Shown here one piece after another: positions 1 to 64,000 of a stretch of DNA of 64,000 bases; positions within the stretch are counted from its first letter, which is position 1, and the number at the start of each line of letters is the position of its first letter. The DNA is from Planctomycetota bacterium (GTDB lineage Bacteria; Planctomycetota; PLA2): NCBI GenBank assembly GCA_021776735.1, contig JAJFFH010000040.1:186001-250000 (forward strand), read 5' to 3'. The notes beneath the pieces are model-generated. The model was not told the DNA's origin and made no database searches. It saw only the letters and a program-made list of their open reading frames with translations. Position numbers and translations under genes: made by a program.

Positions 1-85
1 CGAGCGGTTTGTCGGCGTCGAATCCGACTTCGGTGAACGGCGAGACCTTGGGAGCGAGGATGGATAGAACTACGACGAGGAACAT
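1..85 (-). CDS. Start of an unidentified protein, cut by the window edge
   Basis: Only the first 28 codons are inside the window. They begin at an ATG preceded by a good GGAGG ribosome binding site about 8 nt upstream and read MFLVVVLSILAPKVSPFTEV and onward. The hydrophobic first segment could be a signal peptide or membrane anchor. The start lies inside the last 16 nt of the preceding membrane protein gene, so it is probably the next gene of the GntR/ABC operon. Function cannot be called from this fragment. Confidence 0.5.
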   Translation of the reverse strand, partial: MFLVVVLSILAPKVSPFTEVGFDADKPL

Positions 86-1947
86 TGAAAAACCTCCGTG
101 CCGGTGGCGACGGGTTCGGGCCAGGGCGCGTCGAGATTGACCGCGCGCCGTACGCCGGCCACCCTTTCGATATAAAGTTTGGGGACCCAGATGCGCATCC
201 AGATGAGCCCGATCGGGCCGAGGACGAACGCGAGTAGCGCCCACAGTCGGGCTCCGCGCGCGAGGCGAAGACGCGCCTGCGACCACGCGAGCCGAGCGCA
301 CGCGACGCCGACGAGCAGGTTGATCAGCAGCCACGCCGCGCGCTTGTGCCCGCGGAACCAAAGGTCGCGCCACGGGTCGTAATAGGCGCGCCCGGGGGCG
401 GGAACATCGGAATAGTACGCCCCAAGATTCAGAGGCAACGGCCGCAGGACGGCGATGCCTCCGGCGGCGAACGCGATCATGTTTTCGAGCACACCGGTGG
501 GTTTCAGCACCACGTCACGCACCTTGACGGAATCGGGCTCGATCGTTCGCACGCGGAACACGATGTCCGTGGCATCGGCCCGCGCGAGACGCGTCGCGAG
601 AACGAGTTGAGGCGGGCGTGACCGGACAGCGACGGACACGTGGCGGAGAGGCTGTTCCGAGAAGTCCCACGCTGCGTCGAGCACGATCTCGCCCGTGTGC
701 AAGTCGTAGGCGCGAATCAGGGCGCCGACCCCGACGACGCCCCAGTGCAACTCGCCGTCGGGACCGCGTTGGGACACCACCTGAAAAAAGCGCGGCTCGC
801 CGGGCGGGAGGTCGATCAAGTGAACAGGGTCGGCCGCCGCAACCGGCGACGCGTCGATCACGAGCAGCCGTTGCGCCTCGGGGTCGTGGATCACACCCCG
901 CCCGATCCCGCGCGCGTCGCGGCCGACCTTCCAGGATCGTCCACCATCGGGCGCGACAATGCTGCGCCTGCCGCCATCGTCGTCGGCCCAACTCCACCGC
1001 GCGGGCAGGTCCGCCCAGGTTCTGGACGACGGGTGCCGGACACCGAATCCGTGGCGCACTCGATCCATGCGATCGATCCGGTCAAAGATCGTGGGTCCGA
1101 CGGGCTCCCGGATCCAACGCGAGGACGGGCGCGCGAGCAGCAACAGGCTGTTCCGGGAGACCGACGAAGCGGACGGATGTCGCGCTGGATCGAACGTTGC
1201 GCCGTAGCCCTTGTCGCGAAAGAACGCCAGGCCGCCTTCCGGGTCCACGCCGAGACTCGGATACGCCTCGAGCAGAAGCGCGCCGGTCCCACCGCGCCCG
1301 AGTGCCGTCAGGCCGAGCACGATCCACGCGGCAATCGCACACAGGGCGACGCGGCGCAGGCGAACGCGCGCCAGCAACGGAGCGATACACAGCACGGCCA
1401 TCAGGACCGCGAACACAACCGCCGGACCGGCGTGCTCCTGGCCCAGGAACGGCCAGACGAGGATGCCGTACCCGAAGAAGTACGCGAGGATGTGCGAAAT
1501 CCGCCGAAACGAAAAGCCGAGCCGGACGGCGGCCCAGATCGCGAGCGCCGCAACCACGCTCAAGAAGATCTGCCCAGCGGTCAATACCGTCGGCTCGGCG
1601 AAGTACCGCCAGGTCGGGTCCGACACGAGAGGAATGGCGTGAACCCGCAGCGCCAAGAGCAGCACCGTGGCGGCGATCACAACATGGAGTGCGCCAGCCA
1701 ACGTACGCGCCAGCGCGATTCGATGCCGCGCGACCGGGCGATGGTACAAAAACGTGTCACCGATCCGCATCCGGTCGAGCAGACCTTGCACGATCCCCAG
1801 CACGGCGGCGCCGACGAGCAGCGCAACGAGCAACTCGTCGCCGATGCGCAACACGCCGATCGCCCACCCGGTGGGAACCGCCAGCACCGTGAGCGGCAGC
1901 CCGACGAGCGACAGCTCCTTGAATTCCTTCCAAAAGATCGCGCGCAT
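70..1947 (-). CDS. ABC-2-type membrane protein (second of two tandem paralogues)
   Basis: 625 aa membrane protein, probably the permease part of the exporter encoded upstream. About six hydrophobic segments fill the first 240 residues. A soluble region of roughly 280 residues follows, and two more membrane segments lie near the C-terminus. The start MRAIFWKEFKELS and the C-terminal block LIWMRIWVPKLYIE closely match the neighbouring gene (MRAIFWREFREL and LLWMRIWVPKLHVE), so the two arose by tandem duplication. The ATG overlaps the upstream stop as TGATG, which supports this start over longer readings. Family assignment is inferred from operon context and the KEFKEL start typical of ABC-2 permeases. 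The substrate is unknown. Confidence 0.75.
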   Translation of the reverse strand: MRAIFWKEFKELSLVGLPLTVLAVPTGWAIGVLRIGDELLVALLVGAAVLGIVQGLLDRMRIGDTFLYHRPVARHRIALARTLAGALHVVIAATVLLLALRVHAIPLVSDPTWRYFAEPTVLTAGQIFLSVVAALAIWAAVRLGFSFRRISHILAYFFGYGILVWPFLGQEHAGPAVVFAVLMAVLCIAPLLARVRLRRVALCAIAAWIVLGLTALGRGGTGALLLEAYPSLGVDPEGGLAFFRDKGYGATFDPARHPSASSVSRNSLLLLARPSSRWIREPVGPTIFDRIDRMDRVRHGFGVRHPSSRTWADLPARWSWADDDGGRRSIVAPDGGRSWKVGRDARGIGRGVIHDPEAQRLLVIDASPVAAADPVHLIDLPPGEPRFFQVVSQRGPDGELHWGVVGVGALIRAYDLHTGEIVLDAAWDFSEQPLRHVSVAVRSRPPQLVLATRLARADATDIVFRVRTIEPDSVKVRDVVLKPTGVLENMIAFAAGGIAVLRPLPLNLGAYYSDVPAPGRAYYDPWRDLWFRGHKRAAWLLINLLVGVACARLAWSQARLRLARGARLWALLAFVLGPIGLIWMRIWVPKLYIERVAGVRRAVNLDAPWPEPVATGTEVFQCSSS

Positions 1948-3812
1948 CACACCTTCTCCACGACCGCAAGCGCGTCCGGGCGCGGCTCCGGCCAGTCTTC
2001 GTCGAGGTTGACGGCGCGTAGCTTCCCACCGACCTCCTCCACATGCAGCTTGGGGACCCAAATCCGCATCCACAACAACCCCAGAGGACCGAACAAGAAC
2101 GCCAACGCGACAAACACCCCTCCGCCGTGCGAAAGGCGTAGGCGTGCTTGCGAACGGGCCCGCCATGAGCAGAGCAAACCGACGGCGATGTTTCCGAGCA
2201 GCCAACCGAAGCGCTTGCGTCCGCGAAACCACGGGTCGAGCCAAGGATCCTTCAACACCGAAAACGACTCCACTTCCGCCGAAGCCCACGCAGCGCCGTT
2301 GAGCAGCGGCGGCCGCGCCAACGCGACCAGTCCGCCCAGGCCGGCGAGAGTGTTCTCGAGCCAACCGGTCGGCTGGAGCGTTGCTTCGCGAACGAGCGGG
2401 TCTTCTGCCGCGTCGGCGCGCCAACGCCGAAGCCGAAACACAACGCGCACGGGGTCGGCCGCCGACATCCGGCTCGACCAGCCCCACCGCTCGGGCTTGT
2501 CCGCATGATGAAAGCCGAAGCGCAGGCTGGTCGCGCCGGGTTCGATCGCGATCTCGCGAACGACTTCACCGGACAACACGTCGAACATGTGCAGCCGATC
2601 GCCGGATCGCAACATCACGCGGCCCCGGCTCCAGCCCGCAAAGTCGGCCGGCGGATCGAAGCGGACCGAGCTCTCCTCGATCGTGAACGGCGGTTGCTTT
2701 CGCCGGCTCACGAACGTGATGCGGCCGTCGCCCTGGCGAACGATCCAGAACGTGGTCGGATTGTTCCTGACCGGTGCAGAAAACAGGAGTTCGGGCTCCA
2801 CGAACTTTGTGGCCAGCGCAGCGACTTCGGCGCCGGTTTCCGTGTCCAGACACACCACCCGGCCCGCCTTGACCGTCCATGCGCCGCGACGGCGCCCGTC
2901 GGCCCTGTCGAGCGACCGGGCAAGGTCCACCAGCACACCGTGCATTCCACCCGTCCCTCCGATCCGCTGGAACGCGGTTACGCGCTTGTCGGGCAGGGTG
3001 TCCCCTGTGCGAGCGTTGACTCCCGCACGCGCGACAAACGAACCGAGCGACTTCAGCTCAACGAGTTCGCGCCAGCATCGATCGACAAGGAAGGAGCGCC
3101 GCCGAAAACGTTGCCAGTACGCGACCTCCCCCGACGGGCGCATCATGACGTGAGGATAGGTCTCAAACAGCAGCGCGGTCGTGCCGCTGCGTGCCCAGCC
3201 CAGAGCGATCAGGACCGAGCACGCAGCCAGGAGGCACAGGGCGGCGCGTGACGTGCGGCCAAACCGGCCCGCAACGGACACCAGCAGAACCGCAACGGCC
3301 CAAGACATCGCCGTCCGTATGCTTTCGCCAAGAAAGATCGGCATCAACAAGGCAGCGGGAACGCATGCCAGGAACAGCGCCGCGTGAGTCACGTCCCGCC
3401 CCAAGCCCTGGCGAATACACGCCCATGTCGCCAGCGCGAAAGCAAAGCAGAGCGCGTTCTCGGCGGCGGTGGGTGCATGCGCGGACGCGCCCCCCGTGAA
3501 CCGGACCACCAGGGCAAGCGTGCCGAGGAGCGCCGTGACCGCCAGGACGACGTGCGCGGCGCCGGCCAGCGTGCGCGCCCATTCCACGCGTGCCGCGGAA
3601 AGCGGGCGGTGGCGCGAGAAGGCGTCGTCCTCGCGGAACCAGTCCCACACGCTCTGCACGAGACCGAGGAGCGCGCCGCCCACCACCATGCAGGCCGCGA
3701 TGTCCTCGCCGTCATTGCGTGCACCGAGGGCGAACCAGGCGATCGGGATCGCGAGCAGTGCCAGGACGAGGCCCGGCAGCTCACGGAATTCGCGCCAAAA
3801 GATCGCGCGCAT
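1947..3812 (-). CDS. ABC-2-type membrane protein (first of two tandem paralogues)
   Basis: 621 aa paralogue of the next gene, with the same plan: N-terminal membrane bundle, a large soluble middle region, and two C-terminal membrane segments ending in RAVNLDEDWPEP. The start codon overlaps the stop of the ATPase gene (TGATG), and its own stop overlaps the next start in the same way, so the three proteins are translationally coupled. Two different permease-like subunits with one ATPase suggest a heteromeric exporter, as in YtrBCDEF-type systems; this is inference. A copy of the iterated 14-nt word lies inside the gene at 3305-3318, read there as SIRTAMS. Confidence 0.75.
   Translation of the reverse strand: MRAIFWREFRELPGLVLALLAIPIAWFALGARNDGEDIAACMVVGGALLGLVQSVWDWFREDDAFSRHRPLSAARVEWARTLAGAAHVVLAVTALLGTLALVVRFTGGASAHAPTAAENALCFAFALATWACIRQGLGRDVTHAALFLACVPAALLMPIFLGESIRTAMSWAVAVLLVSVAGRFGRTSRAALCLLAACSVLIALGWARSGTTALLFETYPHVMMRPSGEVAYWQRFRRRSFLVDRCWRELVELKSLGSFVARAGVNARTGDTLPDKRVTAFQRIGGTGGMHGVLVDLARSLDRADGRRRGAWTVKAGRVVCLDTETGAEVAALATKFVEPELLFSAPVRNNPTTFWIVRQGDGRITFVSRRKQPPFTIEESSVRFDPPADFAGWSRGRVMLRSGDRLHMFDVLSGEVVREIAIEPGATSLRFGFHHADKPERWGWSSRMSAADPVRVVFRLRRWRADAAEDPLVREATLQPTGWLENTLAGLGGLVALARPPLLNGAAWASAEVESFSVLKDPWLDPWFRGRKRFGWLLGNIAVGLLCSWRARSQARLRLSHGGGVFVALAFLFGPLGLLWMRIWVPKLHVEEVGGKLRAVNLDEDWPEPRPDALAVVEKV
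3305..3318 (-). repeat. Iterated word ACGGACGGCGATGT, exact copy
   Basis: Exact 14-nt copy, preceded by AAAGCAT and followed by CTTG on the minus strand. It lies inside the first permease-like gene and is read in the RTAM frame. Confidence 0.8.
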
Positions 3813-4738
3813 CAGGCGGCCTCGTCTCCGGGCGCTGGCCTGCCGGCCGCCACGCCTTCGGCCGTGTATTCGATGAAGAGATCTTCCAGCGACAAACGCT
3901 CCGGTTCGCAGGAGGCCGCGCCCAGGCGCGTCGCAGCCGCCGGTACTCCCGCGTCGCCGTCCACGACCGTCAGCAGCAGTTCGTTGCGGCGTCGGCGGGC
4001 GCGGACGAGGCCGGGCAGGCCTTCGGGGGGCGCGGGGGCGTCGCCGTCGAAGACCAAACGCCAGCGGCGGATGCGCTCCTTCACCGTGTCGAGTTCGGCG
4101 TTCACGCGCAGCGTGCCGGCGTGGATGATCGAGATGGTGTCGCACATGCGCTCGACGTCGTGCAGGATGTGCGACGTGAACAAGAGCGTGCGCCCCTCCT
4201 CCTGGATGAGGTCGATCATGACCTCGAGGAACTCGCGACGCACGACCGCGTCGAGGCCCATGCCCGGGTCGTCCATGACCACGACTTCGGGGTGCGGCGC
4301 CAGCGCAAGGGCCAAGGCAAGCTGCGCGCGCATGCCGCGCGAGAGCTTGTGGACCCGGCGATCACGGGGCAGGTTGAGGCGCTTGAGGTAGCGCGCGCAC
4401 AGATCGTCGTCGAAGGTGTCGAACGTCGCGCGCTGAAACGCCACGATGTCGTTGACCTTCATCCAGCCGACGAGCTTTTGGCCTTCAGAGACGTAGCCGA
4501 TGCGGTTGCGCAGCGTCGGCGGCATCGATGCCGCGGCATGGCCGAGAATGCGCACGCTTCCGCGTGTCGGCTCGAGCAGGCCGAGCAGGCAGCGGAGCGC
4601 CGTGGTCTTGCCCGCGCCGTTGCGGCCGAGCAGGGCGTGGATCGATCCCTCGCGCACGTTGAGCGACAGCGTGTCCAGCGCCTTGAGCGCGCCGTAGTAC
4701 ACCGTCAGTTTGTCGAACTCGATCGGATGAGAAGTCAT
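3812..4738 (-). CDS. ABC transporter ATP-binding protein, YtrB-like
   Basis: 308 aa nucleotide-binding subunit that would energise the two downstream membrane proteins. Visible motifs are Walker A GRNGAGKTT near residue 38, the signature LSRGM near residue 130, Walker B VVVMDDP near residue 155 with D-loop GMGLD, and the switch histidine in FTSHILHD. The residue after Walker B is Asp where most ABC ATPases have the catalytic Glu (DEP), so turnover may be slow. About 90 extra C-terminal residues resemble the tail seen in many ABC-2 exporter ATPases. It lies between the GntR gene, which it overlaps by 4 nt, and the permeases. Confidence 0.9.
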   Translation of the reverse strand: MTSHPIEFDKLTVYYGALKALDTLSLNVREGSIHALLGRNGAGKTTALRCLLGLLEPTRGSVRILGHAAASMPPTLRNRIGYVSEGQKLVGWMKVNDIVAFQRATFDTFDDDLCARYLKRLNLPRDRRVHKLSRGMRAQLALALALAPHPEVVVMDDPGMGLDAVVRREFLEVMIDLIQEEGRTLLFTSHILHDVERMCDTISIIHAGTLRVNAELDTVKERIRRWRLVFDGDAPAPPEGLPGLVRARRRRNELLLTVVDGDAGVPAAATRLGAASCEPERLSLEDLFIEYTAEGVAAGRPAPGDEAA

Positions 4739-5139
4739 TTCTCCCTCTTTCCCTCATCGAAACGGAACCGTTTCAACGCGGCGTCGAACAGCTTGCGCAC
4801 CTCAGGCTCTGAAAGACCGAGATGGACCGCGTCGGCGAGCACCGATTCCAGCGCCGCACGAAAACGGCGGCGGCGCTCGTCCGCGCGCACAACAACGCGC
4901 CGCTCGGCCACAAACGTCCCCGCGCCCCGGCGCGAAACCGTCACGCCTTCGGCTTCGAGCGCCCGAAACGCCTTGGCGATGGTGTTCGGATTGATGACCA
5001 GTTCGCGCGCCAGCTCACGCACGGACGGCAACCGGTCGCCGATCTTGAGGCGCCCGGTTGCCACGGCCCGCTTGACCGAATGCACGATCTGGGCAAAGAC
5101 CGGCTCGCCATCGGGAGGATCAACCCGCCAAATCACCAT
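4735..5139 (-). CDS. GntR-family repressor, YtrA subfamily
   Basis: 134 aa regulator. The N-terminal winged helix-turn-helix (about residues 10-78) contains GDRLPSVRELARELVINPNT and ends in RRGAGTFVA, both typical of GntR. The effector domain is only about 50 residues and helical, which is the hallmark of the YtrA subfamily. YtrA regulators normally lead and repress an ABC operon. Here the gene is first in such an operon and overlaps the ATPase gene by 4 nt. The ATG starts one base inside a perfect 8-nt inverted repeat, the likely autoregulatory operator, so the transcript leader must be short. Confidence 0.92.
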   Translation of the reverse strand: MVIWRVDPPDGEPVFAQIVHSVKRAVATGRLKIGDRLPSVRELARELVINPNTIAKAFRALEAEGVTVSRRGAGTFVAERRVVVRADERRRRFRAALESVLADAVHLGLSEPEVRKLFDAALKRFRFDEGKREK

Positions 5140-5140
5140 C

Positions 5141-5161
5141 TGTACTAGTACAACTAGTACA
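5141..5161. promoter_or_regulatory. Palindromic operator of the GntR/ABC operon
   Basis: TGTACTAG-N5-CTAGTACA is a perfect 8-nt inverted repeat two bases upstream of the GntR start codon. It is AT-richer than its surroundings. Size, symmetry and position fit a YtrA-type operator overlapping the promoter. Binding is inferred. Confidence 0.75.
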
Positions 5162-5210
5162 CTCCGGTCGGGTTGTCAAGGACTGTTGGGCTTGGGGGGC
5201 GCGGGGGCAG

Positions 5211-8030
5211 TCAACGCTGCCGGGGCGTGAGGACGATCCCTGTCGCCCCGGCAGGGACGTTGTTTTTCACGGATCGTGCCGACGTCTGGCCCTCCCGCCA
5301 GAGCATCAGGCCGTAGCGTCCCGGCTTCAGCCCGCGAATCTCGAACGACCCGTCATCCTGCACGTCCCCGTCCGGTCCCGAGCTTGGACCGGCCGCCGAA
5401 ACGCGCACGATGCCGTCTCCTACAACATGGCCCGTGATGGTCAGCGTCCGCCGCATCACAAACGTTCGAAGACCTCCGTCCGACTTCAGGCCCTCCACGG
5501 GGTCCGCCCAGTACTCGAAGGCGCTCATCTTCAGCGTGTACCGGCCCGGCCTCAGGCCACCGAACCGGAACCGGCCGTCGGTGTCCGTCTCGATGATCCT
5601 GCCGATCGTCTTGAGCTGGACATCGACACCTGCAATGGGCTGCTGGGACTTGTCCACGATTCGGCCCACAATCACACCGCCGTCGCGCGCGCGCAGAACG
5701 ACATGGCCCCCCGCACGCACGCCCTCCAGTGGCTTCACGATCAACTCGCCCTCCGCGCGTGCAACGAGCGTGTGGGTCCCCGGGCCCACGTAGGGCAACC
5801 GGAAACGCCCGGCGAAATCGGTGCGCGCGTACGTAACGCCGCCGCCGAGAACAGACACGCCGGCACGAACCGGCCTGCCATCCGCGTCCTGCACAACTCC
5901 GGTGATGCTCCCCGCAATGGGAACCTCGATCCGAATCGGGTCAGACACCGGCACTTCGATGTCGCGCCGCATCTTCGGGCGTCCGACCGAGATCGTACAT
6001 GTTCCCGATGGTACGCCCTCCCACACGATGCGACCCGTGGCGTCCGAAAACCGACTCTTGTTGTATATGTACCGAGAGTTCGAAAACGACGAAGCCCCCA
6101 GGGTCGCGTTGACGCCGGGAACGGGCTGACCGTTTGTTCCCACAAATACCGCCACGACTGTATTCGCCTTGGGCAGCACCGTTTCGCCGGTGGTCGCCTG
6201 TTCGAGCGAGGCGTGGCCTCGCGCCCGGATCCGAATCGTCGCCGACTTGCCCGAATAGCGGGCGCTCCAGTTTCCCGACGCGTCGGTGAACGCCACGGCA
6301 TGTGCGTTCCGCGAACTCAGCTCGACGAACGCGCCGGGCACCGGACGATGATCGTGCGACAGCACCCGGCCGCTGTAGGGTCTGCCTTCCGGCAGCGCCT
6401 TCATGGTGATGACCACGCCGTCTTTGGCCGGAGCCCAGGTGAACTCGAAGCCCTCCCGATATACAGCGAACTTTCCAGTGACCGCCCGCGCGCGGAACGC
6501 ACCGTCCGATCCGGAGTAGCGACCGTTGACGGCCACCCCGGCAATGCCCGCGCCCCGCGCGTCCACGACACGGCCACTGACCATCGTCCCCGGTGCGGCC
6601 GGATCCGCCGGCACGGACTTCGGATTCACCACGATCACGAAATCCTCCGGCGACGCGTCGATCCGCAGGTTCCGGATAAGTACGTGCCCGCCCACGGCAA
6701 GCGCGAGTGACTCCGCGGAGCTGACGTGCCGGAACTCGAAACGTCCGCCGGAATCCGTGACCGCGGTCCGGGACCAAGGTCGCCATGTCTCGGCCAGGCT
6801 CAACGTCACGGCGACACCCGCAAGCGGCTGGCCCGTGGGGTCCCGCAGGGCACCGCGAAAGGCACGGCCCCGGCTCAAGCGAACACGGAACGGGTGGTTG
6901 GAGGCGAGGCGATGATCGCTCCACGACGTGAACCCGTCCGCCTCGACCCGCAGGTTCCAGAGCGCAGGCCCGATACCTTCGAAACCCACTTCGCCCTGCT
7001 CGTTCGTCCGGGCGCTCACGTAGCGCCACTTCGCATGCCGCCAGAGACTCACACGTGCGCCGGCGATGGGTTGGTCTTTCTCATCCACGACGGTTCCGAA
7101 GAACGGCACGATCGGTTGCAGGCGCAGGATCAGCCCCGCGCCCGGAAACCCCGGCGCGTATCCCGGAGCCGTCGCGATGTAGTCGGCTCGCTCGCTCGGA
7201 TCTACGCGCATCGTGAACGCCCCACCGGCTCCCGACTTCGTCTCGGCCACGACAAGGCCCCCGACAAGCGCACGCACCGTCGCCCCGGTCACGGGCTGGC
7301 CCTTCCAATCGCGGACGTAGCCGACCACCGCAGCCGTCTCGGCAACCGAGGGGTCCGGCTTTTTGTCCATCTTCGGCTCCGATGAATCGCTCCGCTGCGT
7401 GTCCGATACGCGTTGCGGGACGTGCTTACCCGGTCCGCCACGCCCCGCGACACCCCATCCAACGAACGCCACCAGCACCAACACCGCCGCAACGACCAGA
7501 GCGGCCGGAACAAGGCTGCGGCGCCGGACTACGGCGGCGAGCGGCGCAAGCCATGCCGTTCGGCTGCCATGGTGGGCGTCGAACTGAGCGCGCAACTTGT
7601 CGAGAGCACGCTTCAGCCGACTGCGAACCGTGCCGGCGGGCTGTCTCAGGCGGCGGGCGATTTCTTTCGGCCCCAGGTCGTCGAAGTAGCGCATCAACAA
7701 CACGTCCCGGTCCGGCGCCGACAGCGCCAGCAGGGCGGAAACCACACGCCGGTGCCACTCCGCGCGTTCGACCAGCTTCGCCGTGGGCGGCGTCGCTTCC
7801 GGTCGCGCGGCCTCCCGCTCCCGCGCCCTCACCCTCCCCTTGCTACGTTGCATGCTCGCCACGACATTGCGCACGACCGTCACCAGCCAGCCCGGATGTC
7901 GCGGACGGTGCGCCGCGGCGCGCGCCATCGTTTCCTGAACGGCGTCGTCGGCGTCGTGCGGGTTGCGGAGCAAGGCAAGTGCCAGCGCGCGAATGCGCGG
8001 CACCTGGGCGAGCAGGTCTTCGGTCGTCAT
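5211..8030 (-). CDS. ECF sigma factor fused to a membrane segment and carboxypeptidase-regulatory-like repeats
   Basis: 939 aa multidomain protein. Residues 1-75 match sigma region 2 (DADDAVQETMARA). Residues about 100-150 match region 4 (PDRDVLLMRYFDDLG, then IARRLRQPAGTVRSRLKRAL). A single transmembrane segment lies near residues 170-195. From about residue 235 to the end runs a series of Ig-like carboxypeptidase-regulatory-like domains, recognisable by repeats such as GQPVTGATV, DQPIAGARV and GLRPGRYTL. The sigma part would be cytoplasmic and the repeats outside the membrane, so release or tethering of the sigma domain could be the signalling step (inference). It is last in an operon with a cupin and a PDZ protein. 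Both domains are in one uninterrupted frame. Confidence 0.85.
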   Translation of the reverse strand: MTTEDLLAQVPRIRALALALLRNPHDADDAVQETMARAAAHRPRHPGWLVTVVRNVVASMQRSKGRVRAREREAARPEATPPTAKLVERAEWHRRVVSALLALSAPDRDVLLMRYFDDLGPKEIARRLRQPAGTVRSRLKRALDKLRAQFDAHHGSRTAWLAPLAAVVRRRSLVPAALVVAAVLVLVAFVGWGVAGRGGPGKHVPQRVSDTQRSDSSEPKMDKKPDPSVAETAAVVGYVRDWKGQPVTGATVRALVGGLVVAETKSGAGGAFTMRVDPSERADYIATAPGYAPGFPGAGLILRLQPIVPFFGTVVDEKDQPIAGARVSLWRHAKWRYVSARTNEQGEVGFEGIGPALWNLRVEADGFTSWSDHRLASNHPFRVRLSRGRAFRGALRDPTGQPLAGVAVTLSLAETWRPWSRTAVTDSGGRFEFRHVSSAESLALAVGGHVLIRNLRIDASPEDFVIVVNPKSVPADPAAPGTMVSGRVVDARGAGIAGVAVNGRYSGSDGAFRARAVTGKFAVYREGFEFTWAPAKDGVVITMKALPEGRPYSGRVLSHDHRPVPGAFVELSSRNAHAVAFTDASGNWSARYSGKSATIRIRARGHASLEQATTGETVLPKANTVVAVFVGTNGQPVPGVNATLGASSFSNSRYIYNKSRFSDATGRIVWEGVPSGTCTISVGRPKMRRDIEVPVSDPIRIEVPIAGSITGVVQDADGRPVRAGVSVLGGGVTYARTDFAGRFRLPYVGPGTHTLVARAEGELIVKPLEGVRAGGHVVLRARDGGVIVGRIVDKSQQPIAGVDVQLKTIGRIIETDTDGRFRFGGLRPGRYTLKMSAFEYWADPVEGLKSDGGLRTFVMRRTLTITGHVVGDGIVRVSAAGPSSGPDGDVQDDGSFEIRGLKPGRYGLMLWREGQTSARSVKNNVPAGATGIVLTPRQR

Positions 8031-8070
8031 GTCATGGCAGAAGACGCCACGACCCCCTCCCGCGTTGCGG

Positions 8071-8439
8071 TCATTCCTTGGCCAGGTCTACGCCGTCGGG
8101 CCACAAGACCAGCACCAACGTGTCGCCTTCGACCCATGGGGTATGTTGCGAGCCGGGCGGGAGCCACACGAACGAGCCCTCTTCGTAGCGGCCGTATTGG
8201 TCGGCGATGACGCCCTTGAGTACCAGGTACGCTTCGCCGCCGGGGTGGCGGTGCGGGGCGAACGCGTCTTTCGGCGCATCGGCGCCCACCCGATACAGGA
8301 CCAATCCGGTCCGTCCCTCGCGCGCGAGCTTCGCGAGTTCCACGCCCTTGCCGAACGGCTTCCAGGACAGGCCTGCGAGCGCCTCCTCGTCGATCTCGAG
8401 TTTCAGGAAATCCCGGAGGTCGCGGGAGAGCGCTCGCAT
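8071..8439 (-). CDS. ChrR-like cupin protein
   Basis: 122 aa single cupin domain. The metal-binding pattern is visible as HRHPGGEAYLVL (about residues 63-74), followed by PPGSQHTPW. It resembles the C-terminal cupin of ChrR-type anti-sigma factors but lacks their zinc-binding N-terminal domain. It sits 40 nt upstream of the ECF-sigma fusion on the same strand, so a role in sensing or sigma control is plausible. A plain metal-binding cupin is the alternative. Confidence 0.8.
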   Translation of the reverse strand: MRALSRDLRDFLKLEIDEEALAGLSWKPFGKGVELAKLAREGRTGLVLYRVGADAPKDAFAPHRHPGGEAYLVLKGVIADQYGRYEEGSFVWLPPGSQHTPWVEGDTLVLVLWPDGVDLAKE

Positions 8440-8453
8440 TGAATCACCTGGAG

Positions 8454-10616
8454 CTACCGTGCCGTCGGCACGATGACGATCTCAAGCTCGCGGTCGTCGC
8501 GCACCACCTTTAGCTTGACCTTTTGGCCGGATTGGCACTTCGCGACCGCGTCGTTGAGTTCGTCGATCGTCCGGATCGGGGTCTTTCCGAACGCGACGAT
8601 CTTGTCGTCGGTGCGCAGCCCGGCCCGGACCGCCGGCCCCTGTTCGCTCATCCCCAGGACGACCACGCCGTTGCCGGACGAACGCATCGCCAGGACGCCC
8701 AGGTCGGCACCGCGCTGCGGCTGCACGATCACGGCCCGCGCCCGGCGCACCCGAACCGGTTGCGCCGCAGCGAAAAAGAACCCGCTCAAGAATCCCGGCG
8801 TGAGCAGTCCGAGCGGCGAGTACGAGTCGAGCGTCACGCCGTCCGCGTCGCGGCGAATGCCGAACGCCACGCCCTTCAGGTACTTCATGAGGGTCGAGGC
8901 CTTCGGAAAGCGTCCGCGGTTGAACCACTCGGGCGGAAGCTGCGGTGCGACCATCGGCAGAAACGCCGCCGACGCCTTCACAAGCCCGCGGGCATTCACG
9001 TACGCCAGAGCGACAAGATTGTCCGTCTCCCCGCCGGTCAGGCCCTTCATGACCGCCTTGAAGACATCGCCGTCCGTTCCCAACGACTTTTGTCCCTCGG
9101 TGCCCCACTTCGTGAGCGCCTCGACGACGCGATTCTTGTTCGTCGAGAGGAACAGGTGGTTCCTGGCGATGGCGAACGTCAGCGGCAACGGCAGGTTCGG
9201 GTTGGAAACCTGCGTGCCCTTGATGGTTTCGGTGAGCTGAACGTCGTCGAACCCGACGCCGAACGCCTGGGCGTGTTTTTTCGCCAGCGCGAGCACGCGG
9301 CCAAACGCCTCCACGTCGCGAATCTCCAGGCCGAAGACCGCGTCCGGAAACGGCATGCCCGGGTACACGAGCACGGCCGCCTCGTCGCCGAACGCCGCAA
9401 GCAGGTCCTTTTGGAAATCGAGCCCGGTCTCGCGCTGGAACTCGTGCGCCAATCTGCCCACGAGCAAGTCCTCGGTGCCGGGCAGCAGGTCCGCCGCGAC
9501 CTCGTGCAACCGCTTCACGAACAGCGCCGCGTCGAACTTGAGGGCGACCACGGCGAGCGCACCCGGAGGCGCGACCTGCACCGATTGCAATCCGCCGGGA
9601 AACGCGTCGAGCAGACGCCAGACACCGGTCGGCTGGCCGTCGAGCACGAACCCGAAGCTCTCCCGCACGCCGCCGTTGCTGATCGAGACCGCCCATCCGA
9701 GCCCCTTCACCGAAGCAAGGCCGGCCTTTTGGGACAGCTCATGGAACAGCGGTGAGATTGCCGACTCGAGCGCCTTGGCCGCCTTGGCCACGTCTCCCCA
9801 CGCGAAAATGATGGTCTGATCCGCTGCAAAACGCCTACGGACGGCGATGTACCCGGGATCCTGCTCGAGGGGCCGGCGCACGGCACGGTTCGCCGCGGCT
9901 TCGAACCGTTCCGGCGAGCTCGCGACGATCCACTTATCGCCGTTCACATCGGCGTAGTAGTGCTGCTTGAAGTAACTCTGGGCGTCGATCCGTTCCGGCG
10001 CGTCGATGATGTGCAGCACTTCACGGCCGGCCAGCTTGATCTTCTTTGTGTTGACGGCCGCGTGACGGGTTCCGCTCAGGAGGAGTTGCTTGAGCCTCGG
10101 ACCCGGTTCGAGCACGGCCGAAAAGTCGAGCGCCAGGTAGTACCGCAGTCGGTACGCACCGATGCCCGCGATCTCCGCCGTCGCCACCTGCCCGAGAAGC
10201 GTCAGTACCTGCTTCGCGGCAAGCGGGTTGCTCGCATTGAGCCGGAGCACCTTCGGCTTTTTCAGGCCCGCGCCCTCGATGCGCAGCGTGACGCCGTACA
10301 AGGCAAACGACACCTTGCCGGGCAGCCAATCCTTCAGCGAAAAGGCCGTGCCCGGGATTTGTTTCTTGAGGAAGTCCGCGAGCGACGCGTTCTCGTCGAG
10401 TCCGAGTTTCTGGAACGTCGGCTTGAGAAAGGCCCTCATCTCCGGATCGTCGAGCAGCCGAATCACGTCAAGCTTGCCCAGCCCGTCGAGGAGGGCTCCG
10501 CCATCGACCTCGACGTAGGCGACCGCATCCGCGGAATGGCGCCCGGCGTGGGCGTCTTGGGCCGCAGCCGGCCAGGCGAGAAAAGAGACAACAGCAAGCG
10601 CGAGCAGGTGGCGCAT
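8454..10616 (-). CDS. Exported protein with C-terminal PDZ domain, DUF3352-like
   Basis: 720 aa protein. The chosen ATG follows a CTAGGAGG ribosome binding site and begins a clear signal peptide (MRHLLALAVVSFLAWPAAAQ), so it is preferred over an in-frame start 13 codons upstream. The body resembles DUF3352-type proteins. The last 95 residues form a PDZ domain, with GPAVRAGLRTDDKIVAFGKT carrying the usual carboxylate-binding fold features. No protease catalytic triad is evident. It is first of three genes with the cupin and ECF fusion, 14 nt apart. Two copies of the iterated word lie inside it (9064-9077 and 9837-9850) in opposite orientations. Confidence 0.75.
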   Translation of the reverse strand: MRHLLALAVVSFLAWPAAAQDAHAGRHSADAVAYVEVDGGALLDGLGKLDVIRLLDDPEMRAFLKPTFQKLGLDENASLADFLKKQIPGTAFSLKDWLPGKVSFALYGVTLRIEGAGLKKPKVLRLNASNPLAAKQVLTLLGQVATAEIAGIGAYRLRYYLALDFSAVLEPGPRLKQLLLSGTRHAAVNTKKIKLAGREVLHIIDAPERIDAQSYFKQHYYADVNGDKWIVASSPERFEAAANRAVRRPLEQDPGYIAVRRRFAADQTIIFAWGDVAKAAKALESAISPLFHELSQKAGLASVKGLGWAVSISNGGVRESFGFVLDGQPTGVWRLLDAFPGGLQSVQVAPPGALAVVALKFDAALFVKRLHEVAADLLPGTEDLLVGRLAHEFQRETGLDFQKDLLAAFGDEAAVLVYPGMPFPDAVFGLEIRDVEAFGRVLALAKKHAQAFGVGFDDVQLTETIKGTQVSNPNLPLPLTFAIARNHLFLSTNKNRVVEALTKWGTEGQKSLGTDGDVFKAVMKGLTGGETDNLVALAYVNARGLVKASAAFLPMVAPQLPPEWFNRGRFPKASTLMKYLKGVAFGIRRDADGVTLDSYSPLGLLTPGFLSGFFFAAAQPVRVRRARAVIVQPQRGADLGVLAMRSSGNGVVVLGMSEQGPAVRAGLRTDDKIVAFGKTPIRTIDELNDAVAKCQSGQKVKLKVVRDDRELEIVIVPTAR
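9064..9077 (-). repeat. Iterated word ACGGACGGCGATGT, exact copy
   Basis: Exact copy, followed by CTTC on the minus strand, read in the PDZ protein as GTDGDVF. Confidence 0.8.
9837..9850 (+). repeat. Iterated word ACGGACGGCGATGT, exact copy
   Basis: Exact copy on the plus strand inside the same minus-strand PDZ gene, so here it is read backwards as YIAVR. The opposite copy is 770 nt away. Confidence 0.8.
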
Positions 10617-10780
10617 GGACACAAGACCTCCTAGGGACCGGTCGGGGCTATGCAAGCCCCGTTCCCGAATTCACTCTATCCGCTGCCGCCCGGCGGCAAA
10701 GGCTTCTCGTGTGCCCCCGCCCCCCCCAACACCAACCTCCGATGTCCTCCCTCGGAGACAAGAGTGCAAGAATCGCGATA

Positions 10781-12244
10781 ATGGGGCCCGTGAAAACATC
10801 CCCGACAACGTTGGGCGCTCTCAAGCGCGCCGGCTGGCGATCACGCGGCGTGCGCGACGAGCTCCGTGACAACCTCATAAAGGCGCTCAAGGACGGCAGG
10901 ACCGTCGGCCAGCGCTGGCCGGGCATCCTCGGCTATGACAAGACGGTGTTGCCGCGCATCGAAACCGCGCTGCTCTCGCGGCACGACTTTGTCCTGCTCG
11001 GGCTGCGCGGCCAGGCCAAGACCCGGCTGCTGCGCATGCTGATCCACTTTCTCGATCCGCTGATCCCCGCGCTCGCTGGCTGCGACCTCAACGACGATCC
11101 ACTGCATCCGATCAGTGCGCGCGGTCGCCGGCTGGTCGAGGAGGGTGGCGACGACGCGCCGATCGAGTGGATCGCGCGCGAGGATCGGTACCGCGAAAAG
11201 CTCGCGACGCCCGACGTCACCATCAGCGATCTCCTGGGCGACATCGATCCCATCAAGGCTGCCGCCCGGCGGCTCAGCCTCGCGGACGAAGACGTCTTGC
11301 ACTTTGGCATCATTCCGCGCACCAACCGCGGCATCTTTGCCGTCAACGAGCTGCCCGACCTCTCGCCGCGCATCCAGGTCGGCCTGCTGAACATTCTGGA
11401 AGAGCGCGACGTGCAGTTGCGCGGCTTTCCGGTGCGGTTCCCGCTCGACATCATGCTGGTCTTTTCCGCGAACCCGGAGGACTACACCAACCGCGGGTCG
11501 ATCATCACGCCGCTGCGCGACCGCATCGCCAGCCAGGTCATCACGCACTACCCGCAAGAACTCGAGACGGCACGCGCGATCACGAGCCAGGAGGCGTGGA
11601 CGGACCGCTGTGTCGACGTGCGCGTGCCCGAGTTCTTGCGCGACGTCGTCGAGGAAGTTGCCTTTCAGGCGCGCACGAGCGAGTTTGTCGATCAGGCATC
11701 CGGCGTCAGCGTGCGGCTCACCGTTGCGCTGCTCGAGAACGTCGTCAGCAATGCCGAGCGGCGCGCGCTGCTGCGCGGCCACGGACAGGAAACGGCGCGC
11801 CTTGCGGATCTGTTTTTCGCCGAGTCCGCGGTCACGGGCAAGGTCGAGCTCGTGTTCGAGGGGGAGCGCGAGGGGCCGCAAAAGGTCGCCGATCGCGTTC
11901 TCGGCGAGGGCGCGCTCGCCGTGTTCCTCCGCCACTTCCCGGCCCCGTACCGCGGCGACAAGCAGCAGGAACAGACGGACTGCTACAAGCCGATCATCGA
12001 CTGGTTCGCCGCCGGAAACACGGCTGAGGTAACGGACGAGCCCGGCGAGCACACGGGTCCGCTCGGCGTGCCCGGCCTGCCCGAACTTGTCAAGCTGCAC
12101 CTCGATCCGCCCACCGAGGATCTCTCCGCCGCGTGCGAACTGGTTCTCGAGGGCCTGCATCGGTCCAGCCTGCTCGCGAAGGAACAGGGCCCCGACGGCA
12201 TCCGCTTCAGCGACATGCTCAAGGAGATGTTTGAAGACTTCTAG
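10781..12244 (+). CDS. MoxR/magnesium-chelatase-I-like AAA ATPase
   Basis: 487 aa AAA+ ATPase of the ChlI/MoxR group. The nucleotide-binding loop is GLRGQAKTRL near residue 72, in which the usual GKT glycine is Ala. The Walker B region reads GIFAVNELPDLSP near residue 195, followed by LEERDVQLRG and the sensor-1 region MLVFSANPEDYTNRG. The helix-insert structure of this clade fits the long stretch between Walker A and B. It is followed within 1.3 kb by a VWA protein, the classic MoxR-VWA pairing used for chaperone-like remodelling. An in-frame ATG at 10742 is an alternative start. Confidence 0.85.
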   Translation: MGPVKTSPTTLGALKRAGWRSRGVRDELRDNLIKALKDGRTVGQRWPGILGYDKTVLPRIETALLSRHDFVLLGLRGQAKTRLLRMLIHFLDPLIPALAGCDLNDDPLHPISARGRRLVEEGGDDAPIEWIAREDRYREKLATPDVTISDLLGDIDPIKAAARRLSLADEDVLHFGIIPRTNRGIFAVNELPDLSPRIQVGLLNILEERDVQLRGFPVRFPLDIMLVFSANPEDYTNRGSIITPLRDRIASQVITHYPQELETARAITSQEAWTDRCVDVRVPEFLRDVVEEVAFQARTSEFVDQASGVSVRLTVALLENVVSNAERRALLRGHGQETARLADLFFAESAVTGKVELVFEGEREGPQKVADRVLGEGALAVFLRHFPAPYRGDKQQEQTDCYKPIIDWFAAGNTAEVTDEPGEHTGPLGVPGLPELVKLHLDPPTEDLSAACELVLEGLHRSSLLAKEQGPDGIRFSDMLKEMFEDF

Positions 12245-12245
12245 G

Positions 12246-13550
12246 GTGTTCACCGTCGTGCTCGTGGCCGCCGCGATCGGGGTCACGGTCTGGCTGTTGC
12301 GCGGCACGTACGGGGAACGCGCGGTCTCGCCGCGACCCACGACGAACACGGAGCGGACTCGACCGCGCGGGAACTCCGCCGAGAGCGAAGGCGGGGTCGC
12401 AAAAACTCCCGACGATCCTGAAAACATCGCCGTCCGTACGCCTCCTTCCGGAAGTGTCTGGGCCCAGCTCCCCCCAAAACTTCAAGACCGCGGCATCCGC
12501 GTCGTCGTGGCCTATCCGCTCAAGGTGCGGCAGTACTACGGCGGGGACTACGCGACCAAGCGCGTCTGGCTTGTCGTCGGCGAGAGTTCCAAGGAGCGTC
12601 TGCCGGTGCCGCGCGGCGCGCATGCGTTCGCGCTCAAGACCGACCCGGACGAACCCGAGTTCCTGCTCGACGAGTTGACCGGCGGGCCGGTGCGCGTGCA
12701 GCGGCGCGTGCGCGTGACGGGGCGGCTTGTCGATGCCGGCGGCGAGCCCGTCGTCGATCTGTACCTGACGGCGCGGCTTGGGGCGCCCGAGGACTGGAAC
12801 ATGCGTTTTACGCGAGCAAAGGACTCGTGGATCTCGGCGACGGGCGACCTGCGTGTCGATCCGTTCGCGCAGGCCGAGGCGATCACGGACGAGAACGGGC
12901 GCTTCACGCTCAACGCCGTGCCGGGCCTGAACACGCTTTCGTACGGCGAGAACCGGGCCCGCGGGACCGCGCCGCTGAACGTCGTCGGCGATACCGACAT
13001 CGGGGACTGCGTCGTGCCTCCGGCGCCCGTTCCCGCGGACCGGTCGGCAACCACACGCCTTGCGGGAGTGGTCCTCGACGCGGCCGGACAGCGGCACCCG
13101 GGCGCCACGGTCAAGGTTTGGGCGGGCAACGTCGGCGCTCCGTTCGCCACCTGCCGCGCTGACTCCAGCGGCGCGTTTTCCTTCACCCGCCTGCCCATCG
13201 GGCCCGCGATGCTGTGGGCCAGTGCGGAAACGCGACCCTACGTGGTCGTGCCGGAACAGTGCTCCGGGCGCGTCACGCTTCCCTGCGGCACGTCCGTGAT
13301 CCTGCGCGCGACGCGACCCACCGAGTACGCCGTCTTGAAAGCGCAGTTCTCCGGTTTTTGTCTGTTCTTGCGCGGCGACCTGCTTTTGAGCGGCGGCGCG
13401 CTCACTCCGGGCGATCTGGTGCGCGTGCCGCCGGGCGCCTACACGATCATTGCCGTCCGCGACCCGGGGATCGTCCGCGCCGACGTCACCGTTTCAGCCG
13501 GCGACGTGCTCGACCTCACGAGCATCCTGTTTCACACCTGGACCCCATAG
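12246..13550 (+). CDS. Membrane-anchored carboxypeptidase-regulatory-like protein
   Basis: 434 aa. A GTG start directly after the ATPase stop gives an N-terminal membrane anchor (FTVVLVAAAIGVTVWLLR). About 60 polar residues follow, then at least two carboxypeptidase-regulatory-like Ig domains (one starting VTGRLVDAGGEPVVDLYL, one starting LAGVVLDAAGQRHPGATV). No peptidase domain is present. It sits between the MoxR-like ATPase and the VWA protein, so it may be an extracytoplasmic client or sensor of that pair (inference). The iterated word at 12424-12437 is read here as NIAVR. Confidence 0.7.
   Translation: MFTVVLVAAAIGVTVWLLRGTYGERAVSPRPTTNTERTRPRGNSAESEGGVAKTPDDPENIAVRTPPSGSVWAQLPPKLQDRGIRVVVAYPLKVRQYYGGDYATKRVWLVVGESSKERLPVPRGAHAFALKTDPDEPEFLLDELTGGPVRVQRRVRVTGRLVDAGGEPVVDLYLTARLGAPEDWNMRFTRAKDSWISATGDLRVDPFAQAEAITDENGRFTLNAVPGLNTLSYGENRARGTAPLNVVGDTDIGDCVVPPAPVPADRSATTRLAGVVLDAAGQRHPGATVKVWAGNVGAPFATCRADSSGAFSFTRLPIGPAMLWASAETRPYVVVPEQCSGRVTLPCGTSVILRATRPTEYAVLKAQFSGFCLFLRGDLLLSGGALTPGDLVRVPPGAYTIIAVRDPGIVRADVTVSAGDVLDLTSILFHTWTP
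12424..12437 (-). repeat. Iterated word ACGGACGGCGATGT, exact copy
   Basis: Exact copy on the minus strand, inside a plus-strand gene, followed by TTTC. Confidence 0.8.
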
Positions 13551-13560
13551 CCGAACTGCG

Positions 13561-14637
13561 ATGCGCTGGCACTTCACCCACCACCGGCCGCTCCGCGAGC
13601 TGATCCGCAGCCTGCTCGGCATCTTCCGGCAGCTTCTCGTCGTGTTCGACGGCGACGTCGAGCAGTCGCTGACGTATCTGGATGAAATCGGAGAGCGCTA
13701 TCGCCTGTGGCGCGACGACTTCGGGCCCGCCGACTTTCGCCGCCTGCTTGAACAGAGAGGACAGGTCGCACCGGGCGCCGCGGGGCTGGCACTCACACGC
13801 AAGGGCGAACGGGCGCTGCGCCGGCAGATGCTCGACGAGGTCTTTCAAAAAGCACTGGCGCGCGGGCCCGGCGACCACCGCACGCCGCACGCCGCCGGCG
13901 CCGGAGAACCCACCGACGAAACGCGACCGTACGCGTTCGGCGATCCGTTCGACACCGTCGATCCCTCACGCACGCTGCACAACTGGCTCCTGCGCACGGG
14001 CGGCATCGGCCATCCCGAGGAAGCCGACCTCGAGGTGCGCGAGCGCGAGTTCCACACCTCGTGCGCCACCGTGCTGCTGATCGACATCTCGCACTCGATG
14101 ACGCTGTATGGCGAGGACCGCATCACACCCGCCAAGCGTGTCGCGCTCGCGCTTACCGAACTGATCCTCACAAAATACAAGAAGGACACCCTCGATGTCG
14201 TCCTGTTCGGCGACGAGGCGCACGTCGTCCCGCTCGAACAGCTCCCCTACATCTCCAACGGCCCCTACCACACCAACACGCGCGCGGGCCTCGTCACCGC
14301 CCAGGAGATCCTCAAGCGGCGCAAGGCGACGAACCGCCAGATCATCATGCTGACCGACGGCAAGCCCTCGTGCATCCACGAGGAAGGCCACCTCTACAAG
14401 AACCCGTTTGGCCTCGACCGCAAGGTCGTCGCGAAGACACTCGAGGAAGCGGGCCGCTGCCGCCGCAAGGGCATCCCGATCACGACGTTCATGCTGACCG
14501 AAGACCCGTACCTCCGTGGCTTCATCGAGGAGTTCACCGAAGTCAACCGCGGCCGCGCGTTCTTCGCACAGGGCGGCCGACTCGAATCCTTCGTCCTCGT
14601 CGATTTTCTCCGCAACCGCCGCCGCCGAATGCGATAA
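13561..14637 (+). CDS. VWA-domain protein of the MoxR/CoxE type
   Basis: 358 aa cytoplasmic protein. A helical N-terminal region of about 170 residues precedes a von Willebrand A domain with the metal-ion-dependent adhesion motif DISHS (near residue 182), the downstream T in GPYHTNTRAG, and MLTDG, matching DxSxS...T...D. No signal peptide or membrane segment is seen. Linked to a MoxR-like ATPase two genes upstream, so the two probably act as an ATPase-adaptor pair in complex or cofactor assembly, as known for MoxR-VWA families. The target here is unknown. Confidence 0.87.
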   Translation: MRWHFTHHRPLRELIRSLLGIFRQLLVVFDGDVEQSLTYLDEIGERYRLWRDDFGPADFRRLLEQRGQVAPGAAGLALTRKGERALRRQMLDEVFQKALARGPGDHRTPHAAGAGEPTDETRPYAFGDPFDTVDPSRTLHNWLLRTGGIGHPEEADLEVREREFHTSCATVLLIDISHSMTLYGEDRITPAKRVALALTELILTKYKKDTLDVVLFGDEAHVVPLEQLPYISNGPYHTNTRAGLVTAQEILKRRKATNRQIIMLTDGKPSCIHEEGHLYKNPFGLDRKVVAKTLEEAGRCRRKGIPITTFMLTEDPYLRGFIEEFTEVNRGRAFFAQGGRLESFVLVDFLRNRRRRMR

Positions 14638-14640
14638 GAA

Positions 14641-14704
14641 ACATCGCCGTCCGTTTGCTGACGCCCGAATTGAGCCTGAGACAGCACACGGACGGCGATT
14701 TTCG
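14641..14704. repeat. Inverted pair of the iterated word between VWA and secretin genes
   Basis: Three nt after the VWA stop is an exact reverse copy of the 14-nt word (14641-14654). A second copy in the opposite orientation lies at 14688-14700 with one change near its end. The identity continues outward of the loop (TGCTG/CAGCA), giving a stem of about 17 bp with one mismatch and a 21-nt loop (about 14660-14680), followed by TTTT. It would fold as a strong RNA hairpin and could end VWA transcription, as inverted uptake-sequence pairs do in Neisseria and Pasteurellaceae. Confidence 0.8.
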
Positions 14705-14738
14705 TAGCATGTCGCGGGCTTACCAAGGAGGACCTGCG

Positions 14739-15881
14739 ATGCGGACGTGGCGTAACTTGCTTTTGGCCGGACTCACGGCACTCGCCCTTGCGGCGTGCAG
14801 CAGCGGCGGCGGAGTGCAAAACTGCGCGACGCTGACTGGAGACCGCCAGCTCGCGGACAACAGCAGATTGGCTGGCCCCGTCCCAAGCCAGGTGCTGATC
14901 GAGGTGCAGATCGTCGCCGTGCAGGACGACAACGTGGACAGCATCGGCATCGACTTCAACCAGTTCGCCGAGATCATGCAGGATAACGGCGGTGCGGCGG
15001 GCGGACAGGCGCAGGTCAACGACCCCGTCGCCGTCGATGGCAACGTTCTCGGCGGGCCCGACGGGATTCACTACCTCGTTCCGGTCGGCCATCAGGCGAG
15101 CAGTTTCCTCGGATCCATCAACCTGAATTTCGTTAACGCGTTCGGGGATCTCAAGATCTTCCCGCAGCTCACGGGGAACAATCCCGCCCAGTGCGTCCTG
15201 TTCGGCGCCGGTACGACCCAGCCCACGACCAACTACCCCGGACTCAACAATGCGGGTCTCCCGGCGCGCAGCCCCGGACTGATCGGAGACTCCCTGGCCT
15301 GGGCGCTCCTCGACCGCGCCCAGCGCGATTCGTTCCTGCAGGCCCTGGCCAGCGATACGACCAATCAGATTCTGAGCGCGCCGTCCATCGTGGCACTTGA
15401 TCGGCAGCGGGCGGTCATCGTGGTAGACGACCTGCAGGTCACCCTCGGCGGCCTGTTGCCGCAGTTCCAAAACGAAATCCAGAAAAACACGAACAACCCC
15501 CTCGGTGTGTTTACCGGCCCCGCTCTCGACATCAAGCCGTTTATCGAAGCGAACGGCAACGTCCGGATTGAAGTCCGTGTCGGCACGCGCGCTGCGTCGT
15601 ACTTCCGGTCGGTGCCGTTCAATGTCAACGGCACGGCGGCGGACCACGAGATTCCCGTCATCGAGACGACGCGTTCCTACACGGAGGTCATCATCCCCGA
15701 CGGGATGACGACGGTGCTCGGCGGGCTGCGTCGCCAGGGGCAGACCAACATCGAATCGGGCGTCCCGCTATTGGGTGACCTCCCGACAATCGGCAACCTG
15801 TTCGGAAGCGGCCGGATCGGCACCGACCAGATGACCTTGATCATCTTCGTCACCCCCACCCTCGTTACGCCGGCAGAGTAG
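14739..15881 (+). CDS. Secretin-like lipoprotein (type II/III secretion secretin domain)
   Basis: 380 aa. An AAGGAGG site precedes the ATG, and the N-terminus is a lipoprotein signal ending LALAACSSG. The C-terminal half is the secretin domain: LSAPSIVALDRQRAVIVV, then LGGLL, then the typical GVPLLGDLPTIGNLF near residue 347, ending in FVTPTLVTP. Only a short N-domain precedes it, far less than in GspD or PilQ, and no other secretion genes are nearby. It could form or assist an outer-membrane pore, or be one of the short secretin-domain proteins common in planctomycetes. Confidence 0.82.
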   Translation: MRTWRNLLLAGLTALALAACSSGGGVQNCATLTGDRQLADNSRLAGPVPSQVLIEVQIVAVQDDNVDSIGIDFNQFAEIMQDNGGAAGGQAQVNDPVAVDGNVLGGPDGIHYLVPVGHQASSFLGSINLNFVNAFGDLKIFPQLTGNNPAQCVLFGAGTTQPTTNYPGLNNAGLPARSPGLIGDSLAWALLDRAQRDSFLQALASDTTNQILSAPSIVALDRQRAVIVVDDLQVTLGGLLPQFQNEIQKNTNNPLGVFTGPALDIKPFIEANGNVRIEVRVGTRAASYFRSVPFNVNGTAADHEIPVIETTRSYTEVIIPDGMTTVLGGLRRQGQTNIESGVPLLGDLPTIGNLFGSGRIGTDQMTLIIFVTPTLVTPAE

Positions 15882-15882
15882 A

Positions 15883-16719
15883 TCAAAGCGGGCACGCGCG
15901 CTTGGCGTGCCAGTCGTACATCGCGATGCCGGCGGCGACGCCGACGTTGAGCGAGCGGATCGAGCCGTACTGCGGGATAACGACGGTGTGGTCCGCGCGG
16001 GCGCGAAGCTCGGGCGGGACGCCGGGACCTTCCTGGCCAAAAACGAGAAGGGGGCGCGGGGGCCACGAGAACGTCGCAAGCTCGACGGCGTCTGCGGTCT
16101 CTTCGAAGACCACGACGGTGCGCTGCTGCTCCGCGACGCGCTGCGCGAACGCCGCCTCGTCGGGCACGTGCACGATGGTCTCGTAGACGTAGCTCCCCAT
16201 CGCCGCGCGCAGGTCCGCCTTCTTCCGCCCGTAGATCCAGAACTCGCCGGCCAAGAACGCGTTGGCCGTACGAACCGTGGAGCCCAGGTTGAAGTCGTAG
16301 ACGATGTTGGCGCAGCACACCGCAAACAAAAAGCGCCGTTCATCGAGCGCTGCCTTGATCGCCTCGGGCGCCAGGCCCTTGAATTCGTCGCGCACCGCCA
16401 GGTCGCGCCCGAGCACATGCGCGGCGAAACTGCGCCAGACGCCCTCGTAGAACTTCCCGCGTTGTTTGGGCGCCGTGGACGGCAAGACGTAGGCTTGCGC
16501 GCCGTCGATCGACTCGCCCACCGGCCCGCTCTTGAGCTTGCGCCCGAAGTGCGCCTCCGCGCGCTTCCGCCCGACAAACGCCACGAAGTCCGCGCCCGCG
16601 ATCTCGCCTTCGACCTCATATTCCTTGATGCCCAGCTCGGCGACCAGCGCGCGAAACAGATCGGCGGGCTGATCGACGGGTTGGTCGGGCCAGAACACGA
16701 CGCGCTTCGGCGGAGTCAT
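15883..16719 (-). CDS. SpoU/TrmH-family RNA 2'-O-methyltransferase-like protein
   Basis: 278 aa. The C-terminal 150 residues carry the three SPOUT motifs: NLGSTVRTAN (motif 1), VFGQEGPGVP (motif 2) and VIPQYGSIRSLNVGVAAGI (motif 3), which bind S-adenosylmethionine in a trefoil knot. The N-terminal 120 residues are not recognised and could bind RNA. The substrate base cannot be named. The ATG overlaps the malQ stop as ATGA, so the two genes are co-transcribed on the minus strand. Confidence 0.85.
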   Translation of the reverse strand: MTPPKRVVFWPDQPVDQPADLFRALVAELGIKEYEVEGEIAGADFVAFVGRKRAEAHFGRKLKSGPVGESIDGAQAYVLPSTAPKQRGKFYEGVWRSFAAHVLGRDLAVRDEFKGLAPEAIKAALDERRFLFAVCCANIVYDFNLGSTVRTANAFLAGEFWIYGRKKADLRAAMGSYVYETIVHVPDEAAFAQRVAEQQRTVVVFEETADAVELATFSWPPRPLLVFGQEGPGVPPELRARADHTVVIPQYGSIRSLNVGVAAGIAMYDWHAKRACPL

Positions 16720-18020
16720 CGGCCCGACACCTCGACCAGTCCGCGCAGCCATTTTGCGTGCTGCGCCGTGAGTTGGTCGCGGCGCATCCGCCAGCCCCAG
16801 TTGCCGCGTGACGTTCCCGGGGTGTTCATACGCGCGCGCGACGGGAGCCCGAGCACGTCCTGCACCGGCACGATCGCCAGATCCGACGGCACCCTGAACG
16901 CCTCGCGCACCAGTCCGCGCACGAGGTCGTGCCGCGCGCAGTCCGTGTACGCCGCCGCGCGTTTCACGTCGGGGCCGCCCTTGCGCACCCAACCGGCCAA
17001 CGTGTCGTTGTCGTGCGTGCCCGTGTACACCACGCTGCACCGCGGAAACGAGAACGGACGGTCCGCGGTGTTCGGTCCGAAGCTGAACTGCAAGACGCGC
17101 ATGCCCGGCAGGCCGAACCGATCGCGCACGGCCGCCGCCTCGGGCGTCAACAGCCCGAGATCCTCAACAAGGATCGGCCGGCCCGCGAGCACCGACTGCA
17201 CGAACCGCGCCCCCGGCCCGGCGACAAAGCGCCCCTTGCGCGCCGTCCTCGCTCGCGCCGGCACCTCCCAAGCGCGCAAGAAACCGAGGAAGTGATCGAT
17301 GCGCACGACATCGAACAACGCGAACGTGCGCTCGAGCCGGGCGCGCCACCACCGGTAGCTCCGCCGCCGCATCACGTCCCAGCGATAGTGCGGATTGCCC
17401 CAGCGCTGCCCGTCCGCGCTGAAGTAATCGGGCGGCACTCCGGTCACGACGGTCGGCATGCCGCGCGCGGTCAGCTTGAAGAGTTCGCGGTGCGCCCACA
17501 CGTCCGCACTATCGTGCGCCACAAAGATCGGCAGGTCTCCGATGAGCCCGACGCCGCGTTCGTGCGCGTAGTGGCGCAGCTCGCCCCATGCGCGGTCAAA
17601 CAACGCCTGACGCCCGAGGCAGGAACGGACGGCGATGTCCCTGGCGGCGGTCAGCTCGCGTAGCGCGCGCGGGTTTCGGTCACGAAAGCGCGCCGGCCAC
17701 TGCCACCAGGGCGCGCCGCCGTGCCGCTCCTTGAGTACCGCAAAGCGCGCGAAATCGAGCCGCCAGCCCCGCGCCCCGGCCCCCTCCGAATCCACCGGTC
17801 CGGTTTCGTGTCCCTGCGGCAGGAGCGTCTCGCTTCCGGCGAACGCGCTCAACGCGGCATAGGGCGATCCGCCGTGGCCGGGCGGCCCCACCGGAAGCAT
17901 TTGCCACCAGCGTTGCCCGGCGGCCTTGAGGAAGTCGACGAAACGGTACGCTGCGGGGCCGAGGGTTCCGCCGGGAAGCGACGTGACGTGCAACAAGAGG
18001 CCGGCGGAGCGCGGCAACAC
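16716..18020 (-). CDS. malQ: 4-alpha-glucanotransferase (amylomaltase)
   Basis: 434 aa GH77 enzyme that transfers alpha-1,4-glucan segments in maltodextrin or glycogen turnover. Catalytic motifs are present: VRIDHF (nucleophile Asp), VEDLG (acid/base Glu) and GTHDNDT. Other family signatures are GIPPDYFS-like GVPPDYFS and QRWGNPHYRW. It is somewhat shorter than the usual 490-510 aa. The chosen GTG start (18020) directly precedes the conserved RSAGLLLHVTSLPG; a TTG one codon on is an alternative. The iterated word at 17625-17638 is read as DIAVR in a variable part of the protein. Confidence 0.9.
   Translation of the reverse strand: MLPRSAGLLLHVTSLPGGTLGPAAYRFVDFLKAAGQRWWQMLPVGPPGHGGSPYAALSAFAGSETLLPQGHETGPVDSEGAGARGWRLDFARFAVLKERHGGAPWWQWPARFRDRNPRALRELTAARDIAVRSCLGRQALFDRAWGELRHYAHERGVGLIGDLPIFVAHDSADVWAHRELFKLTARGMPTVVTGVPPDYFSADGQRWGNPHYRWDVMRRRSYRWWRARLERTFALFDVVRIDHFLGFLRAWEVPARARTARKGRFVAGPGARFVQSVLAGRPILVEDLGLLTPEAAAVRDRFGLPGMRVLQFSFGPNTADRPFSFPRCSVVYTGTHDNDTLAGWVRKGGPDVKRAAAYTDCARHDLVRGLVREAFRVPSDLAIVPVQDVLGLPSRARMNTPGTSRGNWGWRMRRDQLTAQHAKWLRGLVEVSGR
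17625..17638 (+). repeat. Iterated word ACGGACGGCGATGT, exact copy
   Basis: Exact copy on the plus strand inside minus-strand malQ. Confidence 0.8.
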
Positions 18021-18037
18021 GTGAGACCGCCTGCTTG

Positions 18038-18853
18038 CTACCCGGTCGAAACGACGAGCACCGGAACGTCGGCCTCGCGCATGACGCCCGACGCGACCTT
18101 GCCCATGAGGAAGCTGGCGCGGCCGCCGATGCCGCCCGAGCCGATCACAACGAGATCGCAGGCGTGTTCGATGCGCGCCGCCTTGATCGCCTCGACGGCG
18201 TTGCCGACCCGCACGCCCGTCGCGAGTTCGTAGCCTTCGACCGGCTGCAGCGTCGCGAGGTACTGGCCCGCCGCCGCCTTCGCCTTTGCCAGCATGTCGT
18301 CGCCGTAGGTGCCGATGTGGATGCCCGCCACGACGAGCGGCGAGTCTTCGACCGCCATGATCGCGGTGACCTTGCCGCCCTCTTCGAGCAGCCGCGTGGC
18401 GTCCTTGATCAGACCCTGGCCGTGCTCTCCGCCCGCGGTACAGACGAGCGCGTGGCGAAACTCCGAGACATCCTGGCTCGAATGCAGGGCCAGGACCGGG
18501 CAGGTCACTTCGCCGACGAGGCCGACGGGCACGCTGGTCGTCATCAGCCGCTTGAGGCCGCGCTTGCGCACGCTCGACATGACCACGAGGTCGGGCGCTT
18601 GCTGCTCGACGAGCAGATCGATACCGGAGAAGATGTCCGCATCGACCTCGATGTCGATCACCGCGGCCTCCGGGTCGAGGTTGTGCGCGGTCAGGAACTC
18701 CTTCACGTCGCTCGGATCGAGCGTGCGGGGCACGAGCACGTGGCCGACCACCAGCTTGGCGCCCTTTTCGGCGGCCAGCCGGTAGCCGAATCGCAGCCCG
18801 GTGAGGCTGTCCTCGTCCAAGTCGGTGAGGGCCAGTACGGTCCGAATCTTCAT
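18038..18853 (-). CDS. Tandem universal stress protein
   Basis: 271 aa with two Usp domains. The first starts IRTVLALTDLDEDS and ends near CPVLALHS. The second starts near HALVCTAGGE and contains the ATP-binding pattern GSGGIGGRASFLMGKVASGV, ending VPVLVVSTG. An ATP-binding G-2x-G-9x-G-S/T-like loop is therefore clear only in the second domain. It lies 17 nt upstream of malQ on the same strand, which suggests co-expression. It likely acts in stress response; partners are unknown. Confidence 0.9.
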   Translation of the reverse strand: MKIRTVLALTDLDEDSLTGLRFGYRLAAEKGAKLVVGHVLVPRTLDPSDVKEFLTAHNLDPEAAVIDIEVDADIFSGIDLLVEQQAPDLVVMSSVRKRGLKRLMTTSVPVGLVGEVTCPVLALHSSQDVSEFRHALVCTAGGEHGQGLIKDATRLLEEGGKVTAIMAVEDSPLVVAGIHIGTYGDDMLAKAKAAAGQYLATLQPVEGYELATGVRVGNAVEAIKAARIEHACDLVVIGSGGIGGRASFLMGKVASGVMREADVPVLVVSTG

Positions 18854-18915
18854 GCCCCCCATGATGGCCTGCCGGATTGGGGAACGCCAGTCCGTTGCGG
18901 TAGAATGCACGGATA

Positions 18916-19179
18916 ATGAGCGAGGATCCCACGAGCGCGGGAAGTCAGGACCGCACCCCCGAGGTCGTCCAGCCGGTCATCGACGAGATTCGTCCGTACC
19001 TTCAGGGCGACGGCGGCGACTGCGAGCTGATCGACATCACCGACGACGGCACGATCCACCTCCGGTTCGTGGGCGCCTGCGGCGGCTGCCCGTCCTCGAC
19101 GGCGACGCTCAAGCACGGCATCGAAAACTACCTGAAGGAAAAACTCCCTTGGGTCCGCGAAGTGGTCCAGGTTTTTTAG
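18916..19179 (+). CDS. NifU C-terminal-like iron-sulfur scaffold (Nfu)
   Basis: 87 aa protein made almost entirely of the Nfu domain, which carries or transfers Fe-S clusters. The cluster-binding motif is CGGCPSST near residue 56, preceded by the typical [16 protein letters not shown]. There is no A-type N-terminal domain. It begins 62 nt from the divergent usp gene and is followed after 26 nt by a Trm112-like gene. Confidence 0.92.
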
Positions 19180-19205
19180 CGAGAGCAACCCGTAGCGAGA
19201 ACAAC

Positions 19206-19454
19206 ATGCCGATCGACGACGAACTCCTAAAAATCCTCGTGTGCCCGGAAACCCACCAGCCGGTCAAGGCCGCGCCGACGGACACCCTGGACATGGTCAA
19301 CGCCCGCATCAAGACGGGCGCGATCAAGAACCACCAGGGTGACGCCGTCACCAAAGCCGTCGAAGAAGCACTGGTCCGCGAGGACGGCAAGTGCATCTAC
19401 CTGATCGAAGACGGCATCCCGAACATGCTGATCGAGGAGCGGATCGACCTGTAA
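19206..19454 (+). CDS. Trm112-like small protein
   Basis: 82 aa. It begins with DDELLKILVCPETHQPVK and ends with the family signature YLIEDGIPNMLIEERIDL. Trm112 proteins activate methyltransferases in eukaryotes and archaea; bacterial members are poorly characterised. Only one Cys of the usual zinc-knuckle pair (CPxxxxP) is visible, so zinc binding is doubtful. It probably forms an operon with nfu. Confidence 0.85.
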   Translation: MPIDDELLKILVCPETHQPVKAAPTDTLDMVNARIKTGAIKNHQGDAVTKAVEEALVREDGKCIYLIEDGIPNMLIEERIDL

Positions 19455-19504
19455 CGGGTGTTCCGGGGGCATGGCGCAGCCTCCCGGGGACGTTGTTGCG
19501 CCTG

Positions 19505-19529
19505 CGAAAATCGGCATGGCCGATTTTCG
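19505..19529 (+). terminator. Hairpin after the Trm112-like gene
   Basis: CGAAAATCGGC and GCCGATTTTCG form a perfect 11-bp stem with an ATG loop, 50 nt after the stop. The symmetrical A and T runs in the stem let it act in both directions, for this gene and for the converging flavin reductase. Confidence 0.6.
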
Positions 19530-19580
19530 TTAGCATGAGATCTGAGCATGAGCATGAAACGGGGGGGCGGGGGCCGCCCA

Positions 19581-20192
19581 CTACGTTCGTCTTGTTGGGG
19601 TTACTTCCAGGACTTCTCTTAGCGGGGCGTAGTTGTTGGCGCCCATGCGGCCTAGCGGTGCCAGCTTCCTGGGGTCTACGGTCTTGCCGTCGTCGGCCAG
19701 GACTTCGTCCGCGACGTGGAACCAGACGATCTTGCCCAGGATCATGGCGCCGCCGCCTTCGCCTACCTCGATAACCTGATTGAGCGCGCACTCCATCGCC
19801 ACCTTGCATTCCGCGATGCGGGGCGGCTTGACGACTTTGGACGGAGTTTCTTCAAGGCCGATCTCTTCGAATTCGCTCACTTCCGGTTCGAAGCCGGCGG
19901 ACGTATCGACCATGCGTTGTGCCGAGGGCTCGCTGACGACGTTGACCACGAACTCGCCGGTGGTCTCGATGTTTTGGCGGGTGTCCTTGTGGCGACCGTC
20001 GCCGCGCGGGCCCACGGCGATCATCAGCATCGGCGGCTTGGTCGTGAGCACCTGAAAAAACGAAAACGGCGCCGCGTTGCGCGTGCCGTCCGGGGCGATC
20101 GTAGAGACCCATGCGATGGGCCGCGGCACGACGCACGAAATCAGCAAGCGGTACGCGTCGAGCGGTTCGAGAGCGGCGGGATCAACCTGCAT
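19581..20192 (-). CDS. Flavin reductase-like protein (FMN-binding split barrel)
   Basis: 203 aa. Family features: PRPIAWVSTIAPDGTRNAAPFSFF near the start, PPMLMIAVGPR, and TRQNIETTGEFVVNVV, which line the FMN site in this fold. The substrate is unknown; relatives include flavin reductases and DIM6/NTAB-type proteins. It is divergent from the thioesterase gene with only 17 nt between starts. A G/C-run (19561-19575) lies just past the stop. Confidence 0.85.
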   Translation of the reverse strand: MQVDPAALEPLDAYRLLISCVVPRPIAWVSTIAPDGTRNAAPFSFFQVLTTKPPMLMIAVGPRGDGRHKDTRQNIETTGEFVVNVVSEPSAQRMVDTSAGFEPEVSEFEEIGLEETPSKVVKPPRIAECKVAMECALNQVIEVGEGGGAMILGKIVWFHVADEVLADDGKTVDPRKLAPLGRMGANNYAPLREVLEVTPTRRT

Positions 20193-20209
20193 CCCTGCAT
20201 AATAGCCGG

Positions 20210-20632
20210 ATGTTCGCCACCCCCTATCTCGTCCGGTTCGCCGACGTCGACAACGCGGGCATCTTCTACTACCCGCGCTTTTTCAACGCGTTTCACGTCG
20301 CGTTCGAGACGTGGTGGACGAGCGCGGGCCGGCCGTATCACACCGTGATCCAGGACGACCGCGTCGGCTTCCCCGCGGTGAACATCAAGACCGACTTCAA
20401 GATCCCGGTGACCTTCGGCGACCCGGTGGACATTCAGCTCGTCATGACGCGGCTCGGGAGAACCTCCGCGACGTTTCGTTTCCGGTTCGTCAACCGCGAA
20501 AACGGCACCGTCCACTGCGAGGCGCACATCACGAACGTCTGCGTCAACATGGACACCTTCAAGCCCATGCCCCCGCCCCCCCATATCCGGGAACTCCTGG
20601 GGGAACTCCTGGAAGCACCCAGCCCTAGCTGA
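20210..20632 (+). CDS. Acyl-CoA thioesterase, hotdog fold (YbgC/4HBT type)
   Basis: 140 aa hotdog-fold protein. The active-site region VRFADVDNAGIFYYPRFFNAF contains the Asp and Tyr pattern of the YbgC/4-hydroxybenzoyl-CoA thioesterase group. It hydrolyses acyl-CoA thioesters; the acyl group cannot be told. The ATG lies 18 nt from the divergent flavin reductase start. Its 3' end overlaps the converging lipoprotein gene by 8 nt. Confidence 0.87.
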   Translation: MFATPYLVRFADVDNAGIFYYPRFFNAFHVAFETWWTSAGRPYHTVIQDDRVGFPAVNIKTDFKIPVTFGDPVDIQLVMTRLGRTSATFRFRFVNRENGTVHCEAHITNVCVNMDTFKPMPPPPHIRELLGELLEAPSPS

Positions 20633-21353
20633 AGAGTGCTCGGGTGTAGTCGAGGAACGAATCGGCGGCGCGCAGGGCAACATCGAACGCGCTGCCGACG
20701 CTATCAACAACCACGTCTGCGTCGAACGCGAAGTCCGGGATATCCACATCGACGTTGATCCGGCCGACTGCATTCGTCACGCGGTCGGCCACCATGTCGA
20801 GCGTGAGCTCGAGCCCGTTCGAGGACAGATCGACCTGATAGCCGTTGACGCGCACGTCGAGGGCGCCCGTGATCGCGGCGGTCGCGTCGTCGAGCGCATT
20901 CGTGAGGGTCGCAATCGACACGTCGCCCGCGGCACTCAGTACGGCGCCGAACAGACTCGTACCCTGAAAATCGACGGTGGCGTCGACACCGAACTCGCCG
21001 CTCGAAAGATCGACGAGGTACGGGTCAACCGGCGTGCCGCCCTGCGTCGTCTGAAACATCAGCGTGAGGTCGCCCTGCCCGAACGAAAAGGTTCCGTTCG
21101 TGATCGTGATCGTCGCCGTGAACCCGTTCGCCTCGGTCGGCTCGTCATACGAGATCGAGGCGAAGTCGAGCAGCAGATCGATGTCCCCGCGCGCGGCGTG
21201 GAACAGGAACCCGGAGAGCTTTTGATGCACCTCGAGCGAGGCCTCGAAGTTCGTCTGCAAGTCGTTCAGCTCCGCGGACGTGAGCGTGATCTGGTCGATC
21301 GCGCTCGTACAACCGGCGCAAAACAGCGCCGCAGCAAGCAGCATCTCTCTCAT
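20625..21353 (-). CDS. Unidentified lipoprotein
   Basis: 242 aa. A signal peptide with lipobox FCAGC (MREMLLAAALFCAGC) supports this start over longer readings. The mature part is acidic, rich in beta-strand-like alternations (DLSSGEFGVDATVDFQG, DVRVNGYQVDLSSNGLELTL), without cysteines or a family I recognise. It is probably anchored to a membrane facing the periplasm. No functional call. Confidence 0.65.
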   Translation of the reverse strand: MREMLLAAALFCAGCTSAIDQITLTSAELNDLQTNFEASLEVHQKLSGFLFHAARGDIDLLLDFASISYDEPTEANGFTATITITNGTFSFGQGDLTLMFQTTQGGTPVDPYLVDLSSGEFGVDATVDFQGTSLFGAVLSAAGDVSIATLTNALDDATAAITGALDVRVNGYQVDLSSNGLELTLDMVADRVTNAVGRINVDVDIPDFAFDADVVVDSVGSAFDVALRAADSFLDYTRALFS

Positions 21354-21443
21354 GGGGGGTACCTCAAGGAACGGATACCCCTGATATCGGCCACCGCAAG
21401 GCCCATTCGCCTCGAGAGCGAGACATCTCCGCAACCTGCTACC

Positions 21444-22016
21444 ATGCCCGGACTTATGACGGTCGTGTGTGTGGCGACGGACGCTGAATGGAAGCTGACG
21501 GACGGCGATGTCTTCTCCGTGCTGAAAACCGGGATCGGCATGGTCAACGCCACCTACGCGCTGACACGCCTCTTGGCGACCGAACGGGTCACCGAGATCA
21601 TCGTTTGCGGCATCGGCGGCGCATACCCCGGCTCCGGTCTCAAGGTCGGCGATGTCGTGTGCGCGACAACCGAGTGTTTTGCGGATCTTGGCGCGGAATC
21701 GCCCGACGGTTTTCTCGATTTTTCAGACGGGAAGTTCAAGCTCGGCATCCGCGATTTTCCCTGCGACAGCGCCCCGTTCGCGACTGTGAACACGTGCACG
21801 GGCACCGACGCGCGCGCCCACGACCTCGCGGAACGGACCGGCGCGGCGGTCGAGTCGATGGAGGGTGCCGCGCTCGTCCAGGTCGCGAAGAAGTTCGGTG
21901 TCCAGGTCGGCGAAGTGCGAGGCATCTCCAACATCGTCGGCAACCGCGACAAGCAGTCGTGGAGCATCGAGGAAGCCGCGCGCGGCGCGGAAGAGGTCGT
22001 GCGCGTGTGGCTTTGA
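21444..22016 (+). CDS. mqnB: Futalosine hydrolase
   Basis: 190 aa nucleosidase of the phosphorylase-like fold that would cleave futalosine to hypoxanthine and dehypoxanthine futalosine in menaquinone synthesis. Visible features: VATDAEWK at the start, TGIGMVNATYAL, CGIGGAYPGSGLKVGD, and the active-site VESMEGAALVQVA followed by GISNIVGNRD. The next gene is mqnD with overlapping ends, which strongly supports the pathway. The iterated word at 21498-21511 falls in the short variable loop after the first strand (KLTDGDVF). Confidence 0.9.
   Translation: MPGLMTVVCVATDAEWKLTDGDVFSVLKTGIGMVNATYALTRLLATERVTEIIVCGIGGAYPGSGLKVGDVVCATTECFADLGAESPDGFLDFSDGKFKLGIRDFPCDSAPFATVNTCTGTDARAHDLAERTGAAVESMEGAALVQVAKKFGVQVGEVRGISNIVGNRDKQSWSIEEAARGAEEVVRVWL
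21498..21511 (+). repeat. Iterated word ACGGACGGCGATGT, exact copy
   Basis: Exact copy with the extended flanks (GAAGCTG before, CTTC after), inside mqnB in the TDGDV frame. Confidence 0.8.
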
Positions 22017-22777
22017 AACTCGCGATCTCGCCGTGCCCGAACGACACCTTCGCGTTTCACCAGATGATTGAGTCGGGCCGCTACGACGTAACCCTCGCCG
22101 ACGTCGAGGAGCTCAACCAGCGCGCGGAACGGGGCGAGGCCGAGATCACGAAGCTCTCGGTCGGCGCGTTCGGGTTCGTGCGCGAACGTTACGCCTTGTT
22201 ACGCGCGGGCGGGGCCGCCGGATTTGGCGTGGGTCCGATCGTGGTCGCCCGCGAGCCGCGCGACGTCGGCGGAAACATCGCCGTCCCGGGGCTATGGACG
22301 ACTGCGGCGCTCCTCCTGCGACAGCTCGGCATGTTCGACACGTCCGACATCGTCCCGATGCGCTTCGACAGAATCGAACACGCGGTTTTGCGCGGCGATG
22401 TCGATTGCGGCGTCTTGATTCACGAGGGCCGGTTCACCTACGAAAGCAAGGGGCTCGTGAAGCTGGCGGACCTGGGCGAGCTCTGGGACGGCCCGATCCC
22501 GCTCGGCGCCATCGCGATCCGCCGCGACCTGCTCGAACATGCCGCCATGGTCGACGTCGAGATCCGCGCGAGTGTCGAGCACGCGCTCGCCCATCCGGAC
22601 GCGAGCGCGGCATACGTGCGCGAAAATGCCCAGGAAATGGATCCCGATGTCGTGCGGCAACACATCGGGCTCTACGTCAACGACTACACCCTGGCGCTGG
22701 ACGAAACCGCGGTCTTCAGGCTCCTTGCGTTCGGCGATTTCCCGCCTTGCGACAAGCCGGTCTTCGCGACTACTTGA
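22007..22777 (+). CDS. mqnD: 1,4-dihydroxy-6-naphthoate synthase
   Basis: 256 aa periplasmic-binding-protein-fold enzyme acting late in the futalosine route. The signature SPCPNDTFAFHQM is at the start, followed by KLSVGAFGFV and GGNIAVPGLWTTAALLL, then DCGVLIHEGRFTY. A GTG start at 22007 overlaps the mqnB stop; a TTG at 22013 is an alternative. SPCPNDTF separates it from the related MqnA. The 3' end overlaps the converging kinase gene by 8 nt. Confidence 0.9.
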   Translation: MALKLAISPCPNDTFAFHQMIESGRYDVTLADVEELNQRAERGEAEITKLSVGAFGFVRERYALLRAGGAAGFGVGPIVVAREPRDVGGNIAVPGLWTTAALLLRQLGMFDTSDIVPMRFDRIEHAVLRGDVDCGVLIHEGRFTYESKGLVKLADLGELWDGPIPLGAIAIRRDLLEHAAMVDVEIRASVEHALAHPDASAAYVRENAQEMDPDVVRQHIGLYVNDYTLALDETAVFRLLAFGDFPPCDKPVFATT

Positions 22778-24899
22778 ACGCGTCCGGGTGCTTCGCGCGC
22801 ACCTTCGCGATCAGCTCCGCTTCGAGCGCGGTATCGTTCGCGTCTTTGAGAACTGCCTTGAGGGCCGAGGCGTTCGGCTTGACATACGCGCCCGCACTGT
22901 GGATCGCCGCCGCAGCGTAGTCGCGCGCCGCACCCGCGTGGTCACCGTGTTGCTGGCGCCAACGCGCGCGCATCATGCGAGCGGGCGCGAGATCCGGCGC
23001 AAGCTGCACGGCGGCGTCGAAGTGCCGGCCCGCATCGTCGCCTCGCGCCTCCTTCATGGCGACATACGCGAGGCCCAAGTGCGCGACGGCGCTGGGCTCG
23101 ATTTCAAGGAGCCGCTTCAGCGCGGCGATTGCCTTCTTCGGATTGTGCGGAAGGTTGAATTGCGCGATCGCTTCCAGGGTCGCCGGGTGGTCCGGCCAAT
23201 GATGCGTGAGCGCGCGCTCCGCATCCGCCAGCGCCTGCTGGTCCTGACAGCGGTGGGCTGCCATCATGAGTGAGTGGAAGTGGTGAAACCGGGGCCGCGA
23301 CGCGCGCATGATCGCCAGCCGGAAGAATCCGATCGCGCGACGTGCGTCTTTCGGATCGACCGGCGGTGCAAAAAACTTCACGGCGGCGTGACCGCGCAAG
23401 AACGCTCCGAGCGCCGTCTTGCTGTCTTGCGCGTCAGAAGCATCGCCGTCCGTCCCGGTCCGTTCGCGTTGGAGCAAGACGATGTCTGGATGGTCGCGCA
23501 GTTTCGCCGGGGCGTTCGCCAGCACACGATGCGCAACGTCGCGGTCGGCTTCGGTCAGGAGACGGCCGGCGAGCGCGGTCGCGTTGTCGGGATTGAGTTC
23601 GAGAGCCTCGTCAAAGAGTGCGCGCGCGGGGCGCGGATCGACGCCAAACCCGATCTGGAAGCCGCGCCGCAACAACTCGTCGATTCGTTCCTGGCGCCGG
23701 CTCGCGCGGCCCAGCTTGGCATCCTCAAGCGCACGCGCGAGGCGTTGGCGGTCGGTTTCGGATTCGCGCAGGAGGTACGACGTGATGCCCAACGCGCTGG
23801 AGATCACGACGAAGAGGCCGGCGAGCGCAGTCGCCGCCACCGGGTTGCGCTCGACCCAGCGGCGAGCACGCAGCCACGCGGGGGCGGGACGCGCGAGGAT
23901 CGGTTTCTTCTCGCGCAGACGGCGGAGGTCTTCGGCCATGTGCGCGGCGGACGCGTAACGGCGCGCAGGATCGCGGTCCAGCGCCGTGCGCAAGATCACG
24001 GCGAGGTCGCGCGGCAACTTCGGATTGATCTCGCGCGGATCGGCGAAGGCGCCGGACAGGATCGAGCGATAGAGTCCGTCGAGCGTGGACGCGTCGTGCG
24101 GGCGCCGACCGGTCGCGGCCTCGTACAGCGTGACCCCGAGCGCGTAGATATCCGCCGCCGGCCCGACGCTCCCGCCGGTGATCTGTTCGGCGGCCATGTA
24201 CGCCGGAGTTCCGAACACGTCCCCCGTCGCCGTCAGCGTCGGAAAGTCGATGCCGCGTCCACCCGCGAGCCCGAAATCCAACAAGACCGGTTCGCCGTCG
24301 GGGGTCACCATCAGGTTGCCCGGCTTGATGTCGCGGTGTACGACGCCCGCTTCGTGTGCGGCATGCAACGCACCCGCGGCCTTCTCGACGAGCGCCGCGA
24401 GTTCTGCCGGCGGTAGCACCGCGCCGCGCTCCAGCCGTGCCGCGAGCGACTCGCCGCGCACAAAACGCATCGCGAGGTAGGTTGCGCCGCCGGCAACGCC
24501 GCTGTCGTAAACCGTGCACAATCCGGGGTGGTCGAGCTTCGCGACCGCACGCGCCTCGCGCTGGAAACGCAGGAGCGTCTGCTCGTCGTCGCCCACGCGC
24601 CGGCGCAAGACCTTCAGCGCCACCGTGCGTCCGAGCTTTTCGTCGGTCGCGCGGTACACGACACCTTGCGCGCCGCGCCCGATCTCGCCCTCGATCCGGT
24701 AGTGCGCCAAGACATCGCCGTCCGTCTGCTGTACCGGCTGCGCATCCTTCAACGCCGCCCACTCCCGCGCGATCACATCTTCGTGTCCCGGCCACATTTG
24801 CTGGTACTCCTCCAGTGACACGTCCTTGCCGGCGGCGCGGTCCTTGGTCAGGCGCTCCAAAAACGCATGGGCAATGGCGGCTTTCGCGGAATCGCTCAC
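22770..24899 (-). CDS. Ser/Thr protein kinase with transmembrane segment and TPR C-terminus
   Basis: 709 aa. Residues about 68-330 are the kinase domain: glycine loop GEIGRGAQGVVY, Lys in VALKVL, catalytic loop HRDIKPGN, DFG in LLDFGLAGG, and an activation segment ending GTPAYMAAEQ. A membrane segment (AATALAGLFVVISSALGITSYLL) follows near residue 360, and the rest has TPR-like helical repeats. Eukaryote-like kinases of this layout are common in planctomycetes. It is divergent from an ECF sigma gene with only 18 nt between starts. Two iterated-word copies lie in variable linkers (24712 and 23440). Confidence 0.93.
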   Translation of the reverse strand: MSDSAKAAIAHAFLERLTKDRAAGKDVSLEEYQQMWPGHEDVIAREWAALKDAQPVQQTDGDVLAHYRIEGEIGRGAQGVVYRATDEKLGRTVALKVLRRRVGDDEQTLLRFQREARAVAKLDHPGLCTVYDSGVAGGATYLAMRFVRGESLAARLERGAVLPPAELAALVEKAAGALHAAHEAGVVHRDIKPGNLMVTPDGEPVLLDFGLAGGRGIDFPTLTATGDVFGTPAYMAAEQITGGSVGPAADIYALGVTLYEAATGRRPHDASTLDGLYRSILSGAFADPREINPKLPRDLAVILRTALDRDPARRYASAAHMAEDLRRLREKKPILARPAPAWLRARRWVERNPVAATALAGLFVVISSALGITSYLLRESETDRQRLARALEDAKLGRASRRQERIDELLRRGFQIGFGVDPRPARALFDEALELNPDNATALAGRLLTEADRDVAHRVLANAPAKLRDHPDIVLLQRERTGTDGDASDAQDSKTALGAFLRGHAAVKFFAPPVDPKDARRAIGFFRLAIMRASRPRFHHFHSLMMAAHRCQDQQALADAERALTHHWPDHPATLEAIAQFNLPHNPKKAIAALKRLLEIEPSAVAHLGLAYVAMKEARGDDAGRHFDAAVQLAPDLAPARMMRARWRQQHGDHAGAARDYAAAAIHSAGAYVKPNASALKAVLKDANDTALEAELIAKVRAKHPDAFK
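23440..23453 (-). repeat. Iterated word, one-mismatch copy
   Basis: ACGGACGGCGATGC on the minus strand, followed by TTCT, read in the kinase TPR region as TDGDA. Confidence 0.65.
24712..24725 (-). repeat. Iterated word ACGGACGGCGATGT, exact copy
   Basis: Exact copy with extended flanks (ACAGCAG before, CTTGG after), read in the linker just before the kinase domain as QQTDGDVL. Confidence 0.8.
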
Positions 24900-24917
24900 G
24901 GCACTACCCTAGCGGTC

Positions 24918-25493
24918 GTGAGCGCCGAGACGTCGATCCACGTGAGGAGAGCCAAGGACGGCGATGTTTCCAGCGTCGCGTGGCTGGTGCGGCGGCTCGG
25001 GCCGCTGCTCGAGGCGCAGGCGCGGTACCGGTTGGGCGGGCGGTTCTCGGGTGAGTGCGATCCCGAGGACCTCGTGCAGGAGGCGTGGGCGATCGCGTTG
25101 CCGCGGCTCGGCGGGCTCGACGCGCGGGCCGGGCGCGAGACGCCGGTCTTGCTGCGTTTTTTGGCGACGACCATTCTCAACCTCGTGAACAACCTGGCGC
25201 GGCGGGCGCTGCGCCGCGGGACCGGGCCCTTGGACACCGACGTGCGGGCGAGCGCGCCCGGCCCGGCCACGCTCGCCGGGAGCCGGGACGCACAGGATTC
25301 CGTACGCGCCGCCATCGCCGATCTGCCGGACGCCGACCGCGAAATCCTGGTGTTGCGCGGGATCGAGGGACTGGAGCCGGCGGCCATCGCGGATCTGCTG
25401 GAACTCTCTCCCAACACGGTGGCGCAGAGGTGGCGACGCGCCCTGACGCGCCTGCGGGCTCGCCTGCCAGCCTCGGTTTTCGACGAGCTGTGA
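24918..25493 (+). CDS. ECF-family RNA polymerase sigma factor
   Basis: 191 aa. Region 2 includes GECDPEDLVQEAWAIAL. Region 4 includes LPDADREILVLRGIEGLEPAAIADLLELSPNTVAQRWRRAL, a complete helix-turn-helix. The GTG start leaves 18 nt to the divergent kinase start; an upstream ATG (24867) would overlap the kinase gene and is not preferred. Such ECF factors are often controlled by a partner kinase by phosphorylation, and the gene arrangement suggests this here (inference). A near copy of the iterated word is at codons 13-17. Confidence 0.9.
   Translation: MSAETSIHVRRAKDGDVSSVAWLVRRLGPLLEAQARYRLGGRFSGECDPEDLVQEAWAIALPRLGGLDARAGRETPVLLRFLATTILNLVNNLARRALRRGTGPLDTDVRASAPGPATLAGSRDAQDSVRAAIADLPDADREILVLRGIEGLEPAAIADLLELSPNTVAQRWRRALTRLRARLPASVFDEL
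24954..24967 (+). repeat. Iterated word, one-mismatch copy
   Basis: AAGGACGGCGATGT on the plus strand, preceded by AGCC and followed by TTCC, close to the start of the ECF gene (KDGDV). Confidence 0.6.
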
Positions 25494-25517
25494 CGTCGAC
25501 CCGGAGCCCGGGCCGAA

Positions 25518-25546
25518 TTGTCAAAATCGCTCTTTTGTGCCGGGCT
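25518..25546. repeat. 29-nt intergenic repeat, copy 1
   Basis: A 29-nt stretch starting TTGTCAAAATCGCTC and ending GTGCCGGGCT is repeated without change at 56602-56630 in the same orientation. In both places it is followed by GGTA-like sequence and then an AAAGGG block, so the shared element may be about 60 nt. Here it lies between the converging ECF and small membrane protein genes. Confidence 0.75.
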
Positions 25547-25639
25547 GGGTAGGGCACGGCAAAGGGCCATCCACATCATAGCTCGCACCGAACGGCCACC
25601 GGGGCCGCGGGATCTCTTGGAAGCCACCGGCGCCTCCGG

Positions 25640-26023
25640 TCACCGCACCAGCTTCAACCAGCCGCCCAGGCTCGCGCCGGCGATGCCGACGACCATCAGG
25701 GCGGCCCGGTACCAGGTCGGTTGTGCAGCGGCGGCTTCGGCGGGCGTGGCGAACCAGCTTACGACGCCCATGACGGCAACGAGGGCCACCAGGCCGAGGA
25801 CCGCGGCACGCTTCGGTGAGATCCACGCAGTCGTCCAGCCTCCGCCCAACGCAGAGCACAAGCCGACGGCGAGAATCACGAGCAGCAGAGCGGTGCCCGG
25901 CGGCGCTTTCGGCTCCTTGCCGAACTGTTCGGGCGCCAGCGCCCCCAAGGCCGCGAACAGGGCGAAGGTCGCCACCATCATGACGCCGAAACCGGCAACA
26001 ACGGACAAGACGGTCCTGAGCAT
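25640..26023 (-). CDS. Small integral membrane protein, unidentified
   Basis: 127 aa with four predicted membrane helices (LSVVAGFGVMMVATFALFAAL; LLLVILAVGLCSALGGGWTT; AAVLGLVALVAVMGVVSW; AALMVVGIAGASLGGWL). The ATG at 26023 is preceded by AAAGGAG and starts the first helix; a start eight codons upstream is possible. No family I recognise. It lies alone between a terminator hairpin upstream and the ECF gene downstream. Confidence 0.65.
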   Translation of the reverse strand: MLRTVLSVVAGFGVMMVATFALFAALGALAPEQFGKEPKAPPGTALLLVILAVGLCSALGGGWTTAWISPKRAAVLGLVALVAVMGVVSWFATPAEAAAAQPTWYRAALMVVGIAGASLGGWLKLVR

Positions 26024-26080
26024 GACAACTCCTTTCGAGGAAGCCATGTCGCGAGCCGCCGGATGATGACCAAAAAAAAG

Positions 26081-26109
26081 TCGGGCGCCCGTCCGAAGAG
26101 GGCGCCCGA
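26081..26109 (-). terminator. Intrinsic terminator of the DUF1800-DUF1501 operon
   Basis: TCGGGCGCCC and GGGCGCCCGA form a perfect 10-bp stem with a 9-nt loop. On the minus strand it is followed by a run of eight T. It lies 37 nt after the DUF1501 stop. It is the clearest rho-independent terminator of the window. Confidence 0.9.
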
Positions 26110-26145
26110 TTGCATATCGAGGTTCGGTCAGACCTGCTGCGTCGG

Positions 26146-27501
26146 TCAGACCAGGCCCAAACCCGAGGGATCGGGCTGGAAGTCCGGATCCGGGAAGAGC
26201 TGGGTCGAGTTGGTCGTGACGCCCAGATGGTCGCCGATCACGTCCAGGTAAATGTCGCGGAAGTCGATGCCGAAGGGGACCGTCGAGTTCGGCGGCTGAA
26301 GGTTGGCCTCCGACATCATCGCCGTCATGCCGCTACCGACATCGAGTCGGCCCTTCACCCGGCCACCCATCACGAAGAACGCGTTGCCGTGGCCGTGGTC
26401 CGTGCCGAACGAGCCGTTCTCGAAAATGCGACGGCCGAATTCGGAGATCACGACGATCACGCAATCGTTCCACTTGTTGATGTTTTTCATGTCGGTCGAG
26501 AACGCGCGGATGGCCCCGTTGAGCTGATCCATCAGGCTGGCGTGCCGGACGATCTGGTTGCTGTGGTTGTCGAACCCGCCGAACCCGGTGTAAAAGACCT
26601 TGGTGCCGAAGGTGGCTTGGCCGGACAGGAGCTGCGAGACGGTGCGCATGTAGCGGCCCAGCGTGGTGTCCGGGTACCCGTTCGGGTTCCCGGCGGAGAG
26701 GTCGCCCGGATCCACCCACTCCGAGACGCCGTCCTGCACGCGATCAACGAGGTCGTACGCGAGCTGGTTGGTGTTGAAAATGGAGAGCCGCGGCTCCACC
26801 GTCGGAATCGGGTCGGCGTCGAGCATCCCGCGGACGGTGCTGAGCCGGTGCGCCTGGTTGCCGGGGAAGTTGTTGTCCGCGTCGACCGTGAACCCCGGCA
26901 CGTCCCGGAGGATCATCGGCTGCGTCACGTCGCTGTTGAAGTCGACGCGGCGGCCGAGGCCGACCGAGATCACGCCCAGCGGCTCGACCGGATCCGCGCA
27001 GAACTCGTCCGCGAACCGGCCCAGCCAGCCGCGCCCGTCCCCGTTCTGCGTGTTGTTGCGCACCCCGAACGAATAGATGTCCTGGCTCGTGAAGTGCGAC
27101 TGGTTCGGTGTCGGGTAACTGACCCGGTTGACGATATGGAGGTCGTTGTCGTCCCAGATGGACTTGATGGCGCCGAGGCTGTAGTGCAGCTTCCAATCCC
27201 CATCGAGATCGGGAAGCACTTCGCCCACCGGCAGGCCGCCGCCGGAGCCCACCTCGTTGACCAGGTTGATGGCGGCGCGGCGGTCCACGTAGGGACTCAG
27301 GTGCGTGGGCACGACCATGTTGAGGCCGTCGCACCCGCCGAGCATGTTGACCACGACCATGAACCGGCCAGGGATGCCTTCGCCGGCACCAAGGACGGAA
27401 CGGGTCGCGAGAATCGGATTCACCGCGACCGCCGCGGCGCCCAGAGCGGCGCCCTTGAGCAGCGAACGGCGGGAGACACGGGAGCGTCTGCGTTTTGTCA
27501 T
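26146..27501 (-). CDS. DUF1501 family exported protein
   Basis: 451 aa. The N-terminus has a twin-arginine signal (SRVSRRSLLKGAALGAAAVAV), so it is exported folded. The body fits DUF1501 (sulfatase-like fold): MVVVNMLGGCDGLNMVVP near residue 45, NQSHFTSQDIYSFG, and near the end VIVVISEFGRRIFENGS and DHGHGNAFFVMGG. Members pair with DUF1800 proteins in planctomycetes and relatives; the function of the pair is not established. The start is 12 nt after the DUF1800 stop, so they form one operon ended by the hairpin at 26081-26109. Confidence 0.93.
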   Translation of the reverse strand: MTKRRRSRVSRRSLLKGAALGAAAVAVNPILATRSVLGAGEGIPGRFMVVVNMLGGCDGLNMVVPTHLSPYVDRRAAINLVNEVGSGGGLPVGEVLPDLDGDWKLHYSLGAIKSIWDDNDLHIVNRVSYPTPNQSHFTSQDIYSFGVRNNTQNGDGRGWLGRFADEFCADPVEPLGVISVGLGRRVDFNSDVTQPMILRDVPGFTVDADNNFPGNQAHRLSTVRGMLDADPIPTVEPRLSIFNTNQLAYDLVDRVQDGVSEWVDPGDLSAGNPNGYPDTTLGRYMRTVSQLLSGQATFGTKVFYTGFGGFDNHSNQIVRHASLMDQLNGAIRAFSTDMKNINKWNDCVIVVISEFGRRIFENGSFGTDHGHGNAFFVMGGRVKGRLDVGSGMTAMMSEANLQPPNSTVPFGIDFRDIYLDVIGDHLGVTTNSTQLFPDPDFQPDPSGLGLV

Positions 27502-27513
27502 GTGTCTATCTCC

Positions 27514-29706
27514 CTAGTTCTGGTGAGCGTCGTGGTACTGCGCGATCAGCCAAATGAGGTCGCGCGACTTTTGCTTGACGTGGTCGTCGTTGTTCTCGTC
27601 GTAGGCGAACGGAACGGTCTGGCCCGCATCGTCTTGCTGCGTCGTGACGAAGTTGATGAATTGAGTGCGCGCGTTGCCCGAGAGCCGCACGTCCAGGAGG
27701 GTGGCGATGTGATCCACCAATTCGGTCGGCGAGCGCTCGCCCGACGGCGGAAGCAGCGGATCCAGATCCGCCGCGACATCGTCGAGTTCCTGGACCGCAA
27801 GGTTTAGGAAGTTGATCCGCTCGAGCTGCGACTGGCTCCCCAGCCACTGCACGCCGGTCGGCCAGCCGTTGACGTCGGGCGGCTCGACCAGAGTCTGGCC
27901 CATGTCGGTCATGGACGTACGCATGCGTGCCGCCGCGGTGCCGGCGTCGTCGGAAAGCGCGATGCCCGTCTGATGGAGGAATGCAAACATGAACTCGACC
28001 GGCGACTTCACCTTGCCCTTGATCGACCGCGACGAGTACATCGCCTTGCTCTTCAGGATCTTGGAGATGATGGGCTTGAGATTCCACTGGTTGACGCCCG
28101 GCGCGCGCAGGTCCGCGGCCAGTTCGTTCACCACGAGGTCGTCCGGGTTGTCATACAGGAAGAACTCGACGAGCTTGTGGCAGATAAACTGCGACGCCTC
28201 CATCGGCCGCATGCGCAGCGTCAGGGCGACGACGCCGCCGTCGGCGTCCCGGTCGTCCGTCGTGATGCCGGCGCCACTGGTATGGAACGGCTCGATATCG
28301 TCGTAGCCGAAGTTGCCGACCTGGCCGAAAATCGTCTTCTCGCCCGCGTCGTGACGACCGGGCACATAGCGCATGTCCAGGTACGCGTTGTCCGGATCGT
28401 CGCGCACGGTGAACCACTGAAAGCCGGTGAAGGCCTCCGCGGCCTGCTGGATGTCGAATTCGCTGTAGCCGTTGCCCTCGCCGAGCATGAACAGCTCCCA
28501 GAGCTCGCGCGCGAAGTTCTCGTTGGGCGCGCCGACGCGGGAAACCCTGCCGTCGAGCCAGTCGAGCATCGCGCGATCTTTCGTGATCTCGATCAGGAGC
28601 AACCGCCAGCTGTACCCGAGACCGGGCGAACCGTCGGCCAGCGTCTCCGTCGTGGGCAGCGAAAAACGCCGGAAGAGCTGAATCTGTCTGTGCAGCGTCC
28701 AGCGGAAGTTCTGGTTCATGTCCCGCTCGCTGGTCGCGAAGTGATCATGCAGAAAAAACGCGAGCCGCTCCTGGAACAGCGCGGGGTTCTTCGCCATCAG
28801 CTCGAGCCACCAGTCCTTGTTCACGCGGGTTCCGAAACCGGCGCCCGGAATGACGTTGCGGCCGTACCGGTCCAGCGCCGCGTTTTCGACCGCGTCGTCG
28901 TTGGTGTAGCCGAGCAGCCCATCGACCGTAAGACTCATGCCTGCCACGCGCGCCGCCGCCACGCGATCCGCGGGCGCTCCGAAGCCCGCGCGCCGAAACA
29001 GGTGCTGCGCGGAAATCGGCGTCAGGATGTTGCCGGCTGGCGCCAGCGAGAACTCGGCGGTGTACTGCAAGCCGCTCACGACCGTTGTCACGAGGCCCAC
29101 CGAGCTGGTCACCGTGATGTCGGCCCCGCCTTCGTTGGCAACCGCCGGCGCGACAAACGTCGCCGTCGCGTCGTCGATGATCGTCGGCACGACCGCCTGG
29201 CCCTCGACCGCGACCTGTATCCCGGCCGCAAAGCCCGAACCGGCGAGCCGCACCGTCTGTCCACCGGCGATCGGCACCATGTTGTCGCCGGCGGTGGGCC
29301 CCGTCGTGGCCATCACCTGCACAACCGCAGGTGGCGCGATGTATTGAAACGCGCCGGTGAGGGTTGCGGTCTCGCCGTCCGGGTTGCGGACGATGATGTC
29401 GAACACCCCGACCAGGCCGTTGGGGGTCGCCGCGGTGATCACCGAAGCGGTCACGGTAGCAACCGCGGCGGCGCGCCCGTCGATCGTCACGGTCAGGCCG
29501 TTGACGAAGCCGCTGCCGGTGATCTGGATCGTGTCGCCGCCGGTCGTCGTGCCGAACGGCGGTGTTGTGACGTTGTTCTGGGTCAGAACCTGTAGCGCTT
29601 GGAGCAGAAGCCCCAGCGGGGTTGCACCCCCTCCACCACCGCCGCCGCCGCAGCCCGCGAACAGCGCTGCAACGAGGACGGGGCCCAAGAGTCGCCGCGT
29701 TCCCAT
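27514..29706 (-). CDS. DUF1800 family lipoprotein with N-terminal IPT/TIG domains
   Basis: 730 aa. A lipoprotein signal with FAGCGGG lies at residues 15-20, followed by a glycine run. Two IPT/TIG-like Ig domains follow (about residues 45-215), each with the GDTIQITGSGFVNG or GQTVRLAGSGFAAG pattern. The DUF1800 region begins near HLFRRAGFGAPADRV and includes ERLAFFLHDHFATSERD, ENFARELWELFMLGEGNGYSE, and near the end VEPPDVNGWPTGVQWL. It is probably surface-anchored and secreted with the DUF1501 partner. The family's biochemical role is unknown. Confidence 0.92.
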   Translation of the reverse strand: MGTRRLLGPVLVAALFAGCGGGGGGGGATPLGLLLQALQVLTQNNVTTPPFGTTTGGDTIQITGSGFVNGLTVTIDGRAAAVATVTASVITAATPNGLVGVFDIIVRNPDGETATLTGAFQYIAPPAVVQVMATTGPTAGDNMVPIAGGQTVRLAGSGFAAGIQVAVEGQAVVPTIIDDATATFVAPAVANEGGADITVTSSVGLVTTVVSGLQYTAEFSLAPAGNILTPISAQHLFRRAGFGAPADRVAAARVAGMSLTVDGLLGYTNDDAVENAALDRYGRNVIPGAGFGTRVNKDWWLELMAKNPALFQERLAFFLHDHFATSERDMNQNFRWTLHRQIQLFRRFSLPTTETLADGSPGLGYSWRLLLIEITKDRAMLDWLDGRVSRVGAPNENFARELWELFMLGEGNGYSEFDIQQAAEAFTGFQWFTVRDDPDNAYLDMRYVPGRHDAGEKTIFGQVGNFGYDDIEPFHTSGAGITTDDRDADGGVVALTLRMRPMEASQFICHKLVEFFLYDNPDDLVVNELAADLRAPGVNQWNLKPIISKILKSKAMYSSRSIKGKVKSPVEFMFAFLHQTGIALSDDAGTAAARMRTSMTDMGQTLVEPPDVNGWPTGVQWLGSQSQLERINFLNLAVQELDDVAADLDPLLPPSGERSPTELVDHIATLLDVRLSGNARTQFINFVTTQQDDAGQTVPFAYDENNDDHVKQKSRDLIWLIAQYHDAHQN

Positions 29707-29956
29707 CGATACCTCCTGGCTCCCTCGGGAGCCGACCGGTCAAACCTGATTTGGCCTATCCCCCCGCCCGGTTTTCATGGAGGCGGGGGCCCGAGGGACA
29801 GGCGGAACTCTCTGGGAGGAGTCTAGCAGACTCCGCAGCGCGCGCGGACAAGGGCAAGAAGAACACCGCGGGTCAGCAAACGGGCAGGCCCGCGCCGAAG
29901 CTCGAAGAGCGACGAGCGAAGGCGGTACGGCGATGCTCCGACCTCTGGAACCTACG

Positions 29957-29983
29957 AAAAAGCCCGGCATGGCCGGGCTTTTT
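29957..29983 (-). terminator. Terminator of the tRNA-Gly gene
   Basis: AAAAAGCCCGGC, loop of 3 nt, GCCGGGCTTTTT: perfect 12-bp stem with T run, three nt past the encoded CCA of the tRNA. The A and T tracts would also let it work on the plus strand. Confidence 0.88.
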
Positions 29984-29986
29984 CGG

Positions 29987-30060
29987 TGGAGCGGCTGATG
30001 GGAATCGGACCCACGTAGCCGGCTTGGGAAGCCGGTGCTCTACCATTGAGCTACAGCCGC
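29987..30060 (-). tRNA. tRNA-Gly (anticodon TCC)
   Basis: 74 nt including an encoded CCA. The acceptor stem GCGGCTG pairs with CAGCCGC. The D-arm is GCTCAATGGTAGAGC. The anticodon arm is CCGGC-TTCCCAA-GCCGG, giving anticodon TCC. The T-arm contains GGGTTCGATTCCC. Discriminator T then CCA. All arms pair, so it looks functional. It is transcribed towards the terminator at 29957-29983. Confidence 0.96.
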
Positions 30061-30075
30061 GTGGAGTTCGGTATC

Positions 30076-30975
30076 TTACACCATCTCCAGTTCCGGTTTC
30101 TCGGCCAATTCCGCGGCAACGGGCGTTTGGGCAGGGTTCTCTCCGCTCGTCTGGGCCGGAACCCGGGGCAGGCGCAGGGTTGCGCGCGTGCCGGCGTCCG
30201 GAGCCGTGTCGAGCACGAAGGAACCGCCCAGCGCGTGCGAGGTCGCGTAGACGATCGAGTACGACAGCGTGATCGCGCCGTCCTCGTCCATGTCGACGGC
30301 CCTATCGCTGGCGCGTTCCACGGGGCAAAACAAATCGACGAGTTGGTCCGGCTCCAGTCCCGGGCCGTCGTCCGCCACGGCAAACATGACTTGGCCGTCG
30401 ATCTCGCCAACCGCCACGGTGACATCGCCCTCGCCCTCGGGCGCGGCCTCGATCGCCGCGCCGACCAGGTGTCTCAGGGCGTGGGCCAGCAGCGTCGGAT
30501 TGACACGGATCGTCGGTGCGTCCTCGACCATGTAGTGGATGCGCACGCCACGCTCCAGGGCGCGGCCCGCCCAGCGGTCCACTGCTGCCCGCATGCAAAC
30601 GGCCGGCTCCAGCAAACGCTGATCGGCTTCGGGGAGTCGCGCGGACGCCGGCTTGTACTGTCGCTCCAGAAGATCGCGCATGCGGCGCGCCTGACGCTGC
30701 ACGATGCGCAGGCGAAACGCATCGCCCTCCCCGCCCTTTCCGGACAGCTCGCACTGCCCGAGGATCACGAGCAGCGGCGAGTAGAGCATGTCGTAGGTGG
30801 CCGCCAGCAGGTCGGAACGCTGCGCGGTGGCGGGCCGGCCCGCGCCCTGCTCCGATGTGGCGCCGCGCGACGGGCTCACGGAGCGGTCGTGTTCGAGCGA
30901 GCGGATGCGACGCAACAGCACCGCGACGGCCAGCAGCGAAACAAAGGGAAACAGGATGTCGAGCGCGAGTGTCAT
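30076..30975 (-). CDS. Degenerate membrane-bound histidine-kinase-like ATPase
   Basis: 299 aa. One N-terminal membrane segment is followed by a helical region and a GHKL ATPase domain. In the place of the HisKA H-box (usually HELRTPL) it reads TYDMLYSPLLVILG, so the phospho-accepting His is Tyr. The N-box is also altered (HALRHLVGAAIEAAP lacks the usual Asn). G1 (VADDGPGLEPDQL) is present and G2 is weak. It may bind ATP as a scaffold or regulator without phosphotransfer. It follows a HEAT-repeat gene after one nt and has a GGAGG site. No response regulator is adjacent. Confidence 0.75.
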   Translation of the reverse strand: MTLALDILFPFVSLLAVAVLLRRIRSLEHDRSVSPSRGATSEQGAGRPATAQRSDLLAATYDMLYSPLLVILGQCELSGKGGEGDAFRLRIVQRQARRMRDLLERQYKPASARLPEADQRLLEPAVCMRAAVDRWAGRALERGVRIHYMVEDAPTIRVNPTLLAHALRHLVGAAIEAAPEGEGDVTVAVGEIDGQVMFAVADDGPGLEPDQLVDLFCPVERASDRAVDMDEDGAITLSYSIVYATSHALGGSFVLDTAPDAGTRATLRLPRVPAQTSGENPAQTPVAAELAEKPELEMV

Positions 30976-30976
30976 G

Positions 30977-32122
30977 TCAGGCTCCTCCCGGGAGCGAGCA
31001 ATCGTTGCTCTGTAGCCAATGCTGCCAATCGGTCCCGGCCGCCCGGCCCGACAGGGCCTGCAGCGCCTGTTCCGCCTGCTGCCACACCGAGGTTCCCTTG
31101 AGCCCGGCGAGGGCGACGGCAGCCGGCTTGACGCCCAGCCGCCGCAGACCCCGGACGGCCGCCTGGCGCAGGGCGAGATCGCCGTTGCGGGCGAAAGCCG
31201 CGAGTTCACGCGCAAGATCCGCCCGGGCGATTCCGAGGCCGCCGAGCGCCTCGATTGCGGCGGTGCGCACGATCGCCGACTGGTCGGGCCGGCGCGCGAG
31301 ACGGAGCAGGGGCGCTCGCGCGGCCTCGAAGCCGGCGGCGCCCAGGAACCGCGCGGCCTTCGCGCGCACCTCGGCCCTTTCGTCGGTCAACGCCGACAGG
31401 TCGATGTAGCCACGCAGGTCGCCGTTGCGCCAGAGCCGCGTCGCCTCGCGCACATCCTCGTCGTCGCGCGGGGAAAAGCGCGGGTCACGGCGGAGCAGAA
31501 GCAGCATGCGGGCCGCCGGCTTGCCTTCGTGGTGGCGCACCGCCTGCGCGATCGTCCCGCAACGCACGACGGTGCCCTTCAGCGGCTGCCAGCTCTTGTC
31601 GGCGGCCAACTTCAACGCCAGGGCCAGGGTCCGGCGGCTGGACAGCCGGCTCAGGGCGCTCAACGCCAGGAAACGGTCGATGACCTGGCCGCTCCGAAAC
31701 AGATCGACCAGGGCGCCGTCGTCATGCTGCTGTACGGCCCGCTCGATGAGGTAGTTCCGGGCCATCGTCCGGTGCGGATGGCCTGGGCGGAGCATTCGGC
31801 GGTACATCGTCGCGGCGGCGCCGTCATTCGGGTAGGCCTCGGCGATAAGCCGCAGGGTGCCTTCGTGCAGCCGGGCGTGTCGCCGGTTTTCGGTCACGCT
31901 GATCAGAAACGCGACCGCACGCAGGTCCTTGATCCGCGCGATCTTGCGGAGGACCGCCGGGGCAGCCGCCGGTCGCGCCGAGCGACCCGTGGCCACGCGA
32001 AACTCGTGCTGGAGCGCCCGGAGCCGCTGGGTGACCGACTCTTCCTTCGCGCGGGCGAGGCCCGGAGCGAGCAAGACGACCCCGGAAACAACAAGGGCCA
32101 AAATCCGGACAGAACACGCCAC
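30977..32122 (-). CDS. Exported HEAT-repeat protein
   Basis: 381 aa with an N-terminal signal peptide (VRILALVVSGVVLLAPGLARA). The rest is alpha-helical with HEAT-like repeats, clearest near the end: ARAPLLRLARRPDQSAIVRTAAIEALGGLG and DLALRQAAVRGLRRLG. It ends with TDWQHWLQSNDCS. It is likely a periplasmic protein-interaction scaffold. It is co-transcribed with the degenerate kinase downstream. Confidence 0.75.
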   Translation of the reverse strand: MACSVRILALVVSGVVLLAPGLARAKEESVTQRLRALQHEFRVATGRSARPAAAPAVLRKIARIKDLRAVAFLISVTENRRHARLHEGTLRLIAEAYPNDGAAATMYRRMLRPGHPHRTMARNYLIERAVQQHDDGALVDLFRSGQVIDRFLALSALSRLSSRRTLALALKLAADKSWQPLKGTVVRCGTIAQAVRHHEGKPAARMLLLLRRDPRFSPRDDEDVREATRLWRNGDLRGYIDLSALTDERAEVRAKAARFLGAAGFEAARAPLLRLARRPDQSAIVRTAAIEALGGLGIARADLARELAAFARNGDLALRQAAVRGLRRLGVKPAAVALAGLKGTSVWQQAEQALQALSGRAAGTDWQHWLQSNDCSLPGGA

Positions 32123-32284
32123 AGCATGTCCAATATCGACCCTCCTTCACCCTCGGTTGAAGCTCTTTTTGGCCGGAAATGTTCCGGTTCGGTGACACCA
32201 TCACCCCTCCAGGCCACCAGATTCCCGACTTTTTGCGTCCGGCACGGTTGCTGCGGTGTGTTTGGGGTGGTTGAATCGTTCCCC

Positions 32285-33916
32285 ATGCGCATCCCTGTTT
32301 GTCTCGTTCTGCTCCTCGTCGCCGCCGTCGGCACCGCCTCTGCGGAAGGCGAAACCAAGGCCGAACGCGCGGCTCGCGCGGCTGTCAAAAAAAACCCGAA
32401 AGACATCGGGGCGTGGCTGACGGTCGCCGACGCCATGATGAAGCGGGGTGAGCCCCACGACGCGTGGACGCTGCTCGAGGACCGGGCGATGCCCGCGTTG
32501 CCGGGCAACCTGCGGCTGACCTCGAAGCTGGGCGAGATTTTTCTGGCCGTCGGCGCCAAGGAGGCGGCGAACCGGGGTGACGGCACCTACATCCGCAACC
32601 TCTACATGGACGCGGAACGGATGTTTGACGAGGTGCTGGCGAAGGAGCCGAAGAACGCGGAGGCGTTGTTCGGCAAGGCCCGCGCGAACTACCAGCTCAG
32701 CGACGTGGCCGAGCGCATGGCCGCGGCCAAAAAAGCAATCTCGGACTGCCTCATCGCCGACCCCAAGTTCGCCGCCGCGCATGCGCTGCAAGCGGACATG
32801 CTCTACGCGGCGGCACGCACCGTGAAGGACGCCGCCTCGCGGCTCGCCAAATACGCCGCGGCGGAGTCGAAGTACGAGATCGCGATCAGCCTGGACAAGA
32901 GCACCTCCCTCTGGTTTGTGCGGCTCGGCCACGCGCGCATCGCGCAAGGCAAGCGGGACTCGGCCAAGGCCGCGTACCTCGATGGGCTGAAGCACCACCC
33001 GGACGACGCCACTCCGATTCTCTCCGGGCTGGCCTACCTCGCCGGCAAGGACTGGAAGAAGATGGTCGATCCGCTGAAGGAAGCCGTCGCCATCGCGCCG
33101 AAGTCGGCGCACGCCTGGTACTACCTCGGCTACGCTTACTACGTCAACGGACTCAACGACGCCGCCGCCGCCGCGTTCAAGAAGGCGACCACCCTCAAGC
33201 CCGGCATGACCGAGGCGCTGTTCTACATCGGACAGACATTCGAAAAGCAAAACAAGGCGGATAAGGCGCTCGACTACTACCGCCGCGTGCTCAAGGCGAA
33301 CAAGGATCACCAGGGCGCCGCCCAACGGTTTCACGATATGGCGCTTGCGCGCCCGACCGACATCAGCCAGGCCGAAAAGCTCTTCGAGGAACTGATCCGG
33401 TTGGCGCCCACACGCAAGCAGCACATGGGCTATTTCCTCAACAACTACGCGCTCGTGCTGCGCAACTGGGCGGAGCGCGCCGGCGCGGCGAAGGACAGCC
33501 CGCCTCCCGCCGCCCGCAAGCGGATCAAGCGCTCCGGCGAGGTCTACGAAATGGCCGCCGCCATCCTGACCAACGAACCGCAGATCCAGAGCGACACCGG
33601 GCTCTTGTTCGAGTTCTATCCGTGCAACCGCGACGCGGTGAAGGCGAAGCGGTACTTCACGCGGTCGCTGGATCTCTCGGACTACGTGTACCGCGACGCG
33701 TTCGACGGACTCACGCGGATTTGTTACCGCACCAAGGACTGGGAACTGCTCTCCGACTACGCGGAGGGCGTGATCGGTGCCATCGAGCGTGGCCGGCAGG
33801 CCATCGCGCCTATCGGCGGCCAGGCGCCGCGCGAGGTCAAGGCGCAGACTCCGGGCCTTCGGGCCCGCGCACAGCGAGCGCTGCAAACGGCCAAGGCCAA
33901 GCTCAAGGGCGGATAG
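32285..33916 (+). CDS. Exported TPR-repeat protein
   Basis: 543 aa. The start gives a signal peptide (MRIPVCLVLLLVAAVGTASA). Several tetratricopeptide repeats follow, e.g. SAHAWYYLGYAYYVNGLNDAAAAAFKKA and TEALFYIGQTFEKQNKADKALDYYRRVLKA, roughly residues 150-400. No enzymatic domain is seen. It begins 162 nt from the divergent HEAT-repeat gene and converges on the AI-2E permease gene. Confidence 0.82.
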   Translation: MRIPVCLVLLLVAAVGTASAEGETKAERAARAAVKKNPKDIGAWLTVADAMMKRGEPHDAWTLLEDRAMPALPGNLRLTSKLGEIFLAVGAKEAANRGDGTYIRNLYMDAERMFDEVLAKEPKNAEALFGKARANYQLSDVAERMAAAKKAISDCLIADPKFAAAHALQADMLYAAARTVKDAASRLAKYAAAESKYEIAISLDKSTSLWFVRLGHARIAQGKRDSAKAAYLDGLKHHPDDATPILSGLAYLAGKDWKKMVDPLKEAVAIAPKSAHAWYYLGYAYYVNGLNDAAAAAFKKATTLKPGMTEALFYIGQTFEKQNKADKALDYYRRVLKANKDHQGAAQRFHDMALARPTDISQAEKLFEELIRLAPTRKQHMGYFLNNYALVLRNWAERAGAAKDSPPPAARKRIKRSGEVYEMAAAILTNEPQIQSDTGLLFEFYPCNRDAVKAKRYFTRSLDLSDYVYRDAFDGLTRICYRTKDWELLSDYAEGVIGAIERGRQAIAPIGGQAPREVKAQTPGLRARAQRALQTAKAKLKGG

Positions 33917-33923
33917 CCTCGCG

Positions 33924-35006
33924 CTACGCTGCGGCCGGCGGGGTCGGCGTCGGTTCTTCCGCCGGCCCCCGCCCCCCCCCGAACTCTCTCCGGAACAGCC
34001 GCGTCGTAACGATCAAAAACGCCACGACGACCGGTCCGAGGATGATGCCGGCGAAGCCGAACATCGCGATGCCGCCCAGCGTTCCGAAAAACAAGAGCAG
34101 CGGATGCGCTTCCATGTGCTGGCCGACGAGCATCGGGCGCAGGAAGTTGTCCGCCATGCCGATCACGAGTACGCCGTAGCCCGCGAGCACCACGCCGCGC
34201 GCAACGTCGCCTTCCAGCGCGATCAGCGCGGCCATCGGCGCCCACACCAGGGCCGTGCCGACGACCGGGATGAGGCTTGCGAGCGCGATGAGCGACGCCC
34301 ACACGATCGCGCTGGGGATGTTGAGGATGAACAGGATGATCCATCCGAGCATGCCCTGCGCGAGTGCTGTCACGAGACCGCCGCGGATCGCCGCGACGAT
34401 GGCGCCCTGGATGTCGCGAAAGATCATATCGCGGTCCTCGTCGGACACGGGGACGAGTTCGCGGAGGAGCCGCACGGCGGTCGGGCCGTCCCGATAGAAA
34501 TAAAACAGCGAGAAGGTGACGAACGCGAGTCCCATCAGCAAGCGCAGCAGGAACCCGAACGCATCGGTAACAAGGCCCATCATCGGCTTGGCCAACGAGA
34601 TCGCCTTTTCCTGGATCCACGCCAGCGTGTCGCCCTCGTCGCCCCCGCCCCACGACAAGAACGCCTGTACCCATTCGTGCTTGAGCACGTTTTCAAAACG
34701 CAGCTTGAGCGCGTCGGGACGGAGTTCCTCGACGAGTGCACCGAAGTCCTCGAGGAAATGGAGCGCGAGCGCACCGAACGGGGCGATGATGACCGCGAGC
34801 ATGCCCAGCGTCATCAGCGCGGCGGCGAGGTTGCGGCGACCCTTCAGCAGTTTGACGAGTCTCTGGTAGGGTCGGTAGGAGACGACCGCCAGCGCCGTCG
34901 CCCACAAGACGGCGAGCAGAAACGGTCGGAAGAGGGCGAAGGTCAGGACGACGAGTCCGACCACCACCACCGCCAGCAAGATGGCGGTGAATACTTTGCG
35001 ATCCAT
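33924..35006 (-). CDS. AI-2E family transporter (TqsA/PerM-like permease)
   Basis: 360 aa with about eight membrane helices. Family features: a helical pair at the N-terminus (VFTAILLAVVVVGLVVLTFAL and LLAVLWATALAVVSY), a long soluble loop, LPVVGTALVWAP-like LIPVVGTALVWAP, and near the end LLLFFGTLGGIAMFGFAGIILGPVVVAF. The substrate cannot be inferred; relatives include AI-2 exporter TqsA and Na+/H+ antiporters. A G-run lies in the C-terminal coding region. The start is 7 nt from the TIR-bounded element. Confidence 0.9.
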   Translation of the reverse strand: MDRKVFTAILLAVVVVGLVVLTFALFRPFLLAVLWATALAVVSYRPYQRLVKLLKGRRNLAAALMTLGMLAVIIAPFGALALHFLEDFGALVEELRPDALKLRFENVLKHEWVQAFLSWGGGDEGDTLAWIQEKAISLAKPMMGLVTDAFGFLLRLLMGLAFVTFSLFYFYRDGPTAVRLLRELVPVSDEDRDMIFRDIQGAIVAAIRGGLVTALAQGMLGWIILFILNIPSAIVWASLIALASLIPVVGTALVWAPMAALIALEGDVARGVVLAGYGVLVIGMADNFLRPMLVGQHMEAHPLLLFFGTLGGIAMFGFAGIILGPVVVAFLIVTTRLFRREFGGGRGPAEEPTPTPPAAA

Positions 35007-35012
35007 GAGCCC

Positions 35013-35219
35013 GCATTATTCACGACCACGCGTGTTCTGGCCGGTCCAGATCGCCGATCTCAGACTGCGGAGTCACGGGTCTCTTCTCCTCGACGGCTCC
35101 TCCGAGCCGCCTTTGTCGTCGTTCCTCGACCTCGACGACCTGTCCTCACCCAGAACGAACGGCCGGAAGGCTTGAGCGGCACCGGTGCCGTCCAAAAGCA
35201 ACGTGGCCACGAATAATGC
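35013..35219. mobile_element. MITE-like/structured intergenic element, copy 1
   Basis: A 207-nt element bounded by imperfect terminal inverted repeats (GCATTATTCACGACCACG at the left, GCATTATTCGTGGCCACG reading inward from the right). A second copy, in the opposite orientation, lies at 61616-61839. Conserved internal hairpins: GGCTC-CTCC-GAGCC, GTCGTCG with CGACGAC, and the palindrome GGCACCGGTGCC. No open frame is shared with a known protein. It fills nearly the whole gap between the AI-2E and ogt genes, and the ogt start codon lies inside its right end. Confidence 0.75.
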
Positions 35220-35707
35220 AGACTAGATCCTATCGTGCCACGACCCCGCTGCGTTACGACGCGATCGAAACCGCCGGCGGGCCCGTGACGTTCGCGACGG
35301 ACGGCGAGGCCATCCGCGAAATCCGGCTGGGGCGACGCCTCCGTGATCGCGGACGCAAGACGCCGCTCGACCGCGAGACGGCACGCCAACTCCGCGACTA
35401 CTTCCACGGAGCGCGGACGACGTTCGACCTCCCGATCCGCTTCGCGGGCACACGGTTCGAAGAAGACGTCTGGCACGCGGTCCACGCGATCCCGTTCGGC
35501 GACACTTTCTCGTACAGCGAAATCGCGGCGACCGTCGGCCGCCCGCGCGCCGCCCGCGCCGTGGGCAACGCGGTGGGGGCCAACCCGCTCCCGCTATTCG
35601 TGCCGTGCCACCGCGTGCTCGCGATGAACGGCCGGCTCGGCGGCTTCGGCTGCGGCCTCGACTGGAAGCGCTTTCTGCTCCGCCTCGAAGGCGTGGCCTG
35701 GAAGTAG
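35216..35707 (+). CDS. ogt: Methylated-DNA-protein-cysteine methyltransferase
   Basis: 163 aa suicide DNA repair enzyme that takes the alkyl group from O6-alkylguanine. The acceptor Cys is in PCHRVL near residue 130. The helix-turn-helix GDTFSYSEIAATVGRPRAARAVGNA, including the arginine finger, is complete. It lacks an Ada-type regulatory domain, so Ogt is the better name. The first ATG lies inside the terminal repeat of the upstream element; the next in-frame start would lose the conserved N-terminus. Confidence 0.93.
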   Translation: MQTRSYRATTPLRYDAIETAGGPVTFATDGEAIREIRLGRRLRDRGRKTPLDRETARQLRDYFHGARTTFDLPIRFAGTRFEEDVWHAVHAIPFGDTFSYSEIAATVGRPRAARAVGNAVGANPLPLFVPCHRVLAMNGRLGGFGCGLDWKRFLLRLEGVAWK

Positions 35708-35720
35708 GTTCGCGGGGCCG

Positions 35721-36533
35721 CTACGCGTCTTGCGAGCCTAGCCAATCCAGCGTCACGCGGTTGAACTCGTCGGCCATCTCGACGCAGGCCAGGTGGCTGG
35801 CATGCGGGCCCTCGAAAAGGTGGTACGTGGCACCTGGAATGCGGCGCGCGACTTCCTCGCCGTACCGCGGCGGAACCTGGATGTCGCACTCGCCGGCGGT
35901 CACGAGCACGGGACAACGAATCTGGTCGAGGCGATCGAGCACGTCGTGCGTCTTGTCCGCGTGAATGTGGCCGATCACGCCGCGCGGGTCGGGCGGCTCG
36001 GCCAAAAACGCCTCCTCCATCGCACGTACGATGTCGGGCTGCGTCTCGAGAAACGTCGGACTCGTAATCCACATCAGGGCGTAGCGGATGAACGCTTTCA
36101 TGTCCACGTGCTTGGCCGGATGCTCGAGGGTCTCGATCATGCGCACAAACCACTCGTCGGAACGGCCCCAGGTACCGTGGAGTTGCGCGGTGCGCACGCG
36201 CGCGGGATGGCGCAGCGCCATCTCCTGTGCCACCGTCGAACCCAGGCTCAACCCGGAAACATGGGCGCTCTCGATCTCGAGCACGTCGAGCAACTGCGCC
36301 GCGTCGTCGGCCATCGCCGCCATCGAGCACGTCTCGGGATCGCTCGGCACGGTCGAATGGCCGACGCCGCGCGAGTCGTACACGATCGTCCGGTAGTGTT
36401 CGGCGTAGGCCGGAACCTGCGCGGACCAAAACCGGAGGTCGGCGCCCGTCCCCATGATCAGGAGCAAGACATCGCCGTTCCCGGCTTCCTCGTAGTTGAG
36501 CGTGAGAGCGTTTTCAAGCGTAACGAGCGGCAC
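35721..36533 (-). CDS. Alpha/beta hydrolase
   Basis: 270 aa. Nucleophile elbow GLSLGS near residue 95, oxyanion region LLIMGTGADLRFW, Asp in TAGECDIQVPP and His in EGPHASHLA complete a Ser-Asp-His triad. The substrate is unknown; it resembles small carboxylic-ester hydrolases or 3-oxoadipate enol-lactonase-like proteins. It converges on ogt. A weak variant of the iterated word lies at the NGDVLLL segment. Confidence 0.9.
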   Translation of the reverse strand: MPLVTLENALTLNYEEAGNGDVLLLIMGTGADLRFWSAQVPAYAEHYRTIVYDSRGVGHSTVPSDPETCSMAAMADDAAQLLDVLEIESAHVSGLSLGSTVAQEMALRHPARVRTAQLHGTWGRSDEWFVRMIETLEHPAKHVDMKAFIRYALMWITSPTFLETQPDIVRAMEEAFLAEPPDPRGVIGHIHADKTHDVLDRLDQIRCPVLVTAGECDIQVPPRYGEEVARRIPGATYHLFEGPHASHLACVEMADEFNRVTLDWLGSQDA

Positions 36534-36674
36534 GCGAAGAGCTTACCGGCTCTCCGACAAATGCGACGAGCAATGCCCTGGTCGGCTGCGTCCCCGACCG
36601 GGTGCTCCTGCTCGAGAAATGTGTCCGGCCTTGACGCCGCGATCCGCCCGGTGACTCCAGCCCGGACAGATTTC

Positions 36675-37601
36675 CTAGTCCAGCCGGGCCCAGAAGTCGG
36701 CCCAGGGGAATTTCGGTCCCGGACACAGGGTCGGCTTGATGTTGCGGTGCGGCAGGATGCGCGCTTCCGATTTCGGAATGCCGTACTCGGCGCGCAGCGT
36801 GTTGACCAGTCGCGTCAGCGCGTCCATCTGCCGGCGGGACGGTCGCGCGCCGGTGAAATCGCCCACAAGACAGACCCCGATGCCGCGCTCGTTGTACTTG
36901 TTGTCGCCCCGGCCCTGGCGGCGCCGCGCGTGCGCGCCGTGAGTCTGCCGGCGCCAGCGATACCCGACCTCGATCTCGCCGTCGCGCGTCACGCTGCCGT
37001 TGCCGATCACGAAGTGATAGCCGAGACCGTCGTAGCCGCGCTTGCGATGCTGGCGGTGGATGATCGCGGCCGACCCGTGCGAGGACGCCATGTGGTGGAT
37101 CACGATGTAGCGCCACGACCGCGGGCGGACGCCACTGTTGGGACGCCACGCAGCCGGCAAGCGGGCAGACGAGCGCGGACGGATCGTGAGAGAGGGAGGG
37201 CGAGGGACGGTACGCACCGATTCGCTTTCCGCGGCCGCCCGCGTGACGCGGGCCCGGCCCAGGAGTTGGCGGACGCGGTCGGCATCACCGCGCGTAATCA
37301 CATACTCTTCGCCGCGGCGCACGCACGGATAGCCCAGGGCGTACGAATGACCGTTCACCAGCACCCGTGTGCTGTCGCGCACCAGCATCACATGGTCCGG
37401 CGGCGCGGAAAGTTCGATGTAGCCGGGCGCGTCGCCGCGGTACGCCAGATCGAGGTCGTCGGCCAGCCGGGGCAACGTCACGAACCGTCGCCCGGGCAGG
37501 TGCGCGTCGATCTCGCCGGTGCCGCCGCCGCCCGGGGCCGGGATACGCGCAGATTGACACCCCAAGAGCGTCAGCAGACAAAAAACGAGGCTCCCCCGCA
37601 T
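36675..37601 (-). CDS. N-acetylmuramoyl-L-alanine amidase, lipoprotein
   Basis: 308 aa. The start is chosen at the lipoprotein signal MRGSLVFCLLTLLGCQS. The C-terminal amidase-2/PGRP domain starts at YIVIHHMASSHGSAAIIH (zinc His), with GLGYHFVIGNG and, near the end, LPHRNIKPTLCPG with the second His and the Cys. It would cleave the amide between MurNAc and the peptide stem in the periplasm. The N-terminal 130 residues, with RRGEEYVITRGDADRVRQLL, are not recognised. 141 nt upstream-downstream spacers show no further gene. Confidence 0.9.
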   Translation of the reverse strand: MRGSLVFCLLTLLGCQSARIPAPGGGGTGEIDAHLPGRRFVTLPRLADDLDLAYRGDAPGYIELSAPPDHVMLVRDSTRVLVNGHSYALGYPCVRRGEEYVITRGDADRVRQLLGRARVTRAAAESESVRTVPRPPSLTIRPRSSARLPAAWRPNSGVRPRSWRYIVIHHMASSHGSAAIIHRQHRKRGYDGLGYHFVIGNGSVTRDGEIEVGYRWRRQTHGAHARRRQGRGDNKYNERGIGVCLVGDFTGARPSRRQMDALTRLVNTLRAEYGIPKSEARILPHRNIKPTLCPGPKFPWADFWARLD

Positions 37602-37709
37602 CAAACAAGACCTCCGCGCGGCACGCACTACGGCAGTATCTAGGTACATAAACCGTAATGCCCCCCTAGATCGGGTGCAAGGCCAAAACCCGCCAGCGCA
37701 AAAGCCGCC

Positions 37710-38081
37710 CTAGGCGAACATGATCGCGCCGACGAGAGCAGCGGTGTAGACGAGCGTCACGGCGCCCAGCAGAACCCGGGCAAACATCGCCGTCAGTTCC
37801 CCCCAGTAGTGGGATCGGCGCGCCCCGAACTGGGCCCTGACTTCGCGGGTCATGACCGGCATGCAGACCGCAAAGAACCAGGACAGCACGCTCATCAGGG
37901 CGAGCGCCCCGGCAATGTCGCCCGCCAGGCGCCCGGCGACCACAAGCCCGATCGCCACGACGTGGTCGAGCGCCGTCACGGCAAGCGTCATCCGCAACAG
38001 GCGATTGCTGCGGACGTAATCGACCGACTGCTCGACGAGGGAGCGCTGGTCCGACGGATCCTCAAGCGGTAGATGGGGCAT
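37710..38081 (-). CDS. Small membrane protein, unidentified
   Basis: 123 aa with three membrane segments (LAVTALDHVVAIGLVVAGRLAG; ALALMSVLSWFFAVCMPVM; MFARVLLGAVTLVYTAALVGAIMF). No motif of a known family. A one-mismatch copy of the iterated word lies at 37784-37797 (frame ELTAMF). The upstream gap (38082-38205) holds three imperfect 16-nt tandem units ending in GGCC and the hairpin of the response-regulator gene. Confidence 0.6.
   Translation of the reverse strand: MPHLPLEDPSDQRSLVEQSVDYVRSNRLLRMTLAVTALDHVVAIGLVVAGRLAGDIAGALALMSVLSWFFAVCMPVMTREVRAQFGARRSHYWGELTAMFARVLLGAVTLVYTAALVGAIMFA
37784..37797 (-). repeat. Iterated word, one-mismatch copy
   Basis: ACTGACGGCGATGT on the minus strand, followed by TTGC, inside the small membrane protein gene. 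Confidence 0.55.
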
Positions 38082-38161
38082 CGGTGAACCCGTGAAGCTA
38101 ATCGACAGTTAGGCCGATCAACTGTGAGGCCGATCGACATGGGGCCGCGCACCCCCATGAT

Positions 38162-38184
38162 AACCCCGGTCGGCCACCGGGGTT
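38162..38184 (-). terminator. Hairpin after the response regulator gene
   Basis: AACCCCGGT and ACCGGGGTT form a perfect 9-bp stem with a 5-nt loop, 22 nt after the stop. It lacks a clear T run, so it may be a weak terminator or an RNA-stabilising hairpin. Confidence 0.55.
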
Positions 38185-38205
38185 CGCCCGGAGCCGAAAG
38201 TTCCG

Positions 38206-38898
38206 CTACTCCGCGAACTTGTAGCCGACCCCGCGGATGGTCAGGATCCGGCGGGGATCGGCGGGGTCGTCCTCGATTTTTTGGCGCAGTTTGTTGACGA
38301 AGTTGTCGATCGTGCGCGCCGTGCCCTCGTAGTCGAATCCCCAGACCTTGTTGAGAATCTGGTCGCGACTCAGCACCCGGCCACGGTTCGCAAGGAGGTA
38401 ACGCAGCAGACGGAACTCGCGGTTGGAGACTTCCTGCGGCTTGCCGCCGACGAAAAGCTGCTGGCCGGGGATGTCCACACGAACGCGCCCGAACTCATAG
38501 ACATCCTGAGCGTCTTCCGACACGCGGGAGCGGCGCAGGGCCGCCTTGATGCGCGCCATCAGCTCGCGGGTCGAAAACGGTTTGGTGACGTAGTCGTCCG
38601 CGCCCAGGTCGAGCCCCATCACCTTGTCCATCTCCTGGCCCTTTGCGCTCAGGATCACGATCGGCAAGGTCTGGTCGTGTTTCCGAATCGTGCGGCAGAT
38701 CTCGAACCCGTTCACCCGGGGCAGCATCAGGTCGAGCACGACGAGGTCGGGCTTTTCCTCAAACACCATCTCCAGGCCGCGGTCGCCGTCGGCGGCATCG
38801 ACGACCTGAAATCCCTCGAACCCAAGACTCTTCCGCAGCCCCAGTCGAATCGCGGGATCGTCCTCGATCACCAGAATCTTTGCCTGCGTATCACTCAT
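38206..38898 (-). CDS. OmpR/PhoB-type response regulator
   Basis: 230 aa. Receiver domain: acidic pair in VIEDDPAIR, phospho-acceptor Asp in DLVVLDLMLPR, Lys in SAKGQEMDK. The C-terminal winged helix begins near EFGRVRVDIPG and contains VSNREFRLLRYLLANRGRVLSR and TARTIDNFVNKLRQKIEDDP. It follows its probable sensor kinase gene after 34 nt on the same strand. No Pho-specific residue was checked, so the regulon is open. Confidence 0.95.
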   Translation of the reverse strand: MSDTQAKILVIEDDPAIRLGLRKSLGFEGFQVVDAADGDRGLEMVFEEKPDLVVLDLMLPRVNGFEICRTIRKHDQTLPIVILSAKGQEMDKVMGLDLGADDYVTKPFSTRELMARIKAALRRSRVSEDAQDVYEFGRVRVDIPGQQLFVGGKPQEVSNREFRLLRYLLANRGRVLSRDQILNKVWGFDYEGTARTIDNFVNKLRQKIEDDPADPRRILTIRGVGYKFAE

Positions 38899-38932
38899 CC
38901 GCTCTTCTCCGTAGATCTCTACTCGGGGATCT

Positions 38933-40855
38933 CTACTTGGGGGATTCCTGCTTCTGGGACGCCTGCTCCGTGGACGCTTGTTTCGCTTGCCCCTTGCGCG
39001 CCGCCCCGGGCAGCACGACCGAAAAGCGGCTCCCGCCCCCCGGCGCGTCGTCCACCACGATACGGCCTCCGTGCGCCCGCACGATACTGCGCACGATCGT
39101 CAAGCCGAGACCGGTGCCCTCGACGGTACGCGTCAACAGGTCGTCCGCTCGATAGAACTGGTCAAAGATCCGCCGCCGCTCGCGGGGCGGGATGCCCGGA
39201 CCGTTGTCGGTCACGACCAGCAGCACGCGACCGGCCTGCGGTCCGAGCGTCAGCGTGATCCGCCGATCGTGCGGCGGGCTGTACTTGTAGGCGTTCGACA
39301 ACAGATTCGCGACGACCTCGCGCATCCCGTCGACGTCGAACGTGGTCTCGCGGAGGTTGACGGCGACCTGCACGACCAGCCGCTCGCGCGGAAGCGAAAC
39401 CGCGCGGCGAAAACGCTCGGCCTCGCGCGTGACCAGTGGCCCCAGCGAACCACGCACCCAGTTGAACGCGCGCTGGCGCGCCTCGAGCCGGCCAAAGTCG
39501 AGGACCTGTTGAATCAACTGTCCCAACCGGCCGGTCTCCGTGTGGATGACCTCGAGGCACTCCTGCTGCTCGGCCTGGTCTTTCACGTTGCCGGACATGA
39601 GCATGTCGCAAAACATCCGGATCGACGTGAGCGGGGTCTTCAGCGCATGCGAGACGTTGCTGACGAAACCGGACTTGAGCTTGGCGAGTTTCATCTGGCG
39701 CCGAACGACCCGCGAGGTAAACAACGCGCCGGCGAGGATGCCCAGCACCGAGAACCCGATGATCCACCAGTAGAAACGCTCGCCCCGATCGGCCGCCCGC
39801 GCACGAACCGCCTCGCCCGTGATCCGCGCCTCCGCGCGCCAACCGGCCATGTCCTCCAGCGCCACCCCCGGCGTGTCCGAAACCGCCGACGCCACGCGAC
39901 CCGGCTCGAGGCGCAGCACCGGTGAAATCCCCGGAGGCGCCTGGTCGTCGCTCTCCCGCACGATCCCGTCGAGAAAGCCGCGCAAGCCGGCGGCGTCCAC
40001 CGCAAGCACCTGCCACCCGCCCTGCTCGCCGACCCGCCGCACGAAAAACCCGGGCTTTAGAACGGCGTCCTGGCCGGCGTCGCTGCGCGGACGCTCCCGC
40101 ACGAGACGATCGAGAATGCGCGCCCGCCGCTCCTGGGCCGCCGCGGCCGCCGCAAACGCCTCCCGTTTTTGCCCCCACGCGTCGATGCGTGCGAGCAGAC
40201 GGCGCGCGCTCGGCCCGTCGCGACCGGCCAGCCGATCCGCTACCCGATTCAGGACCGCAATCCAGCGCGCCTTGAGCAGCGCCGCCGCATCCACGGTCCC
40301 CTCGCCTCCACCACCCAGCCAGGCGGAGCTCGCCAGCAGCAGCCCGAGGGGGTCGTCCAGGGAGTCGCGCGCGAAAGGATAGGCGAGGCCCAGATCGAGA
40401 TCCGCCGTGAGCTTGGAGGCCGCGTCGAGCCGGGCGTTTTGAAAACGGTCCGCAAGCTTCGCCACGGCCGATTGCGCGGCCGCATCCCGCACACGCGCGA
40501 CGGCCTTCGGTAGCCAGAGAGGGAGCCCGCCGGGATCGAGCACGCTGCCGTCGGGAAGAACCGAGAAGGCGTGGGTAAAGGGGGGGGCGGGGGCGACGCC
40601 GTTCTCGAGCGCGTCGCGCAGTGCCTCGTCGGCGTGGAGCCACAGCCGCAGCCGGCAACGGTCCGCCACCGCCACGCGCAGGTACCGCTGCGCCGACTGC
40701 CGAAGTTGCGCCTCGGCCTGTCGCCGCTCGCCGCGAATCGCGCCGAGCCCGAAGACCGACAGCAAGATCGCCTGGAACAACGCCAAGAAAACCACGAGTA
40801 CGACAATGCGAGTCTCGGTGGGAATACGGCGCAGCCAGTACACGAATTGGACCAT
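38933..40855 (-). CDS. Sensor histidine kinase
   Basis: 640 aa. A membrane segment near the N-terminus (IVVLVVFLALFQAILLSVFGL) and another near residue 365 bracket a sensor region of roughly 330 residues with no domain I recognise. HisKA reads VSHALKTPLTSIR with the phospho-accepting His. ATPase boxes are N (VVANLLSNAYKYSP), G1 (VTDNGPGIPP) and G2 (GTGLGLTIVRSIV), so it should be active, unlike the kinase at 30076. A GTG 7 codons upstream (40876) is an alternative start. It forms an operon with the response regulator. Confidence 0.92.
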   Translation of the reverse strand: MVQFVYWLRRIPTETRIVVLVVFLALFQAILLSVFGLGAIRGERRQAEAQLRQSAQRYLRVAVADRCRLRLWLHADEALRDALENGVAPAPPFTHAFSVLPDGSVLDPGGLPLWLPKAVARVRDAAAQSAVAKLADRFQNARLDAASKLTADLDLGLAYPFARDSLDDPLGLLLASSAWLGGGGEGTVDAAALLKARWIAVLNRVADRLAGRDGPSARRLLARIDAWGQKREAFAAAAAAQERRARILDRLVRERPRSDAGQDAVLKPGFFVRRVGEQGGWQVLAVDAAGLRGFLDGIVRESDDQAPPGISPVLRLEPGRVASAVSDTPGVALEDMAGWRAEARITGEAVRARAADRGERFYWWIIGFSVLGILAGALFTSRVVRRQMKLAKLKSGFVSNVSHALKTPLTSIRMFCDMLMSGNVKDQAEQQECLEVIHTETGRLGQLIQQVLDFGRLEARQRAFNWVRGSLGPLVTREAERFRRAVSLPRERLVVQVAVNLRETTFDVDGMREVVANLLSNAYKYSPPHDRRITLTLGPQAGRVLLVVTDNGPGIPPRERRRIFDQFYRADDLLTRTVEGTGLGLTIVRSIVRAHGGRIVVDDAPGGGSRFSVVLPGAARKGQAKQASTEQASQKQESPK

Positions 40856-41050
40856 TCTAGAGCCGGAAGCGGTCACCCGTGCGTCATGGGACCGCTTCGG
40901 CCCCCGCCCCCCCTAGAGGACACGCATGGCGGCTCCGGTGGAGTGAGGTCGGATCGACGGTCTGAGCGCTTCACTCGGTGCCAGACTTCGGTGCCACGCT
41001 GTTGGAGCGCGCGGCTCCCCTGCGGGTACGCAAGTGTCGGGACACGCCGG

Positions 41051-41554
41051 TCAGTAGTCGAGGGCGTCGTCCTTCTTCAGATACTTGGCCAGGGTATCGA
41101 CCTCGCCGTCGTCGCCCATCAGACCGATGGCCAGCTCGCGGGAGAGGCCGGCGCGGTGGAGACGATCGCGGAGCTCGTCGCGCTTCGAGCGGTAGACGCG
41201 CATCGTGAAGACGTCGTCCGACGCGTTCCACGCCCAGAGGCAGACTCCGATGATCGTGATGTAGACCTTCCAGCCCGCGAAGTCAGGGGCGTAGACGTCG
41301 AGCGCAAAGCAGCCGCCCAGCGTGATCGCGATCCAGAGCACCATGTAGCCGCAGCCGGTGGCGCTGTCGAGCTGTGACGTGAGGGTCGCGCAATACCCGT
41401 AGAATTCGGCGTCGTGGGCCGCGAGCGACGAACTCTCGCTCGGGTCGTGCTCGGCCACGGCGATGCGATCACCCGAGCGCGAGACGACCAGGCGGTCGCC
41501 GTCTTCCAAGAGGTCGCGCAGCGCCGCCTCGATCTGCTGGTTGCGCTCGTTCAC
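41051..41554 (-). CDS. Unidentified protein with two membrane segments
   Basis: 167 aa from a GTG start. A soluble N-terminal 60 residues (INEALRDLLEDGDRLVV-like, acidic) precede two membrane helices (GYMVLWIAITLGGCFALDVY and WKVYITIIGVCLWAWN), then a charged helical tail (RVYRSKRDELRDRLHRAGLS). Not recognised. The 174-nt gap before it shows no feature apart from a C-run. Confidence 0.55.
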   Translation of the reverse strand: MNERNQQIEAALRDLLEDGDRLVVSRSGDRIAVAEHDPSESSSLAAHDAEFYGYCATLTSQLDSATGCGYMVLWIAITLGGCFALDVYAPDFAGWKVYITIIGVCLWAWNASDDVFTMRVYRSKRDELRDRLHRAGLSRELAIGLMGDDGEVDTLAKYLKKDDALDY

Positions 41555-41654
41555 GCCGGAGATGGTAGCAGGCGGGACTCGAGCGGGCGCTCCAGACCGA
41601 CCGGGGAACCGGCTTCCCGTTCGTGCAGGTCACGGCGGAACTCCACGATGGCAA

Positions 41655-41762
41655 GGCGCAGATGATCGGCTCGAGCAGCGTCACGCCGACCTTGTCGACC
41701 GCTTCCTTGAGGGCGATGCGACCGGCCTCGGAGAATGCCAATTCCGAACGAGTCAACGGCCA
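41655..41762 (-). pseudogene. Probable remnant of an elongation factor G domain IV
   Basis: On the minus strand one frame reads SELAFSEAGRIALKEAVDKV and continues GVTLLEPI, which by eye matches the EF-G block that follows VDSSE (AFKIAG...AL.EA...LLEPI). The preceding VDS is in another frame, and after LLEPI the similarity stops. It has no start and is about 35 codons long, so it is a decayed fragment. Assignment is by memory of the family only. Confidence 0.4.
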
Positions 41763-41787
41763 TCGCGCTCGACTATACTTGCCTAGG

Positions 41788-43269
41788 ATGGCACGGATCA
41801 TCGTTCTGCTCCTGCTGCTCGCACCATCGGTAACCGCGGGAAAGGCGGACGAGTTGGTCCAGGAGTTCCTTGCGCTCGGTCGGCAACCCGACCGGGGTGA
41901 CTACGACCGGCGCACCAGCATCCTCTTCGCCCTGCGCGACCTTAAGAACCAGGCTGGACACGAGGCCCTGCTCAAGCTCGTGCCGCGCATGAAACGCCCC
42001 ACCGAGTTCCTGCTTACGACCGTTTTCCTGGGCCGCATCCGAGATGTCCGGCACATGCAAACGTTGATGGCGTACGCCGCCAAAAAACGCGAGGAGCCCG
42101 CCATCCGCGGGATCGGCCAGATGGTTCTGACGCCATCCGCCGAGCTGAAGGCGTGGATCCTGCAAAAGGGGTTGAACTCAACCAGCGCCGTCGTCGCCGG
42201 CGCGAGTTGCCGTGCCGCGGGGACGGCCCGCATCGGAGAAACCGTCGAGGCACTACGCCGGCTCCGGGATGCGTCGGCCACGAGTCCTGACCGACGCCGC
42301 ACGGCGTTCGAAGCCGGCCGGGCGCTGGGACTGATGGGCGGCATCTGGCCCGACGAACTGGCGACCGCGGCCCGCCACGAGTCCTATTTCCTGCGGCTGG
42401 CCGCCGCGGAACTTGTTCCCAGCATCAAGGCGCAGGACGAGCACTGGATCACCATCACCAAAGAGTTGCTCAAGGACCCGGACCGACGCGTTCGCAAGGC
42501 CACACTTGATTCGATCATCACATGGAAGCGCGCGGAAAGCGCCGGCCCGTGCATCGAGGCCCTTGAGCACGATCCCGTGATGTCTAACCGCGCCGCGGCG
42601 CAGCGTGCCCTCAAGGCGATCTCCGGACGCGACTTTTCGTTTGACGCGGCCACGTGGCGCAGCTGGCTGAAAGACCAGAAGACAACGGGCAAAGCGAACA
42701 AGAAGTACTCGTTCGCACGCTACTACGGCCACGCCATCACCGGCGAGGACATCTGCTTCGTCGTCGATATGTCCGGATCGATGCGAGGCGAGCGCATACG
42801 CGTTGCCCGCAAGGAGCTGTTTCGCGCACTCGACGCGTTGCCACCGGCAACCCGGTTCAACGTGGTTCTCTTTGCATCCAAGGTCCTCATCTACAAGCCC
42901 AAGCGGTGCATCGCCGCGACGCCGAAACGCATCAAGCGGGCCAAGGCGTGGGTCAGCAAGAATTTTCAGGCGAGCGGACAGACCCACACGTGGGGCGCGC
43001 TGCAAAAAGCGTTTGCCCTCAAGCGGCTGGACACGATTTTCCTGCTCTCGGACGGAACACCGTCCATGGGCGACTACGAGAATGTCAGCGACACCATCGA
43101 GGCCATCTATGCGGCGAACTGGGAGCGCCGCATCACGATCCACACGATCGCGCTCTCGCTGGCGGAATTCCTGCGGAAGAAGCAGGGTGGCTGGGGCGAG
43201 AATTTCATGCAACGCATAGCCAAGGCGACGGGCGGCGACTGCCGCATCATGACGAATCCTCCCCGATGA
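41788..43269 (+). CDS. Exported HEAT-repeat and VWA-domain protein
   Basis: 493 aa. Signal peptide MARIIVLLLLLAPSVTAG supports the start. Residues about 40-285 contain HEAT-like helical repeats (DPDRRVRKATLDSIITWKRA). A VWA domain follows: DICFVVDMSGSMRGER (MIDAS DxSxS), TRFNVVLFAS, SGQTHTWGALQ and LLSDGTPSMGD. It is probably periplasmic. The same domain pair recurs in planctomycetes, with no assigned function. Its stop overlaps the start of a truncated nitrilase-like fragment. Confidence 0.82.
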   Translation: MARIIVLLLLLAPSVTAGKADELVQEFLALGRQPDRGDYDRRTSILFALRDLKNQAGHEALLKLVPRMKRPTEFLLTTVFLGRIRDVRHMQTLMAYAAKKREEPAIRGIGQMVLTPSAELKAWILQKGLNSTSAVVAGASCRAAGTARIGETVEALRRLRDASATSPDRRRTAFEAGRALGLMGGIWPDELATAARHESYFLRLAAAELVPSIKAQDEHWITITKELLKDPDRRVRKATLDSIITWKRAESAGPCIEALEHDPVMSNRAAAQRALKAISGRDFSFDAATWRSWLKDQKTTGKANKKYSFARYYGHAITGEDICFVVDMSGSMRGERIRVARKELFRALDALPPATRFNVVLFASKVLIYKPKRCIAATPKRIKRAKAWVSKNFQASGQTHTWGALQKAFALKRLDTIFLLSDGTPSMGDYENVSDTIEAIYAANWERRITIHTIALSLAEFLRKKQGGWGENFMQRIAKATGGDCRIMTNPPR

Positions 43270-43389
43270 CACCGCTGCGCATCGCTCTCGTCCAGCAACC
43301 CGCCGGGAAAGACCGGGCGCAAAACGTGGCGCGGGGCATGGCTGCGCTGGATCGCGCCGCGGCGAAGGGCGCGCAGCGCCCCCACCAGT
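43266..43389 (+). pseudogene. Truncated carbon-nitrogen hydrolase (nitrilase family) fragment
   Basis: The ATG overlaps the upstream stop (ATGA). It codes MTPLRIALVQQPAGKDRAQN, then VARGMAALDRAAAKGAQ, the typical N-terminus of nitrilase-superfamily amidases, and then stops after 41 codons. The catalytic Glu, Lys and Cys of the family would lie further on and are absent, and no continuation is visible in the 117 nt before birA. So this is a 5' remnant of a gene deleted downstream. Confidence 0.6.
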
Positions 43390-43506
43390 GATTCGGACGC
43401 CTGACTTGCCCTCGCTCGCCCTCGGGCCTCACGCCGACTTCTCAAACAGAGCCTGGCCATGCTCGCGCGTCCCGCACAAGACCAAAGCCAAGGGCCGCGA
43501 ACCGAA

Positions 43507-44541
43507 CTACGTGAAGCGGACGTCGCTGAGGTGTTCCAGGCGAAAGCGCTTTTCGGTGCCGTCGGCAAGGCGCAGGAGCAGGCCCTTTTGGATGCTCGCA
43601 TCCAGGACCTTGCCCTCCACCGTGCCTTCGCCGCCGTGGCGGAAGACGACCGTCTTGCCCTCCATGGCAGAAAAGCGGTTCCAGGCGTTCTCGAGATCCT
43701 GGAATTCGCCGGCCGCGATGCGCTCGAGCCACTTTTCGAGTTCGCGCAAGACGTAGCGCAGCAGGCGCGGGCGGCCGATCGGTTCCTGGCCGCGGCGCTC
43801 GGCACGCAGCGACGTGGCGATTTCGCGAACCGGTTCCGGGAGGTCGACGGCGAGCTGGTTGACGTTGATGCCGACTCCGGCGACGGCGCGGCGAGGCACG
43901 CCGTAGTCCTTCACCTCGAGCAGGATGCCCGCGACTTTCTTGCCGCGGACCAGCACGTCGTTGGGGAACTTGATGCGCGCGGGCACGCCGGCGACGTCCT
44001 GAATGGCGCGTGCCACCGATGTCGCGATGGCGATCGTCAGGACCGAGGCGAACGTGTCCGGCGGATTCAGATCGAGCAAGAGGGAGAACTGCACGCCCTT
44101 GAACGGCGTCGAGTGCCACTCGCGATCCCCGCGGCCACGGCCGCCGGTCTGGTGCTCGGCGACAACCAATGTGCCGTGCGGGCGCCCCTCGACCATGAGT
44201 TCGAATGCGACGTCCTGGGTCGATCCGACCTCTTCCTTGTAGAAGACCTGCTGCGCGAGACGGTCGCACCGCAGGCCGGCCTGGATCCAGTACGGCAGCA
44301 GGCGGTCCGGCTTGCCGGCGAGCATCCACCGCCCCTCTTCGTCGTCCGCAAAGCCGAATCCGTCGCCCTCCAGGTACTCCCGGATCGCCGGAAGCTCCTT
44401 GCTCGTCAGACCGGTGCGATCCGCGATGATGTCGCGGCGCAAACCGTCCGGGAAGAGCCGGAACTCGTTGAGGAAGGCGGTGAGGGTGCTCTCCTGGATT
44501 TTTTCCATCTTGCGGCGAGGCGGTTGGGGTTCTTCGGTCAT
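43507..44541 (-). CDS. birA: Biotin--[acetyl-CoA-carboxylase] ligase
   Basis: 344 aa. It makes biotinyl-AMP and attaches biotin to carrier proteins. Catalytic loop GGRGRGDREW near residue 134; substrate motif KFPNDV (usually KWPND) near residue 190; then VAGILLEVK and GVGINVNQ. The C-terminal SH3-like domain is visible as GEGTVEGKVLDASIQKGLLL. The first 80 residues could be a divergent winged-helix domain (DIIADRTGLTSKELPAIREYL), which would allow operon repression as in bifunctional BirA, but this is uncertain. An internal ATG at codon 12 is an alternative. Confidence 0.92.
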   Translation of the reverse strand: MTEEPQPPRRKMEKIQESTLTAFLNEFRLFPDGLRRDIIADRTGLTSKELPAIREYLEGDGFGFADDEEGRWMLAGKPDRLLPYWIQAGLRCDRLAQQVFYKEEVGSTQDVAFELMVEGRPHGTLVVAEHQTGGRGRGDREWHSTPFKGVQFSLLLDLNPPDTFASVLTIAIATSVARAIQDVAGVPARIKFPNDVLVRGKKVAGILLEVKDYGVPRRAVAGVGINVNQLAVDLPEPVREIATSLRAERRGQEPIGRPRLLRYVLRELEKWLERIAAGEFQDLENAWNRFSAMEGKTVVFRHGGEGTVEGKVLDASIQKGLLLRLADGTEKRFRLEHLSDVRFT

Positions 44542-44556
44542 CTGAAAAGCGCTGTG

Positions 44557-45852
44557 TCACCGTTCGGCCACGAAGTCCGCGTGGCCTCGCGATAGAGGAC
44601 TCGCGCCAGATTCGGTCAGGCGACGCTCCAGCCGCGCCAGCCGGTGGTCGATCGCCCCCAGATACCGCTCCCGGGCAACCCGATCGGCCTCGATCCGACC
44701 CGTCACCAGCCGTGAACGCGCCTCGATCGCGGTGGCCTGCGCGGCCACAAGGTCGCGAGCACGGTGTTCATGATACTTCGCCAGGTCTTCAAGCGGTTGA
44801 AACGCATAGGGTGGCAATTCGATCCGCCGCTTCAACAAATCCGCGGACGCCGCATGCCGGCCCGCCCGGCGCTCGAGCAGCGCGAGCCGTTCGAGGCTGC
44901 GCGCCAGCACGTCCCGAGCGCGACCGTTCGTGACGCAGCCCGTCCCGTGGCCGTTGGCCTGCCGCGAGCCCGCGGCAGACTCTGCGAACTCCTGCAGAGC
45001 GCGCGCATAGGCTGCGCGAGCCTTCGCGTCCTGTCCGCTCCGCTCAAAGAACCGGCCGAGGTTCGACAACAGGACGGGATGGTCCGGGGACGTCATCGCG
45101 CCGGAGAAACGCGCCGCGACGAGTGGCAGCGTCAGGATGTCGAGCAGGTTGTGCTCGAACACCCGCGGGATCGTGGTGCTGTCTCCCTGCAAGTGGCGAA
45201 AAAACGCCTGCGGGCATTCGGCGCCGGGCAGGTCGTCCTCGCGGACATGGCCCAGCAGCTCGCGCTCAAACGTCTGCAGCCGGCAGTCGCTGAACGCGCC
45301 GCGATAAAGACTGCGGCCCACGATGCACAGGTCGAGATGCGCATCGGGAAAGCTCCAGGGAATCCCGTGAAACAGGTGCCGACCCTGCAAGCGCGGGGTG
45401 TCAAAGCCCTTGCCGTGAAACGACACCGCAAGGGGGAACCGCGCGAACAGTCGCCGCACCGCCTCAAGCAACGCCGCCTCGCCGGTCACGTCGTCCAGGA
45501 AGTACTGCTCGACAACGAACGCGTCGTCCTCGAACCAACCCGCGCCCAGCAAGAACACCCACGTCCCAACACCGCCGCCCAGCGACGTGGTCTCGGTATC
45601 GAAATACAGGGCGTCCGACACGCGGTAGCCCGAGAGGGCATCGTCGCGCGCGATGCCCGCAAGCGGCGCCAGCCGGGTCGCCGCGCTCTCGCCCACCGGG
45701 TCCTGCCCGTGGCACCGGTGAAGGGCGATCCGCTCCCGGCGAATCCGGTACCCATCCACTCGCTCGCCCGCCAGGGCGATGTCACGCCGCACCACGGGCG
45801 GCGCCGCGGGGGGCGGGGCGGCAATTCGCCGCAGTTTCTCAACCAGACGCAT
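44557..45852 (-). CDS. mrfB: RNase H-like 3'-5' exonuclease, MrfB/YprB-like
   Basis: 431 aa. The first half is the exonuclease domain: ALYFDTETTSLGGGVGTWVFLLG with the DxE pair, VSFHGKGFDTPRLQGR, DAHLDLCIVGRSLYRG and FEHNLLDILTLPLVAARF, supplying the remaining acidic residues. The second half is helical and TPR-like. In Bacillus YprB (MrfB) works with the YprA (MrfA) helicase in repair of mitomycin-induced lesions. A YprA-type helicase gene lies 880 nt upstream on the same strand, with one gene between, which supports the same role here. Confidence 0.82.
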   Translation of the reverse strand: MRLVEKLRRIAAPPPAAPPVVRRDIALAGERVDGYRIRRERIALHRCHGQDPVGESAATRLAPLAGIARDDALSGYRVSDALYFDTETTSLGGGVGTWVFLLGAGWFEDDAFVVEQYFLDDVTGEAALLEAVRRLFARFPLAVSFHGKGFDTPRLQGRHLFHGIPWSFPDAHLDLCIVGRSLYRGAFSDCRLQTFERELLGHVREDDLPGAECPQAFFRHLQGDSTTIPRVFEHNLLDILTLPLVAARFSGAMTSPDHPVLLSNLGRFFERSGQDAKARAAYARALQEFAESAAGSRQANGHGTGCVTNGRARDVLARSLERLALLERRAGRHAASADLLKRRIELPPYAFQPLEDLAKYHEHRARDLVAAQATAIEARSRLVTGRIEADRVARERYLGAIDHRLARLERRLTESGASPLSRGHADFVAER

Positions 45853-46041
45853 CCATCCCTATCCTACGGATCGCGGGGACGCGCTAAGGCCCTGTCGCGA
45901 AAGGGGTTAGGATCCCGGGCCCGGCGGCGGCCGATCCTCGGTGCCCCCGCACCCCCTACGCCCAGCGCCCGGCAATCCGCCGGTCCACCCTCCTCCTACC
46001 ACCGCTTGGGGTGGTAACCGCAACCGCCACTAGATATCGGT

Positions 46042-46821
46042 CTAATCGAAACGGCGGATGGCCGCCAGAACGTCCCCGGTGTCGGGTCGCGCCCGGTACG
46101 ACTTCGGATAAGCCGCCCACCGAAAGCGCCCGTCCCGGTCAAAAAAAAGCGTCGCCGCGCGGGCGAGAATCCGACCCGGCGGGAACGGATCGGGGTCGAT
46201 CAGGCCCAGGGCCCGGGCCGCCTCGCCCTCCGCATCCGCCAAAAGCGTGATCCTGTTACCAAACTCATTTTGCAGTGTCTGCAACTTCGCCGGGTCCTCG
46301 ACCGCCAGCGCAAACACGCGCACGCCCAGGCGCTCGAACTCCCCCGACTTTTCGGCGAGCCAAACCAGCTCGCGCACGCAAAACGGTCACCACGATCCCC
46401 GAAACACGACCAGCAACACACCGCGTCCGCGCTGTTCCCCGAGCCGAAACGGCGCGCCGTCCCGAACACGCACCGCTTCGATTTCAACGCGCGCGCCCAA
46501 CGCGGGCGGCTCGCTCGGCGCCGCGTAGTTCACGAGCGACCCTAGCCAATACAGATGCCCGCCGGTCAGCAACGTCGCGACCACCGCGGCGGCAAGCCGT
46601 CCGCCCGCACGCTGCTTGCGCCAGGCAGACCAACCCCAAAGACAGCCAAGGACGGCGATGCCTTCGCCCACAAAAAGCGGGACATCGGGTAGCCGCAATG
46701 CCGCCGGCAAGAACGAGACGGTGAGGCCCGCTAGGACAACGAAGACGGGGACGGCGCCGCGGAAGAATCGGCCGACAGATCCGGATCGACCGGGGGAGCC
46801 GCTTGCGGAGCGTTCGCGCAT
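46042..46821 (-). CDS. Probable selenoprotein: membrane-anchored redoxin with in-frame TGA at the active site
   Basis: The frame runs 259 codons if TGA at 46387-46389 is read as selenocysteine. Around it the protein is LLVVFRGSW-TGA-PFCVREL, where AhpC/TSA-like redoxins have W-C-P-x-C; thus the predicted motif is UxxC. Residues about 22-95 form three membrane helices and the redoxin domain starts near residue 105. The downstream part is intact (FERLGVRVFALAVEDPAKL, ATLFFDRDGRFRWAAY), so this is not simple decay. A GC-rich hairpin follows the TGA at the proper distance. The ATG at 46821 overlaps the end of mrfA by 91 nt; the exact start is uncertain. The alternative is a nonsense mutation. Confidence 0.72.
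46355..46389 (-). promoter_or_regulatory. Candidate bSECIS element with its UGA codon
   Basis: The UGA is at 46389-46387. From 14 nt after it, GCGAGC pairs with GCTCGC (46373-46368 with 46360-46355) around the 7-nt loop UGGUUUG. The loop lies 20-26 nt downstream of UGA and has GGU, as expected for bacterial SECIS hairpins bound by SelB. The hairpin is within the coding frame, also as expected. Confidence 0.65.
46648..46661 (+). repeat. Iterated word, two-mismatch copy
   Basis: AAGGACGGCGATGC preceded by CAGCC; the same AGCCAAGGACGGCGATG string occurs at 24950-24966. Inside the selenoprotein gene it is read backwards as GIAVL. Confidence 0.45.
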
Positions 46822-49133
46822 CGCGCGAGGATACGCCGGGCGACGTCTTTGCCCAAAACACCGGTGCGCGCGTTCGGGCCGATGCAGGCCGGACAGCCGT
46901 AGGCGCACGCGCACGCCTCGAGCCGTTCGCGCGCGGCGCGCAGGAGCGTCGGCCAGATCTCGAAGATTCTCTCGGCCAGCCCGACGCCACCCGGGGTGTT
47001 GTCGACCAGGAACAAGGACGGACAGCCGAACTCCGCCGAACGGATCTCGGTCTTGCGGCGGACATCGCCCACGCCACAGCCCAGATAGAGCGGCAACAGG
47101 TGCTGCAACAGATAGCCGATTCCGCTCCAGGCGCCCGCGTTCCGGGGATCGTTGAGCCCCAGCTCGATGGCGACGGCGCCGTCCATGAGCATCCACGCGG
47201 CGGTCGTCTCCATCTCCTCGGGCGGCAGGTCGATCTCGCCCGCGCCCACGTTCTCGCGGGTGTAGAACTTGATCTTCTTGAACACCGTCGCCAGCGTTTT
47301 CACCCCGACCTCGCCGCGATGCAGACGGAATCCGGGTCCGGCGCGGTCCTCGTCGGCGTGCACGACCCGCACGTCCACGTCCACCTCGGCCTCGGTGAAG
47401 TAGTCGGGGTTGATGCGCTTGGCGTAGGCGCGCCGGTCGTCGTACTCGATCCGCGAAATCAGGAACTGCTCGCCCTGAAAGCCGTAGATCGCACCCTCGT
47501 GAATCTGGGTCATCGCGTCGGCGCGACTCACCTCGGCCATCACGATGTTTTTGTCCTCGTCGATCACGACGAAGTAGTCGACGTCGGCCGACGTCAGGCT
47601 CACGTCCTCGGCGGGATACGCCTCGGCCATCCAGTGGTAGCGCCCGCCTGCCTTGTGCAGGATGCGCGCCTCGCGCGCGAGGTAATCGAGCACCTCACCC
47701 GTGACCGGGTTTCCGCCAAAGTCGGTACCCTCGTCGAACGGCAACTCGAACGCCGCGCACTTCAGGTGGTTGACGAACACGATCAGGTTGTCGGGGTCGA
47801 TGACCGCGGCCTCCTGCGGACGATCGAGCACGTACTCCGGATGCGCGGCGACATACTGGTCGAGTGCGGTCGAACGGCAGAGCATGACGGCGAGACTCGT
47901 GCCCGCGCGCCGGCCCGCGCGACCCGCCTGCTGCACCGTCGATGCGAGCGTGCCCGGGTAGCCGGTCAGGACGGCGACGTCGAGTGAACCGATGTCGACG
48001 CCGAGCTCGAGCGCATTCGTGGAGACGACTTCATGAATCTCGCCGTCCCGCAGCCCCCGTTCGATGGTGCGCCGCAGTCTCGGCAGGTAACCGCCGCGAT
48101 ATGCACACACCGTCTGGTCGGGCAGCCCCCGGTCGCGGTTGCGGTCTTTTAAGTACTTCGTCAGCACCTCGACCATCTGCCGCGAGCGCACAAAATAGAT
48201 CGCCTGCACCGCGCCGCCCGCAAACAGGCCGGACAGCCGCCGCGCCTCCTCCAGCGTGTTCGCGCGCAAGCCGAGGTCGCGATTGACCACGGGCGGGTTG
48301 TAGAGGCAGAAGTGACGCTTGCCCTGCGGCGCCCCCGACTCGGTAACGAGCTCGACCGGCACGCCGAGCAGTTTGCGCGCGTGCTCCTGGGGGTTCGCGA
48401 TGGTCGCGGACGAGGACAAAAACACCGGATCGGCGCCGTAGTGGCGGGCGATGCGCCGCAGCCGCCGAAAGACGTTGGCAACGTGGCTGCCGAACACCCC
48501 GCGGTACGCATGCAGTTCGTCGACGACAACGTAGCGCAGCCCCTGAAAGAGATCCGTCCACTTGACGTGGTTCGGCAGAATGCCCCCGTGGAGCATGTAG
48601 GGGTTGGTGACGATGATCTCGCCGGTCTGGCGCAGCACCGCCCGCGTCGAGGAGGGCGTATCGCCGTCGTAGGTGTAGCATCGCGCGCCCTGAGGCAGCT
48701 TCGCGATGACCCCGTTGAGCTCGGCGACCTGGTCCTGGGACAGCGCCTTGGTCGGGAAGAGGTACAGCGCGCGCCCCCCCTCCTTGCGACAGATCGCGTC
48801 GAGGACCGGCAGGTTGTAGCAAAGGGTCTTGCCGGACGCCGTCGGGGTGACGACACAGACGTTCTTGCCCTCGTGCGCGAGGTCGGCCACCCGCCGCTGA
48901 TGAGTATAGAGCTGCCCAAAACGGTACTCCTGGAGCGTTTTCTTGAGATCCGGGTGGACCCAATCGGGATACGGCGCGAATTGGGCCGGCGCCGCCTCCT
49001 GCGTCCTCCAGGTGACGATGTTTTGGGCGTAGCGCGGCTCGGAGCGCAGGCGCTCGATCACCTCGGCCAGCGGAAGGGACGCCTTCGGAATCGTCGTCAC
49101 GCAGTCGATTTGACCCTGCGGGGGGGACGCCAC
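46731..49133 (-). CDS. mrfA: DEAD/DEAH-box helicase with C-terminal DUF1998, MrfA/YprA-like
   Basis: 800 aa from GTG 49133; a second GTG at 49100 is possible. Helicase motifs: I TPTASGKT near residue 96, Ia FPTKALSQDQ, II VVDELHAY, III SSATIANP, IV-VI including STNALELGVDIGSLD and QQAGRAGRR. The C-terminal DUF1998 region holds four cysteines in the pattern CACAYGCPACIGP, with further upstream Cys. B. subtilis MrfA, of the same layout, is a 3'-5' helicase of mitomycin lesion repair with MrfB, whose homologue lies 880 nt downstream. Start to start with the next gene is 47 nt, divergent. Confidence 0.9.
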   Translation of the reverse strand: MASPPQGQIDCVTTIPKASLPLAEVIERLRSEPRYAQNIVTWRTQEAAPAQFAPYPDWVHPDLKKTLQEYRFGQLYTHQRRVADLAHEGKNVCVVTPTASGKTLCYNLPVLDAICRKEGGRALYLFPTKALSQDQVAELNGVIAKLPQGARCYTYDGDTPSSTRAVLRQTGEIIVTNPYMLHGGILPNHVKWTDLFQGLRYVVVDELHAYRGVFGSHVANVFRRLRRIARHYGADPVFLSSSATIANPQEHARKLLGVPVELVTESGAPQGKRHFCLYNPPVVNRDLGLRANTLEEARRLSGLFAGGAVQAIYFVRSRQMVEVLTKYLKDRNRDRGLPDQTVCAYRGGYLPRLRRTIERGLRDGEIHEVVSTNALELGVDIGSLDVAVLTGYPGTLASTVQQAGRAGRRAGTSLAVMLCRSTALDQYVAAHPEYVLDRPQEAAVIDPDNLIVFVNHLKCAAFELPFDEGTDFGGNPVTGEVLDYLAREARILHKAGGRYHWMAEAYPAEDVSLTSADVDYFVVIDEDKNIVMAEVSRADAMTQIHEGAIYGFQGEQFLISRIEYDDRRAYAKRINPDYFTEAEVDVDVRVVHADEDRAGPGFRLHRGEVGVKTLATVFKKIKFYTRENVGAGEIDLPPEEMETTAAWMLMDGAVAIELGLNDPRNAGAWSGIGYLLQHLLPLYLGCGVGDVRRKTEIRSAEFGCPSLFLVDNTPGGVGLAERIFEIWPTLLRAARERLEACACAYGCPACIGPNARTGVLGKDVARRILARCANAPQAAPPVDPDLSADSSAAPSPSSLS

Positions 49134-49180
49134 CGCGACGTGCGTTCTAACTGTAGAATCTGCCTGCGAGGTAACCCCCC

Positions 49181-50443
49181 ATGAACAACCGCATTACGAC
49201 CAAGAGCATCGCCGTCCTTATGCTTTTTGCAGCTCTCGGAACGTCTGACGACACCGTTTCCCCGGATACGGAGGTCATCGTGAAACTGAAGGGGATGGTC
49301 GCGGAAGGGGAAACACGGCTCGGGTATTCGCGCCCGCGCGTGATCCGCACCGAGCGGACGGTGCCGCGTTTTCTGTTCGAGGTGCCGAAGTTCCAGTCCA
49401 AGGAGCCGTTGTTTTTTCGGATCGCGCTGGGGCAGACCGAGGGTGAGCCGTTTTATGCGGCGCTCGACCGCTCGCCGGCGGGGCTGTATTACGACCGGCT
49501 CTATATCGACAAGGATCGCGATCTGGACCTGACGAACGATGGCGAGCCGTTCAAGGCGCGCATTCGCACGATCTGGACGACCAACGAGAAGTTGATCGAG
49601 TTCTTGGACCTAAAGCTCGAACTGCCGTATCGCGTCGAGGGCAAGGTCAGCAAGCAGGCGTATCCGTGCGTCGTGTTTTTCACCCTGAAGCCGGGGGAGA
49701 CGCTGCCGAAGAGGGTCGCCATCGAGCGCGACGGGTGGCGCGCCGGGAGCACCAAGATTCAGGGCGCGGAGTACAGCCTCGTCGTGGTTGATGACGATTC
49801 GGACGGGCAGTTTTCTACGAGCGACTCGTGGGCACTGCTGCCCGCGAACACCGCGCCCGCGAAGATGCTCGGCCCGGACGCGACGCGCACGATGCTGTTT
49901 CCGAGTTGGTCCACCGATCAGAAGTGGACCGTCGAGGTGAAGGCCGTCGCCTCGGGCGGCGCTTCGGTGACGCTGCTCGTCAAGCGGTCGCGGGAGACCG
50001 AGCGGCAGTATTTCACGCGCGTGGCCACGGCCCAGCAGACCGCGGAGGAGCGGCAACTCAAGATCGATCCGCTGCGTCCGAAGATCGGGTCGCGCCAAAA
50101 GGTCGACTGGATCACCCGCAAGGACGCCGGCTACGCGCTCAAGATCGCGCAGAGCCCCAACGTCCAAAAGCCGGTGCTGCTGGCGTTTGACCAAAAGACC
50201 TGCCGCTGGTGCGCGATGATGTACAAGCACACCTTCACCGACCGCGAGGTCTACCAGTTGATGAAGCGGTTCGTGCCCGCGCGCATCCCCTTCAAAAAGA
50301 GCGGCGACGACTCGAAGAAGTACAAGGCCCAGGGCACGCCGACCTACGTCGTCCTCAGCGTCGAAGGCGCCGAGATCGCGCGCCACGTCGGCTTCATGCG
50401 CCCGACCGCGTTCGCCGCCTGGCTGAAGAGCGCGTTGCGGTAG
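49181..50443 (+). CDS. Exported protein with C-terminal thioredoxin-like domain
   Basis: 420 aa. N-terminal signal-like segment (IAVLMLFAALG). The first 290 residues are beta-rich, with an acidic YIDKDRDLDLTNDGEPF element that looks like a calcium-binding-type loop, and match no family I can name. The last 110 residues form a thioredoxin fold with VLLAFDQKTCRWCAMMYKHTF (CxxC) and a cis-proline region AQGTPTYVVL. It is likely a periplasmic thiol protein. It is divergent from mrfA with a two-mismatch copy of the iterated word near its start (49206-49219). Confidence 0.75.
   Translation: MNNRITTKSIAVLMLFAALGTSDDTVSPDTEVIVKLKGMVAEGETRLGYSRPRVIRTERTVPRFLFEVPKFQSKEPLFFRIALGQTEGEPFYAALDRSPAGLYYDRLYIDKDRDLDLTNDGEPFKARIRTIWTTNEKLIEFLDLKLELPYRVEGKVSKQAYPCVVFFTLKPGETLPKRVAIERDGWRAGSTKIQGAEYSLVVVDDDSDGQFSTSDSWALLPANTAPAKMLGPDATRTMLFPSWSTDQKWTVEVKAVASGGASVTLLVKRSRETERQYFTRVATAQQTAEERQLKIDPLRPKIGSRQKVDWITRKDAGYALKIAQSPNVQKPVLLAFDQKTCRWCAMMYKHTFTDREVYQLMKRFVPARIPFKKSGDDSKKYKAQGTPTYVVLSVEGAEIARHVGFMRPTAFAAWLKSALR
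49206..49219 (-). repeat. Iterated word, two-mismatch copy
   Basis: AAGGACGGCGATGC with flanks AAAAAGCAT and TCTTGG, matching the extended consensus, in the signal-peptide region of the thioredoxin-like gene. Confidence 0.5.
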
Positions 50444-50510
50444 GACTCGGAACGGTTGTGTTAGGGGGCGCCGGGGCGGCGGGGACCAGTATTCAAAAAC
50501 CGCGTGACGC

Positions 50511-50760
50511 CTATTCGATCGGCGGTTCCCACAGCACGCCGCTCTCCAGCCACACCTCAAAGTCCTCCCGCAGACCGCCCTCGATCCGCCCGAGCTGTTT
50601 CCTAAACTTGTTGGCGGGCAGGGCGAGCTTCTGAACGTCGATGCGACTCTTCTGCGTCAAGCCGGTCGCCGCGAAGTCCGGGTGGAAGCGCTCAATCACG
50701 AAGTCGTTCGGCCCCATGAGGTCGAACTTGGTGCCGATCAGCGGCCGCCCGAAGGGTGGT
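50511..50760 (-). pseudogene. C-terminal remnant of a PemK/MazF-like toxin
   Basis: The minus-strand frame ends with MGPNDFVIERFHPDFAATGL, then TQKSRIDVQKLALPANKFRK, then QLGRIEGGL. This resembles the PemK/MazF C-terminal block (ATGL..S.....K.........LGR.). The N-terminal catalytic half is missing: upstream, the frame enters the repeat region at 50805. No start is clear. Probably a broken toxin gene; family call by eye. Confidence 0.45.
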
Positions 50761-50804
50761 CCGCTGCATCGGCTTGTTGGGCGAGCGCGGCCGAACCGGT
50801 TTTC

Positions 50805-50933
50805 AGCCACAGAGGACACCGAGGTCACAGAGAGATTCGCTGAATACCATCCACCAATCGCGGACTGCCGAAGTTGATGATCGGGCCACGCATTCGATCT
50901 CCCATCTCTGTGGCCTCTGTGATCTCTGTGGCA
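50805..50933. repeat. Inverted repeat family (CCACAGAG type) flanking a GxxExxY remnant
   Basis: GCCACAGAG-type units occur at 50805-50834 (plus) and 50907-50933 (reversed). They are imperfect multiples of CACAGAG separated by ACC or GGTC. Repeats of this kind are found beside GxxExxY genes in many bacteria. Between them the minus strand codes a short tail typical of that family (see next entry). Confidence 0.65.
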
Positions 50934-51008
50934 AGAACTTCTCCTCCGATCAACTCGGCGCTTGCTCGCAGCACATAGTCCTCGCCCCATGGAATGCTGG
51001 CAATCCAC
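50825..51008 (-). pseudogene. GxxExxY-family C-terminal remnant
   Basis: The minus strand reads GPIINFGSPRLVDGIQRISL then stop, matching the family end (LLINF....DGIKR). Upstream in the same frame is ATEITEATEM, which is translated CACAGAG repeat, and then sequence that does not match the family. So most of the gene was lost by deletion or recombination at repeats. A 39-codon frame at 51013-51132, starting MTDIKDLATKAQRYAEDAEP, is not recognised. Confidence 0.5.
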
Positions 51009-51212
51009 GATCTCAGACGACTTGCCTTTCAAGGCTATGGCACGCAGCCGCTTCCTCGTGGAGGACTTTCCACGGCTCCGCGTCTTCCGCGTATCGCTGG
51101 GCCTTGGTCGCCAGGTCCTTGATGTCCGTCATCCGGGTCTCTATCCACAAAATAAACCCGTTCGACGTCGTCTACGGAAAGCTAGCGACTAGGGGAGGCC
51201 CTAACGTGACGG

Positions 51213-51244
51213 TATTTGACAATATTCGACACGGGCGCCATAAT
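51213..51244 (+). promoter_or_regulatory. Promoter and likely autoregulatory site of parDE
   Basis: TTGACA (51216-51221), 17-nt spacer, CATAAT (51239-51244): near-consensus sigma-70 promoter 30 nt from the parD start. Two 9-nt direct repeats TATTYGACA (51213-51221 and 51223-51231) overlap the -35 region and are a good candidate for ParD binding. It is the most AT-rich spot of the area. Confidence 0.75.
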
Positions 51245-51273
51245 GAAGGGGCCGCCACGAAGGAGGAGCCCCC

Positions 51274-51537
51274 ATGGCACGATCGATCAACCTGTCACTC
51301 ACCGACGAGCTGCGCGCGTTCCTCGACGAGAACTCGGGTGACGGAACGCTGTTCTCGACGCCGAGCGAGTTCGTCCGCGACCTGATTCGCAGCAAGAAGG
51401 ACCGCCAAGACGCGGCGGCACTGCGCCAGGCGGTGCTCGAAGGATACGCAGACGCTCGAGACGGTCGCGCGCACGAGTACACCGGCGACCTTCGCGCCAT
51501 GCTCGAAGCGCATCGAGGTCGCCGCGGAGGTTCATGA
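51274..51537 (+). CDS. parD: ParD-like antitoxin
   Basis: 87 aa with a ribbon-helix-helix N-terminus (RSINLSLTDELRAFLDEN, then TPSEFVRDLIRSKKDR) and an acidic, helical C-terminus that would bind the toxin. AAGGAGGAG ribosome binding site 6 nt upstream. The stop overlaps the parE start by 4 nt (ATGA). Probably binds its own promoter (51213-51244) with ParE. Confidence 0.92.
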   Translation: MARSINLSLTDELRAFLDENSGDGTLFSTPSEFVRDLIRSKKDRQDAAALRQAVLEGYADARDGRAHEYTGDLRAMLEAHRGRRGGS

Positions 51538-51908
51538 GCAAGCTGCTCCTCACCGAACGCGCTCTCACCGACATCGACGCGATCGAACGCTACTCGGTGG
51601 AGCGTTGGGGCCGCCGGATCGCCGACCAATACCTGGCGGATCTGGACGCCGCTCTCGGCCGCTTAGAGGAAGACCTCTCGCTCTTCAAGGGGCGTCACGA
51701 CTACTCCGGCCGCCTCCGGTTCTACAACGTTCGCGAGCACACGCTCGTGGGTGACGTAGTCGGCGATGTCGGCTTCGTACTGACCGTGTGGCACGGCAGC
51801 ATGGACTTCATCGACCGGCTCCCGAGGACCGAGCCTGGTCTCCTGCTCGAAGCCGAGATCATGGCCCGCCAGATCGAAGGTGAGCGCGACGCCGACCACG
51901 CCGAGTGA
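51534..51908 (+). CDS. parE: ParE/RelE-superfamily toxin
   Basis: 124 aa. ParE fold features: LLLTERALTDIDAIERYSVERWG, QYLADLDAALGRLEE, YSGRLRFYNVREHTLV and a final strand FVLTVWHGSMDFIDRL. ParE toxins usually block DNA gyrase, RelE members cleave mRNA; the RHH antitoxin favours ParE. About 25 extra C-terminal residues. The full length and intact promoter suggest it is active in an otherwise decayed patch. Confidence 0.9.
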   Translation: MSKLLLTERALTDIDAIERYSVERWGRRIADQYLADLDAALGRLEEDLSLFKGRHDYSGRLRFYNVREHTLVGDVVGDVGFVLTVWHGSMDFIDRLPRTEPGLLLEAEIMARQIEGERDADHAE

Positions 51909-51917
51909 GCACTGGCC

Positions 51918-52310
51918 CTACTTCCCCTCGCCGAGGCTGGCGAGAACGAAGGCAAGTTCCGGGTCGTCGATCGGCCCGCGCGTGGTCAGGTGCAGGATCA
52001 CGACCCGCGTCTTCTTTTTCTGCCAGCGGATGCCCCAGACGTAGGTACGCTTCACGAAGCGCTTCCCGGCCTTGTTCGTGCCCGCGCCTTGGAACATGGG
52101 TGCGCGGAATTTCGACCCTGTCCGCACGGAGCGCGGGCGACGGCTTCGCACCGGGCATGCGCTGCGAGTCCGTGATGACCTTCACGCGCGTTGGTGCGAC
52201 TCCGAACACCCGGGCCACCGCGGTGCGGTGTGCGCTGTTCCCGCACGTACCGCCCGCCGCGGGATCAACCGGCTTCCCCGCGCAACAAACAGCAGGATTC
52301 CCTGGCCCCC
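51918..52310 (-). pseudogene. Frameshifted copy of an unidentified gene (paralogue of 53878-54351)
   Basis: The last 60 codons read GKRFVKRTYVWGIRWQKKKT, then RVVILHLTTRGPIDDPELAF and VLASLGEGK. They match the gene at 53878 nearly residue for residue, and the DNA is similar over about 200 nt. Upstream, a block near 52259-52314 again matches the other copy but lies in another frame with stops between, so this copy is broken. Family unknown. Confidence 0.5.
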
Positions 52311-52328
52311 GGACGACGAGTCAAGGGC

Positions 52329-52715
52329 CTACACGGTCTCCCAGTACAGATCACCCACCGAGAAACCGTGCCCATCGAATTCTTCGCTGAAGACGTCATT
52401 CGGGAACGCCTTTCGCAACGCCTCGAAGGACGCATTGAGCACTGGTCTCGAAAAACTCGGAACCGAAACGACGCTCAGCATCGTGTTTGTGCTCGCCAAA
52501 CTGGCGCTCTCAGCGCGGATGAAGGCCAAGGGCATCTTCTGATGGACGACCGCGACCAATTCCTTATTCTTCAGCAGGCGGACCCATTCTTCTCCCGCCC
52601 CTTCATCCCAGTCTGTCTCAGTCCCCCGTACCAGTCGCCGCAATGCTCTTACCGCACTGCGCACGTCGTGCGTCTTGGCGGCCACGCGTTTGAGAACAAT
52701 TGAGATATCGTTCAC
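52329..52715 (-). CDS. Unidentified small protein
   Basis: 128 aa. It starts MNDISIVLKRVAAKTHDVRS and ends FDGHGFSVGDLYWETV. Mixed helix and strand character, no signal peptide, no motif I recognise. Codon pattern is normal, so it may be real. It lies between a frameshifted gene copy and the SGNH-like gene in the accessory patch. The next start codon downstream is divergent. Confidence 0.45.
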   Translation of the reverse strand: MNDISIVLKRVAAKTHDVRSAVRALRRLVRGTETDWDEGAGEEWVRLLKNKELVAVVHQKMPLAFIRAESASLASTNTMLSVVSVPSFSRPVLNASFEALRKAFPNDVFSEEFDGHGFSVGDLYWETV

Positions 52716-52796
52716 GTTTTGATGTTACTCCGGGGTCCCGGGCGCTCCGCGGATGCTCCCGTTCCGCTTGCGGTACACGTCAAGACGTTTCGTGCG

Positions 52797-53846
52797 ATGG
52801 CCCGTGCGCCCATGGACGCCCACGAACTTGTCGGTGCTGACCTTAACGAAGGCCACCCCGTCGGGCGCGCCGCGAACACGACCGGCCCCCGCAAGCGCCG
52901 ACGCCGCCGCATGATCTGGATCGCGCTGCTTGTCCTGGTGGTCGCCGAGGTCGCCGCCCGCCTGCTCGTCGGCCATCCGCAGGCGGAACCGCTGCCCACG
53001 CTCCAAGTGCGCGCGCACCCGACCTGCGGCTGGGCGATGGTTCCGAACTCGTGGCACCGAACCTACGCGCACAAGGTCAAGGTCAACGCGTTCGGCCTGC
53101 GCGGCCCGGAGCCGGTGCAGGGTCCGGGACCGAAAGTCGTCGTCGTGGGCGACACCTTCGTCTACGGCCTCGGCCTCGCGGACCACGAGACCTTCCCGGC
53201 GCAGTTGCAAACCGCAATGGACGGCCATGCGGTCGTGAACGCGGGCGTCCGCGGCTATTCCACAAACCAGGAAGTCGCGCTGCTCGACGAGCTCCAAGAG
53301 CAAACGGACGGCGATGTCATCGGCATCACCGTCTTCTGCTGGCAATGGGACGATCTGTATGAAACCAACATCGGGGCAGCGCACAATAGGATCGAGGGGC
53401 GCGGGGATGTGGCCTTCGACACCCGCACGAAAATCGAGGGCTGGACGTGGTGGAAATGGCAGGGCCGCGAGCTGCTGCGCAGGAGTGCGCTCCTGATGAC
53501 CCTGCACGAGTGGCGGAAGACCCCGGCCGATCAGATCCCTCGCAATCCGGACTGGAACAGGGTGATCGCCCAACTCGAGCAGGCGCGCGCCGTGTCGAAG
53601 TCCAACAGGTTCGTGTTGTTCGTCGTCCCGCATCCCCTGGGCATTCACGACAAGAACTTCCCGAGCCGCGAGCTGGAACAACAACTCCTCGCCCGCTGGC
53701 AAGGCCAAAAGATCTACCCGCTGGAGCCGCTACGGACAGCGTTCAGCAAGCCCCCGGTGATCCCGTACGACGGCCACTACGCCGCCGAGGCAATGGCCGT
53801 GATGGCACAATCGGTCGCGCACGCGCTGGCAACAAGGAGCGACTGA
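52797..53846 (+). CDS. SGNH/GDSL-hydrolase-like membrane-anchored protein
   Basis: 349 aa from ATG 52797; ATG 52911 or 52719 are alternatives. A basic stretch and one membrane helix (MIWIALLVLVVAEVAARLL) put the body outside the cytoplasm. The SGNH block I reads VVVVGDTFVYGLGLADHETF, so the nucleophile Ser of GDS is Thr. Block II-like NAGVRGYSTNQE and the C-terminal YDGHYAAEA (Asp and His) are present. It could be a weakened or non-catalytic acyl-transfer protein. The iterated word at 53304-53317 is read as QTDGDV. Confidence 0.72.
   Translation: MARAPMDAHELVGADLNEGHPVGRAANTTGPRKRRRRRMIWIALLVLVVAEVAARLLVGHPQAEPLPTLQVRAHPTCGWAMVPNSWHRTYAHKVKVNAFGLRGPEPVQGPGPKVVVVGDTFVYGLGLADHETFPAQLQTAMDGHAVVNAGVRGYSTNQEVALLDELQEQTDGDVIGITVFCWQWDDLYETNIGAAHNRIEGRGDVAFDTRTKIEGWTWWKWQGRELLRRSALLMTLHEWRKTPADQIPRNPDWNRVIAQLEQARAVSKSNRFVLFVVPHPLGIHDKNFPSRELEQQLLARWQGQKIYPLEPLRTAFSKPPVIPYDGHYAAEAMAVMAQSVAHALATRSD
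53304..53317 (+). repeat. Iterated word ACGGACGGCGATGT, exact copy
   Basis: Exact copy with AGCAA before and CATC after, in the SGNH-like gene. Confidence 0.8.
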
Positions 53847-53877
53847 CGCGAGCCTGGCGGGACCGGCAGGCGGCGCG

Positions 53878-54351
53878 CTACTTCCGCTCGCCGAGGCTGG
53901 CAAGAACGAAGTCCAGCTCCGGGTCGTCGATCGGTCCGCTTGCGGATACGCGCAGGATCACGACCCGCGTCTTCTTTTTTTTCCAGCGCGTGCCCCAGAC
54001 GTAGGTCCGCTGCACGAACCGCTTGCCGGCCGTGCTCATGAGCACGACTTCGAACATGTTCGCGCGAAACTTCGAACCCAGACGGACGACGCGTGGACGG
54101 CCCCAGGGGGCGATGACGCCTCGGCCTCCCGAGGGGCACCAGTCCGTCCCCCGGCACCCGCCCGCAGACGGACTCCACACGCCAGCCAGGACTCTGCGGC
54201 GGTTCACGGCGAGAAAGCCGCAGTTCGGCACCCTTGCTCCCGCACGCGCCATCCGCAAGACCTCACGCCGCGGCATCAACCCGATCTCCCGCGCCAACAA
54301 CAGCACGATTCCCTGGCTCCGTACTTCGATTGGCTCCGTACTTCGATCCAT
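53878..54351 (-). CDS. Unidentified protein (intact-looking paralogue of 51918-52310)
   Basis: About 157 aa if started at ATG 54351, open without stops. It contains SQGIVLLLAREIGLMPRREV and ends in RWKKKKTRVVILRVSASGPI then DDPELDFVLASLGERK. The second half is shared with the frameshifted copy 2 kb away, also on the minus strand and also converging on the stop of a plus-strand gene. No known family. A 15-nt tandem duplication (TGGCTCCGTACTTCGAT twice, near 54315-54346) lies at its start and makes the start uncertain. Confidence 0.4.
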   Translation of the reverse strand: MDRSTEPIEVRSQGIVLLLAREIGLMPRREVLRMARAGARVPNCGFLAVNRRRVLAGVWSPSAGGCRGTDWCPSGGRGVIAPWGRPRVVRLGSKFRANMFEVVLMSTAGKRFVQRTYVWGTRWKKKKTRVVILRVSASGPIDDPELDFVLASLGERK

Positions 54352-54807
54352 GCCTGCATCGCGCCCGTCTCGTCCTGCCAAACATTCCACACCTTCACGA
54401 CGCACAGAGGTCCGGCGGGGGTGACTTGGACTCGAACGCGGCGAGGGGCGGTGTCTGCCTGCAGCACGATCTCTCGCGAGGGTCTGTTGTTGACCGACAA
54501 AGTCCCTTTATCTACGGCCAGTCGAGGGCCCTGCCGGACCCGCTCACGGACCGGACGAAACGCACGACAAGACCTGTTCCGGCAGCGACGGTGATCTCGT
54601 GGATGGAATGCACTGTCAGCCCGCGATAGCTGATGGGTTCACCGCGGCTGTCTGCGAACCGTTCTCCGAGTGGATTGCGGGACATCAGTAACCAATCCCT
54701 CCTGAAGGGATCAATAGCTGCGTTGCAGCGCTTCAAACGCGGCCGCGGTCCTTCGAGCAACCTGTGGCCCACGTCGCGGTTACTAATTCGTCGTCGAAGG
54801 CGGCCAA
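54352..54807 (-). other. Low-information stretch with two short frames
   Basis: Between the unidentified gene and etfA there are two short minus-strand frames: 54512-54685 (57 aa, starting MSRNPLGERFADSRGEPISY) and 54276-54500 (starting MSVNNRPSREIVLQADTAPR). Neither is recognised and neither has a convincing ribosome site. They may be pieces of a larger decayed gene. Nothing else is seen. Confidence 0.3.
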
Positions 54808-55794
54808 CTAGGTGCGCAGCTTCGCCAGTTCTTCGGTCAACACCGGGACCACTTCGAACGCGTCGCCGACGATGCCGTAGTCGGCGACCTTGAAGATCGG
54901 GGCTTCGGAGTCCGTGTTGATGGCGACGATGCACTTGCTGGTGCGCATGCCGGCCAGGTGTTGGATCGCGCCTGAGATGGCGATCGCGATGTACAGCTTC
55001 GGGCTCACCGTTTTACCGGTTTGGCCAACCTGCTCTTCGTGCGGGCGCCAGCCCGCGTCCACCACCGCGCGGCTTGCGCCGCACACGCCGCCGACCGCTT
55101 CGGCGAGGTTTTCGACCAAGTGCCAGTTCTCCGGGCCCTTCAGGCCGCGGCCGCCCGAGACGATGATGTCCGCTTCGGTCAGGTCGAGCTTCTCGCTGGC
55201 TTTGGCGAGAACCTCTTTCACGACCGTGCGGATGTCGTCCTGGGTCACGCCCGCGTCGATGGTCTCGGTCGCAGCGCTCTTGCCCGCTTCGGCGGCGGCC
55301 GGCTCAAAGACGTTCGGGCGCAGGGTGACAACAACGCAATCCGTGGAGCCGCGCACTGTGGCCATGGCCTTGCCGGCGTAGACCGGTTTTTGGGCGCAGA
55401 CATCGCCGTCCGTAAGCTTTAGTTCGACGAGGTCCGTCAAGATTGCGCTTTGTGTTGCTGCGGCCAGCGCGGGCGCCAGGTCGCGGCCGGTCGTGGACGC
55501 CGGGAAGATCACGACGTTGGGCGACGATGCGGCGACGGCTTTCAGCATCGCCTTGAGGTGGCCGTCCACCGTGAAATGCGCGAACGCGTCGGCGTCGGCG
55601 ACGAGCACGCGGTCTGCGCCCAGGGCCGCCGCGTCGTCCGCGAGCGTTGTCACGCCCTGGCCGATCAGCACCGCGTCGATGCCTTCGACGATGGTGCCGT
55701 CGCCGCCGAGGCCTTGCGCGGCACCCATCATTTCCGCGGCGGACTTCTTAAGCTTGCCGCCCGGCGCTTCGAGGAACACGCAAACCCGGGTCAC
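54808..55794 (-). CDS. etfA: Electron transfer flavoprotein, alpha subunit
   Basis: 328 aa. The C-terminal FAD domain carries [40 protein letters not shown], then [28 protein letters not shown] and [23 protein letters not shown]. With EtfB it moves electrons from acyl-CoA or other dehydrogenases to the quinone pool. It overlaps etfB by 4 nt. The iterated word at 55400-55413 lies in the linker of the N-terminal domain (KLTDGDV), where length varies in the family. Confidence 0.96.
55400..55413 (-). repeat. Iterated word ACGGACGGCGATGT, exact copy
   Basis: Exact copy with AAAGCTT before and CTGC after, in etfA in the TDGDV frame. Confidence 0.8.
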
Positions 55795-56543
55795 GAGAGC
55801 ACCTTTGCTTCCTGGCTCAGCAGCCGTACCAGCTCGCCGACCGCGTCCTTGCCCTCGCCGACGATGCGGCCGCCCTCGCGCGCCGCGGGCGGTTCGAGCT
55901 TGTCGAGCGCCATCGTGCCTGCCGGCGCGGGCGCATCGATCTCCTCGAGCGGCTTTTTCTTCGCCTGCATGATGCCCTTGATCTTCGGGTAGCGGGGCTC
56001 GGCGAGACCGCGCTGCACCGTGAATGCCGCGGGCAGCGTCACCTCGATGACCTCCGTGCCGACTTCGGACTGGCGGTGCACCGTCGCCCTGCCGTCCGCC
56101 ACGTCAAGCTGCGCGACGAGCGACACCACCGGTAGATCGAGCAGGCGCGCGACCATCACGCCGACCGCGCCGTTGTCGGCGTCGATCGACTGCTTGCCAA
56201 ACAGCAGCAGGTCGCACGCGCGCCCCTTGATCACGCCCGCCAGCGCCTGCGCGATCTCGAGCGGACCGCGGTTGCCGCCTGCGTCTTTGAGATGCACCGC
56301 CTGGTCCGCGCCCATCGCGAGCGCCTGGCGAATCTCCTTGGTCGCGGCCGCCACACCGAGGCACACGACCGTGACCGTGCCACCGTGCGCCTCCTTGAGT
56401 TGCAGCGCCTTCTCGACAGCGATCTCGTCGTACGGCGAAATCACGTGATCCACGCCATCTTGCTCAATCGATTTGGCGTCGCCGGCGACCGTAATCTTGG
56501 CCGCCGAATCCGGCACGCGCTTCATGCAAACGATGATGTCCAT
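55791..56543 (-). CDS. etfB: Electron transfer flavoprotein, beta subunit
   Basis: 250 aa. Family features: MDIIVCMKRVPDSAAKI at the start, VISPYDEIAVEKALQLKE, LLLFGKQSIDADNGAVGVMVARLLDLP (AMP/ADP site region) and QRGLAEPRYPKIKGIMQAKKKPLE, the recognition loop with the trimethyl-lysine-like motif. First gene of the two-gene etfBA operon. Confidence 0.96.
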   Translation of the reverse strand: MDIIVCMKRVPDSAAKITVAGDAKSIEQDGVDHVISPYDEIAVEKALQLKEAHGGTVTVVCLGVAAATKEIRQALAMGADQAVHLKDAGGNRGPLEIAQALAGVIKGRACDLLLFGKQSIDADNGAVGVMVARLLDLPVVSLVAQLDVADGRATVHRQSEVGTEVIEVTLPAAFTVQRGLAEPRYPKIKGIMQAKKKPLEEIDAPAPAGTMALDKLEPPAAREGGRIVGEGKDAVGELVRLLSQEAKVLS

Positions 56544-56601
56544 ACGGCGCGCATTGTCCCCCCCGGGGCAAGCCGCCGCGCCTCAGGTCCGCTCCCGGCG
56601 T

Positions 56602-56630
56602 TTGTCAAAATCGCTCTTTTGTGCCGGGCT
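56602..56630. repeat. 29-nt intergenic repeat, copy 2
   Basis: Identical over 29 nt with 25518-25546, in the same orientation, followed by related sequence for about 30 more nt. It lies between the etfB start and the lptB stop. Confidence 0.75.
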
Positions 56631-56792
56631 CGGTATGGGCTGCCAAAGGGTCGTACGACCCACCACTTCGTCACGCCAGCGAGCGGATCCTGGCCGTTCG
56701 CAGAAAATGCCGCGGCGGCGTAGTCGGGGGGCGGGGGCAGCCGCACGCGCCGTGACGCCGCGCCGTCGGGCCTGCCTGCACGCCTCACCCCG

Positions 56793-57515
56793 CTACATCT
56801 TGAATTTCTTGCCGAGGTAGACCTGGCGGACGAGCGGGTCGTTCACGAGATCGCCGGCCGGGCCGTGGCGGAGGATGCGGCCCTCGAAGATGATGTAGGA
56901 GCGGTCCGTGATCGCCAGCGTTTCGCGCACGTTGTGGTCGGTCAGCAGCACCGAGATGCCGCGGCGGCGCAGGCTGGTGATGATGTCCTGGATGTCGGCC
57001 ACCGCGATGGGATCGACGCCGGCGAACGGTTCGTCCAGCAGGAGAAGGCGCGGGACGCACAGCAGCGCGCGAGCGATTTCGAGGCGGCGGCGCTCGCCCC
57101 CCGACAGGACTTCCGCCGACCGCTTGCGTAACGATTCCAGTTCGAGCGCCGACAGACCCTCGTTGACCCGGTCCATGCGCTCCTTGCGGCTCAGGTGCAG
57201 CGTCTCCGCGACCGCGATCAGGTTTTTTTCGACCGACAGGCGGCGAAAGATCGACGGCTCCTGCGCCAGGTAGCCGAGGCCGAGCCGCGCGCGCCGAAAC
57301 ATGGGCAGGCGCGTCACATTCTTGTCGTCGAAGACAACCTTGCCGGCGTCGGGCCGAATCATGCCCATCGCCATCTTGAACACCGTCGTCTTGCCCGCGC
57401 CGTTCGGTCCCAAGAGCCCGACGATCTCGCCCGGCTCGACCGTGAACCCGATGTCGTTGACGACCTTGCGCCGCTTGTAGATCTTCGTCAGCCCCTCGGC
57501 CACGAACAGACTCAT
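56793..57515 (-). CDS. lptB: Lipopolysaccharide export ATPase LptB
   Basis: 240 aa. Walker A GPNGAGKTT near residue 36, Q-loop region LGYLAQEPSIFRRLSVEKN, signature LSGGERRRLEIARAL, Walker B LLLLDEPFAGVDP, switch TDHNVRETL. AQEPSIFR with VEKNL and the DHNVRETL segment are typical of LptB, as opposed to LivG-type ATPases. No lptC, lptA or permease gene is in view. Its presence fits a diderm envelope. Confidence 0.92.
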   Translation of the reverse strand: MSLFVAEGLTKIYKRRKVVNDIGFTVEPGEIVGLLGPNGAGKTTVFKMAMGMIRPDAGKVVFDDKNVTRLPMFRRARLGLGYLAQEPSIFRRLSVEKNLIAVAETLHLSRKERMDRVNEGLSALELESLRKRSAEVLSGGERRRLEIARALLCVPRLLLLDEPFAGVDPIAVADIQDIITSLRRRGISVLLTDHNVRETLAITDRSYIIFEGRILRHGPAGDLVNDPLVRQVYLGKKFKM

Positions 57516-57616
57516 GCCGGCAATTCTAGCCGCGGGAAACGCCGAAACGTAACGCCCGCGCCACGGTGTTCGATCCGTAACGGTTCCGCGAAGCCTCGTG
57601 AGGCTCCTTTTCTCAC

Positions 57617-57818
57617 CACGAAGGGCGCGAAGGACACGAAGATGATTCTGAACACATGATTCCGAGATCGAACAGCTTTCGCCGGTGGCCCGGTGCTTGA
57701 GCTCATGGACTCAGAGGCTGTGAATAAATCTCCTCTGGCTTCGGCCGGGCCTGACGACGGGATCTATTCACAACCTCTCAGGTCCTACCTTCGTGATCTT
57801 CGTGTCCTTCGTGGTGGC
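57617..57818. repeat. Nested inverted repeats beside the GxxExxY gene
   Basis: Outer units: CACCACGAAGGGCGCGAAG (57617 on) and the reversed CTTCGTGTCCTTCGTGGTG (ending 57818). Inner units: AGAGGCTGTGAATAAATC (57713-57730) and GATCTATTCACAACCTCT (57761-57778), an 18-nt inverted repeat with two mismatches. CACCACGAAGG repeats like these flank GxxExxY genes in many genomes. They fill the gap between the lptB start and the GxxExxY stop; no other gene is seen in these 330 nt. Confidence 0.75.
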
Positions 57819-57847
57819 TATTGCCCTTCGGGAGGCGCCGAGCGAGC

Positions 57848-58348
57848 CTAGAGCACGAATCGCTTGATGCCGTCCTTGAGGAGTTCCACGTTGAAGTTGA
57901 TGAGCAGGCCGATCCGGACATCGGACAGCTTCATGTATGTCAGGAGCTGCGCCTTATGGATTCCAAGAACTTGGGCGACACTTTTCAGTTCGACAACCAG
58001 ACAGTGGTCGATCAGGAAATCTACCCGATAGCCACACTCCAAGCGGACTCCCTTGTACTCGACCGGAATCGGAGCCTGAAGCTCGAATGGAATCTTGGCG
58101 AGCGTCAGCTCGTGCGCAAGGCACTGTTCGTAGGTCGATTCCAGGAGACCCGGGCCAAGCGCCCGGTGGACCTCGAGCGCACAACCGATGACACGGTGCG
58201 ACAGCTCATCGAACTCGTGTGCTCGTCGCTCGCGCACATCGTCCAGCTTCTCCTCGTCGATCAGCTTGCGCAGTTCGGGGTCGGCGGCCTCGCGGCGCGC
58301 CAGGATCTCTAGCGCGTCTGTCGTTTCGGTTCGCTTGCTCTTGCTCAC
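57848..58348 (-). CDS. GxxExxY-family protein (PDDEXK_3-like)
   Basis: 166 aa from a GTG start that overlaps the lepB stop (GTGA). The family name motif is seen as GPGLLESTYE near residue 75, followed by LECGYRVDFLIDHCLVVELKSV (nuclease-like D...ExK), HKAQLLTYMKLSDVRIGLLI and NFNVELLKDGIKRFVL. The first 40 residues are an extra charged extension. The family may be PD-(D/E)XK-like nucleases tied to repeats; the function is unproven. Repeats of the expected kind lie directly downstream. It was probably inserted after lepB. Confidence 0.88.
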   Translation of the reverse strand: MSKSKRTETTDALEILARREAADPELRKLIDEEKLDDVRERRAHEFDELSHRVIGCALEVHRALGPGLLESTYEQCLAHELTLAKIPFELQAPIPVEYKGVRLECGYRVDFLIDHCLVVELKSVAQVLGIHKAQLLTYMKLSDVRIGLLINFNVELLKDGIKRFVL

Positions 58349-59721
58349 CGGATCAGCTTGACGCGGGTGGGGCCCTTGTAGACCGGGGGGGCGTGGATCG
58401 GCCAAAAGACCGAGAACGCGCGGCCGATCAGGTTGCGGCGCGGGACGAACGAGCGGTCGATCGTGTCCCAGGTCTTGACGTCGCCGCTCTTGAAGCGGCG
58501 GACGTGGCCGAAGATGTCGGCCTGGACATAATGGACCGTGTCGGGGTCGGCCAAGGTCGGTTCCATCGACGGCGGGTTGTTGACCCCGCGGCGCTGGTCG
58601 AACGCTTCCCACTGGATCACTTCGCCGCTGTTGAGTTCGACGCGGACCACGCGCCACTCGCGACTGTCCTTGCTCGAACTCGTGTTGTCGCCGAACGCCA
58701 TGAAGTGGTCCGCCGGAATGTCCCACTCGGTGCGGCCGTTGGTGCCCGACTGGTACATCACGTCGCGATCGATGAAGATGTCTTTCACGATGGCCCTCAG
58801 ACCCGTGCCACGGATCGCGATGCGATTGCCGAAGTCGTCCAGCCGCGGCGGCTCCGCGGGCGGCGACGGATAGGGAAAGACGAATTCGTCGCCATCGATG
58901 TTGACGATCAGGGTGTCGTCCACGTTCGTGAACGAGACCTCGAGGGAATCGCCGTCCGTCAGCTTTTGATCGAGAGGAAACTCCGTCTCCTTGCCGTTTC
59001 GCTCGCAGACGCAGACGCTCTTGTTCTTGCCGAGGACCAGCCGGTGGTTTTGGCCGTGCTCGCGGATGATGATCTCGAGCGTGCCCGCGCGTTCGATCTC
59101 GACGTTGAATCCGACGCGCACGTCGCCGACCTCGTGCGTGGTCGAGGACAGGTTCGGCCAGCTCGGGTAGGGCATGACCTTCGGCCGGAAGAACAGCTCC
59201 GACGGGCCCGGGGTATCGACCGTGAAGCGGCGTCTCTCTTCGTCGATGCTCCACTCCTCGCCCGCCTGCCACACCGTCGTGTCGACGAAGTTGCCCGGGG
59301 CCTCGAACGGCGGCGGGTAGTACCGGTTGAGCATCTGGTCGCGCGCGCCGGCGGGCTTGCGGGCGATCGCCCACGTCTTGCCCTGATCCGGGCTGGTCCA
59401 GATGTCGCCGTCGGCGACGCGCAGGCGGTCGCCCGGCAGGCCGATCAGGCGCTTGATGAAGTTGATGTTCTCGTTGACCGGGTAGCGAAAAACGATGACT
59501 TCCCAGCGCCGCGGCTCACGCCGCTGGTAGACGAACTTGTCGACCAGGATGCGGTCGCCGTGCCGGCGATAGCCGCTCGGGCCCGCGTGGTCGCCAGACA
59601 GCGTCGGCCGCATCGAATGCGTCGGGATGCGGAAGGCCTCGATGCAGTAGTGGCGGATGACGAGCGCCATCGCGATGGCGACGGCGAACGCCTCGATGTT
59701 GTCCCGAATGAACCTCCCCAT
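58345..59721 (-). CDS. lepB: Signal peptidase I with a large insertion
   Basis: 458 aa. N-terminal helix (AFAVAIAMALVIRHYCIEAF) then the catalytic Ser in IPTHSMRPTL and Lys in INFIKRLIGLPGD; the box E residues GDNTSSSKDSRE are near residue 370. Between Lys and box E about 250 residues intervene, far longer than in E. coli LepB, including a beta-rich segment with LTDGDSLEVSFTNVDDTLIVNIDGDEF. Planctomycete signal peptidases often are long. The GTG of the next gene overlaps its stop. Confidence 0.92.
   Translation of the reverse strand: MGRFIRDNIEAFAVAIAMALVIRHYCIEAFRIPTHSMRPTLSGDHAGPSGYRRHGDRILVDKFVYQRREPRRWEVIVFRYPVNENINFIKRLIGLPGDRLRVADGDIWTSPDQGKTWAIARKPAGARDQMLNRYYPPPFEAPGNFVDTTVWQAGEEWSIDEERRRFTVDTPGPSELFFRPKVMPYPSWPNLSSTTHEVGDVRVGFNVEIERAGTLEIIIREHGQNHRLVLGKNKSVCVCERNGKETEFPLDQKLTDGDSLEVSFTNVDDTLIVNIDGDEFVFPYPSPPAEPPRLDDFGNRIAIRGTGLRAIVKDIFIDRDVMYQSGTNGRTEWDIPADHFMAFGDNTSSSKDSREWRVVRVELNSGEVIQWEAFDQRRGVNNPPSMEPTLADPDTVHYVQADIFGHVRRFKSGDVKTWDTIDRSFVPRRNLIGRAFSVFWPIHAPPVYKGPTRVKLIR
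58946..58959 (-). repeat. Iterated word, two-mismatch copy
   Basis: ACGGACGGCGATTC on the minus strand, preceded by AAAAGCTG as in other copies, in the lepB insertion (KLTDGDS). Confidence 0.6.
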
Positions 59722-59741
59722 GCGCTCCCGTTTCGCTCTCG

Positions 59742-61541
<1,800 letters not shown>

Positions 61542-61615
61542 GGAGAGCCCGGATTATAGGGGTGGGTGCCATCCACCCCTTTCTTGCCGCCCGGGGCGTG
61601 GATGTCGCCCCGCCC

Positions 61616-61839
61616 ACACTATTCATGGCCACGTGGAGCATCGGCCCGACGCGTTCGTGCGGACATAATCCCGAACGGCAACGGCGCCGTTCAAACGTTC
61701 CGGCCGTTCGTTCTGGGCGAGGACAGATTGTCGAGGTCGAGGAACGACGACGAAGGCGGCTCGGAGGAGCCGTCGAGGAGAAGAGACGCGGAGATCGGCG
61801 ATATGGACCGGCCAGAACCCGCGTGGTCGTGAATGGTGC
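61616..61839. mobile_element. MITE-like/structured intergenic element, copy 2
   Basis: A 224-nt element in opposite orientation to 35013-35219. Identity is high over the hairpin-rich middle (61690-61800), while one flank is about 20 nt longer here. Ends: ACACTATTCATGGCCACG and, inward from the other side, GCACCATTCACGACCACG. It lies between the lepA start and the rdgB stop, with no coding content seen in the 337-nt gap. Confidence 0.75.
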
Positions 61840-61878
61840 GGGCGAAAGGGGGGGTAAGGGGGCGCGGGGGCAGGGGGA

Positions 61879-62481
61879 CTAGGTCGGTTCGATACGGGCG
61901 CGGAGTTCCGGGTCGGCCAGCTTTTTGGCCAGCGCACGCAACGCGACGCCGCGGTGGCTGATTGCGTTTTTTTGCTCGGGCGAGAGCTCCGCGGTCGTGC
62001 AGCTCGACGGCGCGTGAAAAAAGACGGGGTCGTATCCGAATCCGTGGTCCCCGCGCGGTGCCGCGATGATGCGCCCTTCCACGCGCCCCTCCGCCTCGAC
62101 GACAACGTCGTCCCCGACCGCGATCGCGATGTGGCAGAAAAAATACGCCTCGGGTTCGGACAGTCCCTCTTCGCGGATCCGGTCCAGCACCTTTTGGAGG
62201 TTGGCGGCGTCGTCGCCGGGCTCGCCCGCATAGCGCGCGGAATGCACGCCGGGTTCGCCGCCCAGCGCAGGAACCACAAGCCCCGAATCGTCCGCCAGAC
62301 ACGGGGCGCGCAGGTACGAAGCAAAAACCAGCGCTTTCTTGCGCGCGTTTTCGCCAAACGTCGCGCCGGCTTCCTCGACGTCGGGCAGATCGACGGCGAT
62401 GACCGCGCGAATTCCGAGCGGTCCGAGAATCTCGCGGACCTCGTGCAGCTTGTGCGGGTTCTTCGAGCCGATCAGGATCAT
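61879..62481 (-). CDS. rdgB: XTP/dITP pyrophosphatase (HAM1 family)
   Basis: 200 aa. It hydrolyses non-canonical purine nucleotides. Features: MILIGSKNPHKLHEVREIL, TFGENARKKALVFAS, LADDSGLVVPALGGEPGVHSARYAG, FGYDPVFF and SHRGVALRAL. The start ATG is the ATG inside a copy of the iterated word (62478-62491), so that word also forms part of the 5' leader. It follows rph by 38 nt, the usual rph-rdgB pairing. Confidence 0.95.
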   Translation of the reverse strand: MILIGSKNPHKLHEVREILGPLGIRAVIAVDLPDVEEAGATFGENARKKALVFASYLRAPCLADDSGLVVPALGGEPGVHSARYAGEPGDDAANLQKVLDRIREEGLSEPEAYFFCHIAIAVGDDVVVEAEGRVEGRIIAAPRGDHGFGYDPVFFHAPSSCTTAELSPEQKNAISHRGVALRALAKKLADPELRARIEPT

Positions 62482-62491
62482 CGCCGTCCGT
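62478..62491 (-). repeat. Iterated word, one-mismatch copy at the rdgB start
   Basis: ACGGACGGCGATGA on the minus strand, preceded by AAAAGCAA; the ATG in it is the rdgB start codon. Confidence 0.7.
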
Positions 62492-62519
62492 TTGCTTTTG
62501 CCCGCTCTGGCTTTCGTTG

Positions 62520-63221
62520 CTACTCGAACGCCATCTGCTGCTTGGTGGTGATCTCGGCGATGCCCAGGCGCGCCAGGCGGAGCATTTCCTGGAGCTGGCG
62601 GTCGTCGAATGTCGCGCCCTCGCCGGTGCCCTGGATTTCGATGTATTGCGCCTCGCCGGTCATGGCGACGTTCAGATCGACGTCGGCCTTCATGTCTTCC
62701 TTGTAGTCGAGGTCGAGCACCGTGCGGCCGCTGACCACGCCGACCGAGACGCCGGCGACGGTGCCGAGCAGCGGCCACTGTTTCCATTCGCGCGACTCGA
62801 GCGCGTCGCGCAGGGCGACCCACGCGCCGGAAATCGCCGCGGTTCTCGTGCCGCCGTCGGCTTGCAGGACATCGCAGTCGATCCAGACGGTCTTGTCCTT
62901 CAGCGCTTTCAGGTTCACGGCCGAGCGCAGGACGCGGCCGATCAGGCGCGAAATCTCCAGCGCACGCGAGTCGGCGCGGCCGGTGCGGCTTGAGCGGGCC
63001 TTGCGGGAGTGGGTCGAGCCCGGCAGCATGCCGTACTCGCCGGTCAGCCAGCCGCGGCCCTGGTTGTTGAGCCACGGGGGCACGCCGTCCTCGACGCACG
63101 CCGTGCAGAGCACGCGGGTGCCGCCGTATGAAGTCAGAACGGAACCCGCCGGTCGGTCGTTGAAGTGGCGCTGAAACGAAATGGGTCGCAATTCGTCGTC
63201 GCGCCGGCCGTCACGTCGCAT
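62520..63221 (-). CDS. rph: Ribonuclease PH
   Basis: 233 aa, slightly shorter than the usual 237-245. It trims tRNA 3' ends by phosphorolysis. Features: MRRDGRRDDELRPISF, GSVLTSYGGTRVLCTACVED, GWLTGEYGMLPGSTHSRKAR, IDCDVLQADGGTRTAAISGAWVAL, and DLDYKEDMKADVDLNVAMTG. All phosphate and metal-binding segments look intact. It is first in the operon with rdgB. Confidence 0.96.
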   Translation of the reverse strand: MRRDGRRDDELRPISFQRHFNDRPAGSVLTSYGGTRVLCTACVEDGVPPWLNNQGRGWLTGEYGMLPGSTHSRKARSSRTGRADSRALEISRLIGRVLRSAVNLKALKDKTVWIDCDVLQADGGTRTAAISGAWVALRDALESREWKQWPLLGTVAGVSVGVVSGRTVLDLDYKEDMKADVDLNVAMTGEAQYIEIQGTGEGATFDDRQLQEMLRLARLGIAEITTKQQMAFE

Positions 63222-63303
63222 GACCGGGAGTATAAGCCGCCCCCCAACCGGTCCGGCGGCTTTGTTCGGAAGTAGGCGGCGGCTCGTGAATAATCAGGGC
63301 GCG

Positions 63304-64000
63304 ATGCGCTTTACCAAGATGCACGGTGCCGGCAACGACTACGTGTTCGTGGACCTGTTTGAGGAGACGGTCCACGACGCCCCCGCCGTCGCGCGCGCGG
63401 TCAGCGACCGGCACACCGGGATCGGGGCCGACGGGCTGATCCTGCTGGGGCCGCCGGACTCCAGCGAGGCCGACGTACGGATGGTGATGTTTAACGCCGA
63501 CGGCAGCCGTGCCCAGATGTGCGGCAACGGCGTCCGCTGCCTCGCCCGGCTGGCGCACGCGCACGGTCGCACGACAAGCAACCCGGTCCGGGTCCAGACC
63601 GACGCCGGGGTCAAGCTGGTCGAGGCCCGCCCCGAGGGACTGCGGGTCGACATGGGACCGCCCGCGCTGGCCCCCGCGGCGTTGCCGGTCGAGCTGTCCG
63701 GCGACCGCATCGTCAACCACCCGCTCGAAATCGACGACGAGCTCTACGACCTGACCTGCGTGTCGATGGGCAACCCGCACGCCGTGGTTTTCGTCGACAA
63801 GGTCGCCAACACCGACGTCGAGGGCATCGGGTCGGTGCTCGAACGCCATCCGTTGTTCCCGGAGCGGGTCAACGTGTCGTTCGTCGAGGTCGTCGCCGAG
63901 AACGAAGTTCGGCAGCGCACGTGGGAGCGCGGCAGTGGCGAAACGCGCGCTTGCGGCACCGGTGCCTGCGCCGTGTGCGTCGCCGGCGTACTCACCGGCC
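63304..64000 (+). CDS. dapF: Diaminopimelate epimerase (cut by the window end)
   Basis: 232 codons of about 270 are present. It converts LL- to meso-diaminopimelate for lysine and cell-wall synthesis. Both catalytic cysteines are visible: QMCGNGVRCLARL near residue 75 and ETRACGTGACAVCVAG near residue 220. The start MRFTKMHGAGNDYVFVD is the family N-terminus. It is divergent from rph with 82 nt between starts. Confidence 0.96.
   Translation, partial: MRFTKMHGAGNDYVFVDLFEETVHDAPAVARAVSDRHTGIGADGLILLGPPDSSEADVRMVMFNADGSRAQMCGNGVRCLARLAHAHGRTTSNPVRVQTDAGVKLVEARPEGLRVDMGPPALAPAALPVELSGDRIVNHPLEIDDELYDLTCVSMGNPHAVVFVDKVANTDVEGIGSVLERHPLFPERVNVSFVEVVAENEVRQRTWERGSGETRACGTGACAVCVAGVLTG

Follow-up and report, generated by a model that had tools for sequence, protein, structure and literature searches.

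The 14-nt word ACGGACGGCGATGT recurs throughout the window, the whole 64-kb stretch of DNA that was analysed. The original prediction read it as a DNA uptake sequence or a Chi/KOPS-like word.

Abundance and anatomy of the site

All ten exact copies of the original prediction were recovered in the window, as were its eight copies with one or two mismatches, and further copies with one or two mismatches were found at 2178, 21642, 22275, 35297, and 63477. The 23 copies present when up to two mismatches were allowed compared with a mean of 1.35 in shuffled sequences, and none of the 100 shuffles reached 23. The probability of one exact copy arising by chance had been put at about one in a thousand; this was too low, since an order-5 Markov model giving 0.15 copies per 0.727 Mb on both strands set the expectation at ~0.013 per window, a value that is still tiny. 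The genome-wide count proposed as a check bore out the excess. In 5.97 Mb, 748 exact copies were found (355 and 393 on the two strands) against ~1.2 expected, about 600 times the Markov value, and the reversed word did not occur in the whole genome. The 14-mer proved to belong to a larger site built around an invariant 12-bp core, ACGGACGGCGAT. This core had 1,520 genomic copies (762 and 758 by strand) against ~15 expected, a density of ~1 per 3.9 kb with both strands counted, and its reversed control occurred once in the genome. The window contained ten exact 14-mers and 14 cores (Table 1).

Table 1. Copies of the word and its core in the window. Genes were predicted with our own codon-usage script and not with a published caller.
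Feature	Position	Strand	Context
Exact 14-mer, core 3307-3318	3305..3318	-	inside predicted gene 1947-3812 (-), same strand
Exact 14-mer	9064..9077	-	inside predicted gene 8454-10616 (-), same strand
Exact 14-mer	9837..9850	+	inside predicted gene 8454-10616 (-), opposite strand
Exact 14-mer	12424..12437	-	inside predicted gene 12246-13550 (+), opposite strand
Exact 14-mer, intergenic	14641..14654	-	core 5 bp past end of predicted gene 13561-14637; left half of inverted pair with 14688
Core (14-mer, one mismatch)	14688..14699	+	right half of inverted pair with 14641
Exact 14-mer	17625..17638	+	inside predicted gene 16716-18020 (-), opposite strand
Exact 14-mer	21498..21511	+	inside predicted gene 21456-22016 (+), close to gene start
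Core (14-mer ending C)	23442..23453	-	inside protein-kinase-domain gene 22770-24899 (-)
Exact 14-mer	24712..24725	-	inside protein-kinase-domain gene 22770-24899 (-); left border of 28.6-kb core-free stretch
Exact 14-mer	53304..53317	+	inside predicted gene 52812-53846 (+); right border of 28.6-kb core-free stretch
Exact 14-mer	55400..55413	-	inside predicted gene 54808-55779 (-)
Core (14-mer, two 3'-end mismatches)	58948..58959	-	inside predicted gene 58345-59721 (-)
Core (14-mer ending A)	62480..62491	-	overlaps start of predicted gene 61879-62481 (-)
Stretch without perfect core	24726..53303		one- and two-mismatch copies at 24954, 35297, 37784, 46648, 49206

Around the fixed core, a graded site spanned about -22 to +20. 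Its 5' element was AGC or a shifted AG, its 3' flank was pyrimidine, and A-rich peaks upstream of the core were strongest among the intergenic copies. The flanks described earlier (AGC plus two bases before the word, CTT or TTC after it) were thus recovered as AGC plus two and pyrimidines, together with a second 5' variant, mostly CAGGA. Single copies of the site were asymmetric and formed no palindrome. Analysis of the 36 one-letter variants of the core showed that C2A (30 seen, 1.1 expected) and T12G (12 seen, 2.0 expected) were in excess, and that the remaining 34 were seen 28 times together, against ~27 expected. A compensation between the 5' and 3' flanks was considered and rejected: the correlation of -0.22 over 279 sites (p = 2e-4) was -0.16 (p = 0.09) among intergenic sites and 0 among coding ones, and was mostly a mixture effect.

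Placement of the site and origin of its copies

Of 313 cores, 139 overlapped no predicted gene, a three-fold enrichment in the intergenic bases, which made up 14.6% of the sequence (p = 1e-36). The intergenic cores were crowded behind genes, with 56% of 138 distances to a gene 3' end below 60 nt, compared with 24% for random intergenic points. Core pairs less than 200 bp apart were inverted in 19 of 19 cases, and the 14 folded among those less than 100 bp apart had energies of -24 to -64 kcal/mol. The crowding and the folding would fit a transcription terminator or another 3'-end RNA element, but this reading is very improbable: 157 of 279 cores and four of the 14 folded pairs overlapped predicted genes, single copies lacked a palindrome, and the cores near gene ends pointed along the gene in 74 cases and against it in 64. 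Uptake sequences are likewise reported from terminators (PMC13020248).

Inside genes, the peptide TDGD was seen 90 times, with 5.5 expected, and IAVR 49 times, with 11.4 expected; same-strand coding copies of the site read TDGD in 54 of 67 cases and opposite-strand copies IAVR in 26 of 36. Such a regular reading is what a protein-level repeat or a codon-usage effect would produce. That explanation was refuted, and its probability is negligible, by the use of both strands, by the cores outside predicted genes, and by the scarcity of other spellings, which accounted for only 10 of the 90 TDGD and 10 of the 49 IAVR peptides. Because 80 of the 90 TDGD peptides were spelled by the exact word, whereas codon usage predicts 5.5%, selection in genes acts on the DNA; the word also spelled 39 of the 49 IAVR peptides. 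This agrees with the earlier claim that the DNA and not the peptide is selected, which had pointed to copies on both strands and between genes. Sites numbered 1.40 per 10 kb across genes whose homologs occurred among the sequences sampled from the relatives and 1.63 across the other genes; by this coarse proxy they showed no bias to conserved genes, which may count against the uptake reading.

The high copy number, found in a single species among those searched, would also suit a small mobile or repeated element of the REP or MITE kind that spread by insertion and left remnants. Alignments of PPDK revealed no gap at the site in 30 of the 30 homologs shown, and in this single protein, examined closely, the placement of the site fits a variable loop or linker. 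Among 11 of the genome's own proteins paired with those of the relative G003, six were gap-free across the site; the other five showed no insertion of constant length, although the genome's own protein was longer there in two. The copies stood in unrelated contexts without a longer common unit, and the conservation of the flanks was gone by about -22 and +20. The insertion-element reading was rejected on these grounds and is scarcely credible. The copies, judged from these alignments, arise by substitution. They are not confined to a recently duplicated set, one of two outcomes that the original prediction had named as fatal to it; the other, genome-wide counts near the Markov expectation, was not seen either.

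Mobile DNA, relatives, and a possible marker read inside the cell

The word is depleted around integrases. In the stretches fetched around tyrosine integrases, all of which were counted without selection, 24 cores were found in 240.7 kb against 61.3 expected (P = 5e-8). Six of 13 integrase-bearing contigs, picked after the fact, had no core in the 112.7 kb read. Against the uptake reading, the integrase stretch of contig C21 was not depleted, with 9 cores in 20 kb. The avoidance of 25-53 kb by exact copies, as originally described, extended to the core, which was absent between 24714 and 53304; this gap of 28.6 kb was the longest in the three contigs read whole. No mobile genes were found among the proteins scanned in it, which also counts against uptake.

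The main alternative is a genome-wide self-marker of Chi-like or HIP1-like type, unlinked to uptake and read inside the cell by a nucleoid, recombination, or defence protein. The depletion in mobile DNA, the strict core, and the origin by substitution fit any slowly gained self-marker, and the genome contains some genes of restriction and phage type. This alternative is nevertheless unlikely. Neighbouring cores lay on the same strand in 125 cases and on opposite strands in 145 (p = 0.25), and strand runs, within draft contigs of up to 334 kb, were absent, unlike in Chi/KOPS. Twelve base pairs with flanks are long for internal words of the Chi/HIP1 type. An internal marker by itself also leaves the always-inverted close pairs unexplained, an arrangement that has also been reported for intergenic uptake sequences (PMC2346458).

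One genome so far carries the word, which is almost absent from the relatives checked. Among 293 other genomes of the phylum, 19 had one copy and 274 none; no exact copy was present in four genomes of the same family, and one of 12 genomes of the same order had a single copy. No comparable dispersed word or dialect was found in the 31-497 kb read from each of seven relatives; some of these samples (31-63 kb each for G006, G007, G009, and G015), like the 18.6 kb from G004, were small enough for a rarer word to escape. The nearest candidate was a G/C-rich word of G001 with 11 copies. A dispersed word of its own was sought in G003 and rejected, only a clustered 30-bp tandem being found. No core was present in 1.41 Mb around the best 80 PPDK-homolog loci, which came from many phyla, none close. 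The flanked 22-mer had no match in viral contigs, and a shorter pattern matched 31 viral stretches once each, a number that we judge consistent with chance on an assumed size of the collection. The flanked 23-mer, estimated at ~57 copies in the genome itself, had no copy in a collection of genome contigs that may omit records near the window's own, in a search that would miss relatives with other flanks. In the open-access literature, neither a report of a DNA uptake sequence in Planctomycetes nor a mention of the word itself was found.

A putative uptake sequence compared with known systems

The competence and type IV pilus genes that the original prediction proposed to look for were largely present. 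PilT scored above its NCBIfam cut-off. PilB-, PilC-, and PilM-like proteins and a GspD/PilQ-type secretin were present below the NCBIfam equivalog/subfamily cut-offs, and ComEC and DprA scored above the Pfam cut-offs and below those of NCBIfam equivalogs/subfamilies. A ComEA-like protein was matched weakly (24.9 bits, cut-off 53.1), and 18 prepilin N-termini were found. The weakness of the ComEA match and the scores below the NCBIfam cut-offs count against the uptake reading. Two basic minor pilins, at C67:115789-116358 (pI 11.1) and C53:23948 (pI 10.4), which from gene order we take to be PilW-like, are the first candidate receptors, by charge only. The presence of the C67 candidate in relatives without the word counts against uptake, as does that of ComEC in three of the four genomes from the same family and in 15 of 17 relatives, in which the word is absent or has one copy.

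The word is probably the core of a DNA uptake sequence, evolved by convergence on the DUS of Neisseria and the USS of Haemophilus. Of the two halves of the original prediction, the uptake half gained from the inverted pairing, the intergenic excess, the integrase depletion, and the pilus and competence genes, and the Chi/KOPS half lost ground because neighbouring copies formed no strand runs. In the proposed mechanism, double-stranded DNA outside the cell would be bound at the site by a pilin of the type IV pilus and drawn in through the secretin as the pilus retracts. One strand would then be imported by ComEA and ComEC and recombined by DprA and RecA. More frequent import of site-bearing DNA would cause alleles that have a perfect site to keep displacing those that lack one. 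Under this molecular drive, point substitutions would add copies in all places that tolerate them, and DNA that had only recently entered the genome would have none.

To our knowledge, uptake words that serve as self-labels have so far been described in two families of Proteobacteria. It is reasonably likely that sequence-specific DNA uptake arose independently a third time, as so far seen in this one genome, and outside Proteobacteria if the phylum named in the original prediction is right. An all-or-none 12-bp core with nearly no decayed copies would then mark the cell's own DNA against phage-like and restriction-bearing islands. If true, an origin in an unrelated lineage would be an independent replicate for why such words evolve, whether by mate choice, by receptor bias with molecular drive, or by defence. 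The absence of the word from relatives that keep ComEC may allow one to ask what a lineage changes on acquiring specificity, and the near lack of decayed copies and the integrase depletion provide numbers for fitting models of drive.

Chi and KOPS are short words over-represented genome-wide and strand-biased along the replichores; the word studied here is likewise over-represented but longer, and its strands alternate at random within contigs. HIP1 of cyanobacteria is a very abundant, lineage-restricted palindromic octamer of debated role, and it shares the abundance and the restriction to a lineage, whereas the present site is asymmetric and exceeds 20 bp. DUS and USS occur as dialects across their families, and the lack of such dialects in the sequence read from the relatives counts against the uptake reading. 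The density of USS is roughly one per 1.2 kb of the Haemophilus influenzae genome. Compared with USS, the site here differs in its unrelated word, longer core, lower density, and absence from relatives. The resemblance lies in the more than 1,000 copies per genome, the fixed inner core with graded AT-rich flanks, the lack of a general orientation bias, and the inverted intergenic pairs, as reported for USS (PMC7811141, PMC2346458); the number of USS cores given for H. influenzae is 1,465 (PMC7811141). Neisseria DUS is described as having thousands of copies, lying in terminators, and belonging to a type IV pilus system (PMC3630211, PMC13020248), with the minor pilin ComP as receptor (PMC12616744). 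Unlike DUS, the present word is unrelated in sequence, has only candidate receptors, and showed no dialects in the relatives read. Sharing across a family is not strictly required, because five Neisseriaceae genomes are noted as having no obvious DUS (PMC3630211). The many copies, the placement at gene ends, the type IV pilus genes, and the family members without the word are features in common with DUS.

Copy number and anatomy of the word

The 10 exact copies of the 14-mer ACGGACGGCGATGT first noted in the window were all found again, and 23 copies were present at two or fewer mismatches (shuffle mean 1.35). The window spans positions 186001-250000 of contig C34 in a 5.97-Mb draft genome (71 contigs). 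The proposed count against a Markov model bore this out genome-wide, with 355 and 393 exact copies on the two strands versus 1.2 expected (order-5 model, scaled); the reversed control was absent. The feature is real, strong, and unusual. Among 12-mers with at least 15 occurrences in 0.727 Mb, ACGGACGGCGAT scored highest, with 186 copies versus 1.8 expected; genome-wide it occurred 762 and 758 times on the two strands (1,520 in all), and its reversed control once. Alignment of 279 of these cores from 1.105 Mb revealed conservation from about -22 to +20, with an A-rich, purine-rich upstream flank and a downstream flank running from G through T/C to pyrimidines. The shared flanks of the original prediction were thereby recovered, since AGC stood at -5 to -3 in 180 of the 279 sites; a further variant, AG shifted to -4/-3 and mostly reading CAGGA, accounted for 41, and 58 had neither. 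The 5' flank was stronger in intergenic copies. The real unit is the ACGGACGGCGAT core plus conserved flanks and extends beyond the 14-mer. All 36 one-letter core variants were counted in the 0.727-Mb sample. Two were clearly above chance, C-to-A at position 2 (30 versus 1.1 expected) and T-to-G at position 12 (12 versus 2.0); the other 34 summed to 28 versus about 27, the largest being 5 versus 1.2. There is hardly any pool of decaying core copies.

Placement, origin of the copies and level of selection

In a 1.433-Mb sample, 139 of 313 cores overlapped no predicted gene, against 14.6% intergenic bases (p = 1e-36), in keeping with the claim that copies lie inside and between genes. Coding copies favored the strand of the gene (102 versus 55 opposite, p = 2e-4); unequal orientation inside genes has also been described for the Neisseria DNA uptake sequence (DUS) and the Haemophilus uptake signal sequence (USS) (PMC2346458). 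Intergenic cores crowded after gene ends in both orientations, with 56% of 138 distances to a gene 3' end below 60 nt versus 24% for random intergenic points. Neighboring cores at least 200 bp apart showed no strand preference (125 same, 145 opposite), and pairs closer than 200 bp were inverted in 19 of 19 cases.

In the pyruvate phosphate dikinase gene the word fell in frame at residue 14, and none of the 30 homologs listed out of 80 loci had an alignment gap over it; two of the 30 had TDG at that position. Of 103 coding sites, 11 had an alignable counterpart in the sequence sampled from G003, a genome of the same family. Six pairs were gap-free over five residues at the site and five had a gap, our protein being longer there in two, and no constant-length insertion was seen in the 11 pairs. 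These alignments mean that the copies arose mainly by substitution. In proteins predicted from 1.105 Mb, TDGD occurred 90 times and IAVR, which is how the opposite strand mostly reads, 49 times, versus 5.5 and 11.4 expected from residue frequencies. The word itself spelled 80 of the 90 and 39 of the 49, where codon usage predicted 5.5% and 1.5%. Selection acts on the DNA, and not on a peptide, as had been proposed.

Distribution among relatives and depletion around integrases

Counting in relatives, also proposed, gave at most one copy of the word per genome: one exact copy in three of 58 relatives, none in any of the four same-family genomes, and, in a phylum draw of 293 other genomes that included the 58, one in 19 and none in 274. 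The flanked 23-mer was not found in a genome-contig collection from which near records of this genome were possibly excluded. The core reached z 53 in a 100-kb sample of our genome, versus z 26 for the best word of any relative; no comparable dispersed word was seen in G003 (497 kb searched) or in the relatives G001, G002, G006, G007, G009, and G015 (31-112 kb searched per genome). Other repeated words were noted. GGGGGGCGGGGG, likewise dispersed, had 63 copies on both strands of 1.433 Mb of our genome, with no obvious flank conservation among 14 of them. ATCGTCAGATGTTG, from clustered tandem repeats of ~30 bp, occurred 13 times in four 5-kb bins (497 kb of G003), and the G/C-rich CCCCGGAGCCCC 11 times in nine 3-kb bins (112 kb of G001).

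Tyrosine-integrase matches numbered 15, on 13 contigs. Cores are depleted around integrases: the targeted stretches (240.7 kb, those on C20, C34, and C59 left out) held 24 versus 61.3 expected (P = 5e-8). Within this total, 112.7 kb from six contigs chosen post hoc (all of C8, C9, and C57, 40 kb of C19, and 20 kb from C41 as well as from C61) held none versus 28.7 expected. Some core-free contigs are plainly mobile; C61 encoded one terminase-like protein and primase-like proteins, C9 a type I restriction system, and C57 a DNA methylase. Seven further short contigs (of nine, C18 and C23 being left out because they consisted of withheld bases) had 10 cores versus 22.3 expected. On larger contigs, integrases fell within core gaps on C34, C50, and C45, and less clearly at a second C45 site and on C51. 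Counter to the trend, C21 had 9 cores in 20 kb around a broken integrase. The XerC/D-like recombinases of C20 and C59 are presumably housekeeping. In three contigs 30% of random points fell in core gaps of at least 10 kb, and therefore one gap alone proves little. The C34 integrase shared 87-90% identity with its counterparts on C8, C9, and C61, an argument against contamination for these three; identity was 43% to that of C41 and 27% to that of C57. The C34 gap, C8, C9, and C61 formed an integrative island family in which a small gene, excisionase-like by eye, adjoins the integrase and the cargo varies, as in C9 and C61. The noted avoidance of 25-53 kb in the window held, this being the longest core-free stretch (28.6 kb) in three contigs read whole; no mobile genes were found among the proteins scanned there.

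Coordinates of core gaps, short contigs, and other features
Feature	Location	Remark
Core gap with integrase	C34 14931-33057	
Core gap with integrase	C50 36634-54149	
Core gap with integrase	C45, at least 120001 to 142788	
Core gap with integrase	C45 178349-188418	less clear
Core gap with integrase	C51	less clear
Short contigs	C10, C12, C13, C15, C24	no cores
Short contig	C25	8 cores
Short contig	C26	2 cores
TIR-domain protein with ankyrin repeats	C10 (L264:2248-4083)	perhaps a defence gene
Core-free stretch	window 24726-53303	
ParE-like toxin	window 51534-51908	inside core-free stretch
GGGGGGCGGGGG, example	C34:226581	
ATCGTCAGATGTTG tandem repeats	G003:C1 (L054) ~7087-7190, 17535-17780	
CCCCGGAGCCCC	G001 (L044-L048, L246, L247)	
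ComEA-like helix-hairpin-helix protein	L140:8952-9410	
Type IV pilus type ATPases	C59:110907-114903	first cluster
Type IV pilus type ATPases	C42:137561-140369	second, separate cluster

Competence genes and comparison with known uptake sequences

The search for competence genes yielded ComEC and 18 prepilin N-termini; the ComEA-like match (24.9 bits) was below its cut-off (53.1). ComEC exceeded the PF03772 and NCBIfam N-terminal cut-offs, not the equivalog one, and was present in 15 of 17 relatives searched; DprA was above the Pfam cut-off and below that of NCBIfam. PilT exceeded its cut-off on C42, where the accompanying PilB-like and PilC-like proteins did not, and on C59, next to two more PilB/GspE-type ATPases. 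Scores below cut-off were also obtained for a PilM-like protein and a GspD/PilQ-type secretin. Two minor pilins were notably basic (pI 11.1 and 10.4), and four cores lay within the 3 kb surrounding the former. Its mere presence cannot, judging from homologs, account for specificity because G003 (54%) and G002 (41%), both devoid of the word, have homologs. The pilin and competence gene pattern fits an old uptake with a new specificity but is not proof of it.

Taken together, these sequences most likely represent an independently evolved DNA uptake sequence. That the word is an internal self-marker is the next likeliest reading, and an improbable one. The 9-bp core reported from H. influenzae is flanked by AT-rich segments and occurs 1,465 times, and a perfect inner core is needed for uptake (PMC7811141). 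In some species up to 37% of terminators are reported to hold DUS and up to 22% USS (PMC13020248). For Neisseriaceae, five genomes were described as having no obvious DUS, and one dialect as gaining 21% more sites if one mismatch is allowed (PMC3630211). The site appears to work like an uptake sequence, resembling DUS and USS in behavior but not in letters.
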